Shown: positions 1-64,000 of the stretch, piece after piece | Numbering within the stretch: position 1 is the first letter of the stretch | Layout: every line of letters begins with the position of its first letter | Source of the DNA: a candidate division FCPU426 bacterium | GTDB lineage: Bacteria; Oederibacteriota; JAAXVQ01; JAUVAV01 | Assembly (NCBI GenBank): GCA_030591525.1 | Contig: JAUVAV010000011.1 | Location: forward strand, 1 to 64,000 | Length of the DNA: 64,000 bases | Reading direction: 5' to 3' | Program-made: the position numbers and the translations under genes | Notes under the pieces: generated by a model | Seen by the model: the letters and a program-made list of their open reading frames with translations, nothing else | What the model was told of the DNA's origin: nothing | The model's database searches: none

Positions 1-2
1 CT

Positions 3-3000
3 GTTGCCGGGAAGATAGGCAATCACATCACAGTAAGTGAGAACGAAAAGCTGATGATGCTGCCTTCCAGCAATGCAGCGGAAACCGCGTATCAGGTGCA
101 AAAGATAGATGAGATGGTGAAAAACTTTAAACCGGAACTGAAGGGTCATTTTGGTAAAGAGGTTGAGGTTGGGCATGTGGATAAGCAGGTGCCGAATTGG
201 AAACGCGGCGGAGCCATGGAAGCCAAGATGACACATCCGGCAGCTGTGCGGGCCATGGGAGAGTATTTAAAAGCCCGGGGGCTGACGTTTGATTTGATAG
301 CCACAAACAACGGTTCCGGGCATGGGACCGAGTTTGACAAGGAGACGCTGACCCCGGTATCGCAGGTGTTGAAGATTAGTCCATACTTGACAGCCGAACT
401 GCAGGCCGTGGCTGCTGAATTTGGCGCTGACATTGCGCAGCATGGCACCTCGGGAAGCGATGATGCGGAGCTGACGGACTTGTCCAAGGCAGGGGTTATC
501 AAGTTCAACATTGCAACCAATTACCAGCAGCTCATATTGAATGTGCTGGCCTTGGTGGATAGCGGATTGCAAGGCAGAGCGCTGATGGCTGAAGTTATTG
601 CCGACGCGCCGGCCCTGATGAGCGGGCTGCATGAGGGCACGCGGGAGAAGATCCAGAGTCTGGCCAAGACGTTTAAAGCCAATCCCGCGGCAGCCGAAGA
701 AAAAGCGACTGACAGCCTGTTCGTGAAGTTCATGAAGAAGACATTTGCTTGGGGTGTGAAGAAAGGCAAGATCAAGGAGAGCTCGGAAAAGGGCGATATC
801 GGCAAAGTACTGGCCAAGGAGTTTAAGCGGGTATTTGGAGCCATGAATGAGGGTCTGCGCGCACTGGCATTCGGTAAATCAGAAGCTTCCATGGATTTAT
901 CCCGAGCCAAAGTTAAAACCTCAGTCGTCCAGACGGGCGGAGCGGATACGCTAAAAGTAATTGTTACCTTGGCCAGTGGAGCCACGGGTCATTTCGTCGT
1001 CCCGGCGGGAACTTCCACGGGCGAAGATGAGGCCAAGACTGTTCCGGTTCCCGAGTCCATTGAGAATGTGGCTAAAATACACGAAAGAGTAGTTGCAGCA
1101 GGTCTGAGAGCCGATCAAGTTGTGGAAATCGGCCAATTGATTTTGAAAATGCAGGAAGAAGAGGAACTGGGCGCGCAGGCTACTCTGGGTTACCAGATGG
1201 CAGCAGCCTGGGCCGCGGCCAGTGAGATGGGTATAGCGCCTTATGAATTCATTCGCCAACTGGTTCCGGATATCGCGTCCCACGGTGCTCTGAAGACCGT
1301 GATACAGCATAACATCACGAATGGCGGCGAGCACGCGGACAACAGTCTGGATATGCAGGAGTTTATGATTGTTCCGGTGGGTAAAACCATAGCGGACAAT
1401 AATGCAATGTGCCTAAGGATTGATAAAGAACTCGGCGGAATTTATATTGCCCTGGGATTGCAAGCCAAGACGGATGATCAGGGAGTAGGAGAACTGCGCG
1501 GTAAAGAAGGCGGTTATAAAATTCCGAATCTGACTACAGAGAAGCTGCAGGAAATTTATGCTTCCATAGAAAACTATAATATTAACAATCTTGATTTAAA
1601 GCAGCTAAAGCGGGAGGGAGTCGGTGTTCATGAGTTTGTGTTAAATTGTAAGATCGCTGCTATTAAAAACGCGGGGTACACGCCTTCGACATCAAAAGAA
1701 CCAGGCACTGCCTCTCTGGCTTTGGATGCTGCTGCTACTTCCATGTTAGTTAAAGACACGGATGATAAATATCATTACGAAGGCCGTGAGATTTCATCAG
1801 AAAAATTGGTTGAGATCTATGCCGGATGGGTCAAAAAATATCCGATTGACTCGATTGAGGATGGTCTGGGTGAAAATGATTGGGACGGCTGGATGAATTT
1901 GATTGAGAGAGTCGGAGACAAGGTTCTGCTGATCGGTGATGATAATTTGGTCACGCAGGCCGGCCGATTAACTTATTTCATAGAATTGATGGATGGAAAA
2001 GGCTTTATTAAAAACGGCAAAGTGACTAAGAAAATCGGTATTCTGATCAAACTGAATCAAAACGGATTCTTAACCACTGGCTACAATGATCCCAAAGACG
2101 GTTATCTTGGAACCTTGGAAGTCATCCGCTTGGCCAGGAGTTACGGAATCGAAGTAATTGTCTCACACCGGTCAAAAGAAGCTGAACCTGAAGAAAATGA
2201 AGTATCCATTGCTGAACTGGCGGCCGGGGTTAATGCCTATGCTTTAAAGTCGGGTGATTTTGTTCAAAAAATCCGTGCGGTCAAAGAAGCGCGATTGGCA
2301 GCGATTGATAAAGAAATACGACAAAAAATGGAAACAACCGGCGGCGGTCACATAATTATGAGTTCATTATTAGCCCCCGCGCTGGGACTGGGAGCAGTGC
2401 TTGGTTTAATTGACATAGTTTCCGGCCAGCCGACCACCGGTCAGGTGGCAACGGCAGCGCCTGAGTTGACGGAAATTCTGACCAGTACTGGGATAGTGCC
2501 TGCGATTTTGGGGCTGGTGGTTGTGCTCGGAATTACGTCGGCAGTTTGGCTTAGAAGCAAGCTGCGACCCGCGGCAACAGCAACTTTGGAAGCGGAGCCA
2601 GTGTCATCCCAAACTGCGCCAACAACAGAAACTTTACCGACGCTGGATACCGAAGGTCTTATTGCCGGTACTCTGGGAGTGAATGAGCCATATATGATAG
2701 AGATTTGGGGAGGCTTTAAGTTCTTACATGGTGTGCATGGCGACATGATAAAACTGGGTGCTTGGGTGATGAATCGTCTGACATCTGCAAGAACAGTTAA
2801 TATCGCCGCCGCAAATAATAACACGGGAATTAGGTCCTTGCTGGCCAGGGCTCTCATGGAGAAAACGAAAGAGTTCAACTATGCCGAGGGTATCTCTTTG
2901 GGTGTGAGTGCAAAGTTGCAGGGGAGTTATACGACGAATGATTTTAAAGGCATCGAAACCATCGGAATATCGGCATCTGTACTGGCCATATTAGAACAGG

Positions 3001-4679
3001 GACGGGGAACAGGAAGGATAGCAGGATTGAAATACCTGGTGGCTGAGGCTCTATTGATCCATACAGTGAAGTATCAAGTTGTGGATTATAACCGGACGGT
3101 GCGCGCGCGTGAGGGTATGGCGGCGGAGTTTGTGACACAGACTGCCGATGATCTACAGGCAATCAATGCTGCGGCTATAAATGCACTTTCAGCTACTCGC
3201 TTGAGTCCTGAAGTATTGGCAAAGGCAGAAGACGGCGCAGTGACATTTACGCCGGCTATGCTGGTGGAAGCTATTACAGCCCTTACGCCGGATCGTTCCG
3301 GTCTGCAGGAAAAGGTACAGAGCGCGATCAACGAGGCACTGGAAACCGGAGCAGGGCTCGAAATGCAGGGCTTGCTGGAGGCATTGATGAGCGAAGAGGC
3401 TCAGAGTGTGCCAGAGCTAAAAGTTTTGGCAAGCCTGCGAGAAGATATGACAACGCCTGCCGAGAGCGCGACACTCTTGTCATCCTTGCTTGGCATGCTT
3501 AAAGGCCAAAGCGTGGACATGGCGGCTGGGAAAACTGATGAGAGCATCAAAACTGTCAATGTTATTGGCGGAATATCAGAGGCGACAGCAGATATTATGC
3601 TGAAAATGATCGAGAATGCGAGAGATGCCGGAGCCGACACGAAGATATTGGACGCCTTGCAGAAAGCAGTCAAGGCTTCGCAGGGTCAGACTGCGGATAG
3701 TATGGCTGCCTTGCCCATAGATGCAGGCCGGTTATTGGCAAGCATTATCGAGCAGGCGAGGACGCAAACCGCGGCTGATTCATACATCGGTGAAAATGCC
3801 CAGGGATTAAAATTGCATGTCGCTGGCATTGGCTGGCGGACGGTCGAGATTATAGAAGGCGTAAACGTACAAGTGCCCGTATTAGCAGCGGCCAAGACCA
3901 AACTGCAGCAAGTAAATATTGCCGAAATGTTTGCTCAGGCTGAGCAGGGTGTGGTTTCAGAAGGTGTGCAGCTCAGCGTGTTTAGTCAGGCCGCAGCTCT
4001 GCCGGAGCAGATTACAGATTCAACCCTAACGCAAACCCTAACGCAAAAGCTATGGTCTGCGGGGCTGGCAAGCTTGAGCCGGGTCAGTATACTGCCGCAG
4101 ACGGCGCGAAGTTACCTTGGATATAGAGCAATGAGGTTGGATCCGGCCGGCCAGCTGTGGAAAGTCATCGAAACCCTCCAGAGCGAGCCGGACCTGATGA
4201 AGGCGGGTATGGTGCAAGATTTGGCTGGAATTAATAGCAAAGCCGACGCGCTGGAATTCCTCAATAAGAATACCGCGCTGTCCATTGCACTGCGTCAGAT
4301 GTTCACAGCGGCTGATGCGAAAGCGTTTTACGTTGCGCAGGCCAAGGTAGGGAGTTGCCTGACCAACCGTATCAGCCCGGCGTGGGTGGGAATCACAGCC
4401 GCGCCAGTGGCTGCGGAACCTGCCATGGATATGCTCAACGCTCAGTTCTTCACCAAGTTCTTGAGTGCTTTGGGCCTGAAGATGATGGCCATCGGGCATG
4501 TGGATGCCACTGGTATGAAGCTCGAGCTGCCGCAATCCATGATTGACGTGATTGGATTCAAGGCCAAGGTTGGTACCTTGGTGGATAAGTGGGAGAAATT
4601 GCCAACCACCATCTACTATCATGCACTCCAGATGTTGCTGAGAAACGGTCTGCGGATGTCAGTAGAAGTTGCGGCGTAA
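3..4679 (+). CDS. Giant fusion protein: class II fructose-bisphosphate aldolase + enolase + membrane segments (5' partial)
   Basis: The frame is open to the window edge, so the N-terminus is missing; 1558 residues are visible, counted here from position 3. Residues 1-235 look like the C-terminal half of a class II fructose-bisphosphate aldolase: NNGSGHGTEFDK resembles the metal-binding histidine loop, and AQHGTSG followed by KFNIAT the phosphate-binding strands. Residues about 297-770 are a divergent enolase that keeps the loop GTSTGEDEA, NGGEHADNSLDMQEF, the acid KEGGYKIPN, metal ligands in SLALDAAA, SIEDGL and GDDNLVT, the catalytic lysine in ILIKLNQ, and SHRSKEAE. Two hydrophobic segments follow (about 783-803 and 829-850), then an Ala-rich domain of about 650 residues that I do not recognise. 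Both halves are glycolytic, but joining them to membrane segments is odd. Motif retention argues for activity in enolase; the aldolase cannot be judged without its N-terminus. Domain calls are firm, cellular role unknown. Confidence 0.85.
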   Translation, partial: VAGKIGNHITVSENEKLMMLPSSNAAETAYQVQKIDEMVKNFKPELKGHFGKEVEVGHVDKQVPNWKRGGAMEAKMTHPAAVRAMGEYLKARGLTFDLIATNNGSGHGTEFDKETLTPVSQVLKISPYLTAELQAVAAEFGADIAQHGTSGSDDAELTDLSKAGVIKFNIATNYQQLILNVLALVDSGLQGRALMAEVIADAPALMSGLHEGTREKIQSLAKTFKANPAAAEEKATDSLFVKFMKKTFAWGVKKGKIKESSEKGDIGKVLAKEFKRVFGAMNEGLRALAFGKSEASMDLSRAKVKTSVVQTGGADTLKVIVTLASGATGHFVVPAGTSTGEDEAKTVPVPESIENVAKIHERVVAAGLRADQVVEIGQLILKMQEEEELGAQATLGYQMAAAWAAASEMGIAPYEFIRQLVPDIASHGALKTVIQHNITNGGEHADNSLDMQEFMIVPVGKTIADNNAMCLRIDKELGGIYIALGLQAKTDDQGVGELRGKEGGYKIPNLTTEKLQEIYASIENYNINNLDLKQLKREGVGVHEFVLNCKIAAIKNAGYTPSTSKEPGTASLALDAAATSMLVKDTDDKYHYEGREISSEKLVEIYAGWVKKYPIDSIEDGLGENDWDGWMNLIERVGDKVLLIGDDNLVTQAGRLTYFIELMDGKGFIKNGKVTKKIGILIKLNQNGFLTTGYNDPKDGYLGTLEVIRLARSYGIEVIVSHRSKEAEPEENEVSIAELAAGVNAYALKSGDFVQKIRAVKEARLAAIDKEIRQKMETTGGGHIIMSSLLAPALGLGAVLGLIDIVSGQPTTGQVATAAPELTEILTSTGIVPAILGLVVVLGITSAVWLRSKLRPAATATLEAEPVSSQTAPTTETLPTLDTEGLIAGTLGVNEPYMIEIWGGFKFLHGVHGDMIKLGAWVMNRLTSARTVNIAAANNNTGIRSLLARALMEKTKEFNYAEGISLGVSAKLQGSYTTNDFKGIETIGISASVLAILEQGRGTGRIAGLKYLVAEALLIHTVKYQVVDYNRTVRAREGMAAEFVTQTADDLQAINAAAINALSATRLSPEVLAKAEDGAVTFTPAMLVEAITALTPDRSGLQEKVQSAINEALETGAGLEMQGLLEALMSEEAQSVPELKVLASLREDMTTPAESATLLSSLLGMLKGQSVDMAAGKTDESIKTVNVIGGISEATADIMLKMIENARDAGADTKILDALQKAVKASQGQTADSMAALPIDAGRLLASIIEQARTQTAADSYIGENAQGLKLHVAGIGWRTVEIIEGVNVQVPVLAAAKTKLQQVNIAEMFAQAEQGVVSEGVQLSVFSQAAALPEQITDSTLTQTLTQKLWSAGLASLSRVSILPQTARSYLGYRAMRLDPAGQLWKVIETLQSEPDLMKAGMVQDLAGINSKADALEFLNKNTALSIALRQMFTAADAKAFYVAQAKVGSCLTNRISPAWVGITAAPVAAEPAMDMLNAQFFTKFLSALGLKMMAIGHVDATGMKLELPQSMIDVIGFKAKVGTLVDKWEKLPTTIYYHALQMLLRNGLRMSVEVAA

Positions 4680-4698
4680 TTACTCAAGGCCACGGCGG

Positions 4699-4726
4699 GT
4701 AGGGGCGACGCATGCGTCGCCCCTAC
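4699..4726. repeat. 28-bp perfect palindrome, core GACGCATGCGTC
   Basis: Constant arm GTAGGGGC, a 12-bp self-complementary core, then GCCCCTAC. It lies 19 bp after the stop of the giant fusion gene. Same arms, with other cores, recur at 7856, 9750, 27434, 30759 and 37233. Confidence 0.9.
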
Positions 4727-4752
4727 AATAAATTCAAAATACCTTTGCATTT

Positions 4753-5100
4753 GTAGGGGCAACCCCCTGTGGTTGCCCATCTGTGTGACGCAAAATTCCC
4801 GGGCGGGTTTGGAATCCGCCCCTACGAAAACCAACATACCTAATTTATGCAAACCGTAGGGGCAACCCCCAGTGGTTGCCCATCCGTGTGACGCAAAATC
4901 CCCAGGCGGGCACGGGGGCCCGCCCCTACAAAAATCCAACCTACCTAATTTATGCAACCGTAGGGGCCGGCTTCCATAGCTGGCCCTTGGATTTAAAACC
5001 ACGCAAATCATACAAAGGGCGGGTTTGGAACCCGCCCCTACGAAAACTAACATACCTAATTTATGCAAACCGTAGGGGCAACCCCCTGTGGTTGCCCATC
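4753..5100. repeat. Tandem array of two-hairpin GTAGGGGC elements
   Basis: GTAGGGGC begins at 4753, 4856, 4960 and 5072, giving units of 103, 104 and 112 bp plus a final half unit. Each full unit has a first hairpin (mostly GGGGCAACC paired with GGTTGCCC), a short linker containing GTGACGCAAAAT or a variant, a second hairpin ending GCCCCTAC, and a spacer with ACCTAATTTATGCAA. The units differ mainly inside the hairpins. The array fills most of the gap between 4680 and 5192; I see no gene in it. Confidence 0.85.
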
Positions 5101-5123
5101 CCCCCCCTCAACATAAAAAAATA

Positions 5124-5152
5124 TTGACAAATAATTAGGACTATCATATAAA
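5124..5152 (+). promoter_or_regulatory. Sigma70-type promoter of the dtxR-feoB operon
   Basis: TTGACA at 5124-5129, 17-bp spacer, TATAAA at 5147-5152. It lies 40 bp before the regulator start codon. The upstream A-rich stretch plus TTGACAAA is almost the same as at the TonB-receptor promoter at 11055. Confidence 0.8.
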
Positions 5153-5153
5153 A

Positions 5154-5168
5154 TTAGGCGAGGCATAA
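5154..5168. promoter_or_regulatory. Candidate DtxR-family operator
   Basis: TTAGGCGAGGCATAA directly follows the -10 box, covering the predicted transcription start. The left half TTAGGC matches the half-site of the better palindrome at 11084-11097; the right half is degenerate. DtxR-family repressors usually bind TTAGG-type inverted repeats at this position, so autoregulation is plausible but inferred. Confidence 0.45.
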
Positions 5169-5192
5169 AAACGAATAGAAGAGGTGGTACTT

Positions 5193-5648
5193 ATGGCGCA
5201 GTCAAAGACCTGGCGGAAATTGAGCTCCAGTCTGGAGGATTATCTGGAAGCGCTTTTCCATATTGTTGCGGTGAAACGCGCGGCCAAGGCCAAGGATCTG
5301 GCTTCTCGTCTAAAGGTTAAGGCGGCCTCGGTAACCGGGGCTTTGCATTTACTGGCCGCGAAAAAGCTGATTAATTACGCGCCTTATGATGTGATTACTT
5401 TGACTCCCAAGGGCGAGGAAATGGCAAGGGATGTAATCCGTCGTCACAGCGCGCTGAAAGATTTTTTTGTTAAAGTCCTGAAAATTCCGGAATCGGAAGC
5501 TGACGAATCAGCCTGTAGAATGGAACACGGTATATCTCCGGTTATTTTAAAGCGGTTGGTTCAATTTATGGGGTTTGTGGAACATAACCCCTCCCAGAGT
5601 AAGGCTTGGATTGAAAAATTCGAGGTATTTTGCGGGAAGAAAAAATAG
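5193..5648 (+). CDS. DtxR/MntR-family metal-dependent transcriptional regulator
   Basis: This is a 151-residue one-domain-plus-dimerisation DtxR-type regulator. The N-terminal winged helix carries SLEDYLEALFHIV, AKDLASRLKVKAASVT as the recognition region and ITLTPKGEEMA in the wing. Metal-site residues typical of the family are visible in IRRHSALKDFF and ACRMEHGIS. There is no SH3-like C-terminal domain, so it is closer in size to MntR than to DtxR. A GTG at 5184 is in frame, but it lies inside the AGAGGTGG ribosome site, so ATG at 5193 is the start. feoB follows 26 bp downstream in the same direction, which suggests Fe(II), possibly Mn(II), as co-repressor. The box at 5154-5168 suggests autoregulation. 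Confidence 0.9.
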   Translation: MAQSKTWRKLSSSLEDYLEALFHIVAVKRAAKAKDLASRLKVKAASVTGALHLLAAKKLINYAPYDVITLTPKGEEMARDVIRRHSALKDFFVKVLKIPESEADESACRMEHGISPVILKRLVQFMGFVEHNPSQSKAWIEKFEVFCGKKK

Positions 5649-5674
5649 ATTACATATTTACTCGAGGTGTTTAT

Positions 5675-7807
5675 ATGAAAAAGAAAATTACTATTGCCCT
5701 GGCGGGTAATCCGAATTCGGGCAAAACCACTATTTTTAACAATTTGACTGGAAGCCGGCAGCATGTGGGGAATTATCCGGGCGTAACGGTTGAAATAAAA
5801 GAAGGAACCTGCCAATGTCAGGATACTGAGATTAGAGTGGTTGACCTTCCCGGGACCTATAGCCTGACCGCCAACTCACTCGATGAATTGGCGGCCAGAA
5901 ACTATATTGTTCGGGAAAAGCCCGATGTAGTAGTGAATATTCTGGATTCCTGCACCCTGGAGCGGAATTTATACTTAACCACGCAAATCATGGAATTAGG
6001 GGTACCCCTGGTTCTGGTTTTTAACATGAGCGATGAAGCTAAATGCCGGGGCCTGGAATTTGATATAGACCAGCTCTCAAAATTGCTGGGGGCTCCCATT
6101 GTCAGAAGTGTGGGAAATAAAGGGGAAGGCACCAAGGAACTGGTGGAGGCGGTCCTGGCTGTTGCGGCTCAGCCCCAGGGCCGGGAAGATATAAAAATTA
6201 ATTATGGCCGGGATATTGAGAAAGAACTGGCTAAAATACAAAAACTGGTGGAAAGAGGAATGGGCCAAGATCGGCCAGAGTCGGTTCGCTGGCTGGCCAT
6301 CAAGCTTCTGGAAAAGGACAAGGAAGTAAGCCGGCAGATTACTTCGCCGGAATTGCAGTCGGCCGTGGAACGGAGCGCGGAGCATTTGAAAAAATTGCTC
6401 GGAGATCATCCGGAAAATCTGATCGCAGACCGGAGATACGGCTTTATCTCCGGCGCCTGCCAGGAAGCCGTGCAGAGTTCGGCAGAGATCCGGCACGAAT
6501 TGTCGGATAAAATCGATACGGTTCTTATCAATCGTTTTTTAGGTTTCCCGATATTTTTGGGTTTAATGTTTCTGGTTTTCCATTTCACATTTACCCTGGG
6601 CAATCCGGCCATGGAATTGGTGGAAGCTATGTTCGGATGGATGGGAAAGGTGATAACCGGCTGGTGGCCCGTGGGAACGGAGAGCTGGGTCCAGTCACTG
6701 CTGGTGGACGGCATTATCGGCGGAGTGGGCGGAGTGGTGATATTTCTGCCGAATATTATCTTTTTATTTTTAGCCATCGCGCTCCTGGAAGATACGGGCT
6801 ATATGGCGCGGGCCGCCTTTATCATGGATCGCTTAATGCACAAGATCGGTCTTCACGGAAAAAGCTTTATCCCCATGATGATCGGGCTGGGCTGTTCGAT
6901 TCCGGCCATTATGGCTACCCGTACCCTGGCGGGCCGGCAGGACCGTCTCACTACCATGATGGTTGTCCCCTTGATGAGCTGCGGCGCCAGACTTCCGATT
7001 TATACGTTGATTGCGCCGGCTTTCTTTCCGCAAGTCTGGCAGGCGCCCGTGGTCATGATTATGTATCTAACCGGCGCGCTATTAGCCATTATTGGCGCCA
7101 AGGTTCTCAGGTTCACGGTATTCAAAGGTGAATCAACCCCCTTTGTGATGGAACTTCCGCCGTACCGGGTCCCGACTATGAAAAGCCTGTTTAATCATAC
7201 CTGGGAGCGGGCCTGGATGTATCTTAAAAAGGCCGGTACTGTTATCCTGGCCATTTCCATAGCGCTCTGGGTATTAACCAGCTATCCTAAAAAACCGGAC
7301 TCGAAAGAAGTGCCGAATAACCCGGTTGTTAATACGCTTGAGAAAAGCGCAATAACAAGCGAAGATTCTATCCTGGAAAAACAGCATCAGTCTCAGGCCG
7401 AAGATTTAGCCTATTCTTTTGCCGGGCGCATAGGTCATCTGCTCGAGCCTTTGCTGAAACCCATGGGATTTGACTGGAGGATCGGTACGGCCTTGATGGG
7501 CGCGTTTGCGGCCAAGGAGGTTTTTGTGGCCCAGATGGGCATTGTTTTTGCCGTGGGCGAGGCGGATGAGGAATCTGATACCCTGCGGGAGAAACTTCAG
7601 CGGAATTACACTCCGCTGGTGGGGATTTGCATCATGCTTTTTTGCCTGATTTCAGCCCCGTGTATGGCTACTATAGCAGTTACCTGGCAGGAGAGCGGTT
7701 CCTGGAAATGGGCGCTCTTTCAGCTGGGCGGGCTCACGCTTCTGGCTTACGTGTTGACTTTGATGGTGTATCAGACCGGAATTCTTCTGGGGTTCGGAAG
7801 CGGGTAG
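5675..7807 (+). CDS. feoB: Ferrous iron transport protein B (FeoB)
   Basis: A 710-residue inner-membrane Fe(II) transporter. The N-terminal G domain has GNPNSGKTT (G1), DLPGTYSL (G3) and NMSD (G4), followed by a helical spacer domain to about residue 260. The membrane part holds the two Gate repeats: GLGCSIPAIMATRTL in the first half and ISAPCMATIAVTW near the C-terminus, whose cysteines are thought to line the iron path. An in-frame ATG at 5630 overlaps the upstream regulator, but ATG 5675 has GAGGTG six bases before it and begins MKKKITIALAGNPN as FeoB proteins do. No feoA or feoC is visible nearby. The gene is in an operon with the DtxR-type regulator and is the likely entry route for iron released in the periplasm. 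Confidence 0.96.
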   Translation: MKKKITIALAGNPNSGKTTIFNNLTGSRQHVGNYPGVTVEIKEGTCQCQDTEIRVVDLPGTYSLTANSLDELAARNYIVREKPDVVVNILDSCTLERNLYLTTQIMELGVPLVLVFNMSDEAKCRGLEFDIDQLSKLLGAPIVRSVGNKGEGTKELVEAVLAVAAQPQGREDIKINYGRDIEKELAKIQKLVERGMGQDRPESVRWLAIKLLEKDKEVSRQITSPELQSAVERSAEHLKKLLGDHPENLIADRRYGFISGACQEAVQSSAEIRHELSDKIDTVLINRFLGFPIFLGLMFLVFHFTFTLGNPAMELVEAMFGWMGKVITGWWPVGTESWVQSLLVDGIIGGVGGVVIFLPNIIFLFLAIALLEDTGYMARAAFIMDRLMHKIGLHGKSFIPMMIGLGCSIPAIMATRTLAGRQDRLTTMMVVPLMSCGARLPIYTLIAPAFFPQVWQAPVVMIMYLTGALLAIIGAKVLRFTVFKGESTPFVMELPPYRVPTMKSLFNHTWERAWMYLKKAGTVILAISIALWVLTSYPKKPDSKEVPNNPVVNTLEKSAITSEDSILEKQHQSQAEDLAYSFAGRIGHLLEPLLKPMGFDWRIGTALMGAFAAKEVFVAQMGIVFAVGEADEESDTLREKLQRNYTPLVGICIMLFCLISAPCMATIAVTWQESGSWKWALFQLGGLTLLAYVLTLMVYQTGILLGFGSG

Positions 7808-7855
7808 AAAGTGGCAAAGACTGGATTCGCTAAGGTGGTCTAAGTTCATTCAGTT

Positions 7856-7883
7856 GTAGGGGCGTTTAATTAAACGCCCCTAC
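7856..7883. repeat. 28-bp perfect palindrome, core GTTTAATTAAAC
   Basis: GTAGGGGC arm, core, GCCCCTAC arm, 48 bp after the feoB stop. The same core recurs at 30759-30786. The 330-bp gap 7808-8137 holds this palindrome, the 103-bp repeat at 7908 and a 7-bp-stem hairpin at 8048-8065; no gene is seen in it. Confidence 0.9.
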
Positions 7884-7907
7884 GCTAAGGCTTGATATTA
7901 TTCATTT

Positions 7908-8010
7908 ATTGCTGTCCAAATTAATCTGGATACCGGCTTTCGCCGGTATGACAAGCTAAGGCAGAGTCTAAAAATGGTTGTCATTCCGGCATGATTTTAG
8001 CCGGAATCCA
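7908..8010. repeat. 103-bp dispersed repeat with two hairpins (copy 1)
   Basis: Nearly identical to 36255-36357. It contains the hairpins ATACCGGC/GCCGGTAT (loop TTTC) and ATTCCGGC with an imperfect GCCGGAAT partner, joined by GACAAGCTAAGGCA. The form resembles the widespread ATTCC...GGAAT class of bacterial intergenic repeats. Confidence 0.85.
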
Positions 8011-8137
8011 AAAAAGCATTGTAATAAAAGAAAAAATACTTCCTGGGCCCCGGCTTCCGCCGGGGTGACGAGCTTAACTTGCTTTTCCGCAACAGAAACG
8101 AGGAACACTGTACCCGGGAACCGGCTTAAAGGGGGTA

Positions 8138-9091
8138 ATGGAAAACGTTATGAAAATGAAAAAAACAATATTCGGTTTATTGATTTTATCCGGTCTATGG
8201 TTCGCAGTTTATATTGTTAATGAAACCCCGTTTTTATACCGGGAATCGGAAAGATATACCCTGCCGGAAATTACCGGTTTGCAATCACCTGATGCCGCTC
8301 CGATATCACATACTGATCCATCCCATGAAACTCTGATAATATTTTATCATGGATATAAAAAGACCCCGCATAATTTTAAAAAAATCGCTGAAATTTTGGC
8401 GGAAAAATACGATGTTATAGTGCCGCTTTATCCGGGACATGGAACTACAGAAGAAGATTTTAAAAAGACTAATTTCGACCAGTGGTACGCCTTGGCTAAA
8501 GACATATATCAGGAAAACCGGAAAAAATACCGCCAGGTATATGTGGGAGGGTTATCCATGGGCGGCATGATAGCCTTGCGAATAGGCGAGGAGTATAATT
8601 CCGGGTTGGCGCCGGATGGGATAATTTCACTGGGGGCCCCGGTTTTTCTAAATGATATTATAGGGCATGGTATTTTATATGATTGGCGGCTTTATTTCAG
8701 CCGTTTCGCCGCGTGGTTTTTATCCGAGTTAAAGGAGACTATGGAAATAGTTGATAAGGATGGAGCCGAGGGGCCGGAGTATGAAGGCAAAAATTTCCCC
8801 CCGCAGGTGCATAGTATGAAGCTGGCCATGCATAGTACTAAACGGGATTTATATAAAATACAGTCGCCGCTGCTGCTGATGCATTCCAAGGGCGATAAAA
8901 CCGTGCCGTTTGAAAATCTCAATTATATTGCCGGGCAGGTTTCTTCCGGCTTTATCCGGACGCGGATCTTTGATTTGAGATCCTGGAAGCATAACCGGCA
9001 TATGCTGACGCTTTATCACTCCACCCGGGAAGCGGTATTACGTGAGATAGAAGGATTTATAGAGCGGACCGCGTTTTTGAGCGGGGAATAA
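8138..9091 (+). CDS. Membrane-anchored alpha/beta hydrolase (carboxylesterase/monoacylglycerol-lipase type)
   Basis: 317 residues. A short basic N-terminus and one hydrophobic segment (about residues 8-26) suggest a signal anchor with the catalytic domain in the periplasm. The alpha/beta hydrolase core shows the oxyanion strand FYHGYKKTP, the nucleophile elbow GGLSMGG, an acid in SKGDKTVPFE and the histidine region WKHNRHML, which completes a Ser-Asp-His triad. The pattern fits small carboxylesterases and acylglycerol lipases; the substrate cannot be read from sequence. ATG at 8150 or 8156 could also be the start, since the AAAGGGGG site is very close to 8138. It stands alone between repeats upstream and the vapBC promoter downstream. 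Confidence 0.8.
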   Translation: MENVMKMKKTIFGLLILSGLWFAVYIVNETPFLYRESERYTLPEITGLQSPDAAPISHTDPSHETLIIFYHGYKKTPHNFKKIAEILAEKYDVIVPLYPGHGTTEEDFKKTNFDQWYALAKDIYQENRKKYRQVYVGGLSMGGMIALRIGEEYNSGLAPDGIISLGAPVFLNDIIGHGILYDWRLYFSRFAAWFLSELKETMEIVDKDGAEGPEYEGKNFPPQVHSMKLAMHSTKRDLYKIQSPLLLMHSKGDKTVPFENLNYIAGQVSSGFIRTRIFDLRSWKHNRHMLTLYHSTREAVLREIEGFIERTAFLSGE

Positions 9092-9110
9092 GGGGCGCAC
9101 GGGTAAAAGC

Positions 9111-9139
9111 TTGACATATCAGATTGATTATCGTATACT
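9111..9139 (+). promoter_or_regulatory. vapBC promoter with direct-repeat operator; leaderless transcript predicted
   Basis: TTGACA at 9111-9116, 17-bp spacer, TATACT at 9134-9139. The predicted start of transcription is at or next to the ATG at 9147, so the message should have almost no leader. TATCGTAT occurs at 9129-9136 and again at 9141-9148, flanking the -10, a good candidate for autoregulatory antitoxin binding. Confidence 0.75.
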
Positions 9140-9146
9140 TTATCGT

Positions 9147-9362
9147 ATGAAAGTGACGGCCCTGATCCCTAATAAAATAGTAAATGAAGTGAGGCAATAT
9201 GCGGGCGGTAGTACTTTGACCGAAAGCCTTATTGTTGCTCTGAAAGAATGGCTGGCGCTTAAAAAGATAATTGCCTTAAATCGGTCGATTGAGAAGCTGC
9301 CCCTTCAATTTAACGAAGAAACTTCCGCTTATAAGATACGCTTGCATAATCGTAAAAGATGA
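9147..9362 (+). CDS. vapB: VapB-type antitoxin
   Basis: A 71-residue protein that overlaps the PIN-domain toxin gene by four bases (ATGA), the usual antitoxin-toxin coupling. The N-terminal part MKVTALIPNKIVNEVRQYA looks like a ribbon-helix-helix DNA-binding segment of the kind found in VapB antitoxins whose partner is a VapC; the C-terminal part ending in KIRLHNRKR would wrap the toxin. A longer reading frame begins at 9111, but that codon lies inside the -35 box, so ATG 9147 is chosen. The TATCGTAT direct repeat around the -10 box is a probable operator. Function is inferred from position, size and fold-like pattern. Confidence 0.8.
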   Translation: MKVTALIPNKIVNEVRQYAGGSTLTESLIVALKEWLALKKIIALNRSIEKLPLQFNEETSAYKIRLHNRKR

Positions 9363-9736
9363 TAATCCTGGATACATCCGTTTGGATAGAATTTCTGAAA
9401 GGCAAAAGATCGTATTTTACAGCAATAAAAGCGCTATTGGAAAATCGACAAATATTGGCAATAGAGTGTGTTTTTGGCGAGTTATTGCAAGGCGCAAAAA
9501 ATAAAAGGGAGCGTGAAACAATTGTCCTTTATTGGGATAACCTGCCCAAGGTTAATGATGAGGAACTTTGGATTGAAGCTGGTAAATATTCTTTCGCGCA
9601 TAGGCTGATTTCTAAAGGCGTAGGGTTGATAGATTGCGTGATTATTGTTGCCGCGCGCCGGGAAAATGCGCGGATTTGGTCAATTGATAAAAAGCTTAAT
9701 TTCTTGCTGAAAAAAGAAGAAAAGTACGTTATATAG
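9359..9736 (+). CDS. vapC: VapC-type PIN-domain ribonuclease toxin
   Basis: 125 residues, typical PIN-domain length. The acidic metal-binding set is visible: Asp5 in LDTSVWIEF, Glu in ECVFGELLQG, Asp in GLIDCVIIVAA and Asp in SIDKKLN. Such toxins cleave specific RNAs when the antitoxin is degraded. The start overlaps the antitoxin stop, so both come from the promoter at 9111. The gene ends 13 bp before a 28-bp palindrome. The target RNA is unknown. Confidence 0.92.
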   Translation: MIILDTSVWIEFLKGKRSYFTAIKALLENRQILAIECVFGELLQGAKNKRERETIVLYWDNLPKVNDEELWIEAGKYSFAHRLISKGVGLIDCVIIVAARRENARIWSIDKKLNFLLKKEEKYVI

Positions 9737-9749
9737 AATATACCGCTCA

Positions 9750-9777
9750 GTAGGGGCGCACGGCCGTGCGCCCCTAC
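9750..9777. repeat. 28-bp perfect palindrome, core GCACGGCCGTGC
   Basis: It lies between the convergent vapC and glycosyltransferase genes. Its last base is also the last base of the glycosyltransferase stop codon on the minus strand (9777-9779). Confidence 0.9.
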
Positions 9778-10796
9778 TACATATTCCCCCGCAAAACCTC
9801 CGCATACAAAGCCACCAGCTGATTACGAATTGCCTGCTTGTCAAACTGGGTTAATAAAATCCGCGAAATATCCCTGGCTTTTTGGCGGAAAGCCTTATCC
9901 GCGGCAATGCGTTTGGTCAGGCGGATGAATTCATTGGTATCCCCGGCTTTGAGATAGGGATGTTTATAAAGCTGAACGTACTCGGGAATATCCCGGAAAA
10001 TAACCGGCAGTCCGGCGGCCGCGGCTTCCAGCGGAACCAGGGGACAATTTTCCTGGTAACTGGGGAAGAGCAGGAGATCAACGGCGTTGTAAATTGCCGG
10101 CATGTCATTAAGTTCGAAAAGCCCGGGGAATTTAACATGTTCGCCCGCAGCTGCAATCCGCCGATTTAATTTGGCAATGCCCTCGGTCATAAGACCAAAG
10201 GGACGTCCGCCGGCCCATACAAAAGTCAATTCCGGGAAGGCTTCGGCAATGTCCAGAAAATCTTCCACTCCTTTGCGGCCTTGCAGTTGGCCGACACCCA
10301 GCACGACGAAAGAATTTTCGGATAACCCCAGCAGCTTGCGGCCTTGGGCGCGCAATTCAGAAGTGGGAGCGAATTTATCAACCGGGATGGGATTGCCAAT
10401 CCGCACAATGCGGGTATTAGCTTTAAGCTCGCGAATGGCGGATTCCACCATGGGCGAGATGGCGATGCAGACGTCCGCGTAGGAATAAACCCGGCGGAAA
10501 TACCAGCGCACAAAAGGCATAAAGAGCTTCCAGCAGGGCAGGGATCCTTTAATGGAATCCGGAATGACATGCACCGTAAATATTTTGCGTCCGGGATAGC
10601 GGCGTCCTTTCCAGAAATAATACGGACCGTAAGTGTGCGCGTGCAGAACATCGCCCCAGCCTTGGCCGTTGACCACGACTTCAATATCATCATTCAGCTT
10701 GAGCAGATCCACGCAGTCAATAAAAGCGGTATGCACGCCTTGGCCTTTAATAACAAATTCGGTTTCGGAAAGCACATGAATACGAGATTTTTTCAC
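9777..10796 (-). CDS. GT4-family glycosyltransferase
   Basis: 339 residues with the GT-B fold pattern. The N-terminal domain contains the acceptor-side motif KGQGVHTAF and LHAHTYGPYYFW. The C-terminal nucleotide-sugar domain has VVLGVGQLQGRKGVEDF, the strand FVWAGGRPFG and the signature PSYQENCPLVPLEAAAAG with the E-x7-E pair of retaining GT4 enzymes. The overall pattern resembles diglucosyl-diacylglycerol or cell-surface glycan transferases, but the substrate cannot be assigned. It is a monocistronic gene on the minus strand, convergent with vapBC. The stop codon abuts a 28-bp palindrome. Upstream, 10797-10919 is AT-rich with no clear promoter. Confidence 0.88.
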   Translation of the reverse strand: MKKSRIHVLSETEFVIKGQGVHTAFIDCVDLLKLNDDIEVVVNGQGWGDVLHAHTYGPYYFWKGRRYPGRKIFTVHVIPDSIKGSLPCWKLFMPFVRWYFRRVYSYADVCIAISPMVESAIRELKANTRIVRIGNPIPVDKFAPTSELRAQGRKLLGLSENSFVVLGVGQLQGRKGVEDFLDIAEAFPELTFVWAGGRPFGLMTEGIAKLNRRIAAAGEHVKFPGLFELNDMPAIYNAVDLLLFPSYQENCPLVPLEAAAAGLPVIFRDIPEYVQLYKHPYLKAGDTNEFIRLTKRIAADKAFRQKARDISRILLTQFDKQAIRNQLVALYAEVLRGNM

Positions 10797-10919
10797 TTAA
10801 AATTCCTTTAATATGGGTTTAAAAAAAACATATTATCATATTAAGGTCATTGCTGTAATGGAAAATGTGGGTTATGTGTAAATGTGAAATTGCGATTCGC
10901 GGGTATGTATTGTGATTTC

Positions 10920-10991
10920 GTAGGGGCGGGTTCCAAACCCGCCCATCGTGAGATTTGTAACCACGGGCCGGCATGGAAGCCGGCCCCCTAC
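10920..10991. repeat. Two-hairpin GTAGGGGC composite element
   Basis: GTAGGGGC opens a first hairpin (GGGCGGGTTCC with AACCCGCCC); a 20-base linker follows; a second hairpin (GGGCCGGC with GCCGGCCC) closes with CCCCCTAC. Same plan as the units in the array at 4753-5100. It is the only repeat in the 10797-11183 gap, upstream of the TonB-receptor promoter. Confidence 0.8.
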
Positions 10992-11054
10992 AAATGCAAA
11001 AGGCGCAAAGATGATGTTTTTCCTGCGCCCCCTATGGCTAACCGTAAAAAAATA

Positions 11055-11084
11055 TTGACAAAAATAAGCCTTCCATAATAAAAT
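11055..11084 (+). promoter_or_regulatory. Promoter of the first TonB receptor and possibly the Ton operon
   Basis: TTGACA at 11055-11060, 18-bp spacer, TAAAAT at 11079-11084. The sequence before and through the -35 box (A-run, TATTGACAAA) matches the dtxR promoter at 5124. Confidence 0.7.
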
Positions 11085-11097
11085 AAGGCATGCCTAA
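11084..11097. promoter_or_regulatory. DtxR-family operator candidate (TAAGGCATGCCTAA)
   Basis: A near-perfect inverted repeat centred on CATG, overlapping the end of the -10 box and the predicted start site. It shares the TTAGGC half-site with 5154-5168. The position would give metal-dependent repression of the receptor. Confidence 0.6.
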
Positions 11098-11183
11098 TAA
11101 AGGCGGCTTTTTTTTGTTTAATAAGTAAGGCGCAACAAAAAATACAAGGAGCGCCAAAAATAAAAAAAGAAAAGGAGAAAAAA

Positions 11184-13373
11184 ATGCAAGAGAAAAAAGT
11201 TAAAGCAGTAAAATTATTCAGTGCAGCATTATTGTCAATGGCGGTTTTATATCAAGGAACCGTGGCGGCCCGGGTGCAGGGAATACAGGAATATAGAATG
11301 GAGCAGGTGGTGGTGACTGGGACGAAATCGAAACGGGTGCTTTCTGACGTTCCGGTGCGCACAGAAGTTATCACGGCCGAGGATCTGGAATTAAAAGGCG
11401 CGGTTAATTTATACGAAGCCCTGGACGGCGTACCGGGTATCAGGGTGGAAGAGCAATGTTCTTACTGCAATTTTTCCATGGTGCGCATGCAGGGCTTGTC
11501 CGGGGATAATGTCCAGATCCTGATTGACGGTCAGCCGATTTATACCGGCCTGGCGGCGGTCTATGGTTTGCAGCAGATACCGGCTTCCAGTATCGAGCGT
11601 ATCGAGGTGGTCAAGGGCGCCGGCTCTGCCCTTTACGGCAGCAAGGCGGTCTCCGGGGTGATAAATGTAATCACTAAAAAGCCGGGTAAAAAGCCTTCCC
11701 TGGAGGTTGCCACCAGTTTGGGGACGCATAATACTAATAATTACTCCATGAATGCTTCGGCCCGGTTTAATGAAAAGGTGGATATCCTGATTACCGGGCA
11801 AAAAAGCAGCGGCGATATCATTGATGAAAATCAGGATATGGCATCCGACCGCGTATGGAGCAACAATATGTCCAATACGTTTAAAGTAAATATTCATGAT
11901 ATTTTTGGCCGGGATGTTATTCAGGTTAACGGCCGGTTTATTGAAGAGGCCAGAAAAGGCGGTGAACTGCCGGATGCCTATCTAAATCCTTTTAACGAGG
12001 GAAGCGAACATATCAATACTATCCGGCAGGAAGCTTCGCTGGGTTATAGCCGGGATTTTGACGCCGGCCAGGCATGCGATTTTAATTTTACCTATACCCG
12101 GCATAATCGTGATGCCACCAATGACACCTTTCTCGGTGACTTCCTTGACATTAACGGGAATTATCCCACTAGCGACCTGCTTCTGCCCTATCTGGCCGGC
12201 GAGACGCTTTATTTTGCGGATACCAATTTTACCCAGCCCTTTACGGCCGGCGGAGAGCATCGCCTTCTGGGCGGGGTGTCATTTAGCCATAATTACCTTA
12301 AAGAGAGCGGCATGTATGTGATTGTGGATGATACGGATCCGAATTATGGGTCGCCCTATAAGTCCCACAGCTTTAAAGAGGCTGATGATTGGGGCCTTTA
12401 CATCCAGGATGAGTGGGCCCTAATGGAAAATTTGGAATTGGTGATCGGCGGACGCTATGACAGGCATAAGTCCAAAAGTATATTCAGCGGAGGCGAGGAA
12501 CTGGGGCTTTTGCCGAGGGAACTGGTTTTTGAGGCGGATTCCTTTATGCCGCGCAGCGGCCTGATGGTCAAGCCGCTCCCGGAAATGACGGTCCGGGCGG
12601 CCATTGGCCAGGGATTCAGGGTGCCGTTTGGATTTGCCGAAGACCTGCACCTTTGCAGCGGATCACCCCGGGTTTTTAAAAGCGAGAACTTAAAGGCGGA
12701 AAAATCCATCAGCTATAACGCAAGTATTGATTATGGGCGGGCCTGGTATAACCTCAGCCTGAATATTTTTAGAACCGATCTTACTGATAAAATAGATTTA
12801 GCAGACGCGGAAGACGGCAGCCCGGCCGCAAGCCTGGGCTATGATTATGTATGGGAGAATCTGGGCAAGGCCTATACCCAGGGGCTGGAACTGGGCGCGG
12901 AGCTGAGTCCGCTTAATAACTTGATTTTGAAAGCGGATTTTACCTGCACTGACGCTCAGTACCAGGAGGCGCGCGGAGATTGGGAGAATCATCCGGTCCA
13001 TGGCGATAAATATTTCGCAGATAGCAAATATATTTCGCGGGTTCCCCAATTTTCAGCCGGTGCCGATGTTGTCGCACAGCCGGGGAGTTGGAAATTTTTC
13101 GCCGGCCTTGACCTGATTGGGCCGCAATACATTGATTACAATGCCAATGATGACGTGGAGGATCCGGCCAGCGAAATAGTAAAGACCGATTCCTATATGA
13201 TTATGAACTTGAGCGCAGCCTATACTTTCCAGGAGATAGGTTTAACCCTGTTGGCCGGGGCGAAGAATCTATGGGATGAAAGACAGACTGATAAGCGGCC
13301 GGATGACGCCGCCTTTATTTACAAACCCCTGACCGGCCGCATTTTATATGCCGGAGCTAAAATAGCGTTTTAA
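11184..13373 (+). CDS. TonB-dependent outer-membrane receptor (metal/tetrapyrrole type, receptor 1)
   Basis: 729 residues with a signal peptide (about 1-29), a TonB box near MEQVVVTGT, a plug domain (about 45-165: VRTEVITAEDLE, IDGQPIYTG, IERIEVVKGAGSALYGS, GVINVITKKPG) and a 22-strand barrel ending in phenylalanine, as the BAM machinery prefers. An unusual CSYC pair sits in the plug (positions 11457-11468). The FRAP/NPDL-type boxes of haem receptors are only partly kept (FRVP, SENL). The start ATG follows AAAAGGAG. Its promoter has a DtxR-like box, and a Ton motor operon follows, so it is probably the substrate-specific entry port for an iron or other metal complex. The ligand is not proven. 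Confidence 0.9.
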   Translation: MQEKKVKAVKLFSAALLSMAVLYQGTVAARVQGIQEYRMEQVVVTGTKSKRVLSDVPVRTEVITAEDLELKGAVNLYEALDGVPGIRVEEQCSYCNFSMVRMQGLSGDNVQILIDGQPIYTGLAAVYGLQQIPASSIERIEVVKGAGSALYGSKAVSGVINVITKKPGKKPSLEVATSLGTHNTNNYSMNASARFNEKVDILITGQKSSGDIIDENQDMASDRVWSNNMSNTFKVNIHDIFGRDVIQVNGRFIEEARKGGELPDAYLNPFNEGSEHINTIRQEASLGYSRDFDAGQACDFNFTYTRHNRDATNDTFLGDFLDINGNYPTSDLLLPYLAGETLYFADTNFTQPFTAGGEHRLLGGVSFSHNYLKESGMYVIVDDTDPNYGSPYKSHSFKEADDWGLYIQDEWALMENLELVIGGRYDRHKSKSIFSGGEELGLLPRELVFEADSFMPRSGLMVKPLPEMTVRAAIGQGFRVPFGFAEDLHLCSGSPRVFKSENLKAEKSISYNASIDYGRAWYNLSLNIFRTDLTDKIDLADAEDGSPAASLGYDYVWENLGKAYTQGLELGAELSPLNNLILKADFTCTDAQYQEARGDWENHPVHGDKYFADSKYISRVPQFSAGADVVAQPGSWKFFAGLDLIGPQYIDYNANDDVEDPASEIVKTDSYMIMNLSAAYTFQEIGLTLLAGAKNLWDERQTDKRPDDAAFIYKPLTGRILYAGAKIAF

Positions 13374-13378
13374 GCGAT

Positions 13379-13444
13379 GGGGGGACGTTCTCAATTTAAC
13401 AACTTAATTGTCTCTTTAAGTTGTTAAATTGAGAACGTCCCCCC
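13379..13444. repeat. Perfect 29-bp inverted repeat with 8-base loop (REP-like)
   Basis: Arms 13379-13407 and 13416-13444 are exact reverse complements, starting GGGGGGACGTTC and ending GAACGTCCCCCC. No T-tract follows. It separates the receptor from the Ton operon by forming a very stable hairpin 5 bp after the stop codon, so it could attenuate read-through; a mobile REP/MITE origin is also likely. Confidence 0.85.
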
Positions 13445-13461
13445 GCTATAAGAGGAAAGAG

Positions 13462-14334
13462 ATGATGATCCGAAAAAGAGAAAATAAAAGGGATGCCGGC
13501 ATAAGAGTCTTGGCGCTGGCTTTGTCCGCCATGGCATGCTGCCTAGGTGTTTGCGCTGCCCAGGAGGGTTTGCCTGATCAGCATAAAGAACTGTACCAAG
13601 CGCACAAAATAACGTATCGCGAATCGCATAAGGCGGTCGCGCTTACCCGGACCTTGGAAAGCCTGGCGGAAAAACTGGCGCGCCTTCAGCAGCAGGTGGA
13701 AATGGAGAAACAATCCTGGCAGGAGGAAAAGGCCAACCTGGAACAAACATTCAAACTTCTGCGTAAAGAGAAAACCCTGCTGGAAAAAGAAATCCGCACT
13801 ACGAAAAAAAATAAAAATACTCAAAGGGCTGAGCGCGCGCAGTGGCTGGAGGAAGAACGGCGGTATACAAAGGTTTTGGGAAATTGCGGTCCCACGCTGA
13901 GCCGGGCGGAAGCGAATTTATTAAAATGGCAAAAGCGTTTGCCGCCGGCTTTGCTCTTGCTTCTGAAAAAGCAGTTCAACCGACTGAACCGCAGCCATGA
14001 GCGGTCCGTGTCGCAAAGGCTGCAATTGGTTCTGAATTTATACGGAAAAATCGAAGGATTTCAGCATAGGGCACATTTGGTCAGGGAGGTTTTAACCATA
14101 AAGGGAGGGCGGAAAAAAGAATTTGATGTGCTTTACCTGGGCTTGGCGCAGGGATTTGCCGTCAGCCGGGACAACCAACAAGCCGGTCTGGGACGTCCGG
14201 ACATAGGAACCTGGAACTGGGACTGGCATCCGGAATTGATAGGTAAGATACGGCTAAGTATGGACTATTACCGGCATAATAAAACCGCGGATTTTGTGCT
14301 CTTGCCCCTGCGCATTAACAAGGAATTGCCATGA
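13462..14334 (+). CDS. DUF3450-like periplasmic coiled-coil protein of the Ton operon
   Basis: 290 residues. A hydrophobic stretch (about 13-34, ending in VCAAQEG) is a signal peptide. A long charged coiled coil follows (about 60-150, many Glu, Lys, Gln and Leu). The last hundred residues, with GTWNWDWHPEL and LLPLRIN near the end, fit the DUF3450 pattern known from TonB2/TtpC operons of Vibrio and relatives. An in-frame ATG at 13429 lies inside the inverted repeat; ATG 13462 or 13465 after AGAGGAAAG is better. The stop overlaps the next start (ATGA), so translation is coupled to the TtpC-like gene. Probable role: periplasmic part of the energy-transfer complex. Confidence 0.7.
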   Translation: MMIRKRENKRDAGIRVLALALSAMACCLGVCAAQEGLPDQHKELYQAHKITYRESHKAVALTRTLESLAEKLARLQQQVEMEKQSWQEEKANLEQTFKLLRKEKTLLEKEIRTTKKNKNTQRAERAQWLEEERRYTKVLGNCGPTLSRAEANLLKWQKRLPPALLLLLKKQFNRLNRSHERSVSQRLQLVLNLYGKIEGFQHRAHLVREVLTIKGGRKKEFDVLYLGLAQGFAVSRDNQQAGLGRPDIGTWNWDWHPELIGKIRLSMDYYRHNKTADFVLLPLRINKELP

Positions 14335-15719
14335 AGCGGCTATTAACGCTGATTTCAATGCTGGCCATTATTCAAACCATTGGGACGTCTGCCGGGGCGG
14401 GCAATAAATTGGATCAGGCTGTTCTGGCCCTGGAAGCGGACATTAAAAAAGCGAGCTCCCAATTAACGGAGCTCCGCAAGCGGCATTCCGCGGAGCGGAT
14501 CATGCTGAGCCGCAGGATCGCCGAATTGGAAAGCGGAATTATTCCCCTCAGGGAAAAGCGGCAGGAGCTGAAAGATATAATCTGGATGAAGGAGACCGGT
14601 TATCAGCAGTTGCAGGCTCGGGCAGGTTCTTTAAAAGAAGAGGTGAGTTTCTGCGCCTCCCTGCTCTCGGAGTATTACCGGGAGATGACGGTCCGCATGA
14701 CCTTGGCAGAGGAAAACCATTTAAAAGAAACCAGGCCGGAGATTGACCGGGTTTTGAGGGCAGAATCTTCGGAAACCGTGCTGGAGGGCATTCAGCCCAT
14801 GCTGGATATGATCAGCCATCAAAACCAAGTTAACCTGGGCGGGACAGTCTTTAAAGGACAGGCTTTGGATAAAAACGGTTTGCTCTATTCCGGAACTTTT
14901 GTCCGGGCCGGACCAATTGATTTTTTTGTGGATGATAAAGGAAAGACAGCGGGTCTGACCGGCTTAAACCCGGGAAGTGCCATTCCGCAAATTATATTAG
15001 GATTAAACGCGGAGAATCTGCAGGACCTGGCTCTTGGCCGCGAAGCCGAGGTATTGCTGGATTTTACCTTGGGCGAAGCTATAAAGGTGAAACAGCATAA
15101 AAAATCCTGGTTCCAGCATATCCGGGCCGGCGGGATTGTCATGATTCCCATATTGGGACTGGGCCTGCTCTGTCTGGGAGTGGCGATTCGGAAATTCATT
15201 GAACTGCGGAAATTAAAAACCCATGTAGAACCGGTTATCGCCAATGTTCTGGCTTTTATTCATCGCGGCGATATTCAGCAGGCCGGGAACGAAGCCCGGA
15301 AAGCGGGAGCGCCGATTGCGCCGGTTTTGGCCGAAGGCGTACACCATTATAACGCGCCTCAGGAGCATATTGAGGAAATAATGCATGAACAGATTTTAAG
15401 CCAAATTCCGGCCCTGGAAAAAAACCTTCCGGTTTTAGCCGTATCAGCCGCGGTCTTGCCGCTTTTAGGTCTGTTAGGCACGGTTACCGGTATGGTCCAT
15501 ACTTTTGACCTGATGGCGATTTTCGGAACCGGCAAAGTAAACCTGCTTTCCGGGGGTATCAGCGAGGCCTTGATCACAACGGAATTCGGTCTGATAACCG
15601 CCATTCCCGCACTCCTGGTTCACGCTTATTTATCAAAGCGGGTTAAAACCGTGGTCCATACCATGGAACAAACCGCGATTGCTTTTGTGAATGGATTGCA
15701 TATCAGGAAGAAAAAATGA
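14331..15719 (+). CDS. TtpC-like protein: periplasmic coiled coil + MotA/TolQ/ExbB proton channel domain
   Basis: 462 residues. A signal peptide (about 1-23) is followed by a DUF3450-like coiled-coil periplasmic region to about residue 255, then a TolQ/ExbB domain: first membrane helix GIVMIPILGLGLLCLGVAI, cytoplasmic loop, and the paired helices with VLPLLGLLGTVTGMVHTF and ALITTEFGLITAIPALLVH. This is the architecture of TtpC, the additional ExbB-like component of TonB2 systems. It overlaps both neighbours by four bases. It probably assembles with the ExbB, ExbD and TonB encoded next to couple proton flow to outer-membrane transport. Assignment is by domain order and context. Confidence 0.82.
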   Translation: MKRLLTLISMLAIIQTIGTSAGAGNKLDQAVLALEADIKKASSQLTELRKRHSAERIMLSRRIAELESGIIPLREKRQELKDIIWMKETGYQQLQARAGSLKEEVSFCASLLSEYYREMTVRMTLAEENHLKETRPEIDRVLRAESSETVLEGIQPMLDMISHQNQVNLGGTVFKGQALDKNGLLYSGTFVRAGPIDFFVDDKGKTAGLTGLNPGSAIPQIILGLNAENLQDLALGREAEVLLDFTLGEAIKVKQHKKSWFQHIRAGGIVMIPILGLGLLCLGVAIRKFIELRKLKTHVEPVIANVLAFIHRGDIQQAGNEARKAGAPIAPVLAEGVHHYNAPQEHIEEIMHEQILSQIPALEKNLPVLAVSAAVLPLLGLLGTVTGMVHTFDLMAIFGTGKVNLLSGGISEALITTEFGLITAIPALLVHAYLSKRVKTVVHTMEQTAIAFVNGLHIRKKK

Positions 15720-16342
15720 ATAACCTGATAGAGAGTTTCCAGTACTGGATCAAAGGTGGCTGGCTGCTTATTCCCCTGGCCGGAGTCTGCATATTTATCT
15801 GGTACTACTTTATAAAAATGAATGGGCGTTTAAAAAAACTTCTGTCCGCGCCCGAGGGTATAGAAGACGAACTGCAGGAGGAATTGGCCAGGAGCCATAG
15901 CTGGAGCCGGGTAAAACCTCCGGCTTTGGGCCAGGCTTGCCGAATAAACTACATGATCGCTTATGCCATTGAAAGGCTCAGACAAGGCCGGGATTTAATC
16001 CATATCTTCAGCGAGATGAGACAAAAAGAGTTTGCGCCTTTTGAGCGTGATCTGGCCGTGCTGAGCGCGCTGGTAACTTCCGCCCCTTTGCTGGGATTGC
16101 TGGGCACAGTGTTCGGCATGGTTAATACCTTTTCAGCCATTGCGGAACGGTCCAGCCAAACCACGGAATTAATGGCCTCGGGGATCAGCCAGGCCCTGAT
16201 TACCACCCAATTTGGCCTGATTATCGCGATTCCCGGCATTTTCGGCATTTCCTTGCTGCGGAAAAAACTGCAACAGGTAGAGGTGCGTTTTTCAGCATTG
16301 CAAATTCACTTTTCTTTAGGCCTGCACCGGAGGGGGCAATGA
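15716..16342 (+). CDS. exbB: ExbB/TolQ proton channel protein
   Basis: 208 residues, short for ExbB, lacking any periplasmic N-terminal extension. A first membrane helix (about 15-33), a cytoplasmic loop, and two conserved helices with TSAPLLGLLGTVFGMVNTF and LITTQFGLIIAIPGIFGI, the hallmark of TolQ/ExbB/MotA channels. Overlaps by ATGA with both the TtpC-like gene and exbD. It would form the pentameric inner-membrane channel around the ExbD dimer. Confidence 0.9.
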   Translation: MNNLIESFQYWIKGGWLLIPLAGVCIFIWYYFIKMNGRLKKLLSAPEGIEDELQEELARSHSWSRVKPPALGQACRINYMIAYAIERLRQGRDLIHIFSEMRQKEFAPFERDLAVLSALVTSAPLLGLLGTVFGMVNTFSAIAERSSQTTELMASGISQALITTQFGLIIAIPGIFGISLLRKKLQQVEVRFSALQIHFSLGLHRRGQ

Positions 16343-16740
16343 ACCGTCATCGATATTTACAATCTTCGGACTCGGTGGAGATCAATATATCGCCATTGAT
16401 TGATATGATGTTTTTACTGCTGATATTTTTTATCGTGACCACTGCTTTTGTGGAAGAGATTGGCATACAAATCCAGAAACCCAAGGCTGCCAGCGCGCAA
16501 AATCTGGAAAAGCAAAGCATCATGCTGGGAGTTTCGGAAAACGGCGGCGTAATTTATGGCGGTAATGAAATCGGGCTGAGCGGTGTTCGCGCTTTAGTAT
16601 CCCGCCTGCTGAAAGACCGGGAGCGGCCCGTGATTATTATTGCCGACACCCAGAGCCGGAGCGGAATAGTAGTGGATGTGATAGATGAATGCAAACTGGC
16701 CGGAGCCAAACAGGTAAGTATTGCCACGGAGGCGGAATGA
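16339..16740 (+). CDS. exbD: ExbD/TolR biopolymer transport protein
   Basis: 133 residues, normal for the family. A short cytoplasmic N-terminus with EINISPLIDMMFLLLIFFIV: the aspartate in the single membrane helix is the conserved proton-carrying residue. The C-terminal periplasmic domain begins around residue 45. Translation is coupled on both sides by ATGA overlaps. Functions with the ExbB and TonB encoded next to it. Confidence 0.93.
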   Translation: MNRHRYLQSSDSVEINISPLIDMMFLLLIFFIVTTAFVEEIGIQIQKPKAASAQNLEKQSIMLGVSENGGVIYGGNEIGLSGVRALVSRLLKDRERPVIIIADTQSRSGIVVDVIDECKLAGAKQVSIATEAE

Positions 16741-17387
16741 ACCCCCCCAGGTTGTATTGTCCGGATATGGGACCGAAGTGGAGCTATAAGGTGGCAATTG
16801 CCGGTATTCTGATTACTCTGGGCATTTTTTTATCATTGCCCCTGCTCGATATGCTGGTTCGTCAGAAAAAACGGCTTAAAATTCGCCAGGTCTCGGTCAC
16901 GGAGATACGCAAGACATTGCCGCGTATTCCGCCGCCCATAAGAAAAAGGACAAAAGCCTGGAAGCCTAAGTTGGCCGAGCCCCGGCAGAGTCTCGCCATG
17001 ACGCGAATTAATGCCGCTTTGAGCCTGGAACCGGGCTTCGGGGATTTCAGCCTGAATTTTGGGCCATCCCTGATGGCAGGGGCCGGGGATCTGGTTTTTG
17101 ATATTTCCGAGGTGGACCAACCACCCCGGGGAGTATTTACAATGTTGCCGATATATCCCCTGGCCGCGAAGTTAAAAAACTTGAAGGGCCGGGTAGTGCT
17201 GGCATTTGTTGTCAAGGGTGACGGCACGGTTGACCGGATAGCAGTCCAATCCGCATCGCCCGCCGGTGTGTTTGAGCAGGCAGCGATTAATGCGGTAAAA
17301 AAGTGGCGGTTTAAACCGGGGACCAGGAGGGGCAAGCCCGTGGCCACGCGGGTTATTCAGCCCCTGGAGTTTAGTTTGGAGAGATAG
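16737..17387 (+). CDS. tonB: TonB energy transducer
   Basis: 216 residues. A short N-terminus, a membrane helix (VAIAGILITLGIFLSLPLLD), a modest basic Pro/Lys segment (PRIPPPIRKRTKAWKPK) much shorter than the classical Pro-rich spacer, and a C-terminal TonB domain from about residue 130 with YPLAAKLKNLKGRVVLAFVV, AAINAVKKWRFKPG and a final strand. The longer reading frame from 16689 lies within exbD; ATG 16737 overlaps the exbD stop and is chosen. The short spacer is a feature of TonB2-like proteins, which may need the TtpC/DUF3450 partners to reach the outer membrane. Confidence 0.88.
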   Translation: MNPPRLYCPDMGPKWSYKVAIAGILITLGIFLSLPLLDMLVRQKKRLKIRQVSVTEIRKTLPRIPPPIRKRTKAWKPKLAEPRQSLAMTRINAALSLEPGFGDFSLNFGPSLMAGAGDLVFDISEVDQPPRGVFTMLPIYPLAAKLKNLKGRVVLAFVVKGDGTVDRIAVQSASPAGVFEQAAINAVKKWRFKPGTRRGKPVATRVIQPLEFSLER

Positions 17388-17397
17388 GGAGAAGAAA

Positions 17398-18720
17398 ATG
17401 CGAATAAGAAATATACCCATCCGCTGCCTTTTATTTGTATGTGTGTTTGGGATCCCAATGTTTTTACACGCTGAACGCGGCTATTCCGGCGATAAAATGC
17501 CGGAGTCAAGCGAGCCTAAGGTTACCACGCAGGAAGCGGAAATATTAAATCGGATTTCAGCAGCAATTAAAAAAGATCAAGAAATTCCTGAAATAATTGA
17601 ATTTCTTAAATCCCGGATTAAGCATGATTCAAGTCCGGCTCTGGATTTTGCTTTGGGAAACCTTTGTTTTCAGTCCGGCGAATTGAAAAAAGCTGAATCA
17701 GCTTACCGGGCGGCGTTGAAAAAAATGCCGGCTTTTTCCCGGGCGCGGGCGAATCTGGCGAGAGTTATGCTCCAACAGGGTGAAAGCGATACGGCCTTAA
17801 AGGAATTGCAATCCTTGCTTCTGCGCGGAGCGGTTAAACCTTCGACCATGACATTGCTGGGATACACATATTTAATAAAGGGCGAACCAATTCCGGCTGA
17901 ATCCGCCTACCGGCAGGCGCTGCTGTATAAACCTGATGATGTTAATGCCTATTTAGGATTGGCCAAATCCTTGCTGGAACAAGAACGTTATAAAGAGTCG
18001 GGAAAAATCCTGGAAGACGTGATTGAGGAATTTCCCTTGCGGGGAGAATTATGGTCTCTTTTGGCAAATACCCGCCTGGCTTTGGAACAGCCCATGCGCG
18101 CGATCGCGGCCCTGGAGAGCGCCCGGCGGCTGGAAGCAGCTTCGCCTGAAGCGCTGGCGACCCTGGGCGACCTGTTGATAAACCAGGGCCAACCCCATGC
18201 GGCCCGGGAAGTCTATGACGAAGCTTTTGCTAAAGAAAAGCCCTCGATTGACAGATTATTGCGCGCCATTGACGCATTCCTGATGGTCAGAGATACCATG
18301 GGCGTGAGCGCCATGCTGAAGCGGGCCAGGGTTCTGGAAAAAAAGGTGTTATTAACCGCTGCTCAGCGTAAAAAAATACATTGGCAATCGGCCCGGGAGG
18401 CTCAAATCAATGGCAAAATAAGAGAGGCTTTAAAAGCCTATCAACAGCTTCTGGAAGAAGATCCGCTGAATACCCGGGTCTTGCTGGCAATGGGTGATAT
18501 CTACCAGGAGGAAAAGGAGTACGAGCGGGCCCTTTTAGCCTATGAACGGGCCGGCCGGCTGGGGGAGATGAAGATTACAGCGCTTATCCGGCAGGCCCGG
18601 GTCGAGGTGAAACGGGGGAATTATCAACGGGCCATTGAGCATCTGGAAGAGGCCCAGTATCTGCAGCCCCAGCCGCACGTGGCTAAATATCTTGAGCAGG
18701 TCAGGCGCTTGGTGAGGTAA
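17398..18720 (+). CDS. TPR-repeat periplasmic protein of the Ton operon
   Basis: 440 residues with a signal peptide (about 1-25) and at least eight tetratricopeptide repeats, for example ALGNLCFQSGELKKAESAYR, LLGYTYLIKGEPIPAESAYR, LLAMGDIYQEEKEYERALLA and ARVEVKRGNYQRAIEHLEEA. TPR proteins are a regular component of TtpC/TonB2 operons, where they are thought to help transport complexes assemble. The gene begins 10 bp after tonB behind GGGAGAAG. Its last 42 codons occur again, more than 90 per cent identical by eye, at 27808-27934 after the second receptor, which points to past duplication in this locus. Confidence 0.85.
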   Translation: MRIRNIPIRCLLFVCVFGIPMFLHAERGYSGDKMPESSEPKVTTQEAEILNRISAAIKKDQEIPEIIEFLKSRIKHDSSPALDFALGNLCFQSGELKKAESAYRAALKKMPAFSRARANLARVMLQQGESDTALKELQSLLLRGAVKPSTMTLLGYTYLIKGEPIPAESAYRQALLYKPDDVNAYLGLAKSLLEQERYKESGKILEDVIEEFPLRGELWSLLANTRLALEQPMRAIAALESARRLEAASPEALATLGDLLINQGQPHAAREVYDEAFAKEKPSIDRLLRAIDAFLMVRDTMGVSAMLKRARVLEKKVLLTAAQRKKIHWQSAREAQINGKIREALKAYQQLLEEDPLNTRVLLAMGDIYQEEKEYERALLAYERAGRLGEMKITALIRQARVEVKRGNYQRAIEHLEEAQYLQPQPHVAKYLEQVRRLVR

Positions 18721-18730
18721 GGAATAAAAT

Positions 18731-19414
18731 ATGTGGCTGTTTTTAATACTTCTGTTCATTCTGGGCTGGCTGCACAGCATGGTAAATCTTTCGCTGCTGA
18801 AAAAGCGCAGATATATCCTTATTTTCGCCCTGGGACTGTCGGCAATCAGCTATGGGCTGTTCCCCTTGGCGATTAAAATAAATGTGCAGACAATAAATCA
18901 AGCCATGCGTGACGCGAATATATTGAGTTTAGCCTGTACCTATCAAATTATCGAGGCTTTGGCGATTATGCTGCTGGCCCTGGTTTTAATTAAAAGTCAC
19001 TATGGCGGGAAAGCAGCCGTTATTCCGGAATCGTCGGCTTTATTTCCATCCGGGGTTTTTCTGGGCGGCGTATTTATTTTCCAGGTGTATTTTTTTAATG
19101 TTATCCATGATTTTCCGTTTCCCATAGCGGCTTTGATATTTTCACTGTTAATCCTGGCGATTGTTGGGGCATCGTCCTGGGTGATCCGGAACTTGATTTC
19201 AAGTTGGGCATGGCGGGTTGAAATTAAAATTCTGCTCTCGTTTTTCCAGATGGTATTGGCCATGTTTATTCCGCTGGTTGTGGCTGGCATGCGTACTAAT
19301 GCGCAAGGATATAAAATGAATGCCGTGGCGACCATAGTTACTTTAACTTGCATGATGATTCCGGTGATATTGGGGTTTAGCTTGAAAAGGTATTACTGTC
19401 AGGAGAATATATAA
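18731..19414 (+). CDS. Seven-helix membrane protein, probable DUF2162 putative transporter
   Basis: 227 residues, almost entirely hydrophobic with six or seven membrane helices and no soluble domain. I do not recognise it from motifs alone. The order here (membrane protein, ExbB-like, DUF2149, CobN-like) is that of a conserved cassette in methanogens and in the hmu loci of Bacteroidota, where the first member is annotated DUF2162; length and hydropathy fit. The next gene starts in the stop codon (TAATG), so the two are coupled. Likely role: membrane partner of the chelatase; a transport function is only inferred. Confidence 0.55.
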   Translation: MWLFLILLFILGWLHSMVNLSLLKKRRYILIFALGLSAISYGLFPLAIKINVQTINQAMRDANILSLACTYQIIEALAIMLLALVLIKSHYGGKAAVIPESSALFPSGVFLGGVFIFQVYFFNVIHDFPFPIAALIFSLLILAIVGASSWVIRNLISSWAWRVEIKILLSFFQMVLAMFIPLVVAGMRTNAQGYKMNAVATIVTLTCMMIPVILGFSLKRYYCQENI

Positions 19415-20007
19415 TGTTGATATTGACCAATACGCTCTATTTTGTGTCCACCGCGCTGCTCATACCGGTGATTGTTTTGCTGCTGCTGGCTTTTATATAT
19501 GCCTTGATAATGATAGGGGGATTTTACGGGGTGTATATTCAGCGCCTGAGATTCAAGCAGGCGAAAAAGCGGCTTCTGGAAAGAATCAGGCAAAGCGATA
19601 TTCGCAGGATGGATTTCAGCGGTATTGCCGAACATAACCAGCCGTTTTTAAATGGGTTAAGAAAATTAGCCCAGACTGCGTGGCATCCGGTCCATGGCGG
19701 GAAAATAATCACTGATCAGGAACTCGAAGGAGCCAGGGAACTGGAGGGCGCGAAAATTCTGATGCGTATCGGGCCCATGCTGGGACTTATGGGGACTTTG
19801 ATCCCCATGGGGCCGGCCCTGGCCGGGCTGGCCGCCGGGGATATTGCGGCCATGGCTACGAATATGCAGATTGCTTTTTCCACGACTGTGGTCGGGATAT
19901 TTGTAGGCGCAATTGGTTTTGGCGCGCAAATGGTAAAACAGCGCTGGATGATTGAAGACATAAGAGATCTTCGGTACGTTTTTGATTTGGCTTTGGGTGG
20001 GCAATAA
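19414..20007 (+). CDS. MotA/TolQ/ExbB-family proton channel, HmuU-like
   Basis: 197 residues. A first membrane helix (TALLIPVIVLLLLAFIYALI), a charged loop, then two helices containing RIGPMLGLMGTLIPMGPALAG and STTVVGIFVGAIGFGAQMV, a diverged form of the ExbB double-helix motif. It is clearly different from the exbB at 15716 and pairs with the DUF2149 gene that follows, as in CobN-containing cassettes of methanogens and Bacteroidota. The start overlaps the upstream stop by one base and has AGGAG before it. It probably powers or gates the chelatase complex rather than TonB. Confidence 0.78.
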   Translation: MLILTNTLYFVSTALLIPVIVLLLLAFIYALIMIGGFYGVYIQRLRFKQAKKRLLERIRQSDIRRMDFSGIAEHNQPFLNGLRKLAQTAWHPVHGGKIITDQELEGARELEGAKILMRIGPMLGLMGTLIPMGPALAGLAAGDIAAMATNMQIAFSTTVVGIFVGAIGFGAQMVKQRWMIEDIRDLRYVFDLALGGQ

Positions 20008-20010
20008 ATC

Positions 20011-20340
20011 ATGGCGCGCAGAGCGGGTATTTTCGAGCAATTGCAGGAAACGGATAATGATCCCTTGAGCGGCATGGCTAATCTCTTTGATTTGGCCATG
20101 GTCTTCGCGGTCGCCCTGATGGTGGCCATGGTGGTATATTTCAAGCTGCCGGAATTGCTTTCATCCGATGATTTTACCATGATCAAGAATGCCGGAAAGG
20201 AAAATATGGAGATCATTGTTAAAAAAGGCCGGGAAATAACCAAATACAAAGGCACGCAAAACCAGGGTCAGGGCAAAGGAAAACGCGTAGGCGCGGCCTA
20301 TGAGCTGGAAGACGGCCGGATTATTTACGTGCCGGAGTAG
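20011..20340 (+). CDS. DUF2149 single-helix protein, HmuV-like
   Basis: 109 residues. Starts with a basic segment and ETDNDPLSGMANLFDLAM, then one membrane helix (MVFAVALMVAMVVYFKL) and a periplasmic tail containing KGREITKYKG and GAAYELEDGRIIYVPE. The DPLSGMANLFD pattern before a single helix, next to an ExbB-type channel, is the DUF2149 arrangement; these are thought of as ExbD analogues in CobN cassettes. Three bases separate it from the ExbB-like gene. Function is inferred from context. Confidence 0.75.
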   Translation: MARRAGIFEQLQETDNDPLSGMANLFDLAMVFAVALMVAMVVYFKLPELLSSDDFTMIKNAGKENMEIIVKKGREITKYKGTQNQGQGKGKRVGAAYELEDGRIIYVPE

Positions 20341-20373
20341 AGGGCACATTATTCAACCTGAAAGGATTACTGA

Positions 20374-23300
20374 ATGAAGACAATCATGGTAAATATTATG
20401 GGATTGCTTAAAAAACCATATATCATTGCCGGTCTTTTAGCCATCGGGTTGGCCGGCGCGGTCTATGTGAAATTCATCAGCCCGACCAACCTAGCTTTCA
20501 TTAATTTCACGGATTCACAATACGCGCAGATACTTCAGGTGAAGGGCAATCCCTTTATACGGGTGAAACGCATCTCGTTCAAACCGGAAAAAACACCTGG
20601 TTTGAAAAAGTATACGGCTATCTATATTTTCGGCATGGGCCTGAACCTGAATGAAAAGCAGATGAAAAGCATCCGGGCGGCTATGAATAAAGGAAGCAAA
20701 GTATATGTCTATGCAGCTACCAGCAGCGGTAGTGATTTGACCAATCTGGCGGGAGATAATCTGAAATATGTTGAAGCCTGTTTCAGTAATGGCGGGCGCA
20801 GGAATATGCACGCCCTGTTGAATTACAGCCGCCGGATATTTGATGGAAAAACATTGTTCGGCCGGCCGTTGGCAGAGCCGCAAATCATACCCCATGATGT
20901 CTTTTTCCATCTGGGCGAGGAAGAGTTTTTTGCTGATTACAAAAAGTATCAGGAATTTTACGAGACCAAGGGGTATTACAAACCTGAAGGCGCGAAGATT
21001 TGTATCCTGACGACTAATCTCGGCCCCAGAAACCGGAATAACCGGGCCGCGGTGGATGCCCTGATAAGGGATTTAGAGGCGCGCGGCATGAATGTTTATC
21101 CGGCAGCCGGGTTCATGCAACGCCTGGATTTCCTGAAAGCCGTGAATCCGGATTTGGCCGTGTTGATGCCGCATGGACGGCTGGCCATGGGCCGGGCGGC
21201 TGAAGCCGTCGCTTATCTTGGAGAGAAAAATATTCCCTTGCTTTGTCCGATTCATATCTTTGGCCCCTATGATGAGTGGCTAAAGGACCAACAGGGCATG
21301 GCCGGGGGCATGCTGAGCCAGAGCATTGTTATGCCGGAGTTGGACGGCGGGATTGATCCTTATGTCATTGGCGCTCAGTTTAAAAACAAAGATGGATTGT
21401 ATGTTTTCCAACCCATACCGGAAAGGATTAAACGGTTTGGCCGGCGGGTGGAAAATTGGATCAGATTGCAGCGCCTGCCGAATTCTGGAAAAAAAGTGGC
21501 GATTGTCTATTACAAAGGTCCGGGTTTAAACGCCATGTCAGCCGGCGGTCTGGAAGTAGGACCATCGATGCTGAATGTGCTCCGTCATTTGAAACAACGG
21601 GGGTTTAATACCGGCGTTTTGCCGGAAAATAACCAGGTCTTGATGGAGCGGATTCAAAAAGAAGGCCCGGTTTTGGGCGCTTACGCCAAGGGGTCTTTTC
21701 AAAAATATTTAGATAATGGAAATCCAAAACTAATTCCCGTGCCAACCTATTCCGCCTGGTGTCAACAGCAGCTGAAACCGGAAATGGTCAAAGATATAGA
21801 AGCAAATTACGGGCCGGCTCCGGGAGCATATATGCAAGTTACCAAAGGCGAGGAGAGATATATTGCAGTAGCCCGGATCCGGTTCGGCAATGTGGTTATC
21901 CTGCCCCAGCCTTTGCCCGGATATGGCGATAATGAATCCAAACTGATTCATGGGATCAAAAAAGCGCCGCCCCATTCATATGTGGCTGCTTATCTCTGGG
22001 CAAAAAACGGGTTTAAAGCGGACGCGATTGTTCATTTCGGCACGCACGGCAGCCTGGAATTTACGCCCTGGAAACAGGCGGCCCTGTCGCAATATGATTG
22101 GCCGGACGCGTTGATCGGCGATTTGCCGCATCCCTATATTTATGTGATCAACAATATCGGCGAGGCCATGATAGCCAAGCGCAGAAGCTATGCGGTTATT
22201 GCTTCGCACCTGACCCCGCCGTTTACCGAGGCGGACCTGTACGGAAAATTATCAGAGCTTCACAATGCCCTGCACAGCTATTTCAGCACGGAGAGCAAGG
22301 CATTAAAGCAGGAATACCGGGAAACCATCAAGACCTTGGTTTATAAAATGGAACTGCATAAAGACCTGGAATTAGAGGAAAAAGAAAAAGGCGCTTTGCC
22401 GGAAGCGGCCATTCATAAAATACATAATCATATTCATGCGCTGGAACAGGAAAAAATCACCCGCGGGCTTTATACCCTTGGCAGGAGTTACCGCCAAACG
22501 GATGTTTATGAAACCGTAAGACTAATGGCCATTGATGCGATCGCGTACAGCCGGGCCGGGCTGGACTTATTACAAGGAAAGATAAAAGCAGAGGATATGG
22601 AAAACCAACACAAGTTTGACAAAATGTACCGCCAAAAGGCTTATGCCGTTATTGACAATATCCTGCTGCACAATTATTCTCCTGCCGGATATCTGGACAA
22701 GCAGGACCTGGAGCAGCTGGCTGCCTGGGAAAAACTGCATGCCAGACCCAGCGATGACGAAATGATGGCCAGCATGATGGCCATGGCAATGGACAGCCAG
22801 GGTAAGAAGAAAAAAACGCCGGAAAAAGCGAAAAAAACCGATCTTGGCCGGTTGAAAGTTCTGGTACTGGAAATAGCGCCTGATCCAAAAAAACAAGAAT
22901 TTATTTTATCCCTGAAAAACGGGAAAAACTTTACGCGTGTATCCGCTCTTTTAGATCCGGAAAGCATGAAAAAAGCGGTTAAGGTCGTAAAGTGCGTTCC
23001 TGCCATGAGGGAAAAACTTGAACTTTTTAAGGATCCAAATATGCTGGAACTGGTCGGTCTTATGCAGAATTCGAAGAGCCGCGAGACGGTGTTTAATCTG
23101 CTGGAGGATAAGAACATGCGCGCGCAGATCCGGGATGAACAAAAAAAGCTGAAGGAGCAGGCGGTCTTAAAAGCCCTGGAACCGGATTATACCCGGGATA
23201 TATTTCTGGCGATAAAGCCGGAAAAATACCGGCCAACGATTGCCGGCTGGCACAAAAACCGCTTACTGGTTTTTAAGAACCATATCGGCTTTTACCTTGA

Positions 23301-25128
23301 AAATAAAGACCTGGCCGGCGAAATCGCCAGGACCGGAAATAAAGACGCCCGGGCATTGGCGGCAGTCTTACGAAGCGGGAAAGCGCTGGGAGCGGTTAAG
23401 GAGTCTGCCCGTCTGGCAGATAAGAAAATTGCAGAATGGGAAGCCCGGGAGGCGGATTATGTTGCGGCTGTGCGGACATACCGCGATACGCTTTTTTCAA
23501 TCAAAGATTATCATGCTGCTTTGGAAAAATCGACGCAAGCAGAGATGGCGGCCATCACGCGGGCCTTGTCCGGCGGATATTTATCCCCATCCTCAGGCGG
23601 AGATCCGATCGGCAATCCCCGGTCAGTTCCGACCGGACGGAATCTTTTTGCCATTGACGCGGAAAAAACGCCGACCAAAGAAGCCTGGAAGGTTGGAGTA
23701 AAACTGGCGGATGCCTTAATCGCCGCCAGGCTCAGCCGGACTGGCAAGTATCCGCAAAAAGCGGCATTTACTTTATGGGGAGGCGAATTTATCCGCGCGA
23801 AAGGGATTAACCTGGCCCAGATATTTTACCTGCTGGGCGTGGAACCTGTGAGGAATTCCCGGGGATCTGTCCATGATGTCAGGCTGATACCCATGGAAAA
23901 ATTGAAGCGGCCAAGGATAGATGTAGTTGTGCAGACTTCGGGTCAGTTCCGGGATATAGCGGCCTCGCGGGTTTATTTGATAAATAAAGCCGTGGAACTG
24001 GCCGGCCGGGCTGATGATGGGGACCAATATGAAAACCATGTAAAAGCCGGAACCATCAAAGCCGAGGCAATTATGAAAGCCAAAGGTCTTTCGCCTGAGC
24101 AGGCCAGAAAATTCGCCGCAGCCCGGGTGTTCGGCGGAGTCAATGGAAATTACGGAACAGCCATCATGGGCAAGGTGGAATCAGGCGATAAATGGGAAGA
24201 CGAAAAAGAAATCACCGATCAATATTTAAAAAACATGGGAGCGGTTTATACCAAAGAAAATTGGGGGTTTTATCAGGCCGGAATTTTCGAAGGCGCTTTG
24301 CAAAACACGGATACAGTGGTGCATCCTCGTTCTTCCAACACTTATGGTCCATTATCCCTGGATCATTACTATGAATTTATGGGAGGTCTCAACGCGGTAG
24401 TGCGCCAGGTTACGGGCAACGACCCCGAGGCATTCTTTAATGACCTGCGCAACCGCTATAACCCACGGGTTCAGGGCGTAAAAGAAGCCATCTGGGTGGA
24501 AGCCAGAACCACGATATTTAATCCCAAGTATATCAAGGATCTCCAGGCCGGCGGGGCCTCGTCGGCCGAGGTGTTCGCGGAAACGGTCCGCAATACTTAT
24601 GGATGGAATGTGATGAAACCAAACGCGATTGACAAGGAAATATGGGAGGGGATTGAGTCAGTCTATATTCAGGATAAATATAAACTGGGCATGGAAAAGT
24701 ACTTTCGGGATAAGAATCCTTACGCTTTGCAGGAGATAACCGCAGTCATGCTGGAGACTATTCGCAAGGGCTACTGGCAGCCCGATGCGGCGGTCATTAA
24801 GCGTATCGCTGAATTACATGCCAGGCTGGTGATAGATCATAAAGCCGGATGCAGCGGGTTTGTATGCGATAACGCGAAATTGCAAGCCATGATTCAAAAT
24901 GCGCTGAAGCCGGAAATGAAAGCGGATTATAAACGGCAGATTGATTCAGCCAGGGTGGGAGAAACAGGAGAGAAGAAAAAGGGAATGGAATTGAAAAAAG
25001 AAAAGATGAGCCTGGAGAAGGTCAAGGAGCTGGTTAAGGAAAACATAACTACGGTTGTGGCAGTGTTTATAATTCTATTGCTGTTTTCCGCGGCCGTGAT
25101 TGTCGGCATGGCCAGACATAGAAAATAG
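20374..25128 (+). CDS. Membrane-anchored CobN/BchH-family metal chelatase, HmuS-like
   Basis: 1584 residues. The N-terminus has a membrane segment (KKPYIIAGLLAIGLAGAVYV) and the C-terminus another (VVAVFIILLLFSAAVIVGM), so the large catalytic part should face the periplasm. CobN-family signatures are clear: HFGTHGSLEFTPWK, LIGDLPHPYIYVINNIGEA, AKRRSYAVIASHLTPPF, RIDVVVQTSGQFRDIAASR and RVFGGVNGNYGTAI. A low-complexity insert near residues 793-820 holds MMASMMAMAMD followed by a Lys-rich stretch. No cobS/cobT or chlI/chlD partner genes and no cobalamin synthesis genes are present, so a role in cobalt insertion for B12 synthesis is unlikely. The neighbours match the hmu haem-use loci of Bacteroidota, whose HmuS relatives act on haem; metal removal from a periplasmic tetrapyrrole is the best hypothesis. 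AAAGGA precedes the start. Confidence 0.85.
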   Translation: MKTIMVNIMGLLKKPYIIAGLLAIGLAGAVYVKFISPTNLAFINFTDSQYAQILQVKGNPFIRVKRISFKPEKTPGLKKYTAIYIFGMGLNLNEKQMKSIRAAMNKGSKVYVYAATSSGSDLTNLAGDNLKYVEACFSNGGRRNMHALLNYSRRIFDGKTLFGRPLAEPQIIPHDVFFHLGEEEFFADYKKYQEFYETKGYYKPEGAKICILTTNLGPRNRNNRAAVDALIRDLEARGMNVYPAAGFMQRLDFLKAVNPDLAVLMPHGRLAMGRAAEAVAYLGEKNIPLLCPIHIFGPYDEWLKDQQGMAGGMLSQSIVMPELDGGIDPYVIGAQFKNKDGLYVFQPIPERIKRFGRRVENWIRLQRLPNSGKKVAIVYYKGPGLNAMSAGGLEVGPSMLNVLRHLKQRGFNTGVLPENNQVLMERIQKEGPVLGAYAKGSFQKYLDNGNPKLIPVPTYSAWCQQQLKPEMVKDIEANYGPAPGAYMQVTKGEERYIAVARIRFGNVVILPQPLPGYGDNESKLIHGIKKAPPHSYVAAYLWAKNGFKADAIVHFGTHGSLEFTPWKQAALSQYDWPDALIGDLPHPYIYVINNIGEAMIAKRRSYAVIASHLTPPFTEADLYGKLSELHNALHSYFSTESKALKQEYRETIKTLVYKMELHKDLELEEKEKGALPEAAIHKIHNHIHALEQEKITRGLYTLGRSYRQTDVYETVRLMAIDAIAYSRAGLDLLQGKIKAEDMENQHKFDKMYRQKAYAVIDNILLHNYSPAGYLDKQDLEQLAAWEKLHARPSDDEMMASMMAMAMDSQGKKKKTPEKAKKTDLGRLKVLVLEIAPDPKKQEFILSLKNGKNFTRVSALLDPESMKKAVKVVKCVPAMREKLELFKDPNMLELVGLMQNSKSRETVFNLLEDKNMRAQIRDEQKKLKEQAVLKALEPDYTRDIFLAIKPEKYRPTIAGWHKNRLLVFKNHIGFYLENKDLAGEIARTGNKDARALAAVLRSGKALGAVKESARLADKKIAEWEAREADYVAAVRTYRDTLFSIKDYHAALEKSTQAEMAAITRALSGGYLSPSSGGDPIGNPRSVPTGRNLFAIDAEKTPTKEAWKVGVKLADALIAARLSRTGKYPQKAAFTLWGGEFIRAKGINLAQIFYLLGVEPVRNSRGSVHDVRLIPMEKLKRPRIDVVVQTSGQFRDIAASRVYLINKAVELAGRADDGDQYENHVKAGTIKAEAIMKAKGLSPEQARKFAAARVFGGVNGNYGTAIMGKVESGDKWEDEKEITDQYLKNMGAVYTKENWGFYQAGIFEGALQNTDTVVHPRSSNTYGPLSLDHYYEFMGGLNAVVRQVTGNDPEAFFNDLRNRYNPRVQGVKEAIWVEARTTIFNPKYIKDLQAGGASSAEVFAETVRNTYGWNVMKPNAIDKEIWEGIESVYIQDKYKLGMEKYFRDKNPYALQEITAVMLETIRKGYWQPDAAVIKRIAELHARLVIDHKAGCSGFVCDNAKLQAMIQNALKPEMKADYKRQIDSARVGETGEKKKGMELKKEKMSLEKVKELVKENITTVVAVFIILLLFSAAVIVGMARHRK

Positions 25129-25140
25129 GGGATTGAGGTT

Positions 25141-25290
25141 ATGGAAACCAAAAAGGAAATCAGCCGGGATATGCTGGATGAAATTGTTCAATCAATCCAG
25201 TGGATAAAATACGGGGAGGTGAGGATTATCGTTCATGATTCGAAGATTGTACAAATAGAAAAAATCGAAAAAAAACGCTTTCAAAACTAA
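25141..25290 (+). CDS. YezD-family (DUF2292) small protein
   Basis: A 49-residue gene. It has the YezD pattern of a short helix (SRDMLDEIVQSIQWI), then KYGEVRIIVHDSKIVQIEKIEKKRF; the YG-x-V-x-I-x-x-HD-x-K-x-V-Q-I-E-K core is typical. GAGG lies two bases before ATG. It sits 12 bp after the chelatase gene and probably belongs to the same transcript. The biochemical role of YezD proteins is unknown; they often occur near sulfur or metal uptake genes. Region 25291-25406 after it shows only the receptor ribosome site. Confidence 0.8.
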   Translation: METKKEISRDMLDEIVQSIQWIKYGEVRIIVHDSKIVQIEKIEKKRFQN

Positions 25291-25406
25291 ACCAACCTGA
25301 AAACCGACCACGTCTGTGGAGATTAACAAGCGGCCCATCCGGAAATGCCCACTGGAAAACCAGAGAATTCCGAAAAGAATATATCTAAAAAACGAGGAGG
25401 AGTGAA

Positions 25407-27422
25407 ATGCGAAAGTACATTACAGTATTAGCCATGCTGGGTGTGATTGCATGGGGAATGCCGGCAGTGGCGCAGCAGGAGATGGAGACAACGCCGGTGG
25501 CGGAACAAACAGCGCCGGTGGCGGAACAAACAGCGCCGGTGGCGGAACAAACAGCGCCGATGGCGGAACAAGCAGCGCCGGCGGCGGAACAAGCAGCGCC
25601 GGCGGCGGATTCCGCCGCTTCGGCAGAGAAAGAAATACCGAGTTTTCATTTAGATAAGATGGTGATCTCAGCCACTAAAACTGAGCACAAACTAGGCGAT
25701 GTGCCAGTGGCAACCGAGATCATAACGCAGGAAGATATTCAGGCCAGAGGCGCAAAAACGGTTCAGGATGCGCTGCGGGGTCTGGCAGGGATAAAGATCA
25801 ACAAATCGTGCGGCAGTTGGGGAGATAAAGGCAAAATAGAAATCCACGGCATGGACGCAAGTCAGACGCTTATTCTCGTGGACGGACAGAGAGCCGTTGG
25901 CGGGCATGCCAACGCTGTTGACCTTAACCAAATACCCGTGGAAATGATAGAAAGAATAGAGATTGTCAAAGGGCCCGGTTCCGCGCTTTATGGCAGCGAT
26001 GCCATGGCCGGGGTGGTAAATATCATTACCAAATCAGCTCCGGATAAACCACGAATTTCAGTAGGAACATCCCTGGGCAGCCGGCAAACCCAAATCTATG
26101 AAGCCGGCGGCGGGATAAAGGCCGGAGATTTCGGCATCGGTGATTTCGGTGTGGACGTGAATTATACGCAACGACAATCAGACGGTATTAACGCAGAAAC
26201 AGACAGGTACATCGAGGACATGGTACAGGGGACTGTGCAATATTCATTTATGCCCCAAGCGAAATTGGCTGTCAAACCGTTTTACTCAAAAAACAAGATG
26301 GATTATGAAGGCCGCAATCAGGAGCGCCTGGGTCTGAATGCACTGTTTGATTGGTCTCCGGATAAATATTCCAAATTGAATTTCCGGGGCGGCTGGTTTA
26401 ATTATCAGCATTATACTGAAGATAAAAGTACCGATTACACCGGCAATGATTATGATGCTGAAATCAATTACAACCATACTCTGTTTGAACACTACACGCT
26501 TACCGGCGGATACTCGTATTACAGCAAAAAACTAGACGATCCCGGCAAAGCTTATTCAGCGGATCAGATCCTGCATAGCGGACTGTTGCAGGCGGAATTG
26601 AATTTTGCTCCAGTGACAGCTGTTTTGGGAGCCAGGCTTGACAATCATGATCTTTGGGGAGCAGAAATTAATCCCAAAGGCAGCTTAATGTACAAGGTCA
26701 TAGATGGTCAGGAAGCTTTGAGATTGAGAGCGTCGGTGGGAACCGCGTTTCGCGCTCCCAGTCTGGTCAAATTGTACGCTGATGGCTGGCGGATGGGACC
26801 TTGGGTAGTCAGGGCGAATCCTGATCTTAAGCCTGAGAAATCCATCGGTTATCAGGCAGGCGCGGAATACAATATGTCCACTTTGCTGCTGGCCAAAGTG
26901 GTGTACTTTTGCAATGAAATCAAGGATTTGATTAATTACCAAACGGATGTTGAAGTAATTCCGCAGCCATTCGGGCCTCCGATAATGAGAATGTATATGG
27001 ACTGGGACAATGTCAGTGAAGCTATGACGAGAGGTATCGAATACAGCCTGGCCGGTCACCCGATGGATAAGCTGTACCTCAAGTTAGGATACACTTTTAT
27101 GTGGACCGAGGATAAAGAAACCGGAAAAGAATTGACCTACAAGCCTCAACATAAGCTGGATTTTAGCGCCAGTTACCGCATTCCCTTTATTGATGTGCTG
27201 CTGGTGGCTGAAGCGGAATATGTCGGCAAACGTTTTGCGGACGAGGCCAATGAAGACCCGCTGGGTGCGTACACTCTGTTGAATTTAGCCTTGTCCCGTA
27301 GTTTGCTTGACAATGCTGATGTGTTTGTCCGGGCGGATAATCTTACCGGCGAGAAAGATATCGCGGACGAATATGATATTGACGGCACCGTAGTGCTCGC
27401 TGGTTTGAAAGTGAAGTTCTAA
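25407..27422 (+). CDS. TonB-dependent outer-membrane receptor, haem/cobalamin-receptor-like (receptor 2)
   Basis: 671 residues. Signal peptide (1-22), a tandem heptapeptide linker (about 30-68), the TonB box region HLDKMVISATKTE, a plug (GDVPVATEIITQEDIQARG, DASQTLILVDGQRA, IERIEIVKGPGSALYGSDAM) and a barrel ending in LKVKF. The barrel keeps the FRAP...NPDL pair (GTAFRAPSLVKLY, VRANPDLKPEKS) characteristic of haem and haemoglobin receptors such as HmuR, though similar boxes exist in cobalamin receptors. Strong AGGAGG ribosome site. Directly downstream of the chelatase cassette, so it is probably the haem or tetrapyrrole entry port. No clear promoter of its own was found. Confidence 0.92.
   Translation: MRKYITVLAMLGVIAWGMPAVAQQEMETTPVAEQTAPVAEQTAPVAEQTAPMAEQAAPAAEQAAPAADSAASAEKEIPSFHLDKMVISATKTEHKLGDVPVATEIITQEDIQARGAKTVQDALRGLAGIKINKSCGSWGDKGKIEIHGMDASQTLILVDGQRAVGGHANAVDLNQIPVEMIERIEIVKGPGSALYGSDAMAGVVNIITKSAPDKPRISVGTSLGSRQTQIYEAGGGIKAGDFGIGDFGVDVNYTQRQSDGINAETDRYIEDMVQGTVQYSFMPQAKLAVKPFYSKNKMDYEGRNQERLGLNALFDWSPDKYSKLNFRGGWFNYQHYTEDKSTDYTGNDYDAEINYNHTLFEHYTLTGGYSYYSKKLDDPGKAYSADQILHSGLLQAELNFAPVTAVLGARLDNHDLWGAEINPKGSLMYKVIDGQEALRLRASVGTAFRAPSLVKLYADGWRMGPWVVRANPDLKPEKSIGYQAGAEYNMSTLLLAKVVYFCNEIKDLINYQTDVEVIPQPFGPPIMRMYMDWDNVSEAMTRGIEYSLAGHPMDKLYLKLGYTFMWTEDKETGKELTYKPQHKLDFSASYRIPFIDVLLVAEAEYVGKRFADEANEDPLGAYTLLNLALSRSLLDNADVFVRADNLTGEKDIADEYDIDGTVVLAGLKVKF
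25491..25609. repeat. 21-bp tandem repeat (about 5.5 copies) coding for PVAEQTA-type heptapeptides
   Basis: Unit GCGCCGGTGGCGGAACAAAC plus one base; the first three copies are almost identical, the last ones change to PMAEQAA and PAAEQAA. Because the unit is a multiple of three, copy-number change would keep the reading frame. It codes for the flexible stretch between signal peptide and TonB box of receptor 2. Confidence 0.92.
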
Positions 27423-27433
27423 CCGATAGTTAT

Positions 27434-27461
27434 GTAGGGGCGATTCGCGAATCGCCCCTAC
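27434..27461. repeat. 28-bp perfect palindrome, core GATTCGCGAATC
   Basis: Located 11 bp after the stop of receptor 2 and 5 bp before the ribosome site GGAGGTGA of the next small gene. As RNA it would form a stem just upstream of that site. Confidence 0.9.
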
Positions 27462-27476
27462 TATCCGGAGGTGAGT

Positions 27477-27710
27477 ATGGAAATAATTAAAATTGTCGAT
27501 TCGCAAAGGAATGTATGTTTTTTGAAATTGCCTGAGGCCTGGCTCAGGCGGCCAAAACCCACTGATTTCCGTTTTCTGGATATTGAAAAGCGCGAATTCA
27601 TAAGTAAGAAGGTCTGCGGATCGCTGCTGGAAGTTATGGCGCAACGCCATAACGCCTTGTGCGGCCTGGGCCACAAATGCCCGCGCATGCTGGGGTTTAA
27701 TTTGAATTGA
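27477..27710 (+). CDS. Small cysteine-containing protein, unknown
   Basis: 77 residues starting MEIIKIVDSQRNVCFLKLP; not recognised. It has four cysteines, the last two in the C-terminal segment RHNALCGLGHKCPRM, where Cys and His are spaced in a way that could bind a metal or haem, but no known motif matches. A GTG at 27471 is in frame but overlaps the GGAGGTGA site, so ATG 27477 is preferred. It lies between receptor 2 and the truncated TPR copy and may belong to the same locus. No signal peptide is seen, so it is probably cytoplasmic. Confidence 0.6.
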   Translation: MEIIKIVDSQRNVCFLKLPEAWLRRPKPTDFRFLDIEKREFISKKVCGSLLEVMAQRHNALCGLGHKCPRMLGFNLN

Positions 27711-27760
27711 AGGCCATAAAGGGGATGATATAGAGTTCAACCTGAGGGAGGATGAGGAAA

Positions 27761-27934
27761 ATGAATATTGACGGCGATATTGATGAGGCAGCGCTTAAAA
27801 AAACGCAGGCCCGGGTAGAGGTGGAACGGGGGAATTATCAACGGGCCATTGAACATCTGGAAGAGGCCCAGTATCTGCAGCCCCAGCCGCACGTGGCCAA
27901 ATATCTTGAGCAGGTCAGGAGAATGGTTAAATAA
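27761..27934 (+). pseudogene. Truncated duplicate of the TPR protein C-terminus
   Basis: From 27808 the DNA matches the last 126 bases of the TPR gene at 17398-18720 with only a few changes, including the shared GNYQRAIEHLEEAQYLQPQP. Upstream of that the similarity fades. A start at 27761 would give 57 residues, of which about 42 are the copied part: one TPR unit and the terminal helix. GAGGAAA precedes the start, so it could still be translated. It is most simply a remnant of a duplicated receptor-motor locus or a gene-conversion tract; a working single-repeat protein is less likely. Confidence 0.8.
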
Positions 27935-27975
27935 AAAAAAACCGCCGGGCCCCGGGCTTTGCCCGGGTTTGGGGA
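27931..27975. terminator. Possible terminator hairpin after the receptor 2 block
   Basis: CCCGGGC (27951-27957), loop TTT, GCCCGGG (27961-27967), with an A-run before it and TTTGGGG after it. The tail is poor for plus-strand termination; the A-run would give a T-tract on the minus strand. Weak call. Confidence 0.35.
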
Positions 27976-28066
27976 CAGGTAGCATTGCTTATATTCATGT
28001 TGATTTCCGGTTGTTTTTTAAATATAGTCTCTTTAAAATGGATGAAGTAATAAAAAGCGGTGCATA

Positions 28067-28714
28067 GTGAAGATGAAATTTAAACATTTTATTACAAAAT
28101 TGCTTGATCTTGGTGCCGGGTTTTATGATCCTCTTATAGGATTGACTCTGGCGGAGAAGGAATTCAGAGAAAAGCTTCTGGAATTGGCGCATTTAAAAGG
28201 CAATGAAAAAGTTCTTGATATAGCGTGTGGAACCGGCACTTTTGCTCTGATGATCGCTGAAGCCCTGGACAGAGGTTATGTCTTTGCCATAGATATATCC
28301 ACTAGAATGGTGGAAACAGCTAAAAAGAAAGCAGAACAAAATAACTTTAAAATAGACTATAAGGTGGGAAGTTCCCTGGAGTTGCCATATAACAGCAATG
28401 AGTTCGATCTAGTATTTACCAGCTTGATGTTTCATCATTTGGATTATGGAGAAAAAGCCCGGACTTTGTGCGAAATTTATCGGGTGCTTAAACCAGACGG
28501 GATGTATCTTTCGGTAGAATTTGGAGAATTTCCAACAGATGTTTTTCATCGCGCGATTCTCGGATTAACGCGATCATCCGGTACTCTGCATGGAATATAT
28601 CCATGCCGCTTAATGGAAGCTGCAGGATTTTATATTGATGGCGAGATGGAAGGGCCGGCGCTTGCCGGACACCATAAGACAAAATACCGGGTACTAAGGA
28701 AAAGACTTATTTAA
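28067..28714 (+). CDS. Class I SAM-dependent methyltransferase (UbiE-like)
   Basis: 215 residues. Motif I is VLDIACGTGTFALMIAEAL with the Gly-rich SAM loop; motif II acid in FAIDISTRMV; motif IV region FDLVFTSLMFHHL; post-IV EIYRVLKPDGMYL. This is the Methyltransf_11/25 fold of ubiquinone/menaquinone-type and many small-molecule methylases. A short N-terminal helix precedes the fold. Start GTG 28067 follows a weak AGCGGTG; ATG 28073 is also possible. It lies between the receptor 2 block and zupT, so it may act on the imported compound, but nothing in the sequence shows the substrate. Confidence 0.85.
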   Translation: MKMKFKHFITKLLDLGAGFYDPLIGLTLAEKEFREKLLELAHLKGNEKVLDIACGTGTFALMIAEALDRGYVFAIDISTRMVETAKKKAEQNNFKIDYKVGSSLELPYNSNEFDLVFTSLMFHHLDYGEKARTLCEIYRVLKPDGMYLSVEFGEFPTDVFHRAILGLTRSSGTLHGIYPCRLMEAAGFYIDGEMEGPALAGHHKTKYRVLRKRLI

Positions 28715-28797
28715 GGAGATACTCATTTATGACGGTTTTTTACAAGCGGTCAAGGTAAATTGAAGCCTCCAGAAGCATTACCGGGAAAAGGTGTAAT

Positions 28798-29556
28798 ATG
28801 GAAAAAATAGATTTATTGTTTGCATTTGCCCTAACCACTGCGGCCGGGCTCTGTACCGGCATAGGCAGCGCCATTGCCTTTTTCATCCGGAAGCCAAAAT
28901 ACTCCTATTTAGCGGTTTTATTGGGTTTTTCCGCGGGGGTAATGATATATATTTCTTTTGCAGAACTGCTCAGGGAAGCGATTGATAAAATCGGTTTTTC
29001 CACGGCTAATGTCTACTTTTTCATCGGATTTATCTTCATAGCGATAATCGATATATCAATTCCGCACAGCTATATTGCTGAGAAAGCAGCGAAAGACAAG
29101 AATAATCTAAAGCGAGCCGGGCTTTTTTTAGCCCTGGGAATCGGGATTCATAATTTGCCGGAAGGGTTAGCTACTTTTGTCAGCGCATCTACAGGAGATA
29201 TGAGATTAAGTCTGTCGATTGCCGCTGCTATTGCCATCCATAATATTCCCGAGGGTATCTCTGTCTCAGCGCCAATTTTTTATGCTACCAGAAGCCGTAA
29301 AAAGGCGTTTTTATACTCATTCGCATCCGGCCTGGCAGAGCCGGTAGGCGCATTAATTGGATATGTTTTGCTTCTGCCTTTTATATCCCGGGAACTTATT
29401 ATGGGTCTTTTGGCTTTTGTGGCAGGTATTATGGTCTATATCAGCCTTGATGAGCTGCTGCCCCTTGCTCACAAATATGGGAAGGAGCATCATGTATTGA
29501 TGGGACTGGCATTAGGAATGGCGGTTATGGCTTTTAGTCTCTGGATGCTTCGCTGA
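28798..29556 (+). CDS. zupT: ZIP-family divalent metal transporter (ZupT-like)
   Basis: 252 residues, eight predicted membrane helices. The two metal-binding helices carry HNLPEGLATFVSA and HNIPEGISVSAP, the paired HNxPEG motifs of ZupT; GLAEPVGALIGY and LDELLPLAHKYG follow as in the bacterial ZupT group. ZupT moves Zn(II) and also Fe(II), Mn(II) and Co(II) into the cytoplasm. AAAAGGTG lies before the start. It closes the metal-uptake block and may complement FeoB. Confidence 0.92.
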   Translation: MEKIDLLFAFALTTAAGLCTGIGSAIAFFIRKPKYSYLAVLLGFSAGVMIYISFAELLREAIDKIGFSTANVYFFIGFIFIAIIDISIPHSYIAEKAAKDKNNLKRAGLFLALGIGIHNLPEGLATFVSASTGDMRLSLSIAAAIAIHNIPEGISVSAPIFYATRSRKKAFLYSFASGLAEPVGALIGYVLLLPFISRELIMGLLAFVAGIMVYISLDELLPLAHKYGKEHHVLMGLALGMAVMAFSLWMLR

Positions 29557-29571
29557 TTATTTGAAAAAAAT

Positions 29572-29693
29572 GATATAGGGTACCCCACCTTAGACGGTCA
29601 CTTACACTACATCAGTAACCGGTTACCCCGTCTCTACCCTTACCCTGGCGTCAACCGCAGCTGGTGAGTTGGTGAGCGGGTAATGCCTATATC
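29572..29693. other. Structured non-coding stretch between convergent genes
   Basis: GATATAGG (29572-29579) pairs with CCTATATC (29686-29693), and a perfect palindrome GTAACCGGTTAC lies inside. No reading frame or known RNA family was recognised. It could be a bidirectional termination region for zupT and the DUF3078 gene, or a mobile-element remnant. Confidence 0.4.
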
Positions 29694-29708
29694 CTGGAGT
29701 TCTTCATC

Positions 29709-30698
29709 TCATTCCACAAAAGTATAAATCAAGCCCAAGGTCAGGGTTTTCTTGATTTGGCGGAGGGGCGAGATGTCTTTATCATAGAACCACTGGATAT
29801 TAAAAGCCACGTTGAGGTATTTCGATATGCTGGCGGTAAAGAGATTATCCCAGCGCACATCGATTTGATCCGAGGCTTTTAAATTGGAGAAAATTTCCAG
29901 TTTGGAAGTGAAGGCCAGTATATCCGAGAATTTCAGACTCAAGTCAGTTACGGACTCCAGCCCGTACTCATGCTTGATTTTCTCGATTTCCCGGGTGTCA
30001 GGATTATCGGCATAGGGATGCGGAAATTGATTGGTGATGGTTTGCTTGGCGGCAAAACCGAGGCGGGTTTTAAAGAATCCGTCCCGGGCATATCCCACGC
30101 CTAAACTTTCGGTGCAGTAGCCGGGATCCATGAAATTCGAGATTGCGAGCTTGGCATCATTCGTGTATTCATATCCGGTGGTGAACTGAGTCTCGCCCTT
30201 TACAGCCAGAAAAGGGCTGATTGCGATTTTTAGTTTGTAATTGAACACGCTCTCCAGCTTGATCTCATCCACAGATTTTTTCAGTTCTTCGGCGCCGGCC
30301 CTGATTTGGCCGAAGGCCAATTTTCCGGTGTTGGACCAGTTATACTTTTCCTGATCATTGATATAGTTTCCCAGGAGGGTGACCTGCCAGGAAAGCGAAT
30401 CCTCCCCGCCTTGCGACCAGTTGTCAAAGGAGTTCTGGGCCAGGTTTAGCCGGCCGATTATCTCCGGTTTCCAGCCGTAATTAGAGTTGGCGGATTCTTT
30501 GGCAGTCAAAACATCGGTGGTTGATGCCTGGGGTTCGGCGGGCGTTGGGGGAGCGGATGTTTCTGCGGCCGCGCTTTCCGGAGTTGTCTGGACAGCCGGC
30601 GTATCCACGGGAGCGATTTCCTGTACGGTTTGAGCCCATCCGGAGGATGAAGTAGACATTAGCAAAAAGAAGAGTATTGAAAGGAATATGTTTTTCAT
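29709..30698 (-). CDS. DUF3078 family outer-membrane beta-barrel protein
   Basis: 329 residues. Signal peptide (about 1-23, ending GWAQ), a Thr/Ala/Pro-rich linker to about residue 70, then a barrel-like domain of alternating beta strands with the family hallmark LAQNSFDNWSQGGEDSLSW. Many aromatic-ended strands continue to the C-terminus (LTLGLIYTFVE). DUF3078 proteins are outer-membrane proteins of unknown function, mainly known from Bacteroidota. The gene is alone on the minus strand, converging with zupT. A 28-bp palindrome (30759) lies in its upstream region. Confidence 0.8.
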   Translation of the reverse strand: MKNIFLSILFFLLMSTSSSGWAQTVQEIAPVDTPAVQTTPESAAAETSAPPTPAEPQASTTDVLTAKESANSNYGWKPEIIGRLNLAQNSFDNWSQGGEDSLSWQVTLLGNYINDQEKYNWSNTGKLAFGQIRAGAEELKKSVDEIKLESVFNYKLKIAISPFLAVKGETQFTTGYEYTNDAKLAISNFMDPGYCTESLGVGYARDGFFKTRLGFAAKQTITNQFPHPYADNPDTREIEKIKHEYGLESVTDLSLKFSDILAFTSKLEIFSNLKASDQIDVRWDNLFTASISKYLNVAFNIQWFYDKDISPLRQIKKTLTLGLIYTFVE

Positions 30699-30758
30699 TA
30701 TAGAGTCTCCTTGTTTTTTGAAATATCTTAACCGTTTGTTATGGCGAATTCCGAAGTT

Positions 30759-30786
30759 GTAGGGGCGTTTAATTAAACGCCCCTAC
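30759..30786. repeat. 28-bp perfect palindrome, core GTTTAATTAAAC (second copy)
   Basis: Same core as 7856-7883. Flank GTTATGGC also precedes a broken half copy near 34205. The 315-bp gap 30699-31013 otherwise shows only AT-rich DNA and the AAAGG site of the next gene. Confidence 0.9.
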
Positions 30787-31013
30787 ATTCCCTGGGTGGC
30801 AAATCCCGGCTTGCTGGAGGTTGAAAAAATCACGAAATATTCAAGTGCGGGAAAACAAATAATTGTATGTTTAGCATAAAAACATGGCAGGGTCAATTAC
30901 ATATTTTTATTTACCGCTCTTTAATTTATTGATACTATTAGCCTTTAGGCTTTTGCCCACACTAAAAGTGGTAATCGAAAAAGGACTGAATCTATTTTGA
31001 GAAAGGCCGGATA

Positions 31014-32333
31014 ATGGATAAACCAACTGAATTTCGGGTTTACGCCAGCAGTTATAATCCTAAAGTAATGGTTTTACGTATCCAGGGATTTATTGACGTA
31101 AACGCGGCTCCGGATTTTGTGCGGGAGCTGGAAAAGCTGCTGAAAACCGGACATTTTCGTATTCTGGTCGATATGGCCGAGGTTACCTATATAAGTTCGG
31201 CCGGAATTGGAGTTTTTGTGGGGATGCTGGAAGCGGCCCGTTCCGGAGAAGAAGGAGACATTAAAGTCTGCCGGGCGGCCCCCAAGTTGATGAAGGTTTT
31301 TGAGGCCATTGGATTAAAATATATGATGGATTTCCTGGCGAAGGAGTCCGAAGTGGAATTTTGGGGCAAACCGCCCAAGATAATGGAACGGCTGGATAAT
31401 TTCCATATTTCCTTGGTTGACAACGAGGTGTTTTGCGGACAAGAATTCGTCCTCCGGGTGGAGGCCCGGGATGCCGACCGGAATATTATCTGGAATTATC
31501 GCGGCGAACCACGGTTAATCGTGAACAGCGGCCTGGTATTGCCTCGCAAACTGGCAGGTTTCCAGGCGGGTGTTTGGGAAGGCAAGGTCGTAGTCACGGA
31601 TTCCGGAATGTTAACCCTGATTCTGGTGGATGAACAGACTGAAAGTCGTTTGGATATTCTCGTAAAGGAGAAACCTCATAAAGCGAAATTTCCTTGTGCG
31701 ATTACCTGCCGCTGTTGCGGTCAGGTGGCGCAGGTGAGGGGAATGGATATATACCGCTGCCGGCATTGCAACGAGATAGTATATGTCGATGCCTGGGCGC
31801 ATCTTCTGACGCTTAAGTCCGGAAGCCGGGCCCGGCGGATCAAGTCCCGCTATAAGGGTATGGAGTTGAAAATCAACGGGGATGTTAATTACCTGAATGC
31901 CATCCGGAGATTTATTAATAGTTTATGTGAACAGGAGAACCTGGACGAACTTACGACCAATGCGGTGATACTCACTACCGAAGAAGCGCTGCTTAATATT
32001 ATCGAGCATGGGAATAATTTTGATCCCCGCCAGATGCTGAAAATAAAGCTGAGTTTCCAGAAAAAGCAATTAACCGTACAAATCCGCGACTACGGAGATC
32101 CGCATGATGTCACCCAACATCAAAGCGTATCCATCAAGTCCTGTATCCGGAAAGGCATGAAAGGCGGAGTGGGCGGCGTGTTGATAAACAAGCTAATGGA
32201 CCGGGTTACCTATCGGAGCTATGAAAATTATAATCAACTTAACCTGGTTAAACGCTATCCCGTGGCCCCCGGGCGGCGCCGGAAAAGCGGCTCCTCTGCG
32301 GAACCGGCAGTGACATCTTTCCAGTCGGCGTAA
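31014..32333 (+). CDS. STAS - Ig-like/zinc-ribbon - HATPase fusion (anti-anti-sigma plus anti-sigma kinase type)
   Basis: 439 residues, no membrane segment. Residues 1-120 are a STAS domain; VTYISSAGIGVFVGML carries the serine that is the usual phosphorylation site. Residues 125-220 look like a beta-sandwich. Residues about 225-260 hold a zinc ribbon, CRCC and CRHC. Residues 280-420 form an RsbW/SpoIIAB-like HATPase: ELTTNAVILTTEEALLNIIEHG (N box), IRDYGDPHD (G1) and KGGVGGVLINKLMDRV (G2 and lid). In stress-response switches the STAS protein and the kinase are normally separate partners; here they are joined. It may be a self-contained partner switch or an adaptor. Target unknown. The next gene begins 5 bp downstream but seems unrelated. 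Confidence 0.82.
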   Translation: MDKPTEFRVYASSYNPKVMVLRIQGFIDVNAAPDFVRELEKLLKTGHFRILVDMAEVTYISSAGIGVFVGMLEAARSGEEGDIKVCRAAPKLMKVFEAIGLKYMMDFLAKESEVEFWGKPPKIMERLDNFHISLVDNEVFCGQEFVLRVEARDADRNIIWNYRGEPRLIVNSGLVLPRKLAGFQAGVWEGKVVVTDSGMLTLILVDEQTESRLDILVKEKPHKAKFPCAITCRCCGQVAQVRGMDIYRCRHCNEIVYVDAWAHLLTLKSGSRARRIKSRYKGMELKINGDVNYLNAIRRFINSLCEQENLDELTTNAVILTTEEALLNIIEHGNNFDPRQMLKIKLSFQKKQLTVQIRDYGDPHDVTQHQSVSIKSCIRKGMKGGVGGVLINKLMDRVTYRSYENYNQLNLVKRYPVAPGRRRKSGSSAEPAVTSFQSA

Positions 32334-32337
32334 TAGT

Positions 32338-32964
32338 ATGCCCAGATTCAGCCGATGGCCGGCAGGGATTTTTACAGCGGCGGGGATAATATTTCCGGTT
32401 TTGCTGGGTCTGCCTGTCAGCGGTTTAACCCATCCCCATCTCTTTGTGGATTACGAGCTTTTTTTTGTTTTTAATGATAAGGGGCTGACCGGCATAAAAG
32501 AAAGATGGACTTTTGACGAGATGTTCAGCACCATGGTCAGGGAAGAATACGACCGGGACCGTAATAAGATCTTCGATTCCACGGAGATACTGGAGATTGA
32601 ACGAACCGCTTTTTCAAATTTGGAGAATTTCGACTATTTTACCTTTATCCGGATAGGCCGGGAGGAATTAACCGTTAAAGGGGTAGGGGAGTTTACGGCC
32701 GACATCCATGAGGAAAGGGTAAGATATACTTTTTTTGTTCCTTGCCCGGTGCCCGCCACGGAGCATTTTAAAAGCCTGCAAGTTTCGATTTTCGACAAGT
32801 CCTATTATACGGCCCTGCAAATGGCGGATGATAAGCTGATTTTACAGGGCGCGGAACCGTATTATTCCGTGGAAACCAAGATTAAGCGGGCGAAGGAATT
32901 TATTTGCTATGAGGAAGATGGATTTCCCGAGACCGTGGTAATCCGATTTAAGCGCCGGCCATGA
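32338..32964 (+). CDS. DUF1007 family periplasmic protein (partner of NicO transporter)
   Basis: 208 residues. Signal peptide (about 1-33), then the DUF1007 start LTHPHLFVDYELFFVFND, whose HPH at the mature N-terminus is a likely metal ligand. KERWTFDEMFS and DYFTFIRI follow the family pattern. DUF1007 genes regularly accompany NicO/RcnA-type nickel/cobalt transporters, and one follows at 33257, which supports a role as periplasmic metal-binding helper. It starts 5 bp after the STAS-fusion stop without a clear ribosome site. Confidence 0.82.
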   Translation: MPRFSRWPAGIFTAAGIIFPVLLGLPVSGLTHPHLFVDYELFFVFNDKGLTGIKERWTFDEMFSTMVREEYDRDRNKIFDSTEILEIERTAFSNLENFDYFTFIRIGREELTVKGVGEFTADIHEERVRYTFFVPCPVPATEHFKSLQVSIFDKSYYTALQMADDKLILQGAEPYYSVETKIKRAKEFICYEEDGFPETVVIRFKRRP

Positions 32965-32967
32965 GAT

Positions 32968-33008
32968 GTAACCTGTCAGTCATAGTACCAACATGACTGA
33001 CAGGTTAC
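32968..33008. repeat. Perfect 16-bp inverted repeat, REP-like hairpin
   Basis: GTAACCTGTCAGTCAT pairs with ATGACTGACAGGTTAC around a 9-base loop, 4 bp after the DUF1007 stop. No T-tract follows, so it is not a standard terminator. Confidence 0.8.
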
Positions 33009-33086
33009 GAAGCATTTGAACCTTGAACATAGATAATAATATTCAAATGCGATCAATTTTCGGTTTTCTATTCTCAACGCTTGATT

Positions 33087-33235
33087 CCAGGAGTTTGAGT
33101 ATTTAGTCTGATTTTTTTAATTCCTGAGCAATAGAGCAATAGAAAATAGACCGCAATTGAGTTTTTCTATTGCTCTATTCTCAATTGCTCTGGAGTTTGA
33201 GCAATTAATCTATGACTAATTGCTCAAACTCCTAG
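33087..33235. repeat. 149-bp dispersed hairpin element, CTAGGAG family (copy 1)
   Basis: Starts CCAGGAG and ends CTCCTAG. Internal blocks GAGCAATAG, AAATAGACCGCAATTGAG and TTGAGCAATTA are shared, in reverse orientation, with 40452-40608. It fills the gap between the DUF1007 and NicO genes. Confidence 0.85.
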
Positions 33236-33256
33236 TACCGTAAGTGAAAGGCTGCC

Positions 33257-34162
33257 ATGAAGTCCTTGTTTTTATTGCTGTCACTGGCCTGGCTTTTAGG
33301 AGCGTCTCCGCTGTATGCCGGCGTAAATCCCTTTATGGCCGGAACCGGGGACCGGACGGCGATCAAGCCCAGAGCGGGAAAAATCATCCTGTTCCAGCCC
33401 CTGGTTAATTTCAGTCACCGGGTCCAGAAGGAACTCAGAATTAAAATAACGGCTTTTGGCCGGGACATACGCCGCCATCCCGGCGGGAAATCTTTTTGGT
33501 GTTTTTTACTTCTGGCTTTTGCTTACGGCATAGTTCACGCTTTGGGGCCGGGGCATGGAAAAACTATTGTTACGTCCTATTTTTTATGGCGGCCGGGAAG
33601 TATGCGCCAAGGATTTCTGCTGGGCAACTTGATAGCTTTTGTCCATGTTTTTTCGGCTGTAATACTGGTGATGACGCTGTATTACGTTTTAAAAAAGAGC
33701 GGCCTGACCTCATTTGAGGGTTGGAGTCACAAACTCCAGACTATCAGTTATTCCCTATTAATGGTTCTGGGGTTTTTCCTGGCCTGGCGGGCTGGGATTG
33801 AGTTTAAAGCTGGGAGGTCCCCAACGGAAAAGGCCCCTTCCACGGACACCGGTATGAAAAACTTGATGATTACCGGCTTGATCACGGGAATGATCCCTTG
33901 TCCCGGTGCGGCCATCATACTTTCCTTTGCCATTATTGTGGGTATCCTATGGCCGGGTTTATGGGCCATGGTGTGCGTGGCTTTGGGCATGGGAATTACT
34001 ACCTCCAGTTTTGCTCTGGTTACGATCTTATCCCGCAGAACCATCCTCCGGTTGGCGAACCGGAATTCTAAAATGCTAATGCTGTCCCACGCTATCTTGT
34101 CCTGGAGTGGAGCTCTGGTCATCATAGCCCTCAGCCTGCTTTTACTGATTGAACAGCTTTAA
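33257..34162 (+). CDS. NicO/RcnA-family nickel/cobalt transporter
   Basis: 301 residues. A signal-like N-terminus, then six membrane helices. The first core helix carries HALGPGHGKTIV, the metal-binding HxxGxGHGK motif of NicO/RcnA proteins, and a later one GMIPCPGAAIILSFAI. The His-rich loop seen in RcnA is not obvious. With the DUF1007 gene upstream it forms the common Ni/Co transport pair; direction of transport (uptake or efflux) cannot be told from sequence. Confidence 0.88.
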   Translation: MKSLFLLLSLAWLLGASPLYAGVNPFMAGTGDRTAIKPRAGKIILFQPLVNFSHRVQKELRIKITAFGRDIRRHPGGKSFWCFLLLAFAYGIVHALGPGHGKTIVTSYFLWRPGSMRQGFLLGNLIAFVHVFSAVILVMTLYYVLKKSGLTSFEGWSHKLQTISYSLLMVLGFFLAWRAGIEFKAGRSPTEKAPSTDTGMKNLMITGLITGMIPCPGAAIILSFAIIVGILWPGLWAMVCVALGMGITTSSFALVTILSRRTILRLANRNSKMLMLSHAILSWSGALVIIALSLLLLIEQL

Positions 34163-34245
34163 AAAGGTAATATATTAGCCGTTCGTTATGGCATCATCAG
34201 CAATTGTAGGGGCGTTTAATATGTTAACCGCGAATTCCCCTGTTT

Positions 34246-34329
34246 TGTCATTCCGAGGAAGCGAAGCGAACGAGGAATCTCTTTGAAAACTAGGGGTTTT
34301 AGAGATTCCTCGCTTTGCTCGGAATGACA
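34246..34329. repeat. 84-bp imperfect inverted repeat, GTCATTCCGAG family
   Basis: TGTCATTCCGAG...GAGGAATCTCT pairs with AGAGATTCCTCG...CTCGGAATGACA. A well-known type of dispersed intergenic repeat. A broken half of the GTAGGGGC palindrome (34205-34219) lies just before it. It occupies the gap between the convergent NicO and EAL genes and may act as a terminator. Confidence 0.8.
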
Positions 34330-34383
34330 TTTTGGAAAGAAAAAGCTTATTGGAAACAGTCCCTAAAAAAGCCCTGTTCCGTT

Positions 34384-36168
34384 TCAGCCGGGGGGGGAAT
34401 TATCGGAGAGAGGATGAGGCCGGGATAAACAGCGGTTGTCTTTTAAAAGCGCGGTAAATTCCGGCGCGGGTATGGGACGAGAAAAAAGATATCCCTGAAA
34501 TTCATCGCAGCCCAAGTTGGTCAGAAAATCCAATTGCTTTTCATCCTCTACCCCTTCGGCGGTTACCTTGACCTTTAAACTGTGGGCCATGTAAGTTATG
34601 GTTGTGACAATGGCGGTATCGTCGGTATTGGTAAGGCACTCCTTAACGAAAGAGCGATCGATTTTCAGGGTGTTAATGGGAAAACGTTTCAGATAGGTCA
34701 GTGAGGAATAGCCGGTGCCAAAATCGTCGATAGCGATCTTGATCCCTTTTTTATTTAACCAGCGCAGAATCATGGAAGTGACGCTTACATCTTTCATGAG
34801 AATGCTTTCCGTGAGTTCCAATTCCAGTAAGCGGGGATCCATTCCGGTCTGGTGGCATACGTCCAGAACCATTTCTACCAGTTCCGGTTCCTGGAATTGA
34901 CGTCCGGAAAGATTAACTCCGATTCGCAGGGGCGGAAATCCCAGGTTTTGCCAGGCGATGTTTTGGAGGCAAGCGGTTCTTAAGACCCATTTTCCTATGG
35001 GAACAATCATGCCGGTTTCCTCGGCGAGAGGAATAAATTGATCCGGCATGATCATGCCGGTAGTCGGATGCTGCCAGCGCAGCAGTGCTTCCATTCCGGT
35101 TATCCGGCCGGTTCGTAAGCTGACTTGCGGCTGATAATAAACCTGGAATTCCTCCCGCTCCAGGGCGTGACGCATGGCGGTTTCCATGGAAAGGCGCTTG
35201 AGGGCGCTGGCGTTGAGTTGGGAAGTATAAAATTTATAATGGTTGCGGCCGGAGTTTTTGGCCTCGTTTAAGGCCGTATCGGCGTTTTTCAACAGGGACA
35301 TATGATCCTCGCCGTCCTCCGGATAAAGGCAGATTCCAATGCTGGCATTAATTTGCAGTTCGTGGTTTTCACATAGAAAAGGTTCTTGCAGTGCTTCCAT
35401 CAGGGTTTTGATTCTATTCAGAGCTTCGCGGAAATTATTAATATGGGGGAATAGCACGATGAATTCATCTTGCCCCATACGGGCCAGCGTATCGCCTTCC
35501 TGCAGATTTTCGCTCAAGCGCTTAGCGACGAGTTGCAGTAATTGATCTCCAATTATATGTCCCAGGGTGTCGTTGATAACCTTAAACCGGTCCAGATCCA
35601 GCAAGGCTACGGCTGTCTGGTGTCCTAAAAGGTGGGCTTCTTCCAATGCCAGCTTAAGGCGGTCATTAAAAAGCGAACGGTTGGGCAGACCGGTAAGGGG
35701 ATCATAAAACGCCAGGTGTTCGATTAATTGTTCAGACCGCTTGTGAACGGTGATGTCTTCCAGGTAACAGAGATAGTATGAAATTTGTCCTGGCGGATTC
35801 AGCAAGGGTTTTAAGGTGGCGAGACCCCAGAATAATTCTCCGTTTTTCTTGCGCAGGCGGAATTCACCCGCCCATTTCTCGCCGGCGGTGATAGTATTCC
35901 ATATTTTTTTGTAATCGTCAGTGTTCTGCTTGCCGGGATAAAAAAAGTTTAAATTAAGTTTGAGAATTTCCTCGACGGTATAACCGGTGAGCTGGGCAAA
36001 ACGGGTGTTGGCGTATTTAATATCTCCCTGGCTGTCAGCTACTACTACGGTGATAGGACAATGTTCTATAGTGCTGGAAAGCAAGTGAAATTGGGATGGG
36101 GGTTTTAATTTTTTAATAAAGGACAATAATTCATGAGGAGTCTTTGGAGTTTTCTCGTCTGTGGCCAT
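34384..36168 (-). CDS. PAS - degenerate GGDEF - EAL cyclic-di-GMP phosphodiesterase
   Basis: 594 residues, cytoplasmic. PAS domain at about 30-145 (ITVVVADSQGDIKYANTRFA, FYPGK). GGDEF domain about 165-325 with YDPLTGLPNRSLFNDRL but the active-site loop reads GQDEF instead of GGDEF, so diguanylate cyclase activity is doubtful. EAL domain about 340-575 is complete: MEALLRWQHP, ELTESIL, AIDDFGTGYSSL, LKIDRSF and TAEGVED, so c-di-GMP hydrolysis is expected. ATG 36168 has GAGG six bases before it; the alternative ATG 36174 is too close. The minus-strand gene stands alone, its upstream region holding a 103-bp repeat. Confidence 0.92.
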   Translation of the reverse strand: MATDEKTPKTPHELLSFIKKLKPPSQFHLLSSTIEHCPITVVVADSQGDIKYANTRFAQLTGYTVEEILKLNLNFFYPGKQNTDDYKKIWNTITAGEKWAGEFRLRKKNGELFWGLATLKPLLNPPGQISYYLCYLEDITVHKRSEQLIEHLAFYDPLTGLPNRSLFNDRLKLALEEAHLLGHQTAVALLDLDRFKVINDTLGHIIGDQLLQLVAKRLSENLQEGDTLARMGQDEFIVLFPHINNFREALNRIKTLMEALQEPFLCENHELQINASIGICLYPEDGEDHMSLLKNADTALNEAKNSGRNHYKFYTSQLNASALKRLSMETAMRHALEREEFQVYYQPQVSLRTGRITGMEALLRWQHPTTGMIMPDQFIPLAEETGMIVPIGKWVLRTACLQNIAWQNLGFPPLRIGVNLSGRQFQEPELVEMVLDVCHQTGMDPRLLELELTESILMKDVSVTSMILRWLNKKGIKIAIDDFGTGYSSLTYLKRFPINTLKIDRSFVKECLTNTDDTAIVTTITYMAHSLKVKVTAEGVEDEKQLDFLTNLGCDEFQGYLFSRPIPAPEFTALLKDNRCLSRPHPLSDNSPPG

Positions 36169-36254
36169 ATGCATCCTCGATTATATACCCGAACCGCCGG
36201 GGTTGATGCTTTTGGTACGGAAAATCTTCGGACAACTACTTGACTATGCAACTC

Positions 36255-36357
36255 ATTGCTGTCTAAATTAATCTGGATACCGGCTTTCGCCGGTATGACA
36301 AGCTAAGGCAAAGTCAAAAAATGGATGTCATTCCGGCATGATTTTAACCGGAATCCA
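36255..36357. repeat. 103-bp dispersed repeat with two hairpins (copy 2)
   Basis: Same length and nearly the same sequence as 7908-8010, with paired changes such as ATTTTAACCGG for ATTTTAGCCGG. Lies between the EAL gene and the pseudouridine synthase. Confidence 0.85.
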
Positions 36358-36410
36358 GTTTGGACACACATATATAAAATTATGATAACAATATAATATG
36401 CAATTTTCAA

Positions 36411-37167
36411 CTAAAATACTTCATGCTTTCCCAGATATCGCCACTGTCCGATCGGCAGCTTGCCAAGCGTGACGGCTCCGATCCGCACGCGTTTGATAGC
36501 TGTTACTTCAAGTTTGACTTGTTGGCACATGCGTCTAATCTGGCGTTTCCGGCCTTCGTTTAGAATAAATTGAAGTTGGTCAGGGTTAAGCAGTTTTACG
36601 CGCGCTGCTTTCAGGGGACGACCGTCCAGTGCCAGTCCGAATTTTAATAGCTTGACAGCTTGGTCTGTGAGATGGCCCTTAAAGCGTACGAGGTATTCCT
36701 TTTCCAGTCTCGACGGGGAGCCAACCAGCTTGCCGGGCGATGCGCCCGTCCTGTGTCAGGACCAGCAGTCCCTGGGAATTGATATCCAACCGGCCGGCCG
36801 GTGCGAGGCCTTTCAGATGGCCGGGCTTAAATTGCAACGGGGAGGTATCTTGGGGAAAACGAGTCTCAGGTTTGATCAAGGAAATCGCGGGCGCATACCC
36901 TTTTTCCGGCTGGGCAGAAACCACGCCCAGGGGTTTATTAAGTAAAATAGTCACCGTCTGATTTTGTCTGGCTAGGGCGCGGGTGTCCAGAACTACTTTC
37001 TGATGAGGATAGACTTTCGTTCCCAGAGTGTTTATAGGAAGATTGTCCACGTATACCCAGCCTCGTTCAATATAATTATCCGCTTCGCGCCGGGAACAGA
37101 GTCCGGTTTGCACCATTAGTTTTGAGAGCCGGATGGTTTTTGCCGGGGCGGGATGTTTATTGGTCAT
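36411..37167 (-). pseudogene. RluB/E/F-family 23S rRNA pseudouridine synthase with internal frameshift
   Basis: Read on the minus strand, an S4 RNA-binding domain ([20 protein letters not shown]) and the catalytic motif [17 protein letters not shown] (Asp is the nucleophile) run in one frame to about 36730. After CGG-CAA one extra base (near 36729) shifts the frame; the other frame continues correctly with [16 protein letters not shown], then NEGRKRQIRRMCQ and ends at the TAG at 36411-36413. Both parts together give a full-length enzyme of about 250 residues. So either the gene is broken by a one-base insertion or the assembly has an error there. ATG 37167 is preferred to the TTG 37179. Confidence 0.85.
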
Positions 37168-37232
37168 TTTTATATCCAATCTTTAGCCTGGGTATGGTCT
37201 AAAACATAAACATGTTTATGTTCAGGTAGTGG

Positions 37233-37260
37233 GTAGGGGCAAGGCATGCCTTGCCCCTAC
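37233..37260. repeat. 28-bp perfect palindrome, core AAGGCATGCCTT
   Basis: Lies between the divergent pseudouridine synthase and DUF374 genes, about 80 bp before the DUF374 start. Confidence 0.9.
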
Positions 37261-37338
37261 TGTGACTAAAAAAAATCAAGAAAATTCAATCTAATTATGA
37301 TATAGTATCAAAAAAATCGAGAGTAAAGAAGGACTATC

Positions 37339-37992
37339 GTGCACCGGTTAATCATGGTTTTTATTCCATTCGCGGTCCTGCTGGTTCGACTGCTCGGCTT
37401 AACTATGCGCATCAGACTGGTTGATCCCTTCGGAGCATCACCGCAGGCCGGAAAAAGAATCCCCATTATTTATGCTTTTTGGCATAATCAGCAACTCCTT
37501 TCCACATTTTATTTTCGCGGTTTTGGGGTTCGGGTTTTAGTTTCCCGTTCCCGGGATGGAGACTATATTGCCAGAACCCTGCACAGTTTGGGATTCGGGA
37601 CAGTCCGGTCATCTACCAGCCAAGGAAAGGTTAATGCCTTGCGTGGGCTGGCCCGGGAACTTAAAAAAGGCTTTAATGTTGCGATTACTCCGGACGGGCC
37701 TAGGGGTCCGGTATATCAGGCGCAGCCCGGCGCGGTTTTTCTAGCCGCGATGTCAGGGTATCAGGTAGTGCCGATTGGGTCTGCGGTAGACCGGGTCTGG
37801 AGGCTGCGTTCCTGGGATGGTTTTGAAATTCCCAAGCTCTTCAGCCGGGCGGTATTTTTTTTCGGTGAACCGTTGGATATACCCCGAAAGCTGGACCAGG
37901 CTCAAACTCAGGAATGGACAACCAAGTTACAGAATTGCTTGAACGAGGCGCAAAAAAAGGCAGTGGAAATAAATCAGACACCAGGGGTTTGA
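37339..37992 (+). CDS. DUF374 lysophospholipid-acyltransferase-family protein
   Basis: 217 residues. An N-terminal hydrophobic segment, then the acyltransferase motifs: AFWHNQQLL (in place of the usual HxxxxD block), SRSRDGDYIARTL, RSSTSQGKVNALRGL, ITPDGPRGP and AMSGYQVVPIG. The TPDGPRGP motif defines the DUF374 group of LpxL-like acyltransferases found in Gram-negative bacteria; they probably modify lipid A or other envelope lipids. Start is GTG with AAGAAGGA before it. The stop codon TGA lies inside a CTAGGAG-family repeat, so the terminal few residues (PGV) come from the element edge. Confidence 0.88.
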   Translation: MHRLIMVFIPFAVLLVRLLGLTMRIRLVDPFGASPQAGKRIPIIYAFWHNQQLLSTFYFRGFGVRVLVSRSRDGDYIARTLHSLGFGTVRSSTSQGKVNALRGLARELKKGFNVAITPDGPRGPVYQAQPGAVFLAAMSGYQVVPIGSAVDRVWRLRSWDGFEIPKLFSRAVFFFGEPLDIPRKLDQAQTQEWTTKLQNCLNEAQKKAVEINQTPGV

Positions 37993-38118
37993 GCAATTAG
38001 TCGGTTTTTTTGAGAATAGATAATAGAAAGTAGACCGCATTTGAGATATTTTATCTAATTTCTACTATCGAATCTCAAATGCTCTGGAGCCTGAGCAACT
38101 AATCGCTCAGGCTCCTAG
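37982..38118. repeat. 137-bp dispersed hairpin element, CTAGGAG family (copy 2)
   Basis: Begins near AGGGGTTTGAGCAATTAG and ends GCTCCTAG. It shares TAGACCGCA, CTCTGGAG and the terminal hairpin with copies at 33087 and 40452. It supplies the stop codons of both flanking convergent genes, DUF374 (37990-37992) and rpmB (38115-38117). Confidence 0.85.
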
Positions 38119-38309
38119 GAGACGACTTTTTTAACTTTATTCGAGCGGAGACAACGAGTGCAAACCATTACCCGGCGTACTACGCCATTAATTTCAGCGC
38201 GTACTTTTTGAAGATTAGGTTCCCAGCGCCGTTTGGTATGCCGCATGGAATGAGAAACTTTAAAACCAACCTGGTGGGTTTTATTGCAAATTACACATTT
38301 GACTGGCAT
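38115..38309 (-). CDS. rpmB: 50S ribosomal protein L28
   Basis: 64 residues, standard length. MPVKCVICNKTHQVGFKVSH begins the protein and CTRC follows near the C-terminus, so this is the zinc-binding (C+) form with two CxxC pairs. KRRWEPNLQKVRAEING is the conserved central part. ATG 38309 has AAAGGTG at the right distance; the longer frame from 38327 is not needed. It is divergent from recG. Its stop codon is provided by the adjoining repeat. Confidence 0.95.
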   Translation of the reverse strand: MPVKCVICNKTHQVGFKVSHSMRHTKRRWEPNLQKVRAEINGVVRRVMVCTRCLRSNKVKKVVS

Positions 38310-38378
38310 TAAGATAACACCTTTCATTAAAATAGAATGGAATTTATAACATGAAAGCCGCCGTATGACAAGCAGAAA

Positions 38379-40451
38379 ATGAAAAATTTACTAAATTTAA
38401 AAGATTCTGTTCAAGACTTAAAAGGCGTTGGTCCGCAGCGGGCGCGGCTGTTGAATAAATTGGGCGTTGGGACGGTGGAGGATCTTATTCGCTATTTTCC
38501 CCGGGCCTGGCAGGATCGGTGTCATTTAACTGAAATCCGGGCCCTTGAATCCGGGGCAATTACCACTCTCTGCGGCCTGGTTCGCAGGCGATCGACTTTC
38601 AGAGTGCGTTCGAATTTCAATATTACACGTATAGTCTTGGAAGATCAAACCGGACGGATCGAGGCTACCTGGTTCAATCAGCCTTACATGCGGAACCGCT
38701 TTCAGGATGGGCAGCGTGTTATGGTTCATGGGAAGGTGGAATTTAACCGCGCCTGGCGTATCATGAATCCTGAGTATGAAATACTGGAGGATGAAACAGA
38801 AAATCCGATCCACACCGGGCGCATTGTGCCGATATATCCCCTGACTGAAAAACTTACCCAGCGCGTATTGCGAAGCACTGTATATAATGTGCTGTCCCGG
38901 CTTCCGCAATCTCTGCCTGAGATAATTCCACCAACCGTAGTACGTAAAAATAATTTTCCTTCCCCTGGCCGGGCTGTCAACGACATTCATTTTCCGCCAA
39001 ATTTTCAGGCCCGGGACCAGGCCCGGCAACGGCTGGTCTGGGAAGAACTTTTGCTGCAACAGCTGGTCGTAGGGCGTTTGAGACACCGATACCAAGAGTC
39101 AAAAGGCACGGCTTTAAAAAGGGACGGAGCCGGGCTGGAAAAATTCACCTCCCATTTGCCCTTTGAACTGACTTCCGCGCAAGTCCGGGCCCGGGACCAG
39201 ATTTTTCATGATCTGGTTTCATCCCGGCCCATGCACCGGTTATTGCAAGGGGATGTCGGGTCTGGCAAGACTATTATAGCCGTATTAGCCATGCTTTTGG
39301 CGGTTGATTCCGGACGGCAGGCGGCCCTGATGGCGCCCACTGAGGTTTTGGCTGCCCAGCATTATATGAGTATTAAACAGCTGCTTGATCCTTGCGGCGT
39401 CAATATAGAATTGATTACTTCAGGAGGTACGGCCCCGGAGCGGCGCCGTATTCATGAGCGCTTGGCCGGCGGGGAGATCAACCTTGCCGTGGGAACACAT
39501 GCCCTGATCCAGCAGTCCGTGGTTTTTAATCATCTCGCCCTGGCAGTTATAGATGAACAGCATCGCTTCGGTGTTGAGCAGCGCGCCATGCTTAGAGCCA
39601 AGGGCCAACAGCCGCATGTGTTGGTTATGACCGCGACTCCCATACCTCGCACCCTGTCCATGACAGTGTATGGCGATCTGGATGTAACTACTATTAATGA
39701 ACTGCCCCCGGGAAGGAGGCCGGTTCAAACCAGATGGCTGGCCCGCGCTGAGGGCCGGACCGCCTATGAACAGGCGGCGCGCGCGGCAGAGAGCGGCCGG
39801 CAGGTGTATGTGATTTTTCCCTTGATTGAAGAATCCGAAAAAATGGATTTAAAAGCTTTGAATTCGGAATACGAGCATCTGTGTCAAAGGTTTAAGGGCC
39901 GGAAACTTGGTCTGCTGCATGGGCGGATGAAAACGTACGATAAGGAAAAAGTCATGGCAAAATTCAGGGCAGGAGAGATAGAAATACTGGCCGCGACCAC
40001 TGTGGTTGAAGTCGGGGTGGATGTTCCGAATGCCACTGTTATGGTAATAGAAAACGCTGACCGGTTCGGTCTGGCACAGCTGCATCAGCTTCGGGGCCGG
40101 ATAGGCCGGGGCGAACATGAGGGGTTTTGTTTCTTAATAGCTGATCCGGGCACGGCTGAGGGAAGGGCGAGGATGGAAATCATGACCCGCGTAACGGACG
40201 GATTTCAGCTGGCTGAGGAGGACCTGGCTCTGCGCGGTCCGGGTGAATTTTTGGGCCTGCGCCAGCACGGTCTGCCGGAGTTTAAGCTGGCCGATTTGTT
40301 ACGGGATGCAGCCTGCCTCGTGGAAGCCAGAGAAGCAGCCCAGGAGATTATCCGGCAGGATCCTGATTTACAGAAGCCGGAAAACCGTGAACTAGGACAA
40401 GTTTATGCGGCCATTTACGGAGAACGTGAGAGCCGGGTCAGGTCTGGTTAA
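38379..40451 (+). CDS. recG: ATP-dependent DNA helicase RecG
   Basis: 690 residues, normal length. N-terminal wedge/OB domain (about 1-200, starting LKGVGPQRARLLNKLGV), then superfamily 2 helicase motifs: GDVGSGKT (Walker A), DEQHRFGVEQR, TATPIPRTL, VVEVGVDVPNATVMV and ENADRFGLAQLHQLRGRIGRG. RecG regresses stalled replication forks and branch-migrates Holliday junctions. It is divergent from rpmB, a frequent pairing. A CTAGGAG-family repeat begins at the base after the stop codon. Confidence 0.97.
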   Translation: MKNLLNLKDSVQDLKGVGPQRARLLNKLGVGTVEDLIRYFPRAWQDRCHLTEIRALESGAITTLCGLVRRRSTFRVRSNFNITRIVLEDQTGRIEATWFNQPYMRNRFQDGQRVMVHGKVEFNRAWRIMNPEYEILEDETENPIHTGRIVPIYPLTEKLTQRVLRSTVYNVLSRLPQSLPEIIPPTVVRKNNFPSPGRAVNDIHFPPNFQARDQARQRLVWEELLLQQLVVGRLRHRYQESKGTALKRDGAGLEKFTSHLPFELTSAQVRARDQIFHDLVSSRPMHRLLQGDVGSGKTIIAVLAMLLAVDSGRQAALMAPTEVLAAQHYMSIKQLLDPCGVNIELITSGGTAPERRRIHERLAGGEINLAVGTHALIQQSVVFNHLALAVIDEQHRFGVEQRAMLRAKGQQPHVLVMTATPIPRTLSMTVYGDLDVTTINELPPGRRPVQTRWLARAEGRTAYEQAARAAESGRQVYVIFPLIEESEKMDLKALNSEYEHLCQRFKGRKLGLLHGRMKTYDKEKVMAKFRAGEIEILAATTVVEVGVDVPNATVMVIENADRFGLAQLHQLRGRIGRGEHEGFCFLIADPGTAEGRARMEIMTRVTDGFQLAEEDLALRGPGEFLGLRQHGLPEFKLADLLRDAACLVEAREAAQEIIRQDPDLQKPENRELGQVYAAIYGERESRVRSG

Positions 40452-40608
40452 CTAGGAGTTTGAGCAATTAGTCTATGACTAATTGCTCAAACTCCAGAGC
40501 AATTGAGAATTGAACAATAGAGCAATAGAAAAACTCAATTGCGGTCTATTTTCTATTGTTCAATTGCTCAGGAAATAAAAAAAACAGACTAAATGCTCAG
40601 GCTCCTAG
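40452..40608. repeat. 157-bp dispersed hairpin element, CTAGGAG family (copy 3)
   Basis: Bounded by CTAGGAG and CTCCTAG. The left hairpin (40455-40495) has a 19-bp perfect stem with a three-base loop. The whole element is the reverse complement relative of 33087-33235. From 40609 to 40832 the gap holds weaker hairpins such as CACCCCGG with CCGGGGTC and no gene. Confidence 0.88.
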
Positions 40609-40832
40609 TGTCGTGTCTCATAAATTCCATTAATATGTCACCCCGGTGTGATTGTAGCCGGGGTCCAGAAAAACATTATTTTTTACGGATAAAGTCCCTG
40701 GATTCCTCGGCCTGTCCTGGACGTAGCCGAAGGATTCCCACGGAATGACATTATTTTTTCCGCCGAGAATGATTCAAAACGCAACGCAACAAATAATACA
40801 ATAATAAATAAAGAATATTAACGAAACGAATG

Positions 40833-40861
40833 TTGAAAAGCATTTGTGCTTATGATATAAT
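40833..40861 (+). promoter_or_regulatory. Promoter of the giant secreted protein gene
   Basis: TTGAAA at 40833-40838, 17-bp spacer, perfect TATAAT at 40856-40861. It lies 78 bp before the start codon. Confidence 0.8.
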
Positions 40862-40938
40862 ATAACAAGTGCCAAAAGCTATATTTTAAAGATCATCTAA
40901 TCAATTTTATCAATCCTAAATTTATATGAAAGAAAATT

Positions 40939-43900
40939 ATGCAAAAATTCAAATCTTTTTTACCAATATCAGTTCAGCCCGGCTCTCCAGGCCTGCGCTG
41001 GACAAAAATAACCGCTCTGCTGCTGGCAATCACCTTGGTCTTTCCTCATTTGGCATGGGCTTTTGAATATATTAATCTTTCCAACCCTAAGGTAATGATT
41101 TTTAATAACCGGCCGGTTGAGATTCCTAAAAAAATCGGCAAAATAAGCAGGACTTTTCATGGCCAGGACCAATTGGTTATTCATATTGAGGACCTGCACT
41201 GTAATTACGAAATTCAATCCAATATAGCTAAAATCATTGATCACCTGGCCCGTTGGCATACCCTCCGGCTGGTAACTATGGAAGGAGCCGACAAGCCGGT
41301 CAATGTAGCCAAGTTGTCTGCTTTTCCCATAGAGGCCGTGAAAAAAGAGGTTGGAGAGTATTTTATTAAACAGGGAAAAATATCCGGGGCCGAGTTTTAT
41401 GCGGCTACGGGACGCTATCCTATTGACCTGGAAGGAATAGAGAATCCTGAGCATTACCGGCAAGGACGCGAATTGGTCTCAGGCTTTCTTAATAATGAAA
41501 GTCAGGGATATGTGCATGATTTAAGAGACATGCTGGAGGAGTTAAAGAAATGCATCTATAGTCCGGAATTATTTAAATTTGACGCGAAAAAGACCGCCTG
41601 GCGTGAGGGCCGTATTTCCAGCTTGAAATACTGCATCTTTTTAAAGCAACGCGCTGTTCGCTCCGGTCTGAAAGGTTTTCCACTAATCAAACGCTATGTA
41701 TCCCGGGGAGAGGAAGTACTCTGGCCGGGACTGGACCCGGATCAGCTTTACCAGGAGATTGAGCGTCTGGACGGAATTCTGCGCGCAGGGCTTTACACCA
41801 GGACAGAGCAGCGCGAACTCGATCAGCACCAGCGCCGGCTGGACATAATGGAGAAACTTTTAAATATCTCTGCCACGCCCGTTGAATTGGCCGAGTATCA
41901 AGAACATGCCCCGGCCTTTCAAATCAAGAATTTTCAGGATTTTATCCAGGGTTATGCGGCAGGTAAAAAATATCCCTGGGATCCCGGTATTTACGGGTTG
42001 GACCGCTGGCTCGAAAAAGCCCGGGCTTTTTATGCGAATGCCGATCAGCGCAGCCTGGATTTTATAACAAATCTTCTCGCCCGCATGGAGCATTACCAGG
42101 CCCAAATAGCGGTCCTGATAACCGGCGGTTATCATACCCCAATGGTGTTGGAAGAGCTTGAGCAGCGCAATATTTCCTTTATTTCAGTACAACCCGGTTT
42201 AACCCGCCAGGATTTAGTTAATCCCTATTTTTCACTGTTAAGAGAGCAACGTACGCCGCTGGAGAAGCTGCTGAGCCAGGATCAAAAGGTTATAGCCCTG
42301 GAACCCTTTTTTGCGCAATGGGATAAAATCAGGATCAAGGCGGATCAGCTTCCTGCGGAAGTTCGCTTGGGTTATGACCTGTTGGAAATGACCTTAAAAC
42401 TGGATTATATTCATTACTTGCAGGAAAAAGGAGTTGCCGGACTGGAAGGCCTGCAAGCCGAGTATAGGCAAGAGATTGCGGAATACGAGAAAAACAGCCA
42501 ACGGATCAAGCTGAATTTAAACCGCGTCTTGGCCGGGGACCGGTTTTTTGCCGTGCCCTTTGAGGGAGCATCCTATTTTGCCGTGCTGAGTTTGCCGGGA
42601 CAGAGCCCGGTGTCCGGCGCTTTCCAGACCATGCTGATCAAGGATGATCTTGAATTAACTTTTTACCATAAGCCAGAGTGGAATGTCATGGCCGAAAAAA
42701 TTAAAGACCAGCCGATTTATGATGCCTCCCACGCCCTGGTCCGCAGACGTCTTCTCCAGGCTGTGTGCCCGGGAGGGGAGCCTGTGATTTTTGCCGGGGA
42801 ATGGCTTGCGCCCCGCATTCTAAATTGGATGAAGCGCCGGTCGCAACAGGGGAAAATATTACCGGCCAAAATAGAGCGGACATTGACCAATCCGGCCGGC
42901 GGATTGGTCATTAAATTAGGACTGGGATTAGGCCGGGCGATCTTTGGGAATCAGAAAATTATGCAGCAGCTTATTTTATTCTTTCCGGTTTTGTCGGCTA
43001 ATGACAATAAAACCGGAAACCGGATGGCCAAGAAGACCGGCGAAGAGGAAAATATTGCTATTATTCAAGAAACCGCAGCTTATCGGCTTTTGGAGACACT
43101 GGGGCTTTTAGCGATAGAGAACAACCCGGCAGTAGTAATTGAAGAGACTGTGAAATATCCTGAATATACTGTCCGCAGGATCCGAATTCCTGAACGTGCA
43201 GATACTACAAAGCCTCCGCGGGGATTGGAAATTCTCCAGAATGAAATAGCCGATATTGTTCGGTTTGACCTTTTGTATAATAGGGAAAATCAACTTATTG
43301 CGATATTTCCAGCCTTGCCCCTTGAGACAAATTCGAAATCAACCCACATAGCTTATAATGGTATAATAAAATATTTTGATTTGGGAGAATACTATTTAAA
43401 GGATTCTGAGATAACTGTTCCGGAAATAGAAGGCAAGTGGGAAAAGATGTACGCTGAAAGCGAGTCGAATATCCGGCTGATTAAAAGCTATCTTAAGCTT
43501 GTACTAGGCAAGAAAGCCTCGTCAGCCCTTATGATTGATTGTGAGTGTGGAAAGCGACCTTATGCCTATATATCAGTGGATCGGGAAACTGGAAAATGGC
43601 AAGCATATGAAGTGGGAATGCAATACAAAAAGCACCCGGATGTAAAGCCGCATCTAAATAGAGAAGAAATTATTATTCCGGTTTATCCGACAGTTTATTC
43701 GCCGGGTAATCCTGTGGCCGATGTTGATGATGGATATTATAACTATATTTATAAGCATATGGGATTAAGGTTGGACCATAAAGTCATGGTAGTAGGACCG
43801 GGTTCAGGGTCGGATACATGGACGATTTCCCGGAAGACCGGGGGGAAGGTCTGGGCAGTGGGGATTAATCCTTTAGAGGTTGCGAATACGGTTCAAACCG

Positions 43901-45474
43901 CCGTGATAGGCGGATTTGAAGTGGACGCTGTAGTTGGTAATAATATTATCGATGAAATGGGCCATTCCGTATTTCCCGGCCAAAAATTCAACCGGATTGT
44001 TTGGTGTATGCCTCATTTTAGTCACCGGAGTTTGGGTTTTAGCGGACGCCATCCCTCGTTTTCCGAGTTTTGGGATCCTGATTTTGAAGGAGAGGTTTTA
44101 AAGCGATTTGTAAAAGGTTTGCCATTATTACTTGAACCGGACGGTTATGCCATTATCTGGAATAAAAATATCCCCGATACCATGCTGCAATCTTTCGAAG
44201 GAGTGAAGATCGAAAAAGTGGAGAGCATGGTTTATAAGATTATTCTAACCGAACCCGCATCAGCAAGCGTCAACAGACCGCGGATCCATCCTGGAATGTT
44301 TAACCTGCCTTTTTATATCCGGCATTTAAAAATTTTGCAGCACTGGCGTCTGCCGCGCGCGCTTGGGATGTTTATCCTGGCTAGTGGATGGCTGCTGGTC
44401 CAGACGGCGTGCCGAGCCTTTCCCCGGCTGAAAATTTCCGGAACGGATAAGGACTTGGACCCTGATTCGAGTAAGGAACTTAATTTAATGAAGCTCCGCC
44501 ACGGCATGCCTGGAGTCCGTTTCCGGACGCTTTCCGGAAGATCATGGTGGAAAATATGGGGAATGATTACAGGGCTTTACCGTGAGAATGAACAGACTCC
44601 GGCTACTATTTACGCATACCCGCCCTGGCTTAAGCTTATCCAGGCGCCTGAACTAAAAGCTAAGGGTTCTCTGGAATCCAGATTGGCCGGATGGCGTTAT
44701 GCCTTGACCAGGCGTCTGCTTGATAATTGTTTGGCTTACCACAGGGTGGATTATCTCAATTCCGGGACCGGATTCTGGGAGCGGAACCTGGATAAATTAT
44801 TCAGGCGTGATATTCCCGCCTTGGCAAGACACACTCTTGCCAGGCACGAGATTCCGGGATTCGGCACGAGGATGGTGCGCCTGGCAGCAGTGAAATTACC
44901 CTGGCTGGCGGGATTCGGGAAGTCCCTGCGTTTATCTATACTCAAAGCGTATCCGGACTGGGAAATTAAAAAAATACTCGAGAGCATTAAGGCAGGATAT
45001 CCGAAAGGCATGACGCCGAACTGCCTGGATGGTCTGGCCGGACAATTCAACCGCCCCGAATCCGGGGTTTACCAGGCCTACCAGGATATGGTCCGGGCAT
45101 CGCCCAAAAAGTTTACGCAGGAACAAACGGAATTTTTCAGACAACTAAGAAACTTCATGCTGCCGAATCAGACCGATGTTCCGGAGCGAATGCCGGATAA
45201 TATCGCAATTTACCTGGAATTGATTTCCCGCCTGGATTTTGGTCCGTCATTTGAAATCGGGCGCTGGTCTCTACATGACCAAGTACCTGGATATTTAAAA
45301 GGCCGGATAATATCCTTGCCCATAAGCATGAAAAACAGCCCGGGAGCAAGAGAACTCATAGTGATTATCAGCATGCTTCGCAGGTTTCAACCCTGGATAA
45401 TCTTAAATAATAAAACTATGGAAGAGATACTCTATCCCCGCAATACTCCCTGTATCTTTGAACAGGCTGCGTAA
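40939..45474 (+). CDS. Giant secreted chimera with TraB/ChaN-like N-terminal and methyltransferase-like central domains
   Basis: 1511 residues. Signal peptide about 20-42 (ALLLAITLVFPHLAWA). Residues about 60-440: QLVIHIEDLHCNYEIQSNIA, TMEGAD and ITGGYHTPMVLEEL form a pattern like TraB/PrgY or ChaN-type proteins, but I cannot fix the family. Residues about 945-1110 have a Rossmann methyltransferase look: KVMVVGPGSGSDTW (motif I), VWAVGINPLEV and FNRIVWCMPH. A hydrophobic segment near 1137-1155 (ALGMFILASGWLLVQTACRA) could be a membrane helix. The last 350 residues are unrecognised. It has its own strong promoter. Secretion of a SAM-type fold is odd, since SAM is not expected outside the cytoplasm, so the fold may be non-catalytic. 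Proteins with this N-terminal pattern seem typical of Omnitrophota. Confidence 0.7.
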   Translation: MQKFKSFLPISVQPGSPGLRWTKITALLLAITLVFPHLAWAFEYINLSNPKVMIFNNRPVEIPKKIGKISRTFHGQDQLVIHIEDLHCNYEIQSNIAKIIDHLARWHTLRLVTMEGADKPVNVAKLSAFPIEAVKKEVGEYFIKQGKISGAEFYAATGRYPIDLEGIENPEHYRQGRELVSGFLNNESQGYVHDLRDMLEELKKCIYSPELFKFDAKKTAWREGRISSLKYCIFLKQRAVRSGLKGFPLIKRYVSRGEEVLWPGLDPDQLYQEIERLDGILRAGLYTRTEQRELDQHQRRLDIMEKLLNISATPVELAEYQEHAPAFQIKNFQDFIQGYAAGKKYPWDPGIYGLDRWLEKARAFYANADQRSLDFITNLLARMEHYQAQIAVLITGGYHTPMVLEELEQRNISFISVQPGLTRQDLVNPYFSLLREQRTPLEKLLSQDQKVIALEPFFAQWDKIRIKADQLPAEVRLGYDLLEMTLKLDYIHYLQEKGVAGLEGLQAEYRQEIAEYEKNSQRIKLNLNRVLAGDRFFAVPFEGASYFAVLSLPGQSPVSGAFQTMLIKDDLELTFYHKPEWNVMAEKIKDQPIYDASHALVRRRLLQAVCPGGEPVIFAGEWLAPRILNWMKRRSQQGKILPAKIERTLTNPAGGLVIKLGLGLGRAIFGNQKIMQQLILFFPVLSANDNKTGNRMAKKTGEEENIAIIQETAAYRLLETLGLLAIENNPAVVIEETVKYPEYTVRRIRIPERADTTKPPRGLEILQNEIADIVRFDLLYNRENQLIAIFPALPLETNSKSTHIAYNGIIKYFDLGEYYLKDSEITVPEIEGKWEKMYAESESNIRLIKSYLKLVLGKKASSALMIDCECGKRPYAYISVDRETGKWQAYEVGMQYKKHPDVKPHLNREEIIIPVYPTVYSPGNPVADVDDGYYNYIYKHMGLRLDHKVMVVGPGSGSDTWTISRKTGGKVWAVGINPLEVANTVQTAVIGGFEVDAVVGNNIIDEMGHSVFPGQKFNRIVWCMPHFSHRSLGFSGRHPSFSEFWDPDFEGEVLKRFVKGLPLLLEPDGYAIIWNKNIPDTMLQSFEGVKIEKVESMVYKIILTEPASASVNRPRIHPGMFNLPFYIRHLKILQHWRLPRALGMFILASGWLLVQTACRAFPRLKISGTDKDLDPDSSKELNLMKLRHGMPGVRFRTLSGRSWWKIWGMITGLYRENEQTPATIYAYPPWLKLIQAPELKAKGSLESRLAGWRYALTRRLLDNCLAYHRVDYLNSGTGFWERNLDKLFRRDIPALARHTLARHEIPGFGTRMVRLAAVKLPWLAGFGKSLRLSILKAYPDWEIKKILESIKAGYPKGMTPNCLDGLAGQFNRPESGVYQAYQDMVRASPKKFTQEQTEFFRQLRNFMLPNQTDVPERMPDNIAIYLELISRLDFGPSFEIGRWSLHDQVPGYLKGRIISLPISMKNSPGARELIVIISMLRRFQPWIILNNKTMEEILYPRNTPCIFEQAA

Positions 45475-45478
45475 GATG

Positions 45479-45512
45479 GGAGCCTGAGCGACTAAATGCT
45501 CAAGCTCCTAGG
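45479..45512. repeat. Single-hairpin CTAGGAG-family repeat (copy 4, short)
   Basis: GGAGCCTGAGCGACTAAATGC and CTCAAGCTCCTAGG form one imperfect hairpin 5 bp after the giant gene stop. It matches the end hairpin of the longer copies. Confidence 0.75.
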
Positions 45513-45537
45513 AATCTTCTTTTATCGAAAATTAGGC

Positions 45538-45566
45538 TTGTCAGCCGTGGAGAGCTTCTTTATAAT
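45538..45566 (+). promoter_or_regulatory. Promoter of the response-regulator gene
   Basis: TTGTCA at 45538-45543, 17-bp spacer, perfect TATAAT at 45561-45566, 30 bp before the ATG. Confidence 0.8.
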
Positions 45567-45595
45567 AAATCATCCTGATACCGGAGGAGACTTAG

Positions 45596-45991
45596 ATGGG
45601 CGGTTCTGAAAAGGTTGACAAAATATTAATCATTGAAGATGAACCGGATATCATGGAATTGGTGGAAGTTATGCTTTCCAGCGATGAAAATTACCAACTG
45701 CTGAAAGCTACGGACGGACAGGAAGGTCTGGAACTGGCCATGTCGGAGAAGCCCGACCTTGTGCTGCTGGATATTATGCTGCCTAAGCTGGATGGTTATG
45801 AGATCTGCCGCCGTCTGAAAGGAACCCCGGAAACTGCCCATATACTGATAGTCATGTTGACAGCCTTTGGCCAGAAACGGGAGATCGAGGCGGGCTACAA
45901 ACTTAAAGCCGATGATTATATTGTCAAGCCTTTTGAGCCGCTCAAACTCCGTCAACGGGTTAAAAAAATTCTTGCCGAACGTGTGAAATAA
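45596..45991 (+). CDS. Single-domain response regulator (CheY-like receiver)
   Basis: 131 residues, receiver domain only. Acidic pair in ILIIEDEPDIMEL, phospho-acceptor Asp in DLVLLDIMLPKLDGYE, Thr in VMLTAFGQ and Lys in YIVKPFEP. No output domain, so it acts by protein-protein contact or within a phosphorelay. No histidine kinase is nearby. GGAGGAG precedes the start. rsmD follows after 11 bp and is probably co-transcribed. Confidence 0.93.
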   Translation: MGGSEKVDKILIIEDEPDIMELVEVMLSSDENYQLLKATDGQEGLELAMSEKPDLVLLDIMLPKLDGYEICRRLKGTPETAHILIVMLTAFGQKREIEAGYKLKADDYIVKPFEPLKLRQRVKKILAERVK

Positions 45992-46002
45992 AGCCGACGG
46001 GT

Positions 46003-46563
46003 ATGCGAATTATTGCCGGCCAATATCGCGGACAAATATTGAAAACGCCGCGCGGCTTAAAAGTCCGCCCCACGCTGAGCCGGATACGTGAATCTCTTTT
46101 TAATATTTTAGCTTCCCGGATTGAGGACTCGCGCTTCCTGGAATTATACGCGGGTTCCGGAAGTGTCGGCCTGGAAGCCTTGAGCCGGGGCAGCCGGCAG
46201 GTGGTCATGGTGGAAGCCGATAGGGTTATCGCAAGCATCCTTTCGGATAATATATCGCGCCTTGATTCCCGGGGAACTGTCACAGAAATAAAAGTTTGTC
46301 CAGCCCGGCAGGCGGTGGAGCAACTGGCCGGGCGGAAAGCAGAATTCGATATTATTTTTTTAGATCCGCCTTATGCCCGGGAGGAGATTAAAACTTTGGG
46401 AACTGTCGGCCGGCTGGACCGGCTTATGGCGCCCCAAGGCATGTTGATTCTTCAGCACAGCAGCCGTGAATCTATACCGGAAGCCTGGGCCGGCTGCCGG
46501 AAATTACGTTCCCGTAAGTATGGTGAAACCACTTTGACCTTTTTTGAGGCCTTGCCTGGTTGA
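46003..46563 (+). CDS. rsmD: 16S rRNA (guanine(966)-N(2))-methyltransferase RsmD
   Basis: 186 residues. The start MRIIAGQYRGQ and RPTLSRIRESLFNIL are typical of RsmD; FLELYAGSGSVGLEALSRG is the SAM-binding motif I and FLDPPYA the catalytic DPPY motif. RsmD methylates G966 of 16S rRNA during 30S assembly. In many genomes coaD follows; here a HEAT-repeat gene does. Confidence 0.95.
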   Translation: MRIIAGQYRGQILKTPRGLKVRPTLSRIRESLFNILASRIEDSRFLELYAGSGSVGLEALSRGSRQVVMVEADRVIASILSDNISRLDSRGTVTEIKVCPARQAVEQLAGRKAEFDIIFLDPPYAREEIKTLGTVGRLDRLMAPQGMLILQHSSRESIPEAWAGCRKLRSRKYGETTLTFFEALPG

Positions 46564-46588
46564 TTTCGGCCAATAAGTTAAGGAGCCT

Positions 46589-48325
46589 ATGAAAAAACTA
46601 TTTAAAACCATTCTACTGACCGTATTTTGTGCCGGAAGCGTTCTTTACCCGGCCTGCTATGGTACGGCCGAGAAAAAAATCTCGGATTCCAAGCTGGCCA
46701 AGATCAAGCACGAGCTTAAAACCGGACTACAGTATAAGCGGATTCTGATAATCGAGGCTTTAGGCAGGGATGGGAGTCTGAAAGCCGGCGAATTAATTAT
46801 CGAAGCCATGTTGCGGGACCGTTCCCATCCGGTTCGGAGAGCGGCGCAAAGAGTTTTGGCAGACAGTGAGGATCCGCGGATTTATCCCGCGATCCTGGAA
46901 GCGCTGGATGACCCGAAGCGCCGTGTGCGTCTGGCGGCAATTGATGTCTTGAGGCTGGTCAGGAGTCAGGAAGCGGCCGAAGCGTTGGTGAGGACGGCTG
47001 ATAAGCATGCCAAGGATAAGGAACTGGTCCGTCTGTGCCTGGAAGCGCTGCGGGATCTGGTATACCGGATCGAACCTGCTCCGGAATTTGAAGCCGGCCT
47101 GCATCGCTTGGTTGAACATCGCGACTCCCGGATCCGGTTGACTACCGTGACGATCCTGGGGATTTTAGGACGTTACGAGAGCATGTCCTGCCTGGTGGCG
47201 GCCTGGAAGAAATCCAATCCAAAAATGAAAATCAGGCTGGCGGATGCTTTTGCCAATATCGGACGGGTGGAACCGGTGGACCTGCTGATTAAGGTACTGG
47301 ATAAAAGAAACAAAATGCTTTTGATTCACTCTCTTTATGCCCTGGCCCAGATTCAATCCTTTACCGCCCTGGAAAAGATTCATTCCCTGATCCAACGAAA
47401 CAAGGATGCCCGGGTACGTATGGCATGCCTGTACGCCTTAATTGAAATACCGGATAAGGATAGTATTCCCGTAGTTTTGCAAATGCTCGAGTCCCGGGAT
47501 ATCTCAGTACTGCATTGGGCGGTTTACGCGCTGGGGGAATTGGAAGCTAAATCCGCCGGGCCGGATTTGGAACTAAAGTTATCGCATAAATCCAGTCTGG
47601 TGCGTGCTTCCGCCGCTACGGTTTTGGGCGAACTGGGGATAGCCCAAGCCAGGAATAAACTGGTTGAACTGGTCGCTGATCCGGATGAGAGGCCAGAGGT
47701 TAAAATCGCAGGGGCCAAGGCTTTAATGAGGCTGGGGACCCGGAACATGGCTAATGTTTTTTGGGAGGAACTGAAGCGGCCCAGCCTGGATATTGAAACC
47801 CGCCTGGTCTGCGCCCTGGCTCTGGGGAGCTGTGGGGAACAAAAATACCGGGAGATGCTGGCCCCGGATTTAGAGTCCGTGAATTTTACAGAATCATTGG
47901 TGGCGGCCTTGGCTTTAGGCGTGATGGGTGACCAACGAGCCAAGCCAATATTAATCAAGGCGCTGGAGCATGGTTTCCCGCATATCCGGCGCTACGCGAT
48001 TATGGGTCTGGAAGGGATTTCGGACCAGGAAATTATAAAAGCTTTAGCCGAGACGGCCAATGATGACCCTGATCATGTGGTCAGGATTCTCTGCGCTGCC
48101 GCTCTGGTCGCTGCCGGCATTACCGAATATCGCGTGGTGCTTTGGAACGAGCTGGACAATAAGCAAGAGGATATCCGCTCCGAGGCCGTGATAGCGCTGG
48201 GCCGCAGCCTGGACCGGAACACGGCCCGGCAGTTGAAGTGGTATCTCCGGCGCGAACCCTCGGTCCCGGTCCGGCAGACCATCCAGCGCGTATTCCGGGA
48301 ATGGCGGAAATCCGGCCGAAACTAA
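46589..48325 (+). CDS. Secreted HEAT-repeat protein
   Basis: 578 residues. Signal peptide about 1-25 with a cysteine near the cleavage site (YPACYG), which is not a good lipobox. The rest is about 15 HEAT-like repeats of 30-35 residues, for example LGRDGSLKAGELIIEAMLRD, RAAQRVLADSEDPRIYPAIL, RLAAIDVLRLVRSQEAAEAL and AYALKS-like alternations replaced here by HWAVYALGELEAK. Such solenoids bind proteins or nucleic acids; no enzyme motif is seen. AAGGAG precedes ATG. It lies between rsmD and the secDF promoter. Function unknown. Confidence 0.8.
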   Translation: MKKLFKTILLTVFCAGSVLYPACYGTAEKKISDSKLAKIKHELKTGLQYKRILIIEALGRDGSLKAGELIIEAMLRDRSHPVRRAAQRVLADSEDPRIYPAILEALDDPKRRVRLAAIDVLRLVRSQEAAEALVRTADKHAKDKELVRLCLEALRDLVYRIEPAPEFEAGLHRLVEHRDSRIRLTTVTILGILGRYESMSCLVAAWKKSNPKMKIRLADAFANIGRVEPVDLLIKVLDKRNKMLLIHSLYALAQIQSFTALEKIHSLIQRNKDARVRMACLYALIEIPDKDSIPVVLQMLESRDISVLHWAVYALGELEAKSAGPDLELKLSHKSSLVRASAATVLGELGIAQARNKLVELVADPDERPEVKIAGAKALMRLGTRNMANVFWEELKRPSLDIETRLVCALALGSCGEQKYREMLAPDLESVNFTESLVAALALGVMGDQRAKPILIKALEHGFPHIRRYAIMGLEGISDQEIIKALAETANDDPDHVVRILCAAALVAAGITEYRVVLWNELDNKQEDIRSEAVIALGRSLDRNTARQLKWYLRREPSVPVRQTIQRVFREWRKSGRN

Positions 48326-48331
48326 AAATTA

Positions 48332-48359
48332 TTGACACATGCAATGGAAATAGTGTAAT
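48332..48359 (+). promoter_or_regulatory. Promoter of secDF
   Basis: TTGACA at 48332-48337, 16-bp spacer, TGTAAT at 48354-48359. This gives a leader of roughly 205 bases before secD. Confidence 0.75.
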
Positions 48360-48369
48360 GTTCAAGCTT

Positions 48370-48525
48370 CAATTTCCCCGCTTCTTTCGAGCGGGGAAAT
48401 TGAATATGATCTGTTGATTATATAAAGGTATATCCCGCATTTCGCTTTTTTAGCGAAATGTCCCCGGCTTGAATCATGTATATCAATAATAATCTTCATC
48501 TCATGTCACGAAGTCAAGCCGGGGA
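48370..48525 (+). promoter_or_regulatory. Structured leader region of secDF
   Basis: Two perfect 12-bp pairings lie in the predicted leader: CAATTTCCCCGC (48370-48381) with GCGGGGAAATTG (48391-48402), and TCCCCGGCTTGA (48461-48472) with TCAAGCCGGGGA (48514-48525). A smaller hairpin TTTCGC/GCGAAA lies between them. It ends about 30 bases before the AAGGAGG of secD. No known riboswitch was recognised. Confidence 0.55.
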
Positions 48526-48571
48526 TGAAGCGGGTAACATATTAAAAATTTTCAAGGAGGGCCTGCACAGA

Positions 48572-49909
48572 ATGCGATTACGCCAATGGTTGACCGCCCT
48601 TACCGTGGTCTTGGTGATTGCCAGCATTTGGGCCGTTTATCCGCCCTTTGACCTTCATGATAGCGAAGGCGGATTATTAAAAAAAGGCAAGATCAATTTG
48701 GGCTTGGATCTGCAAGGCGGCATGTACCTTAAACTGGAAGTCGATACCAGCAATCTGCCTCCTGAAATCGAATTGACCGAGGCCCGGGACCGGGCCATCG
48801 AGATTCTGCGGAACCGGGTGGACGCTCTGGGCGTTACCGAGCCTTTAATTACCCGGGAAGGGCAGAAATGGATTGTAATTCAACTGCCGGGCATCAAGGA
48901 TCCGGAGCGGGCGGTTAAAATTATCGGCCAGACCGCCCTGCTGGAGTTTAAAATCGTGGATGAGAGCCATCCGCTCACGGATATGATGGACGCGGACGGC
49001 AATACCGATGCCGCCCGGGTTCCCAGCGGGTATGAGATTCTCAGCGGACGGGAAGGGGATCTCTTTGTATTAAAAACTAAAAAGCTGTTGACCGGCTCCC
49101 ATCTCGTGGATGCCAAGGTCCAGATGGACGGCTATGGCCGGCCGATTGTGGCTTTCAAATTCGATAGCGAAGGCGGAAAGCTTTTCGGCGCCATTACCGG
49201 TAGTAATGTCAATAAGCGTTTGGCGATTATTTTAGACAGCCGGGTCTATTCCGCCCCGGTTATTAAAACCCGGATCGGCGGCGGCAGCGGAATTATTGAA
49301 GGGCAATTCAGCCTGGAGGAAGCCAAAGACCTGGCCCTGGTGCTGCGTGCCGGCGCTTTGCCGGCCCCGGTGAATATTATAAATAAATACGTGGTTGGAC
49401 CAACCTTGGGGCGTGATTCAGTGCAGAAGGGCAAGCTTTCCTGGATGGTAGGAATTGTAATGGTAGTGCTTTTCATGCTGGTTTATTACCGCACCTCCGG
49501 AATAATCGCCAATATCGCGCTGGTTTTGAATTTTCTTTTCTTGATGGCGCTGCTGGCCGCTTTGCAGGCCACGCTTACCATGCCCGGTATTGCCGCGATA
49601 ATTTTAGTCATGGGCATGTCGGTTGATGCCAATGTCCTTATTTTTGAACGTATCCGCGAGGAATTACGCACTGGAAAAACCGTGCGGGCCGCGATTGATT
49701 CCGGATACGCCAAAGCACTCTGGACGATTGTCGATGCTAATGTGACCACCCTGATTACGGCTTTTATTCTGTATCAATTTGGAACCGGGCCGATCAAGGG
49801 TTTTGGCGTAACCTTGTTATGCGGTATCGCCATCTCGATGTTTACGGCGCTGGTAGTCACGAAACTGATTTTTGACAGCCGCAAGCATTATAAGCGGCTT
49901 TCAATATAA
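48572..49909 (+). CDS. secD: Protein translocase subunit SecD
   Basis: 445 residues. First membrane helix (WLTALTVVLVIASIWAVY), the conserved GLDLQGGMYLKLEVD, a periplasmic P1 domain to about 270 (NRVDALGVTEPLI, QLPGIKDPERA), then five membrane helices with GMSVDANVLIFERIREEL and the C-terminal RND-like part. SecD uses the proton gradient to pull preproteins through SecYEG. An in-frame ATG at 48476 would add 32 residues, but it falls in the leader; ATG 48572 after AAGGAGG is chosen. secF follows after 28 bp. No yajC is seen upstream. Confidence 0.95.
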   Translation: MRLRQWLTALTVVLVIASIWAVYPPFDLHDSEGGLLKKGKINLGLDLQGGMYLKLEVDTSNLPPEIELTEARDRAIEILRNRVDALGVTEPLITREGQKWIVIQLPGIKDPERAVKIIGQTALLEFKIVDESHPLTDMMDADGNTDAARVPSGYEILSGREGDLFVLKTKKLLTGSHLVDAKVQMDGYGRPIVAFKFDSEGGKLFGAITGSNVNKRLAIILDSRVYSAPVIKTRIGGGSGIIEGQFSLEEAKDLALVLRAGALPAPVNIINKYVVGPTLGRDSVQKGKLSWMVGIVMVVLFMLVYYRTSGIIANIALVLNFLFLMALLAALQATLTMPGIAAIILVMGMSVDANVLIFERIREELRTGKTVRAAIDSGYAKALWTIVDANVTTLITAFILYQFGTGPIKGFGVTLLCGIAISMFTALVVTKLIFDSRKHYKRLSI

Positions 49910-49937
49910 AGTTTTTACTTAGGAGGAGTAATAGCTT

Positions 49938-50852
49938 ATGCTGCAAATTATAAGGGATTCCCACATTAATTTCATGCGGATCCGCCGGGTGGCTTTTATT
50001 ATTTCCGGCGTATTCATGCTGGTTGCAGCCTTTGCCATGGTGCAGTTAATCCGGGGACAAGCCAATATGGGCGTGGATTTTGCGGGCGGGACCAGTATTG
50101 AAGTGGAATTTGGAAAGCCTATTTTAGCGGATCACCTGCGGCAAGCCATGAATGTCCCGGAATTTAAAAACGTTAGTCAGCAATATGTCCGGGAGGCGGG
50201 CCGGAACAAGTACATGCTGCGGGTTCTGGCTCCGGATTTACCTACCGAGAAAGTAAGCACCCGGGTAATGGAAGTATTGCAGGCGGATTTTCAGGATAAT
50301 TCGGTTACCTTACTGGCCTCGGAAGATGTAGGTCCCACGGTCTCAGCCCATTTGCGCCAGCAAGCTTTGTACGCGGTTTTTTGGGCCGTGATTATGATCA
50401 TTTTGTATATCTGGTGGCGTTTTGACTTCCGGTTTGCCGTAGCCGCCACAGTGACGACTTTTCATGACGTGTTGACGATTATCGGAATTTTCATACTAAT
50501 GCGTTATGAAATCAGCTGGATATTGATAACCGCTTTATTAACGATTGCAGGATATTCGCTCAATGATACTATAGTCGTCTTTGACCGCATTCGCGAGAAT
50601 CTGCGGCACCGCCGCAAAGAGGATTTTCAAAAAGTCGTGAATTCCAGTATTAACGAGACCTTGTCGCGTACCATCATTACTTCGGCTACGACCCTGGTAG
50701 TAGTGCTCGCGCTTTTCTTCCTCGGCGGAGAAGTCATCCATGCCTTTTCTTTGGCCATGCTTATGGGTATTCTGGTCGGCACCTATTCCTCGATATTTGT
50801 GGCCAGTAATATTCTGGTGGAATGGCATTCGCGCGATCCCATACGCCGGTAG
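49938..50852 (+). CDS. secF: Protein translocase subunit SecF
   Basis: 304 residues, normal length. Membrane helix near the start, GVDFAGGTSIEVEFG (the SecF counterpart of the SecD motif), then ASEDVGPTVS, five further helices, and SLNDTIVVFDRIRENL with SATTLVVVLALFFLGG. Forms the SecDF complex with the gene upstream. Ribosome site AGGAGGAG. A lone GTAGGGGC half-repeat follows at 50862. Confidence 0.96.
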   Translation: MLQIIRDSHINFMRIRRVAFIISGVFMLVAAFAMVQLIRGQANMGVDFAGGTSIEVEFGKPILADHLRQAMNVPEFKNVSQQYVREAGRNKYMLRVLAPDLPTEKVSTRVMEVLQADFQDNSVTLLASEDVGPTVSAHLRQQALYAVFWAVIMIILYIWWRFDFRFAVAATVTTFHDVLTIIGIFILMRYEISWILITALLTIAGYSLNDTIVVFDRIRENLRHRRKEDFQKVVNSSINETLSRTIITSATTLVVVLALFFLGGEVIHAFSLAMLMGILVGTYSSIFVASNILVEWHSRDPIRR

Positions 50853-50889
50853 AATTTAAGCGTAGGGGCCGGTTTATTTATTTCCATGT

Positions 50890-50918
50890 TTGATAATGTC
50901 CTCCAAATGCGCTATACT
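50890..50918 (+). promoter_or_regulatory. Promoter of the lipoprotein gene
   Basis: TTGATA at 50890-50895, 17-bp spacer, TATACT at 50913-50918, 70 bp before the start codon. Confidence 0.75.
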
Positions 50919-50987
50919 TAAAAAGAGGATGGCGCATACTTTCTTAATGCTTCCGTATATTATTTTTTCTTTCCGGTGTGATAAAAA

Positions 50988-51701
50988 ATGAAACCTTGGC
51001 TGCTTACGACATGTATTTTTATAGGACTGCTCTCCGGCTGCGGTGGAAGTGAAATTCCCCAAAGAAACGCTGAATTTCAGAAACCCCGGGATGCGGTTAA
51101 ATCTTACTATGATTACCGCCGTCTCGAGCGGGCGGGAGTCAAAACCCTGAAATTAAGGACAATTAATTTTGACCGTACGGTTTCTTTGGCCTATTATCTC
51201 TACGTTATTGCCCAGGCGTTTGAACATTTCGAACGAGACTCGGATGCTATAAAATTATACCTTCGGCTCTTGGTCCATTATCCTTTATTATATGAAGGCA
51301 GCCAGTTAGGAGTTATGGCGGAGAATCGTTTGCGCTGGTTGGTGGGGGATAAGGCCTGGATTATTCCCACTGTGGATGATCTCGTTATACGGCTGGAGCG
51401 GGCTTTGAAAAACCGTGACATTAAAGCAGTAGCCGGTCTTATTTCACGGGATTTCGGATTTGGACGCACTTACCAGGATCGTTTTGCCGTAACTAGCCAG
51501 GATGGCGTTGAGTTAATAGACGAGGGATTTAAGCATCTTGACCACTTGACCGTGGAAATCGTCGGAGAGCAGAATGATGAAGAAGTGCTTTTAAAAACCA
51601 CGGGTTGGGATAAGGGACGGAAAACCTGGTATTTTGCCCTGCATAAAAATCAACGCCTTCAAGGCTGGGAATGGAAACTGGCTTATTGGGAACAAAAGTA
51701 G
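50988..51701 (+). CDS. Lipoprotein of unknown function
   Basis: 237 residues. The lipobox LLSGC ends a short signal peptide (about 1-17), so the protein is probably acylated and handled by the Lol system encoded downstream. The middle part, around AYYLYVIAQAFEHFERDSDA and LLVHYPLLYEGSQ, looks like one or two TPR-like helix pairs. The C-terminal half (DDLVIRLERALKNRDIKAV, then beta-rich to the end) resembles NTF2-like or similar small domains only vaguely. I do not recognise the family. It has its own promoter. Confidence 0.7.
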   Translation: MKPWLLTTCIFIGLLSGCGGSEIPQRNAEFQKPRDAVKSYYDYRRLERAGVKTLKLRTINFDRTVSLAYYLYVIAQAFEHFERDSDAIKLYLRLLVHYPLLYEGSQLGVMAENRLRWLVGDKAWIIPTVDDLVIRLERALKNRDIKAVAGLISRDFGFGRTYQDRFAVTSQDGVELIDEGFKHLDHLTVEIVGEQNDEEVLLKTTGWDKGRKTWYFALHKNQRLQGWEWKLAYWEQK

Positions 51702-51759
51702 TGGTTTTTCAGGCCTCCCGGCCCTCCTGATTATTCCTTGAAGAGTTGCATCCCTTGCA

Positions 51760-51789
51760 TTGACAAATACCGTACAATATTGCTAGACT
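51760..51789 (+). promoter_or_regulatory. Promoter of the lysS operon
   Basis: TTGACA at 51760-51765, 18-bp spacer, extended TGC plus TAGACT at 51784-51789. It may drive lysS-lolC-lolD-mcsA-mcsB-clpC-tamB, as no clear promoter was noticed between them. Confidence 0.65.
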
Positions 51790-51851
51790 ACTGCCTAATA
51801 TTATAATCAGGCTGAAAATTCTAAGTTTTTTAAAAACAAAGGAGAATCATA

Positions 51852-53357
51852 GTGGCGGAGAAAGATTATATCCAGCAGCGTTTAGATAAGATTAAAAAGA
51901 TTAGGGAATCAGGAATTGAACCCTATGCGTATAAGTATTCCCGTTCGCATACCTCGAATAAAATTCAGGAAACCTTTTCCCGGCTCCAGGGGGAGGAACA
52001 ATCCGATGTTTCAGTAGGGGTGGTGGGACGGCTGGCGGCATATCGGGCCCATGGCAAAACTATTTTCATCCAACTCCAGGATGAAACCGGACGCGTGCAG
52101 GTTTATTTTCGGGCGGATGAATTAGGTCCGGAGCGGTTTGAACTGGTTAAGCAGCTGGATGTGGGTGATTTCCTGGGAGCCAAGGGATCGGTTTTCCGGA
52201 CCCGGACCGGTGAACTGACGATTCGGGCGGCGGATTTTGCCCTATTGGCCAAGGCAATCAGGCCCATGCCGGAAAAATGGCATGGCTTAAAAGATGTGGA
52301 GCTCCGCTACCGTCAGCGTTATCTGGATATTCTGTCCAATGAACATTCCCGAAATATTTTTATGGTCCGTTCCCGGGTGGTTAAGGAAATCCGGAACTAT
52401 CTGGATAACCTGGGATTTATGGAGGTGGAAACACCTATGATGCAGCCTTTGCCCGGGGGAGCGGCGGCCCGGCCGTTTATGACGCACCATAATGCCCTGA
52501 ATCGCGATCTCTACCTGCGCGTTGCGCCCGAACTTTACCTGAAACGGTTATTAGTGGGCGGTTTCGAAAAAATCTTCGAGATGAATCGTAGTTTTCGGAA
52601 CGAGGGCATCAGTACCATGCATAACCCGGAATTCACCATGCTGGAAATTTACCAGGCGTACGTGGACGGGAATGCCATGATGGAATTAATGGAGAAACTT
52701 GTGCTGTACCTGGTAAAGACCATGCACGGCGGCCAGACGCTCAGCTATCAGGGGCAGGATTTGGATTTAAAGGTACCTTGGCATCGCCTGGGTTATACTG
52801 ATGCCATTAAGGAGCAGACCGGGATCGACATATGGCAACAGACTCCGGAACGCCTGGTTGCGATATGCCAAGAGCATGGCCTGGAACCTCCGGCCAAGGC
52901 GGGGCGTGTGGAATTGGTGGAACTGCTTTTCGAGTCATTGGTCGAGCCGAAACTCATCCAGCCGACCTTTATCATTGATTTCCCCCTGGAATTATCGCCG
53001 CTGGCCAAACAAAAGGCCGGTGCGCCGGACTTTGCCGACCGCTTTGAGCCTTACCTGGCCGGACATGAGATTGCCAATGGTTTTTCGGAATTAAATGATC
53101 CTCTGGAGCAGCGCAGACGCTTTGAGCTTCAGATGCAGAAACGGGCCCAGGGTGACGAAGAAGCTCAAATGCTGGATGAGGATTTTATCCGGGCTTTGGA
53201 ATACGGAATGCCGCCCGCCGGGGGGCTGGGTATTGGCATTGACCGGCTGGTCATGCTATTGACGGATTCCGCTTCCATCCGGGAGGTTATTTTATTTCCC
53301 CAACTGCGCCAGGCTGCCAATGTCCGGAATGAACCGGACAATCCGGAAAAGGAGTAA
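51852..53357 (+). CDS. lysS: Lysyl-tRNA synthetase, class II
   Basis: 501 residues. N-terminal OB-fold anticodon-binding domain (about 55-150: VVGRLAAYRAHGKTIFIQLQ). Class II motif 1 around VRSRVVKEIRNYL, motif 2 FEMNRSFRNEGIST, motif 3 GGLGIGIDRLVMLL; GHEIANGFSELNDP is typical of bacterial LysRS. GTG start at 51852 after AAAGGAG. First gene of a compact run; lolC follows after 3 bp. Confidence 0.97.
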   Translation: MAEKDYIQQRLDKIKKIRESGIEPYAYKYSRSHTSNKIQETFSRLQGEEQSDVSVGVVGRLAAYRAHGKTIFIQLQDETGRVQVYFRADELGPERFELVKQLDVGDFLGAKGSVFRTRTGELTIRAADFALLAKAIRPMPEKWHGLKDVELRYRQRYLDILSNEHSRNIFMVRSRVVKEIRNYLDNLGFMEVETPMMQPLPGGAAARPFMTHHNALNRDLYLRVAPELYLKRLLVGGFEKIFEMNRSFRNEGISTMHNPEFTMLEIYQAYVDGNAMMELMEKLVLYLVKTMHGGQTLSYQGQDLDLKVPWHRLGYTDAIKEQTGIDIWQQTPERLVAICQEHGLEPPAKAGRVELVELLFESLVEPKLIQPTFIIDFPLELSPLAKQKAGAPDFADRFEPYLAGHEIANGFSELNDPLEQRRRFELQMQKRAQGDEEAQMLDEDFIRALEYGMPPAGGLGIGIDRLVMLLTDSASIREVILFPQLRQAANVRNEPDNPEKE

Positions 53358-53360
53358 GCG

Positions 53361-54614
53361 GTGGGGCTCTCTTTTGAGGCCTATATAGCCGGACGCTATC
53401 TTAAGGCCAAACGCAAGGAAACCTTTATTTCCCTTATTTCAGTTATCTCAGTGGCGGGTGTAGCTCTGGGTGTAATGGCTCTGATTGTGGTTATGTCGGT
53501 TATGAACGGCTTCCGTCAGGATATCCGCCAAAGAATCATCGGGACTAAGGCGCATGTAATGATCGCCAGTTATGACCAGGGAGGTATTGATAACTGGAAG
53601 AACGTGCTGGAGAAAGCAGAAAATCATCCCAAGGTCAGGGCGGTTTCTCCTTATTTGGCCAACCAGGTTATGCTTAAAAATGAAAACCATATCCAGGGAG
53701 TACTGCTATGGGGCGTGGATCCGGAAAAGGAAACCAGGGTAACGCAGCTAGGCAAACATCTCAAGAGCGGAAAGGTCAAGGATCTCAACCGGCCTCCGGT
53801 TCCCGGGCCCAATCCGCTGCGGGGGCGGGGTATAATTCTGGGCGTGGAAGTGGCGAGAAAACTCGGATTGCTGACCGGTGATGAGGTGACAGTGATCGCC
53901 CCGGTTTTTAAGGTTTCGGCCGCAGGCACGGTTCCCAAGGTTGCGACTTTCATAGTGGTTGGCATATTCGAGGCCGGGATGTATGAATACGATGCCACTT
54001 TCTCCTACGTTTCACTGGACACGGCCCAGAGATTATTTGAGCAGCCCGGCCAGGTCAATGGTATGGCAATAAAAGTTGAGGATGTCATGCAGGCCCGGCA
54101 AGTGGCACAGGAGCTTCAGGCCCTGGGCACGGATTACTGGGCCCGGGATTTTATGAACCTGAACCGCAACCTGGCCACGGCCTTGAGAATTGAAAAAATC
54201 ATGATGTTTATTATCTTAATCATGATTGTCATGGTGGCGGCTTTTAATATTGCCTCCACCCTGATCATGGTGGTAATGGAAAAAAAGAAGGATATCGGCA
54301 TATTGAAGGCCATGGGAGCCGGCCGCCGCTCCATTATGCGGATCTTCGTGCTGGAAGGCGCTTTTATCGGCCTGGGGGGGACGATTTTGGGTCTGGCCGG
54401 CGGTTTAATAACCTGCTTGCTGCTTAAACTTTATCCTTTGCGTATTCCCGGAGGAGGGAGTGTTTATTATATAGAAAAATTGCCCATAGCCACCCAGGTT
54501 GCGGATGTGATGCTGATTACCCTATTAACCTTGGCAGTATGCTTATTATCAACGATGTATCCCGCCTGGCAGGCGTCCCGTCTTGAGCCGGTTGAGGTTA
54601 TCCGTTATGAATAA
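53361..54614 (+). CDS. lolC: Lipoprotein-releasing ABC transporter permease (LolC/LolE type)
   Basis: 417 residues. Helix 1 (ISLISVISVAGVALGVMALIVVMSVMNGF), a large periplasmic domain (about 50-265), then three helices of the FtsX fold including IEKIMMFIILIMIVMVAAFN and MVVMEKKKDIGILKAMGAG. The N-terminal RYLKAKRKETFISLIS is typical of LolC/LolE. It extracts lipoproteins from the inner membrane for transfer to LolA. Only one permease is present here, so it may act as a homodimer (LolF-like). GTG start; lolD overlaps its stop by 8 bp. Confidence 0.92.
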   Translation: MGLSFEAYIAGRYLKAKRKETFISLISVISVAGVALGVMALIVVMSVMNGFRQDIRQRIIGTKAHVMIASYDQGGIDNWKNVLEKAENHPKVRAVSPYLANQVMLKNENHIQGVLLWGVDPEKETRVTQLGKHLKSGKVKDLNRPPVPGPNPLRGRGIILGVEVARKLGLLTGDEVTVIAPVFKVSAAGTVPKVATFIVVGIFEAGMYEYDATFSYVSLDTAQRLFEQPGQVNGMAIKVEDVMQARQVAQELQALGTDYWARDFMNLNRNLATALRIEKIMMFIILIMIVMVAAFNIASTLIMVVMEKKKDIGILKAMGAGRRSIMRIFVLEGAFIGLGGTILGLAGGLITCLLLKLYPLRIPGGGSVYYIEKLPIATQVADVMLITLLTLAVCLLSTMYPAWQASRLEPVEVIRYE

Positions 54615-55281
54615 GGCGGTTCTTCAAATTCAAGAGCTGACTAAGACCTTTAGCTTAGGCGAGACCTGCTTACAGGTTCTTAAGGGAATTAATTTAACCG
54701 TATCGGCCGGAGAGATAGTGGCGATTGTCGGTCCCTCCGGTGCGGGCAAGAGCACTCTGCTGAATATTGCCGGAGGACTTCTGCGTCCTTCGTCCGGCTC
54801 GGTCCGGCTTTCGGAACAAGCAGTTTTTACTTGCAGCGGAGAGAGGCTTTCGTGGATCCGAAACCGGCTGGTCGGTTTTGTCTTTCAAATGCACCATCTT
54901 TTACCGGAATTTTCGGCTATGGAGAATGTTGCCATGCCCGGCCGGATTGCGGGGCAAAGCCGGGCCTCGGCGAACCAGCGGGCCCGGGACCTGCTTAAGC
55001 AGGTGGGATTGGAAGGACGCTGGAAGCACCGTCCCGGGGAGTTATCCGGGGGGGAACAGCAGCGCGTGGCCATTGCCCGCGCCCTGTTTAATCAGCCGGG
55101 TTTGCTGCTGGCCGATGAACCGACCGGGGATCTGGACGGTACGACCGCGCGGGAAATTTTTCAGCTGCTGATGAAATTTAACCGGGAACGGGGTCAAACC
55201 CTTGTAGTGGTAAGCCATAATCCTGAATTGGCAAGGGAGGCGGATCGCGTTATCACCTTGCAGGACGGCAGGATAGTATGA
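54607..55281 (+). CDS. lolD: Lipoprotein-releasing ABC transporter ATPase LolD
   Basis: 224 residues. Walker A GPSGAGKSTLL, Q-loop region VFQMHHLLPEFSAMENV, signature LSGGEQQRVAIARAL, Walker B LLLADEPTGDLD and switch His in VVVSHNPELA. The FQMHHLLPEF form is characteristic of LolD. ATG 54607 overlaps the permease stop (ATGAATAA), so the two are translationally coupled; the frame from 54583 is inside the permease. Confidence 0.95.
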   Translation: MNKAVLQIQELTKTFSLGETCLQVLKGINLTVSAGEIVAIVGPSGAGKSTLLNIAGGLLRPSSGSVRLSEQAVFTCSGERLSWIRNRLVGFVFQMHHLLPEFSAMENVAMPGRIAGQSRASANQRARDLLKQVGLEGRWKHRPGELSGGEQQRVAIARALFNQPGLLLADEPTGDLDGTTAREIFQLLMKFNRERGQTLVVVSHNPELAREADRVITLQDGRIV

Positions 55282-55303
55282 AATATAAAAGGAGTGGATA
55301 TTA

Positions 55304-55810
55304 ATGCTGTGCCAGATATGCCATGCCGAAGAAGCCACGGTTTATTTGATCGAGACTATCAATAATAAGCATACTACCATGCACATTTGCGAAAGTTGTG
55401 CGCAAAAACGGCATTTGGGAGAAATCCTGTCCAAGCCGGCTTTGGCGATGCATGAACTGCTGACCGCTATTCTACAGTTGGGAAGCGCGCCCATAACGGA
55501 AAAGCAGATCTTAAAATGTCCGCGTTGCGGAATGACGTTCAACCGGTTTAAAGAGGTCGGCCGTTTCGGGTGCGCGGAGTGCTACCAGGTTTTTCAGCAA
55601 AGTCTGCTGCCCCTATTCCGCCAGTTTCATCAGGCCGATCAGCACCGCGGGCGTCGCGATAAAAAAAGCGTCACCAGCAAGCGGTTGGAAATCACCAAGC
55701 TAAAACAGCAATTGCAGGATGCCATCGCTAATGAAGATTTTGAAGAGGCGGTAAAGCTGCGCGACAGCATCCGGAAGTTGGAGAGGACTCCACATGAACC
55801 GCATCAGTAA
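55304..55810 (+). CDS. mcsA: McsA: UvrB/UvrC-motif zinc protein, activator of the arginine kinase
   Basis: 168 residues. Zinc-binding pairs CQIC, CESC, CPRC and CAEC in the first 95 residues, and a C-terminal UVR motif (LKQQLQDAIANEDFEEAVKL). This is McsA, which binds and activates McsB in Firmicutes. Its stop region overlaps the start of mcsB by 17 bp. AAAAGGAG precedes the start. No ctsR repressor gene is present, unlike the Bacillus operon. Confidence 0.92.
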   Translation: MLCQICHAEEATVYLIETINNKHTTMHICESCAQKRHLGEILSKPALAMHELLTAILQLGSAPITEKQILKCPRCGMTFNRFKEVGRFGCAECYQVFQQSLLPLFRQFHQADQHRGRRDKKSVTSKRLEITKLKQQLQDAIANEDFEEAVKLRDSIRKLERTPHEPHQ

Positions 55811-56849
55811 GTCGTTTTTTCCTCAATGGTTGACTAAAGACCAGGGCGATTATGGCACGGTTATTTCAACCCGGATTCGTTTGGCAAGGAATTTTCAGGA
55901 TCTCTGTTTTCCCCAGGCCGCCGGCCCTAAAGAGCAGGAAAAGGCACTTCAGAGGATCGAGGCCTTTACCCGGCAAAATGTCCAGTTGCGCCTTAAGTTA
56001 CAAAGGCTTCAGGACCAGGATGAAACTCAACGCGGACTGCTGTTTGAGCGGGGACTGATCAGTATGGCGTCTGTCCAGGAACCGGACAAGATAGCCCTGG
56101 CCTGCACTCCGGGTCAAAATATATCCCTGTTGATTAACGAGGAGGATCATCTTAGGATTCAAGTGATGCAGGAAGGAGAAGGGCTGACCACGGCTCTGGA
56201 AACAGCTCAGGACCTGGACGATAGCTTGGGCAGCAAGTTGTCTCTGGCCTGTCATCGCCAATTTGGTTTCCTGACCGCTTGTCCTACTAATGTCGGGACC
56301 GGTCTGCGGGCTTCCGTAATGCTTCACCTTCCAGCCTTGGCCCTGACCCGGGGAATTGTCCAGATGCTAAAGGCCGTCCTGCATATTGGTCTGGCGGTTA
56401 GGGGATTTTACGGGGAAGAGACCGAATTAAGAAGCGTGTTTTTTCAGATCAGCAACCACATGACTTTGGGACGTACCGAGGAGGAAATAATTAAACATTT
56501 GGCCGGGGTAGTGCGCCAGGTGGTGGAACGGGAAGAAGAAGCGCGCCGGATATTGCTTAAGGAAAAGCGCCAACTACTCGAAGATAAAGTAGGCCGGGCG
56601 CTGGGAATTCTTACCGGCTGCCGGATGTTAGGGCTCGAAGAAGCCTTGGATCTGCTTTCCGCCGTCCGGCTGGGTATGGAAACCGGGGTCATTGAACGCA
56701 TTAAAAAACCGGTGTTAAATGAGATGCTGCTCTTAGTGCAGCCGGCTCATCTTCAGGCCTTCGCCGGAAAGTCCATGAAGGCTGAGGAGCAAATGGCCTG
56801 GAGGGCCGAGTTAATAAGGAAAAGGTTGAAATTGGGGAAGAAGAGTTAA
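55794..56849 (+). CDS. mcsB: Protein-arginine kinase McsB
   Basis: 351 residues. The ATP:guanido phosphotransferase fold is shown by VISTRIRLARNFQDL near the start and CPTNVGTGLRASVML in the nucleotide site. McsB phosphorylates arginines of damaged proteins, marking them for ClpC-ClpP. Overlap with mcsA shows coupling, and clpC follows after 49 bp. The C-terminal domain (about 250-351) is the dimerisation and phospho-arginine-binding part. Confidence 0.95.
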   Translation: MNRISKSFFPQWLTKDQGDYGTVISTRIRLARNFQDLCFPQAAGPKEQEKALQRIEAFTRQNVQLRLKLQRLQDQDETQRGLLFERGLISMASVQEPDKIALACTPGQNISLLINEEDHLRIQVMQEGEGLTTALETAQDLDDSLGSKLSLACHRQFGFLTACPTNVGTGLRASVMLHLPALALTRGIVQMLKAVLHIGLAVRGFYGEETELRSVFFQISNHMTLGRTEEEIIKHLAGVVRQVVEREEEARRILLKEKRQLLEDKVGRALGILTGCRMLGLEEALDLLSAVRLGMETGVIERIKKPVLNEMLLLVQPAHLQAFAGKSMKAEEQMAWRAELIRKRLKLGKKS

Positions 56850-56898
56850 GACATGATATTATTAACCAGACGGTTAATTTCAAAGGAGGATGAACCAA

Positions 56899-59328
56899 AT
56901 GTTCGATAAATTTACCGAACGTGCCAAGAAAGTTGTGAATTTGTCACGCGAAGAGGCCGCCCGGCTGGGGCATGATTATATCGGGACCGAGCATCTGCTG
57001 CTGGGATTGATTAAAGAGGGCGGCGGTGTGGCTACCGCGGTGTTGGAGAATCTCGGATTGGATTTGGAACGAATAAAACTGGAAGTGGAAAAAGCCCTGA
57101 CCATGGGAGGAGGAACGCTTACTTTCGGGGAAGTGCCTTTTACTCCGCGCGCCAAAAAAGTTCTGGAATTGGCGGTCGAGGAGTCCCAGGCTTTAGGACA
57201 TAATTATATCGGGACCGAGCATCTGCTCCTGGGTTTGATCAGAGAGGGGGAGGGAATAGCCTATCAAGTTTTTGAACAGTGCAACCTGCGCCTGGAAAAG
57301 GCCCGTGAGATGACCATCTACCTGTTGGGCGGAAATCTGCCGAAATATTTCCCGGCTCAGACTAAAACCAATACCCCGACCCTGGATTCTTTCGGCCGGG
57401 ATTTAACCCAACTGGCCCGGGAGAACAAGCTGGATCCTGTAATCGGCCGGGAGGATGAAATCGAAAGGGTTATCCAGATTCTCTGCCGGAGAACTAAAAA
57501 CAATCCGGTATTAATCGGGGAGCCGGGAGTGGGTAAGACCGCGATTGCCGAGGGACTGGCCCAGAAGCTGGTAACCGGCAATATTCCGGAACTCCTGGAG
57601 GGCAAACGAATTGTTACTCTGGATTTGGCCGCAGTCGTGGCTGGGACAAAATATCGCGGTGAATTTGAGGAGCGTCTGAAAACCATAATGCAGGAAATTA
57701 AATTGGCTTCTGCGAGCATATTTTTATTTATCGACGAACTGCATACTCTGGTGGGAGCCGGCGCGGCCGAGGGGGCGATTGACGCCTCGAACATGCTAAA
57801 GCCCGTGTTGGCCCGCGGGGAGCTGCAATGTATTGGCGCGACCACCATGGATGAATACCGGAAGCATATTGAGAAGGATGGAGCTTTGGAACGCCGGTTT
57901 CAGCCGATCAAGGTGGAGGCGCCTACAGCGGAACAGGCCATTTTAATCCTCAAGGGTCTGCGCGACCGGTATGAGGCCCATCATCGCGTGCATTTTACCG
58001 ATGGTGCTCTGATAGCTTCGGTCCGGCTCTCGGATCGCTATATCTCGGGGCGGCTTTTGCCGGATAAGGCTATCGATGTCATGGATGAAGCCGGAGCCAA
58101 GGCCCGCTTATCTTCCTCCATTACGCCGACTGATTTAAAGGAAATAGAGAAGCAGATCGTGAATATTAACCAGGAAAAAGAGGCGGCTATCAAAGCTCAG
58201 GAATTTGAACTGGCTGCCGGTTTGCGTGACAGCATTAAGGAATTGCGCCTGAAAAAAGAGGAGAAAAAACGGTCTTGGGAGAAATCCCGGAACCAAAAAG
58301 TCAGCGAGGTTACGGAAGAGGATATCGCCAAGATTATCAGTAAATGGACCGGGGTTCCGGTATTCAAATTGGAGGAAAAAGAGTCCGCCAAATTGCTGCG
58401 CATGGAGGAGGAGCTGCATAAGCGGATTGTCGGGCAGGAGGAAGCTATCGGCGCGGCTTCGCGTTCCATCCGCCGGTCCCGGGCCGGTGTGGCTGATCCC
58501 AAAAGGCCGATTGGTTCATTTATATTCTTAGGGCCCACCGGGGTAGGGAAAACCGAGATGGCCCGGGCCTTGGCGGAGTTTCTTTTTGAGGATGAAAATA
58601 CCTTGATCCGCATTGATATGTCGGAATATATGGAGAAATTCGCGGTTTCCCGCCTGGTCGGCGCGCCGCCGGGATATATCGGGCATGACGAAGGCGGACA
58701 GCTGACCGAGAAAGTACGGCGGAACCCCTATTCCGTGGTACTCTTTGATGAAGTTGAGAAGGCTCACCCGGATGTTTTTAATATTTTGCTCCAGGTGCTG
58801 GAGGACGGCCGTTTGACCGACAACAACGGCCGCACGGTTGATTTTAAAAATACGGTTGTGATTATGACGAGTAATATCGGCGCCCGTCTGATTGACAAGG
58901 GGGGCGTCCTGGGATTTCAGTCACCCGCAATTGAGTCAGCTTACCAGGATATGCGGGCCAAAGTAATGTCCGAAGTAAAAAAGGTTTTTAATCCGGAATT
59001 CCTGAACCGGGTGGATGAGGTTATTGTTTTTCATAATTTAGAGAAAAAACATCTGCAGAAGATTGTGGATCTGCTGCTGAGCAAGGTGAACGCTCGTCTG
59101 GAGGAGAAAAAAGTTAAACTGATACTGACGCCGGAGGTAAAAGAATTGCTGATTGAAAAGGGTTATTCTCCCCAAATGGGAGCGCGTCCTTTGAAGCGGA
59201 GCGTGCAGCGTTTGCTGGAAGATCCGCTGGCCGAGAAAATTTTAAAATGCGAACTCAAACCGGGCGATGAAATTCATGCGCTTTGCCGGGAAGATAGGAT
59301 AGAGTTCGAGGTTAAAGTCGAGGCTTAG
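56899..59328 (+). CDS. clpC: ATP-dependent Clp protease ATP-binding subunit ClpC
   Basis: 809 residues. Two Clp_N repeats ([26 protein letters not shown]), AAA1 with GEPGVGKTA and [13 protein letters not shown], a middle domain with a UVR motif ([19 protein letters not shown]), and AAA2 with [11 protein letters not shown] and [14 protein letters not shown]. The N-domain recognises phospho-arginine in Firmicutes ClpC, which fits the mcsA-mcsB genes upstream. ATG 56890 touches the AAAGGAGG site, so ATG 56899 ([12 protein letters not shown]) is the better start. No clpP in the window. Confidence 0.97.
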
Positions 59329-59332
59329 TTCT

Positions 59333-62300
59333 TTGGCTGGTCCTTCCGCACGCAAAAAAAGGTCATCGCCCGACCCGCATCACCTGCCTTCGGGGAGGAT
59401 TCAAAAAGTCCGCCATCCTTTGATAACTCCGGCTTTATTTTTCCTGGGGGCGGGGCTGATAGTTGGCGGTTTATGGATCGTTTCTTCCAGCGGTCTGGTC
59501 GCCAATCATCTGAAGCCGCGGCTGGAAGTTGAGCTTTCCCGGGCTTTAAACCGGAAAGTCACCATCGGCCGGCTGGAAGGCCTGCTGTTTAACCGTTTAA
59601 TCCTAAAAAATGTGACAGTATCGTCACGGGCGAAAGATTCGGAAACGCTGGATATTTCGATTAACCGGGTGGTAGTCCGGTACTCACTTTGGGATATCCT
59701 GGTAAGGAAACGCTCACCGGCCGAGAGTCTTCACCAGATTCAATTAATTCGTCCCCTAATTGAGTTTGAGCGTTCACCCGAAGGTGAATGGAAGGGTCCG
59801 GACCTTATGTCCCTTCCCCGGCGCCGGTACACGGCTGGTCCCGGCATACCTCCGCCCATGGTTCCGGCGATTAAAATATCCCTGTTGGCCGGAGAGATCA
59901 GGCTCACCGATGCCGCGCATACGGCCAGTATCAGGAATCTGCGCGGTTTATTGAATCTCAAGGATCCTTCCGCCGTCCGCCTCTTTCTTTCCGGGCGCAC
60001 TGACCGGCACCGCCTGCAAAACATTAAAATTTCCGGTATGCTGGATCTCAACCAACAAGCTTACCGGCTGAACCTTAAAGCCACGCGGGTCGGTTTGCGT
60101 CCCTTTGAAAGAGTCGCTAAAGTTACCGGTTATTTCGAAATCATGAGAGGACATGCGGACCTGGAGCTTAAAGTACGCTCCGGCAAGGCCCGGTCTCAGG
60201 CTTTAATTCCCGGGGCCCGCGTGGACGGGAAACTGGTGCTGTATGATGTAACCGGGAAAACTTCTTTACTGGCCAGGCCCTTGCAGAATGTATTCGGCGT
60301 GGCCCATCTGGCTGATAACCAATTAACCATAAAAAATATGCAGGCCATTTTTGGGAAGACCACCTGGTCCGGCCGGGGAAGTATTAAAAATTTTGAAAAA
60401 CCCAGGTTGAATATCAAGGTCCAGAGTGAAAATTTGGATCTGGCCGATTTAATCGAATCCTTTCCGCGTTTATCCCAGCTGCGGGCCAGTGGTTCCGGGA
60501 AAGCTGTGATTTCGATCAAGGGGCAGGCGCCGGACCTGGCATTCACCGGGACTTTTAAAATACCCCAGGGAGAAATCGGTAATTTAAAAATCCGGAAGTT
60601 TGAGACGATCTCGCGTTTTCACAATAACGAGCTTCGTCTGCTCAGGGCCCGCGGGGTTTTTGCCCGCGGCTGGATTGAGGGAAGCGGACGTATTCTTTTT
60701 TCCGAAGCCGGTTCGGAGCCTGGCCGGATAGATTTTCACGGAAGCGCCCAAAGCCTGGCGGCGAAAGATATAGCCTCCCTGTTCGGCCTGAAGGCAATAC
60801 AAGGCCGGCTTGACGGCATACTTGATTTAAAAGGCCGGCTGGACCGGCCCATACTGAAAGGCAGCCTCTCCTCCTCCCGGATTAAAATTGCTAAGATGAA
60901 TTTTAAAAAGGTTAAGGGACGCATGGAATACCGGCACAATGTTCTTAATCTCGACCTGAAAAGCGATTGGGAAAATATGACAGCCGTACGGCTAAGAGTG
61001 CAGGGAGAACACCGGGAGCCGGGCTGGGCGCTTAAAAAACTGAGGATTACCCAAGGCCGGCAGGAATTACTGGCGGCTGAGGGGGACTGGAGCATTGCCC
61101 GGGCCGGAGTGTTTGCCGGCTGGGTCCGGACCAGCGATCTGCCGATTAAAAATATTACCTTTTTACCGGATACGGTCGGCCATTTGCAGGGAAAGCTTAA
61201 TTTTAAAGGCCGGCTGGACGGCGCTTTTGAGCGTCCCTGTTTGGCCGGGCGTTTCCATACCCAGGGTATGCTGCGCGTGAAGGGGCGCAAACTCGACGCT
61301 CAAGGCGAGATAGCCCTTTCGCCTGAGAAAATCGAATTGAAAAAAGTATATTTGGACCGCAAACGTATCCGTCTCTCGGGTTGGATGGATTTAAAAAAGC
61401 CGGTAAAGCTTCAGGGGAACTTAGTTATGCAAAAGGTTGATTTTGAAAAGCTTGCGGCCTTAGGCGGAGCAAGGTTCGGGCAGAGCCGGCTGCGAGGCCA
61501 AACCAGCGGGAAGGTGAGCCTGACCGGATCTTTAAAAGCGCTTAAATCTAAAGGGATAGTAACCTTCGCCGGATTGGAGTGGGCCGGCGTTTCCGCCGAC
61601 TCCGGCAGCCTGGAATTTTCCTCCAGCGGCCGGCGGTTGTGGATTAAAAAACTGGAAATGCTCCAAAGGGGCGGTAAATTCAATGCGGTGCTGGAAACCG
61701 ACATGAAAAAAACCGGTCGGTTTTTTCAGATCCTGGCCTGGACGGAAGCCTTTAAAATCGGGAAGAGAAAATGGACGGGTGATCTGAAGATTGACGGCAC
61801 TTGTGATCATCGTTCCCTGGAACCGGAATATTCGGGAAAGCTGACACTGGATCATTTGGAGGTCGATGGAGAGGTTTTACCTTCTGCGGAAGGTGATTTA
61901 GTCCTGGCTGGAAAAAAAATAAATCTGAAGCAGTTTCAATGGGGGAAAGCTTTGTCCGGTTCCGGAGAATTCAACTTCGGATCAGAACCGGGAGGAACTT
62001 TTCAGCTAATGCTGGAAAATTCCAACCTGGCCTCCGTACGGGCGCTGATAGCTCCGGGAAAAGGTGCCCTCTGTGAACCTCTTTCCGGGAGCGTGCAACT
62101 GATTCTAAACCGCCGGCAGCTCAATGGCAAAGCTCATTTGAATGCCGGGCAGAGTGAAATCCGGTGTGAATTTAACAGTTTATTTTCCGAAGCCGGTAAA
62201 CTTGGCGCCTGTGGTGGTCATATAAAAATGCGGGATATGCGGACCCCGACGGTTTTTGATCTAGGTCTGTTAGCTGAGCCGAAAAACGCTCCGCAAGGAA

Positions 62301-64000
62301 CGATTTCCGGCCGAATTGATTTCCAAGGACCGGCCGGCCGGCTGAAAGCATTATCCGGCGAAGTGGATTTTTCGGATTTTGAATTAGGCTATTGGCATTT
62401 CAAAGAATTGAAAACCGCTTGGGAAGCGAATGATAAAACCGTGAAAATAATAAAGCTGGAAGGCCGGCAACCCCTGGGCAGCCTGAAGGTATCGGCGGGA
62501 TCCATGCATTTTAAGCCGGGCGGACGGCATATGCTTGATCTGGATTTAAAAGCGGAAAATTTCCATTTTTTTTTGAGGCGGTTTCACGGAGAATTTAAAT
62601 TAAAGGGCACCCTGGGCTTAAAACCCGTACATGACCTGCGGTTGGAAGTTGCCAGTCCGGATTTTGGTTTGGATAAATATGTTTTTGGGGATTTTAGGGC
62701 CCGGGTTCAATACCGGGGAGAAAACCTGAGCATACGCACGCCGCCGGATTGTCCTTTTCCTATTGTGGGTGATTTAAGTCTTCCTCCCGGCGGAGCCGTG
62801 ATTTTTAAACGTTTAACCATCTCGGACGCCCGGCATAACTATCAATGCATCAACGCCACCGGTAGGATTGACGGCGAGGGCACCTCGGATTTCCTGGTGG
62901 AAGTTCATGACGTTCCGGCGGATATGATTGCGCGCTGCCTGGGCTGGCCCCAGCCCTGGACCGGAATTGCCAACGGCAGCGTACATTATACCGACCCGCA
63001 GCATATACCCCATATCCGGATCAATCCCAAGATCGAGAATGGCAGCGTGATCGGCCTGCCTTTTGACGTATTCTACGGCGATCTTGTAATCGACCATGAC
63101 TGGCTTCATTTCCGGGGACCGGAAGGAGCAGCCGTGCTTCGGCGTTACGGGAAATATACCATGGCTTTAACCGGGAAAATTCCTATGCCGCAGGGCGAGG
63201 CTGCGATGGAAAGAATGAAGGGAATGGAAATGGATGTCCGGTTGTCCATGCCGGAAGGGGATTTGTCATACCTGGTTTTTGTCCCGCATATTGCTTCGGC
63301 TCACGGGAAAAGCAGCTTGGAACTGAAGCTCCGGGGAACCATGGAATATCCCAGTCTCTCGGGCCAGGCCCAGATACGGGGCGGCACGATCGCGCCCCGG
63401 CTGTATACCCCGGAGATTAGAAATATTTATGCTGGCCTTAAATTTAAAGATAATAAAATGTTTATACAGCAGATGGAAGGCCGGATCGGAGAAGGAATTT
63501 TAAAAGTCACGGCCGGCGCCCCGGCGCCCTGGGCCTGCATTTTCCGGCGTTTGCAGCCCCATCAACTCAACCTCGTACTGGATTCGGGAGAAGAAAGTCT
63601 AAGCCTGGATGCCACGAGTGATTATGAATTTGTGTCCGCCGACGTGAAGCTGAACGTCTCGCTAGGCGGAACCCTGGAGGAGCCGATTATCGGCGGAAGC
63701 ATGGAATTGGCAAAGGGCCAGTTTACTTATCCCCCCCGGGCACTGAGCGAATATGCCAGGGAAATCGACGGAGCCGCGACCCGTTATGATAAACTTACGC
63801 TTATCAGCCACCAGAACTTCTGGTTCTACAATGACGTGGTGCGGGCGCAAATTGCGCCTGACAATTTAGTGGTTTTAAACGGCGGCAAGCATGATTTTTC
63901 CGGGGAAGGCCAAGTGGAGATAACCAAAGGATCTTTTTCATATTTGGATACTGATTTTAAGCTGGATCCCAACGAGAAGACCCAGGTGATTCTTCAGGGA
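59333..64000 (+). CDS. TamB/AsmA-like envelope protein (3' partial)
   Basis: Frame open from after a stop at 59300 to the window end, 1556 codons and unfinished. No ATG lies in the first part; TTG 59333 has GAGG at 59320-59323 inside the clpC end and is the likely start. One membrane helix (LITPALFFLGAGLIVGGLWIV, about 30-50) anchors the protein in the inner membrane. The rest is long beta-rich repeats such as GRIDFQGPAGRLKALSGEVD and IQGKARI-like strands, as in TamB/AsmA bridge proteins that carry lipids across the periplasm. Near the window end, GGSMELAKGQFTYPPRALS and GQVEITKGSFSYLDTDFKLD fit the start of the TamB (DUF490) domain. It starts 5 bp after clpC. Confidence 0.82.
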   Translation, partial: MAGPSARKKRSSPDPHHLPSGRIQKVRHPLITPALFFLGAGLIVGGLWIVSSSGLVANHLKPRLEVELSRALNRKVTIGRLEGLLFNRLILKNVTVSSRAKDSETLDISINRVVVRYSLWDILVRKRSPAESLHQIQLIRPLIEFERSPEGEWKGPDLMSLPRRRYTAGPGIPPPMVPAIKISLLAGEIRLTDAAHTASIRNLRGLLNLKDPSAVRLFLSGRTDRHRLQNIKISGMLDLNQQAYRLNLKATRVGLRPFERVAKVTGYFEIMRGHADLELKVRSGKARSQALIPGARVDGKLVLYDVTGKTSLLARPLQNVFGVAHLADNQLTIKNMQAIFGKTTWSGRGSIKNFEKPRLNIKVQSENLDLADLIESFPRLSQLRASGSGKAVISIKGQAPDLAFTGTFKIPQGEIGNLKIRKFETISRFHNNELRLLRARGVFARGWIEGSGRILFSEAGSEPGRIDFHGSAQSLAAKDIASLFGLKAIQGRLDGILDLKGRLDRPILKGSLSSSRIKIAKMNFKKVKGRMEYRHNVLNLDLKSDWENMTAVRLRVQGEHREPGWALKKLRITQGRQELLAAEGDWSIARAGVFAGWVRTSDLPIKNITFLPDTVGHLQGKLNFKGRLDGAFERPCLAGRFHTQGMLRVKGRKLDAQGEIALSPEKIELKKVYLDRKRIRLSGWMDLKKPVKLQGNLVMQKVDFEKLAALGGARFGQSRLRGQTSGKVSLTGSLKALKSKGIVTFAGLEWAGVSADSGSLEFSSSGRRLWIKKLEMLQRGGKFNAVLETDMKKTGRFFQILAWTEAFKIGKRKWTGDLKIDGTCDHRSLEPEYSGKLTLDHLEVDGEVLPSAEGDLVLAGKKINLKQFQWGKALSGSGEFNFGSEPGGTFQLMLENSNLASVRALIAPGKGALCEPLSGSVQLILNRRQLNGKAHLNAGQSEIRCEFNSLFSEAGKLGACGGHIKMRDMRTPTVFDLGLLAEPKNAPQGTISGRIDFQGPAGRLKALSGEVDFSDFELGYWHFKELKTAWEANDKTVKIIKLEGRQPLGSLKVSAGSMHFKPGGRHMLDLDLKAENFHFFLRRFHGEFKLKGTLGLKPVHDLRLEVASPDFGLDKYVFGDFRARVQYRGENLSIRTPPDCPFPIVGDLSLPPGGAVIFKRLTISDARHNYQCINATGRIDGEGTSDFLVEVHDVPADMIARCLGWPQPWTGIANGSVHYTDPQHIPHIRINPKIENGSVIGLPFDVFYGDLVIDHDWLHFRGPEGAAVLRRYGKYTMALTGKIPMPQGEAAMERMKGMEMDVRLSMPEGDLSYLVFVPHIASAHGKSSLELKLRGTMEYPSLSGQAQIRGGTIAPRLYTPEIRNIYAGLKFKDNKMFIQQMEGRIGEGILKVTAGAPAPWACIFRRLQPHQLNLVLDSGEESLSLDATSDYEFVSADVKLNVSLGGTLEEPIIGGSMELAKGQFTYPPRALSEYAREIDGAATRYDKLTLISHQNFWFYNDVVRAQIAPDNLVVLNGGKHDFSGEGQVEITKGSFSYLDTDFKLDPNEKTQVILQG

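What the first reader, a model, noticed from the sequence alone, without database searches (positions are those of the whole stretch)
3..4679. Aldolase-enolase fusion tied to membrane segments
A class II aldolase domain and an enolase domain with all main catalytic residues (Lys in ILIKLNQ, acids in KEGGYKIPN and GDDNLVT) lie in one chain, followed by two hydrophobic segments and a long unknown tail. Two non-consecutive glycolytic enzymes in one polypeptide with a membrane anchor is unusual. It could be a metabolon scaffold or a surface-displayed moonlighting enzyme.
Basis: seen in the sequence. Interest (0 to 1): 0.72.

Follow-up and report, generated by a model that had tools for sequence, protein, structure and literature searches.

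The report
Giant membrane-tethered glycolytic multi-enzyme protein
The window starts inside one of a family of giant bacterial proteins; this one, rebuilt from two contigs, strings most enzymes of the middle of glycolysis (one of them circularly permuted) onto a single membrane-tethered chain of about 6,000 amino acids, a kind of protein I found described nowhere.

Summary
In detail: one open frame (3-4679) encodes the C-terminal part of a class II aldolase, a divergent enolase with all main catalytic residues, a hydrophobic hairpin and a 690-residue tail. The frame is cut at the contig start. Its upstream part lies on another contig (C78), whose giant frame ends inside the same aldolase; a relative carries that aldolase unbroken, collinear with both ends. 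The joined chain (about 6,000 residues) reads: N-terminal transmembrane segment, extracytoplasmic domain, membrane segments, archaeal-type GAPDH, metallophosphoesterase, divergent PGK, two circularly permuted TPIs, aldolase, enolase, hairpin, tail. Separate housekeeping enzymes exist. Other Omnitrophota MAGs carry similar chains (PFK-TPI-ENO-PGK-PPDK-PMM; GlpX-FBA-TPI; PPS-PGK-iPGM-ENO), so this is no misassembly. The tail and N-module define a giant paralogue family: 16 N-modules here, 8-34 matches per genome in the order. Hairpin charges put the enzymes on the cytoplasmic face (17 of 17 hairpins), which favours a membrane-tethered metabolon over surface display. TPI copies show dN/dS 0.23. 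Catalysis, localisation and the purpose of the second enzyme set are untested.

The parts
3..4679 (+). C-terminal part of a giant ORF, 5' open at the contig start (1558 aa visible); the N-terminal 4205 aa lie on contig C78 (3-12617, minus strand)
3..647 (+). class II fructose-bisphosphate aldolase, C-terminal part (His107, His147, Asn169 kept); 63% identical to the aldolase of G062:C84 over 288 residues
   Evidence: Pfam PF01116 1.3e-9
648..872 (+). linker conserved with G062:C84 (AWGVKKGKIKxSS...VLAKEFKRxFGAM), part of the aldolase module of these giants
873..2372 (+). divergent enolase with all main catalytic residues; GDEGG is GKEGG here and in all giant enolases; clade apart from all housekeeping enolases
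   Evidence: Pfam 6.7e-41 and 5.7e-10
2352..2408 (+). hydrophobic segment 1 of a hairpin (residues 784-802), K/R-rich left flank
2490..2546 (+). hydrophobic segment 2 of the hairpin (residues 830-848); the 27-residue loop between has 0 K/R and 3 D/E
2607..4679 (+). C-terminal tail module (residues 869-1558) shared with five other giants of the genome (C34 x3, C10, C8); chain ends ...VEVAA
40930..45471 (+). second member of the giant family in the window: 1514-aa ORF with the N-terminal extracytoplasmic module

Best explanation
The ORF is the C-terminal quarter of one polypeptide of about 6,000 residues that carries a second, accessory set of central-carbon enzymes: [TM / signal anchor]-[extracytoplasmic, EreA-like N-module]-[2-3 TM]-[type II GAPDH - metallophosphoesterase - divergent PGK]-[TM hairpin]-[circularly permuted TPI x2]-[TM hairpin]-[TPI-like remnant - aldolase - enolase]-[TM hairpin]-[tail]. 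Shown by sequence: the domains, the catalytic residues of enolase and TPI and the GAPDH Cys, the circular permutations, the paralogue family, and independent cognate chains in other MAGs. Inferred: the two contigs encode one chain; the N-module sits outside the membrane and the enzyme blocks on the cytoplasmic face, joined by hairpins; enolase and TPI at least are catalytically active, the TPI tandem perhaps making an intramolecular dimer; and the chain works as a membrane-tethered metabolon passing triose phosphates between aldolase, TPI, GAPDH and PGK, with PPDK (C37 giant), an iPGM-like domain (C10 giant) and an NDP-sugar nucleotidyltransferase (C91 giant) on sister giants. The company of GlpX-type FBPase, PPS/PPDK, PMM and nucleotidyltransferase domains in this and related giants suggests, weakly, a gluconeogenic direction towards sugar nucleotides for envelope polysaccharide at the membrane.
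For: Domains: (GAPDH type II 6.8e-36). Junction: C78 last 67 residues are 48% and C81 first 288 residues 63% identical to collinear stretches of one aldolase in G062:C84. Independent chains: L053/G059 PFK-TPI-ENO-PGK-PPDK-PMM in 5343 codons without a stop, L054 PGK-ENO, L055 TPI-TPI-ENO, L056 PPS-PGK-iPGM-ENO, G062:C84 GlpX-FBA-TPI. Catalytic residues. Circular permutation: TPI by sequence and AlphaFold model with 8 strands whose best PDB matches are TPIs at E 3e-17; iPGM of L056. Purifying selection on TPI copies, dN/dS 0.23. Topology: 17 of 17 isolated hairpins, p 1.5e-5. Enolases of the giants form one clade.
Against: The gap between C78 and C81 (about 270 residues by homology) is not in the assembly. 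PGK of C78 is so divergent that Pfam misses it (PDB phmmer 0.09). A separate housekeeping set exists, so the giant is not needed for glycolysis. Only this one of 8 genomes of the order has the enolase/TPI giant. Parity of TM segments after the N-module is inconsistent between giants. The cognate chains of G062 have a signal peptide and no further TM, which by itself predicts export. No expression data.
Confidence: 0.5

Rival explanations
1. Exported version: the giant is secreted through its N-terminal signal and works outside the cell, for example on metabolites leaking from a prey or host cell (bacteria of this kind are suspected predators or epibionts).
For: N-terminal signal-like segments in all giants with a complete N-terminus; in G062 two different polyenzymes start with almost the same signal (AVAFLLNSVPYPAYGMR) and have no other TM. 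Omnitrophota giant ORFs have been proposed as predation or adhesion proteins (PMC10066038).
Against: Positive-inside charges at 17 of 17 isolated hairpins put the big domains inside; GAPDH, PGK and PPDK need NAD and adenine nucleotides, not expected outside.
Confidence: 0.22
2. Non-catalytic use: the enzyme domains were captured for binding or structure (enolase, GAPDH, TPI, aldolase and PGK are classic moonlighting adhesins) and keep their folds only.
For: Housekeeping copies exist; PGK-like and third TPI-like domains are decayed; conserved GDEGG to GKEGG change in the enolases; long branch of the enolase clade.
Against: Every main catalytic residue of enolase is kept in distant giants, His/Glu/Lys of TPI kept in five permuted copies, Cys and His of GAPDH kept; dN/dS 0.23 for TPI.
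Confidence: 0.18
3. The window ORF and the C78 giant are two separate proteins that each carry an aldolase piece.
For: No overlap between the contig ends; missing middle part not found in the genome.
Against: Both frames are open at the contig edge and hold complementary parts of one aldolase in the order seen unbroken in G062; L055 shows TPI-TPI-ENO in one chain.
Confidence: 0.08
4. Assembly or binning artefact: a chimeric contig joins aldolase and enolase.
For: The ORF starts at a contig end.
Against: Four other MAGs from independent assemblies carry the same enolase type in similar chains; N-module and tail families belong to the whole genome and its relatives.
Confidence: 0.02

Closest known systems
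Bifunctional glycolytic fusions: PGK-TPI of Thermotoga maritima, TPI-GAPDH of stramenopiles, GAPDH-enolase of dinoflagellates (PMC3527533 and references there)
   Same: Two glycolytic enzymes in one chain; the T. maritima case is bacterial
   Different: Those join two soluble enzymes; here five to seven enzyme domains, membrane hairpins, an extracytoplasmic domain, circularly permuted TPI, a chain of about 6,000 residues, and separate housekeeping copies
Giant ORFs of Omnitrophota (Seymour et al. 2023, PMC10066038)
   Same: Very long ORFs with TM helices in this group of bacteria; several per genome
   Different: That paper reports few annotated domains, mostly adhesin-like; no glycolytic chains, N-module family or permuted enzymes are mentioned in the passages found
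Erythromycin esterase-like (EreA/EreC, ChaN-like) proteins
   Same: Best PDB fold matches of the N-module model (EreC, E 7e-3, probability 0.96) and motifs DLHxN, EG, GGxH
   Different: TM-score only 0.22, no family hit; in the giants it is an N-terminal module, not a free enzyme
Pathway-scale multi-enzyme polypeptides (AROM, CAD; from general knowledge)
   Same: Consecutive steps of a pathway on one chain
   Different: Other pathways, eukaryotic, soluble; not homologous

Membership tests
Enolase (phosphopyruvate hydratase) | Both Pfam enolase domains above cut-off | tested here: met
   (PF00113 140.9 bits, PF03952 39.9 bits)
Enolase (phosphopyruvate hydratase) | NCBIfam equivalog cut-off for eno (TIGR01060, 300 bits) | tested here: not met
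   205.6 bits: homologous but outside the equivalog, so I call it a divergent enolase homologue
Enolase (phosphopyruvate hydratase) | Catalytic residues Ser39 loop, His159, Glu168, Glu211, Asp246, Glu295, Asp320, Lys345, His373, Lys396 (yeast numbering) | tested here: met
Enolase (phosphopyruvate hydratase) | Catalytic activity | not testable with these tools
   needs an assay
Class II fructose-bisphosphate aldolase | C-terminal part with Zn-ligand His and substrate residues | tested here: met
Class II fructose-bisphosphate aldolase | N-terminal half with Asp-His zinc motif | tested here: inconclusive
   in the assembly gap here; present (HADH) in the cognate G062:C84
Triosephosphate isomerase (C78 part) | Lys13, His95, Glu165 | tested here: met
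   two copies each with GHSEAR, AYEPRW, GGNWKTY
Triosephosphate isomerase (C78 part) | Canonical strand order b1 to b8 | tested here: not met
   order b3-b8-b1-b2
Giant family with N-module | N-terminal TM plus EreA-like module | tested here: met
   met by the C78 part; absent from the visible window ORF because it is truncated
Surface-displayed moonlighting enzyme | Enzyme domain outside the membrane | tested here: inconclusive
   positive-inside charges argue against; signal peptides of the cognate G062 chains argue for

The most novel reading that the evidence does not exclude
A bacterial lineage runs a parallel, membrane-tethered glycolytic or gluconeogenic pathway on a few giant polypeptides, with naturally circularly permuted TPI and iPGM, as an organised metabolon separate from its soluble housekeeping pathway.
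Probability: 0.42. Interest if true: 0.92.

Novelty: new variant of a known kind. Interest (0 to 1): 0.8.

Why it matters
Whether glycolytic enzymes work as a physically organised metabolon is an old open question; here evolution seems to have welded most of the pathway into single membrane-linked chains in several lineages, which makes channelling directly testable. Circularly permuted TPI and iPGM in nature would give protein-folding researchers natural counterparts of engineered permutants. It also gives a first functional handle on part of the enigmatic giant proteins of these bacteria.

Tried and rejected
Joining C81 to contig C34, whose fourth giant also runs off its end: rejected, no aldolase there and no overlap. 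Search for the missing aldolase middle in the genome: nothing. PDB sequence search with the aldolase part: no hit at 0.1. Metallophosphoesterase as class III FBPase: suspected from its motifs, not supported by any profile. Phosphoglucose isomerase at the C end of G059:C242: motifs only, no profile or PDB hit. Tail fold: not modelled (only two structure jobs). First idea that all giants are exported: weakened by the hairpin charges. Literature on glycolytic chains in Omnitrophota: none found in the library, which lacks preprints and many subscription papers.

Full report
1. The observation. The window is contig C81 bases 1-64000 of a 2.70 Mb genome in 91 contigs, 96% complete. The frame 3-4679 is open at the contig start and has 1558 codons. 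Pfam finds the C-terminal part of a class II aldolase, both enolase domains and nothing significant in the rest. NCBIfam's enolase equivalog scores 205.6 bits against a cut-off of 300, so it is a divergent enolase. All main catalytic residues are there.

2. Housekeeping copies. The genome has a normal enolase (C78, 428 aa), a normal class II aldolase (C41, 343 aa), and normal PPDK (C14), TPI and PGK with a GAPDH-like ORF next to them (C56). The fusion is therefore a second set.

3. The tail. Residues 869-1558 match the C-terminal ends of five other giant ORFs of the genome (C34: 4441, 2106 and 2535 aa in tandem; C10: 5962 aa; C8: 2701 aa) at 20-27% identity, all ending in ...AA. The tail is shared mainly within the genus and sparsely beyond it.

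4. The family. These giants share an N-terminal module: a basic segment and hydrophobic stretch (...RRxWxKIISxLVSxTFVFPYLTWAFE...) followed by a domain with motifs DLHCNYEVQ, VEGAS, LEGIE and GGFHT. A profile of it finds 16 matches in this genome and 8-34 in each of the seven other genomes of the order held, in ORFs up to 9482 aa, and none in the other 37 genomes of the phylum at 1e-10; it is also found in three of four named Omnitrophota MAGs, with ORFs up to 13298 aa. An AlphaFold model (pLDDT 82.8, pTM 0.79) is closest to erythromycin esterases in the PDB, weakly (E 7e-3, TM 0.22).

5. The missing upstream part. One of the giants, C78:3-12617 (minus), runs off the start of contig C78 after 4205 residues. 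It carries the N-module, membrane segments, a type II GAPDH with the SCNTTG cysteine (NCBIfam 6.8e-36, PDB 3.6e-19), a metallophosphoesterase, a PGK-like domain recognisable by its motifs, two TPIs (Pfam 4.2e-121 for both), a decayed TPI-like stretch and the first residues of an aldolase. In MAG G062 one ORF (C84, 1513 aa: signal peptide, GlpX, aldolase, TPI) has this aldolase unbroken: its residues 530-593 match the end of C78 (48% identity) and its residues from 855 match the start of C81 (63% over 288 residues). I conclude that C78(-) continues into C81(+), with about 260-280 residues lost in an assembly gap; the missing part is not found elsewhere in the assembly. The inferred chain is about 6,000 residues.

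6. Independent chains. The giant-type enolase was found in four MAGs named Candidatus Omnitrophota: L053 (PFK-TPI-ENO-PGK-PPDK-PMM; the contig, 16,029 bp, is one open frame of 5343 codons), L054 (PGK-ENO), L055 (TPI-TPI-ENO, with a frameshift inside the enolase as assembled) and L056 (signal peptide-PPS-PGK-iPGM-ENO). Their enolases are 54-66% identical to the window's, against 45% or less for single-domain enolases, and form one clade outside all housekeeping enolases (long branches, so the root is unsure). Within the window's own order only this genome has it; other members carry PPDK or the metallophosphoesterase in N-module giants. Sister giants in this genome carry PPDK_N (C37), a nucleotidyltransferase (C91), an iPGM_N (C10), a methyltransferase (C34) and an alpha/beta hydrolase (C8).

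7. Circular permutation. In all TPI units of C78, L053 and L055 the segment with strands 1-2 and the catalytic lysine (GGNWKTY) follows strand 8 instead of preceding strand 3. L053 has just one such unit between PFK and enolase, so it is a permutation and not a misread tandem. phmmer shows it against S. aureus TPI (query 19-202 to chain 79-258; 213-249 to 10-47, the second piece weak), and the AlphaFold model (pLDDT 82.9, pTM 0.85) has eight strands alternating with helices and matches TPIs (E 3e-17). The iPGM of L056 is permuted too: query 25-349 matches 1ejj 208-509 and query 360-595 matches 1ejj 5-210. The TPI of G062:C84 is in canonical order. The two tandem TPIs of C78 differ with dN/dS 0.23 (Nei-Gojobori, 242 codons), which points to purifying selection.

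8. Membrane topology. The C78+C81 chain has hydropathy peaks at C78 47-65, 684-757 (two or three), 2761-2810, 3388-3432 and, in the window, residues 784-848. In all giants examined, hairpins isolated from other segments have K/R-rich flanks (mean 16%) and almost no K/R in the loop (1%): 17 of 17, p 1.5e-5 (with stricter thresholds 17 of 18 and 14 of 16). By the positive-inside rule the large domains are cytoplasmic. The caveats are that TM counts between the N-module and the first block do not always have the parity this needs, and that the cognate chains in G062 have only a signal peptide.

9. Interpretation. The most likely reading is a membrane-tethered multi-enzyme on the inner face, an extra set for local flux. 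The presence of FBPase (GlpX), PPS/PPDK, PMM and nucleotidyltransferase domains in this set of giants points, weakly, to a pyruvate-to-sugar-nucleotide direction. Exported and non-catalytic versions remain open. What is shown is the architecture and the conservation; catalysis, channelling and location are inference.

10. Novelty. Known natural glycolytic fusions join two enzymes (PMC3527533). Giant ORFs are known from Omnitrophota (PMC10066038), but I found no report of glycolytic chains among them (library limits apply).

Noticed in passing
window 40930-45471 (+): A second giant-family ORF (1514 aa) with the N-module and no Pfam hit.
   Followed up: partly
window 4724-5101: Four copies of a ~55-nt intergenic repeat (GTAGGGGCAACCCCC..GGTTGCCC) about 105 nt apart, just downstream of the giant gene.
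   Followed up: partly
L056 7666-9468: Naturally circularly permuted iPGM inside an exported-looking PPS-PGK-iPGM-ENO chain.
   Followed up: partly
G000 contig C34 15666-48715 (L016, L017): Tandem array of four giant-family genes just downstream of a gene that looks like glycogen synthase (by eye).
   Followed up: partly
L257 (G059:C242), residues about 4496-4710: Motifs like phosphoglucose isomerase (GIGG, SKSGSTDET, GGRW) at the end of the PFK-TPI-ENO-PGK-PPDK-PMM chain; no profile hit.
   Followed up: partly
window 1503-1517: All giant enolases have GKEGG where housekeeping enolases have GDEGG, next to the catalytic Glu; unexplained.
   Followed up: no
window 9111-9736: Looks like a VapBC-type toxin-antitoxin pair (by eye only).
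   Followed up: no

What the first reader, a model, noticed from the sequence alone, without database searches (positions are those of the whole stretch)
11055..29556. Hmu-like metallo-tetrapyrrole acquisition island with its own Ton motor in a probable Omnitrophota genome
Seen: receptor 1, DUF3450-like, TtpC-like, ExbB, ExbD, TonB, TPR, DUF2162-like, ExbB-like, DUF2149, membrane-anchored CobN-like enzyme, YezD-like, receptor 2, methyltransferase and ZIP, nearly all on one strand, many coupled by ATGA overlaps. Known: the DUF2162/ExbB/DUF2149/CobN set occurs in methanogens and in hmu haem-use loci of Bacteroidota, and TtpC/DUF3450/TPR belong to TonB2 systems of Gammaproteobacteria. Inference: here the two are fused into one machine in which a receptor imports haem or a related ring, the chelatase removes metal in the periplasm, and FeoB/ZIP import it. 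The combination of both modules in one run looks new.
Basis: partly seen in the sequence, partly recalled or inferred. Interest (0 to 1): 0.82.

Follow-up and report, generated by a model that had tools for sequence, protein, structure and literature searches.

The report
Haem-iron stripping island with own motors
This stretch holds a bacterial kit that probably pulls haem through the outer membrane and strips out its iron in the space beneath; the enzyme type is known, but the layout suggests that its companion proton-driven motor works on the stripping enzyme itself rather than on uptake.

Summary
One strand carries receptor 1, a complete TonB2-type motor in the Vibrio order, HmuT, HmuU, HmuV (DUF2149), HmuS, DUF2292 and receptor 2; methyltransferase and ZIP lie beyond a 644-bp gap. 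The "CobN-like" protein is a genuine HmuS (haem de-chelatase, described 2025): all eight published residues tested are kept, and the tree puts it in a non-Bacteroidota branch of HmuS. The genome shows no second CobN, CobT, CbiC or ferrochelatase. A same-family genome repeats the island directly after dtxR-feoA-feoB, with one type of palindrome before four genes, which supports iron control. Novelty shrinks: CobN beside exbB-exbD-tonB was published for Geobacter lovleyi in 2012, and a sister genome has receptor 1 and the TonB2 motor without hmu genes. The strongest new inference is that HmuU-HmuV is not the Ton motor, as published, but energises HmuS/HmuT: here a Ton motor stands beside it, and 17 of 17 archaeal genomes searched have HmuU-HmuV and CobN-family proteins but no detectable receptor plug, TonB or ExbD. 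This is unproven; purified HmuS works briefly without them.

The parts
5184..5648 (+). DtxR-type iron-dependent repressor gene, first of a dtxR-feoB pair
   Evidence: Pfam Fe_dep_repr_C 4.7e-23; promoter region shares an identical 18-mer, TAAAAAAATATTGACAAA, with the island promoter
5675..7807 (+). FeoB ferrous-iron importer; directly upstream of the island in the sister genome G016
   Evidence: Pfam FeoB_N 7.7e-64; G016 order
11055..11097 (+). promoter-like TTGACA-18-TAAAAT with overlapping palindrome TAAGGCATGCCTAA (candidate DtxR-type operator)
   Evidence: 11 of 12 consensus matches, the only one that high of 35 found (28 expected); palindrome at 11084-11097; match count in the window not above chance, so suggestive only
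11184..13373 (+). TonB-dependent receptor 1
   Evidence: Pfam 2e-49; best NCBIfam TonB-hemin 165 bits, below its cut-off of 317
13379..13444 (.). 67-nt inverted repeat between receptor 1 and DUF3450
   Evidence: 29-pair hairpin, -51.4 kcal/mol, z -13.7; not a T-tailed terminator
13462..14334 (+). DUF3450 protein, TtpB-like, start of the TonB2-type motor genes
   Evidence: Pfam 7e-23; same place as ttpB2 in Vibrio
14331..15719 (+). TtpC-like protein (long N-terminal part plus TolQ/ExbB domain)
   Evidence: Pfam MotA_ExbB 1e-30; 25% identity over 97% of its length to an Alteromonas plasmid protein in a TonB2-type operon
15716..16342 (+). ExbB of the Ton motor
   Evidence: Pfam 3.6e-24
16339..16740 (+). 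ExbD of the Ton motor
   Evidence: Pfam 3e-28
16737..17387 (+). TonB
   Evidence: Pfam TonB_C 5.7e-20; start codon read from the sequence printed
17398..18720 (+). TPR protein, TtpD-like
   Evidence: TPR models; last gene of the TonB2 operon as in Vibrio
18731..19414 (+). HmuT, predicted polytopic membrane protein, divergent DUF2162 relative without the PCPxC motif
   Evidence: 7 hydrophobic segments; hhalign 95.3% with DUF2162
19414..20007 (+). HmuU, ExbB-like proton-channel protein; Thr128 (19795-19797) and Thr158 (19885-19887) align with Thr of the window's ExbB
   Evidence: Pfam MotA_ExbB 5e-8; 39% to HmuU; both Thr invariant in 78 of 78 rows; alignment with ExbB
20011..20340 (+). HmuV (DUF2149), one N-terminal helix starting NLFD, Asp27 at 20089-20091
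   Evidence: Pfam 1e-33; 56% to HmuV; Asp in 9 of 10, Glu in 1 of 10
20374..25128 (+). HmuS haem de-chelatase, one membrane helix at each end; Met88-Gly89 (20635-20640), His267-Gly-Arg (21172-21180), HFGTHG 554-559 (22033-22050), LSLDHYYEFMGG 1327-1338 (24352-24387)
   Evidence: PDB 9d26 HmuS 1176 bits vs ChlH 388, CobN 365; hydropathy; motifs; tree
25141..25290 (+). DUF2292 (YezD-like) small protein, role unknown
   Evidence: Pfam 5.6e-15
25407..27422 (+). TonB-dependent receptor 2
   Evidence: Pfam 6e-41; best NCBIfam TonB-B12 224 bits, below its cut-off of 600
27434..27461 (.). perfect palindrome after receptor 2, possible end of the transcription unit (no T tract)

Best explanation
This is an iron-starvation haem-iron acquisition island. 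Receptors 1 and/or 2 bring haem (or a similar iron tetrapyrrole) through the outer membrane, powered by the TonB2-type motor encoded beside them. HmuS, anchored in the inner membrane by a helix at each end with its body in the periplasm, takes the haem and removes Fe(II), leaving the porphyrin; FeoB imports the Fe(II). HmuU and HmuV form a second, separate proton-driven channel (an ExbB-like ring with an ExbD-like rod carrying a proton-relay Asp) that works at the inner membrane with HmuT and HmuS. It probably supplies the conformational work or product release that AAA+ partners supply to CobN and ChlH, rather than driving TonB. Shown here: gene content, order, HmuS identity, conserved residues, conserved linkage, shared palindromes in the sister genome, and the occurrence of HmuU-HmuV and CobN-family proteins in archaeal genomes without a detectable Ton system. 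Inferred: substrate, direction of the reaction in this organism, topology, and what HmuU-HmuV drive.
For: HmuS identity: best solved match 9d26; all 8 tested residues kept (Met79, Gly80, His254-Gly-Arg, His538, His1209, Glu1212 in B. theta numbering); 26-row HmuS clade with SH-aLRT 100, apart from CobN/ChlH. Iron: in G016 the order is dtxR-feoA, feoB, small Cys-rich gene, receptor 1, motor, DUF3793, flavodoxin, HmuTUVS, receptor 2, with GTTAGA-N4-TCTAAC (0 or 1 mismatch) before four genes. Across that 3.6-Mb genome the extended pattern has only 2 exact matches, both here. A haem-binding ChaN gene sits between HmuV and HmuS in a Hydrogenedentota locus. No CobT, CbiC or ferrochelatase was found in G000. 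Motor: HmuU and HmuV both present in 76 of 80 loci, the other 4 having HmuV within 200 bp of a contig end; CobN on the same strand in 39 of 45 well-flanked loci. Of 17 archaeal genomes with HmuU-HmuV, 17 have CobN-family proteins and 0 have a TonB receptor plug, TonB_C or ExbD, while the bacterial genomes in the same searches ring. Purified HmuS without its helices stops after 1-2 turnovers (section read), which leaves room for a missing driver.
Against: Purified truncated HmuS does remove iron with NADH and no HmuTUV, and B. theta lysate needs no ATP, so a motor is not needed for at least one turnover. Own Ton-motor genes were found near HmuUV in only 2 of the 80 scanned loci (L020, L061), so in Bacteroidota HmuUV could still serve TonB. 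Neither receptor reaches a haem-receptor cut-off, and receptor 2 scores best against B12 receptor models. 6 of 45 well-flanked HmuU-HmuV loci, 5 of them archaeal, have no CobN on the same strand in the stretch. The haem-site residues are not universal inside the HmuS clade: L061 (Omnitrophota) has His-Ala at Met79-Gly80, Aureibacter and L091 have Arg at Met79, and the two sampled rows of a 10-row Prevotellaceae-type subgroup differ at Met79 and His254. The tree is a quick search with composition and long-branch warnings. The archaeal genomes are mostly draft assemblies with no completeness given. The Asp conservation in the 80 loci is circular, because the scan pattern demanded NL[FI]D. In the window itself the operator palindrome count is not above chance, and the G016 operator pattern has no match in G000. 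The Omnitrophota genome G059, which also has HmuS, does have a ferrochelatase.
Confidence: 0.6

Rival explanations
1. Published view: HmuU and HmuV are simply an ExbB/ExbD pair that energises TonB and the haem receptor, so the island has two redundant Ton motors.
For: HmuU has a MotA/ExbB match; two papers state this role for HmuU/HmuV in B. theta (passages); only 2 of 80 scanned loci show their own ExbD or TonB gene nearby.
Against: A full ExbB-ExbD-TonB set stands next to HmuUV here, in G016, in L061 and in T. lovleyi. HmuU-HmuV occur in archaeal genomes with no plug, TonB_C or ExbD match (0 of 17). HmuV matches DUF2149, not the ExbD family.
Confidence: 0.2
2. HmuTUV is an inner-membrane transporter for whole haem, porphyrin or the freed metal, driven by the HmuUV channel; HmuS feeds it or acts as a haem chaperone.
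For: Proposed for P. gingivalis (passages). HmuT is polytopic and homologous to 'predicted transporter' DUF2162. In Runella the gene just before HmuU is annotated urease accessory protein, which I recall as a possible nickel-permease family.
Against: HmuT and DUF2162 models gave no PDB match at E up to 0.001. A polytopic T-like protein was found before HmuU in 53 loci (window included), fewer than the 77 with HmuU.
Confidence: 0.3
3. The CobN-family protein serves cobalt, nickel or cobalamin, not haem.
For: Receptor 2 is closest to B12 receptor models. Relatives with the same HmuUV pair sit in hyp, NikR and cobalamin gene contexts; a methanogen CobN1 is produced at high level only under nickel limitation (passage).
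Against: Five such relatives (T. lovleyi, Azospirillum, Diaphorobacter, a comamonad, Runella) lack the HGR and LSLDHxxEFMGG motifs and lie outside the HmuS clade. The sister island follows dtxR-feoA-feoB. No CbiC or CobT in the genome.
Confidence: 0.08
4. Two neighbours, not one machine: receptor 1 with the TonB2 motor serves another ligand, and only HmuTUVS with receptor 2 deals with haem.
For: G015 carries receptor 1 (55% identical) and the whole TonB2 module with no hmu gene matched in the stretch and no DUF2149 in the genome; a hairpin separates receptor 1 from the motor.
Against: 10-bp spacing TPR-HmuT in the window; order conserved in both genomes of the 45 in the phylum set that have DUF2149, apart from the inserted DUF3793-flavodoxin pair; palindromes of one type before receptor 1 and before the DUF3793-flavodoxin-hmuTUVS run in G016.
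Confidence: 0.3

Closest known systems
Bacteroidota hmuYRSTUV operon (B. theta HmuS, PDB 9d26; P. gingivalis hmu)
   Same: HmuS residues and motifs; HmuU 39%, HmuV 56% identical to the B. finegoldii proteins; HmuT in the corresponding place before HmuU
   Different: No HmuY gene in the run; order is T-U-V-S instead of S-T-U-V; HmuT too diverged for BLAST (19 bits); own TonB2 motor and a second receptor; outside Bacteroidota, in a sister clade of HmuS
Vibrio TonB2 system (ttpB2-ttpC2-exbB2-exbD2-tonB2-ttpD2)
   Same: Same six gene types in the same order; an Alteromonas plasmid has the same order with a receptor in front
   Different: Here followed by hmuTUVS; low sequence identity where measured (25% for TtpC to Alteromonas)
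Geobacter lovleyi pSZ77 cobN-exbB-exbD-tonB cluster (PMC3403914, 2012)
   Same: Receptor, DUF2162, HmuU-like, DUF2149, CobN-family and a Ton motor in one run
   Different: CobN there lacks the HmuS motifs, sits by cobalamin genes, plain ExbB-ExbD-TonB without TtpB/C/D genes
Archaeal DUF2162 / ExbB-like / DUF2149 / CobN sets of methanogens and ANME
   Same: HmuU-HmuV with CobN-family protein, T-like gene in front in many
   Different: No detectable Ton system; none of the archaeal CobN rows has LSLDHxxEFMGG

Membership tests
HmuS haem de-chelatase | Met-79/Gly-80 and His-254-Gly-Arg haem site at head/neck | tested here: met
   Met88-Gly89 and His267-Gly-Arg aligned; features from passages of PMC12583661
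HmuS haem de-chelatase | HFG(T/A)HG with catalytic His-538 | tested here: met
   HFGTHG at residues 554-559
HmuS haem de-chelatase | LSLDHxxEFMGG with His-1209 and Glu-1212 | tested here: met
   LSLDHYYEFMGG at residue 1327
HmuS haem de-chelatase | single membrane helix at each end | tested here: met
   hydropathy peaks 17-35 and 1561-1579
HmuS haem de-chelatase | methionine-rich insertion | tested here: inconclusive
   the translation shows a Met-rich stretch MMASMMAMAM in the long insertion, but no extent or composition test was made
HmuS haem de-chelatase | phylogenetic place inside HmuS | tested here: met
   26-row clade, SH-aLRT 100; quick tree with long-branch and composition warnings
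HmuS haem de-chelatase | haem to PPIX activity | not testable with these tools
   needs protein
hmu operon as first described (hmuYRSTUV) | HmuY haemophore gene in the run | tested here: not met
   spaces between assigned genes from 11184 to 27422 are at most 116 bp, too short for HmuY; the rest of the genome was not searched for HmuY
True cobaltochelatase CobN | CobT partner and corrin-ring synthesis genes | tested here: not met
   CobT 0 of 3, CbiC 0 of 3 genomes (G000, G016, G059); CobS not searched
TonB2-type energy system | DUF3450, TtpC, ExbB, ExbD, TonB, TPR in this order | tested here: met
   order from PMC6957404 passages
ExbB-type channel (HmuU) | ExbB family match and channel Thr residues | tested here: met
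   Pfam MotA_ExbB 5e-8; Thr128/Thr158 invariant 78 of 78 and aligned with Thr of the window's ExbB; that these Thr are essential in ExbB is recalled
ExbD family (HmuV) | match to Pfam ExbD | tested here: not met
   only DUF2149 matched at E up to 10
ExbD family (HmuV) | transmembrane Asp at the start of the single helix | tested here: inconclusive
   NL(F/I)D with Asp in 9 of 10 and Glu in 1 of 10 rows, set by eye beside PLID of ExbD; no alignment tool placed them together; the role of the Asp is recalled
DUF2162 (HmuT) | Pfam match and PCPxC motif | tested here: not met
   no DUF2162 hit at E up to 10, motif absent; distant homology only

The most novel reading that the evidence does not exclude
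HmuU-HmuV is a third class of chelatase motor: a proton-motive-force machine of the ExbB/ExbD kind that drives class I (de)chelatases on the outer face of the cytoplasmic membrane, where there is no ATP for CobST- or ChlID-type AAA+ partners. It would be older than its use in haem uptake, since archaea without a detectable Ton system carry it with CobN-family proteins, and the window shows it next to a complete and separate Ton motor.
Probability: 0.4. Interest if true: 0.82.

Novelty: new variant of a known kind. Interest (0 to 1): 0.55.

Why it matters
HmuS is newly known as the anaerobic haem de-chelatase. The paper that describes it leaves open why the purified enzyme stalls after 1-2 turnovers, what HmuT does, and how archaea use CobN-like proteins, and it assigns HmuUV to the Ton system in a figure legend. 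This locus separates the Ton motor from HmuUV by plain gene content, and the archaeal survey says HmuUV can exist without any detectable Ton system. Together they turn the role of HmuUV into a question that a single-residue change can answer. The island also widens HmuS beyond Bacteroidota to a clade holding an Omnitrophota and a Hydrogenedentota row and rows labelled Planctomycetota and Myxococcota, and ties it to DtxR-type control, FeoB and a flavodoxin.

Tried and rejected
Cobalamin riboswitch or other known RNA: no Rfam match at gathering score in the window. Cobalamin biosynthesis reading: rejected by absence of CbiC and CobT and by the tree. ZIP and methyltransferase as operon members: left out because of a 644-bp gap with a hairpin and a gene relic. 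Fold of HmuT and of DUF2162: both models are confident (mean pLDDT 86) but Foldseek gave no match at E up to 0.001, and VIA-align gave mostly half-MFS-like rows with best Z 8.2 and 9.2, which the tool warns is uninformative for helical bundles. A shared DtxR box in the window: one palindrome at the island promoter, but the count in the window is at chance, so the regulatory argument rests on the sister genome; a pattern check of seven other upstream stretches found none of the window's type. HmuU against PDB sequences: no hit. ClpC identity (63-66% to two Omnitrophota genomes, 61% to a Hydrogenedentota genome) does not separate phyla, so the phylum label stays an inference. Literature on Omnitrophota with haem and TonB: one paper, on another subject by its title. 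A search for chelatase with proton motive force and ExbB listed 8 papers. In the two hmu papers of that list where I read passages I saw no proposal that HmuUV drives HmuS, though the P. gingivalis authors say HmuTUV may affect HmuS activity; most subscription papers are not held, so this is not proof that the idea is absent from print. DUF3450 as a marker is noisy: below its cut-off it also rings in 3 more genomes of the 45 and in 5 of 14 control genomes.

17 of the 32 archaeal loci were sent to the whole-genome searches. Of the 10 plasmid records with DUF2149, one was already held, 8 were fetched and one (H10) was not; L012 is unannotated and was not analysed. The tree used CobN frames of 850 residues or more plus 13 chosen rows (77 in all); partial rows can lack motifs because they are cut. 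The residue table holds a chosen part of those 77 rows.

Full report
What is there. The window carries a compact run on one strand from receptor 1 (11184) to receptor 2 (27422). From DUF3450 to DUF2292 the gaps lie between -4 and +33 bp (with TonB taken from the ATG at 16737). A 67-nt inverted repeat folding at -51 kcal/mol sits between receptor 1 and DUF3450, and a perfect palindrome follows receptor 2; neither carries a T tract. Methyltransferase and ZIP follow after a 644-bp gap that also holds a 115-bp, 97% identical copy of the 3' end of the TPR gene.

The first half is a TonB2 operon. DUF3450, TtpC-like, ExbB, ExbD, TonB and a TPR protein stand in the order ttpB2-ttpC2-exbB2-exbD2-tonB2-ttpD2 described for Vibrio vulnificus (passages of PMC6957404); an Alteromonas plasmid has the same order after a receptor. 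In the phylum set of 45 genomes, DUF3450 over its cut-off occurs in 4, all of the window's family; 3 more match below it. In G015 such a module with a receptor 55% identical to receptor 1 stands without any hmu gene matched in the fetched stretch, and G015 has no DUF2149 match. The Ton module is therefore separable from its hmu neighbour.

The second half is Hmu. The CobN-family protein is the only PF02514 match in the genome. Its best solved relative is HmuS 9d26 (1176 bits), far ahead of ChlH (388) and CobN (365). All eight HmuS residues tested are conserved: the Met/Gly and His-Gly-Arg of the haem site, the catalytic His of HFGTHG, and the His and Glu of LSLDHxxEFMGG (defined in passages of PMC12583661). 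A quick tree of 77 rows places it in a 26-row HmuS clade (SH-aLRT 100), within a 6-row non-Bacteroidota branch (99). That branch also holds the sister genome G016, an Omnitrophota, a Hydrogenedentota, a Planctomycetota (Sedimentisphaerales) and a row labelled Myxococcota. The 20 Bacteroidota rows form the sister branch (98); three true CobN and one ChlH are outside. The tree tool warned of uneven composition and of long branches meeting where three Planctomycetota rows join the HmuS clade. The hallmark residues are not universal within the clade: L061 lacks Met79-Gly80, Aureibacter and L091 have Arg at Met79, and the two sampled rows of the 10-row Prevotellaceae-type subgroup differ at Met79 and His254. 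HmuU is 39% and HmuV 56% identical to the B. finegoldii proteins. HmuT is too diverged for BLAST but is homologous to DUF2162 by profile comparison (95.3%), lacking the PCPxC motif seen in nearly all of the DUF2162 rows aligned.

Iron control and context. The window's feoB ends 3.4 kb upstream of receptor 1, and its dtxR promoter shares an identical 18-mer at the -35 region with the island promoter. In G016, same family but another genus, the whole island is repeated directly after dtxR-feoA and feoB, with a DUF3793-flavodoxin pair inserted before hmuT. GTTAGA-N4-TCTAAC, with at most one mismatch, occurs before dtxR-feoA, before a small Cys-rich gene, before receptor 1 and before the DUF3793 gene (3 matches in L006 against 0.01 expected, 1 in L005 against 0.03). 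Genome-wide the extended pattern has two exact matches, both here; of the six one-mismatch rows two are the other strand of those, one is the DUF3793 site and three lie elsewhere, against one for the reversed control. G000 has no match to this pattern. A DtxR-FeoA gene also stands upstream in the Sedimentisphaerales locus, and a haem-binding ChaN gene stands between HmuV and HmuS in the Hydrogenedentota locus. No ferrochelatase, CbiC or CobT was found in G000 or G016; G059, another HmuS-bearing Omnitrophota genome, does have a ferrochelatase. These facts favour haem iron over cobalt or nickel.

What HmuU and HmuV do. Two papers draw them as the ExbB/ExbD pair for TonB (passages); a third draws HmuTUV as an inner-membrane haem transporter and says HmuV has no known relatives (passages). 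Three lines speak against a Ton role. First, a complete Ton motor stands beside HmuUV here, in G016, in L061 and in T. lovleyi; among the 80 scanned loci, however, only L061 and L020 show ExbD or TonB genes nearby. Second, a DUF2149 scan of the genome-contig collection returned 80 loci (best of 584), of which 76 hold both HmuU and HmuV; the other four have HmuV within 200 bp of a contig end. CobN lies on the same strand in 61 of 80 stretches, or 39 of 45 with long flanks (archaea 12 of 17, bacteria 27 of 28), in very different contexts. Third, 17 of 17 archaeal genomes searched have CobN-family proteins, and 0 of 17 have a receptor plug, TonB_C or ExbD, while the bacterial genomes in the same searches rang. 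HmuU keeps two channel threonines in 78 of 78 rows. HmuV starts its helix with NL(F/I)D, with Asp in 9 of 10 rows chosen without that pattern and Glu in the tenth; in the 80 scanned loci this is circular.

Limits. Truncated, purified HmuS removes iron with NADH but only for 1-2 turnovers (section read), so HmuUV cannot be essential for the chemistry; it could serve turnover, product release or transport. The flavodoxin in G016 fits the published guess that a flavodoxin passes electrons to HmuS (section read). Receptor ligands are unproven: receptor 1 scores best with haem and receptor 2 with B12 receptor models, both below cut-off. The archaeal genomes are mostly drafts without completeness figures.

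Prior art. CobN next to exbB-exbD-tonB, with the remark that CobS/CobT are lacking, was published for Geobacter lovleyi in 2012 (passages). BtuS in Methanosarcina barkeri and CobN1 in nickel-limited methanogens are in print (passages). The EMBO J. paper says archaea lack complete hmu operons and that their use of these homologs is unclear (section read). The data here add that many archaeal loci hold HmuU-HmuV, often with a T-like gene in front.

Verdict. The claimed novelty of joining modules is modest, but the arrangement makes a sharp and testable case that the Hmu channel is a chelatase motor.

Noticed in passing
window 18591-18705 and 27805-27919: 115-bp direct repeat, 97% identical: the 3' end of the TPR (ttpD-like) gene recurs as a relic after receptor 2, flanking the whole hmuTUVS-receptor 2 segment; a trace of duplication or insertion.
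   Followed up: partly
window 3-4679: One long frame, open at the window's start, joins class II fructose-bisphosphate aldolase, enolase N and enolase C domains in a single polypeptide of over 1500 residues.
   Followed up: partly
L005 9561-14263 (G016:C11): hmuS of the sister genome is split into two overlapping frames; sequencing error or real frameshift not decided. It was not mended. The EMBO J. paper reports a false frameshift in the first B. theta assembly.
   Followed up: no
L005 15946-17076: Flavodoxin and DUF3793 genes between the TPR gene and hmuT in G016, with a DtxR-type palindrome in front: a candidate electron supply for HmuS.
   Followed up: partly
L053 3456-4439: ChaN-type haem-binding protein gene (PF04187, 2.8e-58) between HmuV and HmuS in a Hydrogenedentota metagenome.
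   Followed up: partly
L011 1746-16004: Runella plasmid: receptor, urease accessory protein, HmuU-like, DUF2149 and CobN inside a hydrogenase-maturation (hyp) cluster, suggesting a nickel version of the same module.
   Followed up: partly
A6 alignment, DUF2162 of archaea and Desulfobacterota: Nearly all DUF2162 rows carry a PCPxC motif that HmuT lacks; possible metal ligand or redox pair.
   Followed up: no
window 4753-5101: Degenerate repeats of about 50-113 bp upstream of dtxR, related in inverted sense to 10902-10957 upstream of the island.
   Followed up: no
window 32338-34162: DUF1007 gene followed by a NicO-type nickel/cobalt transporter gene, outside the island.
   Followed up: no
window 40939-45474: 1511-residue frame with no Pfam match at E up to 0.001.
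   Followed up: no
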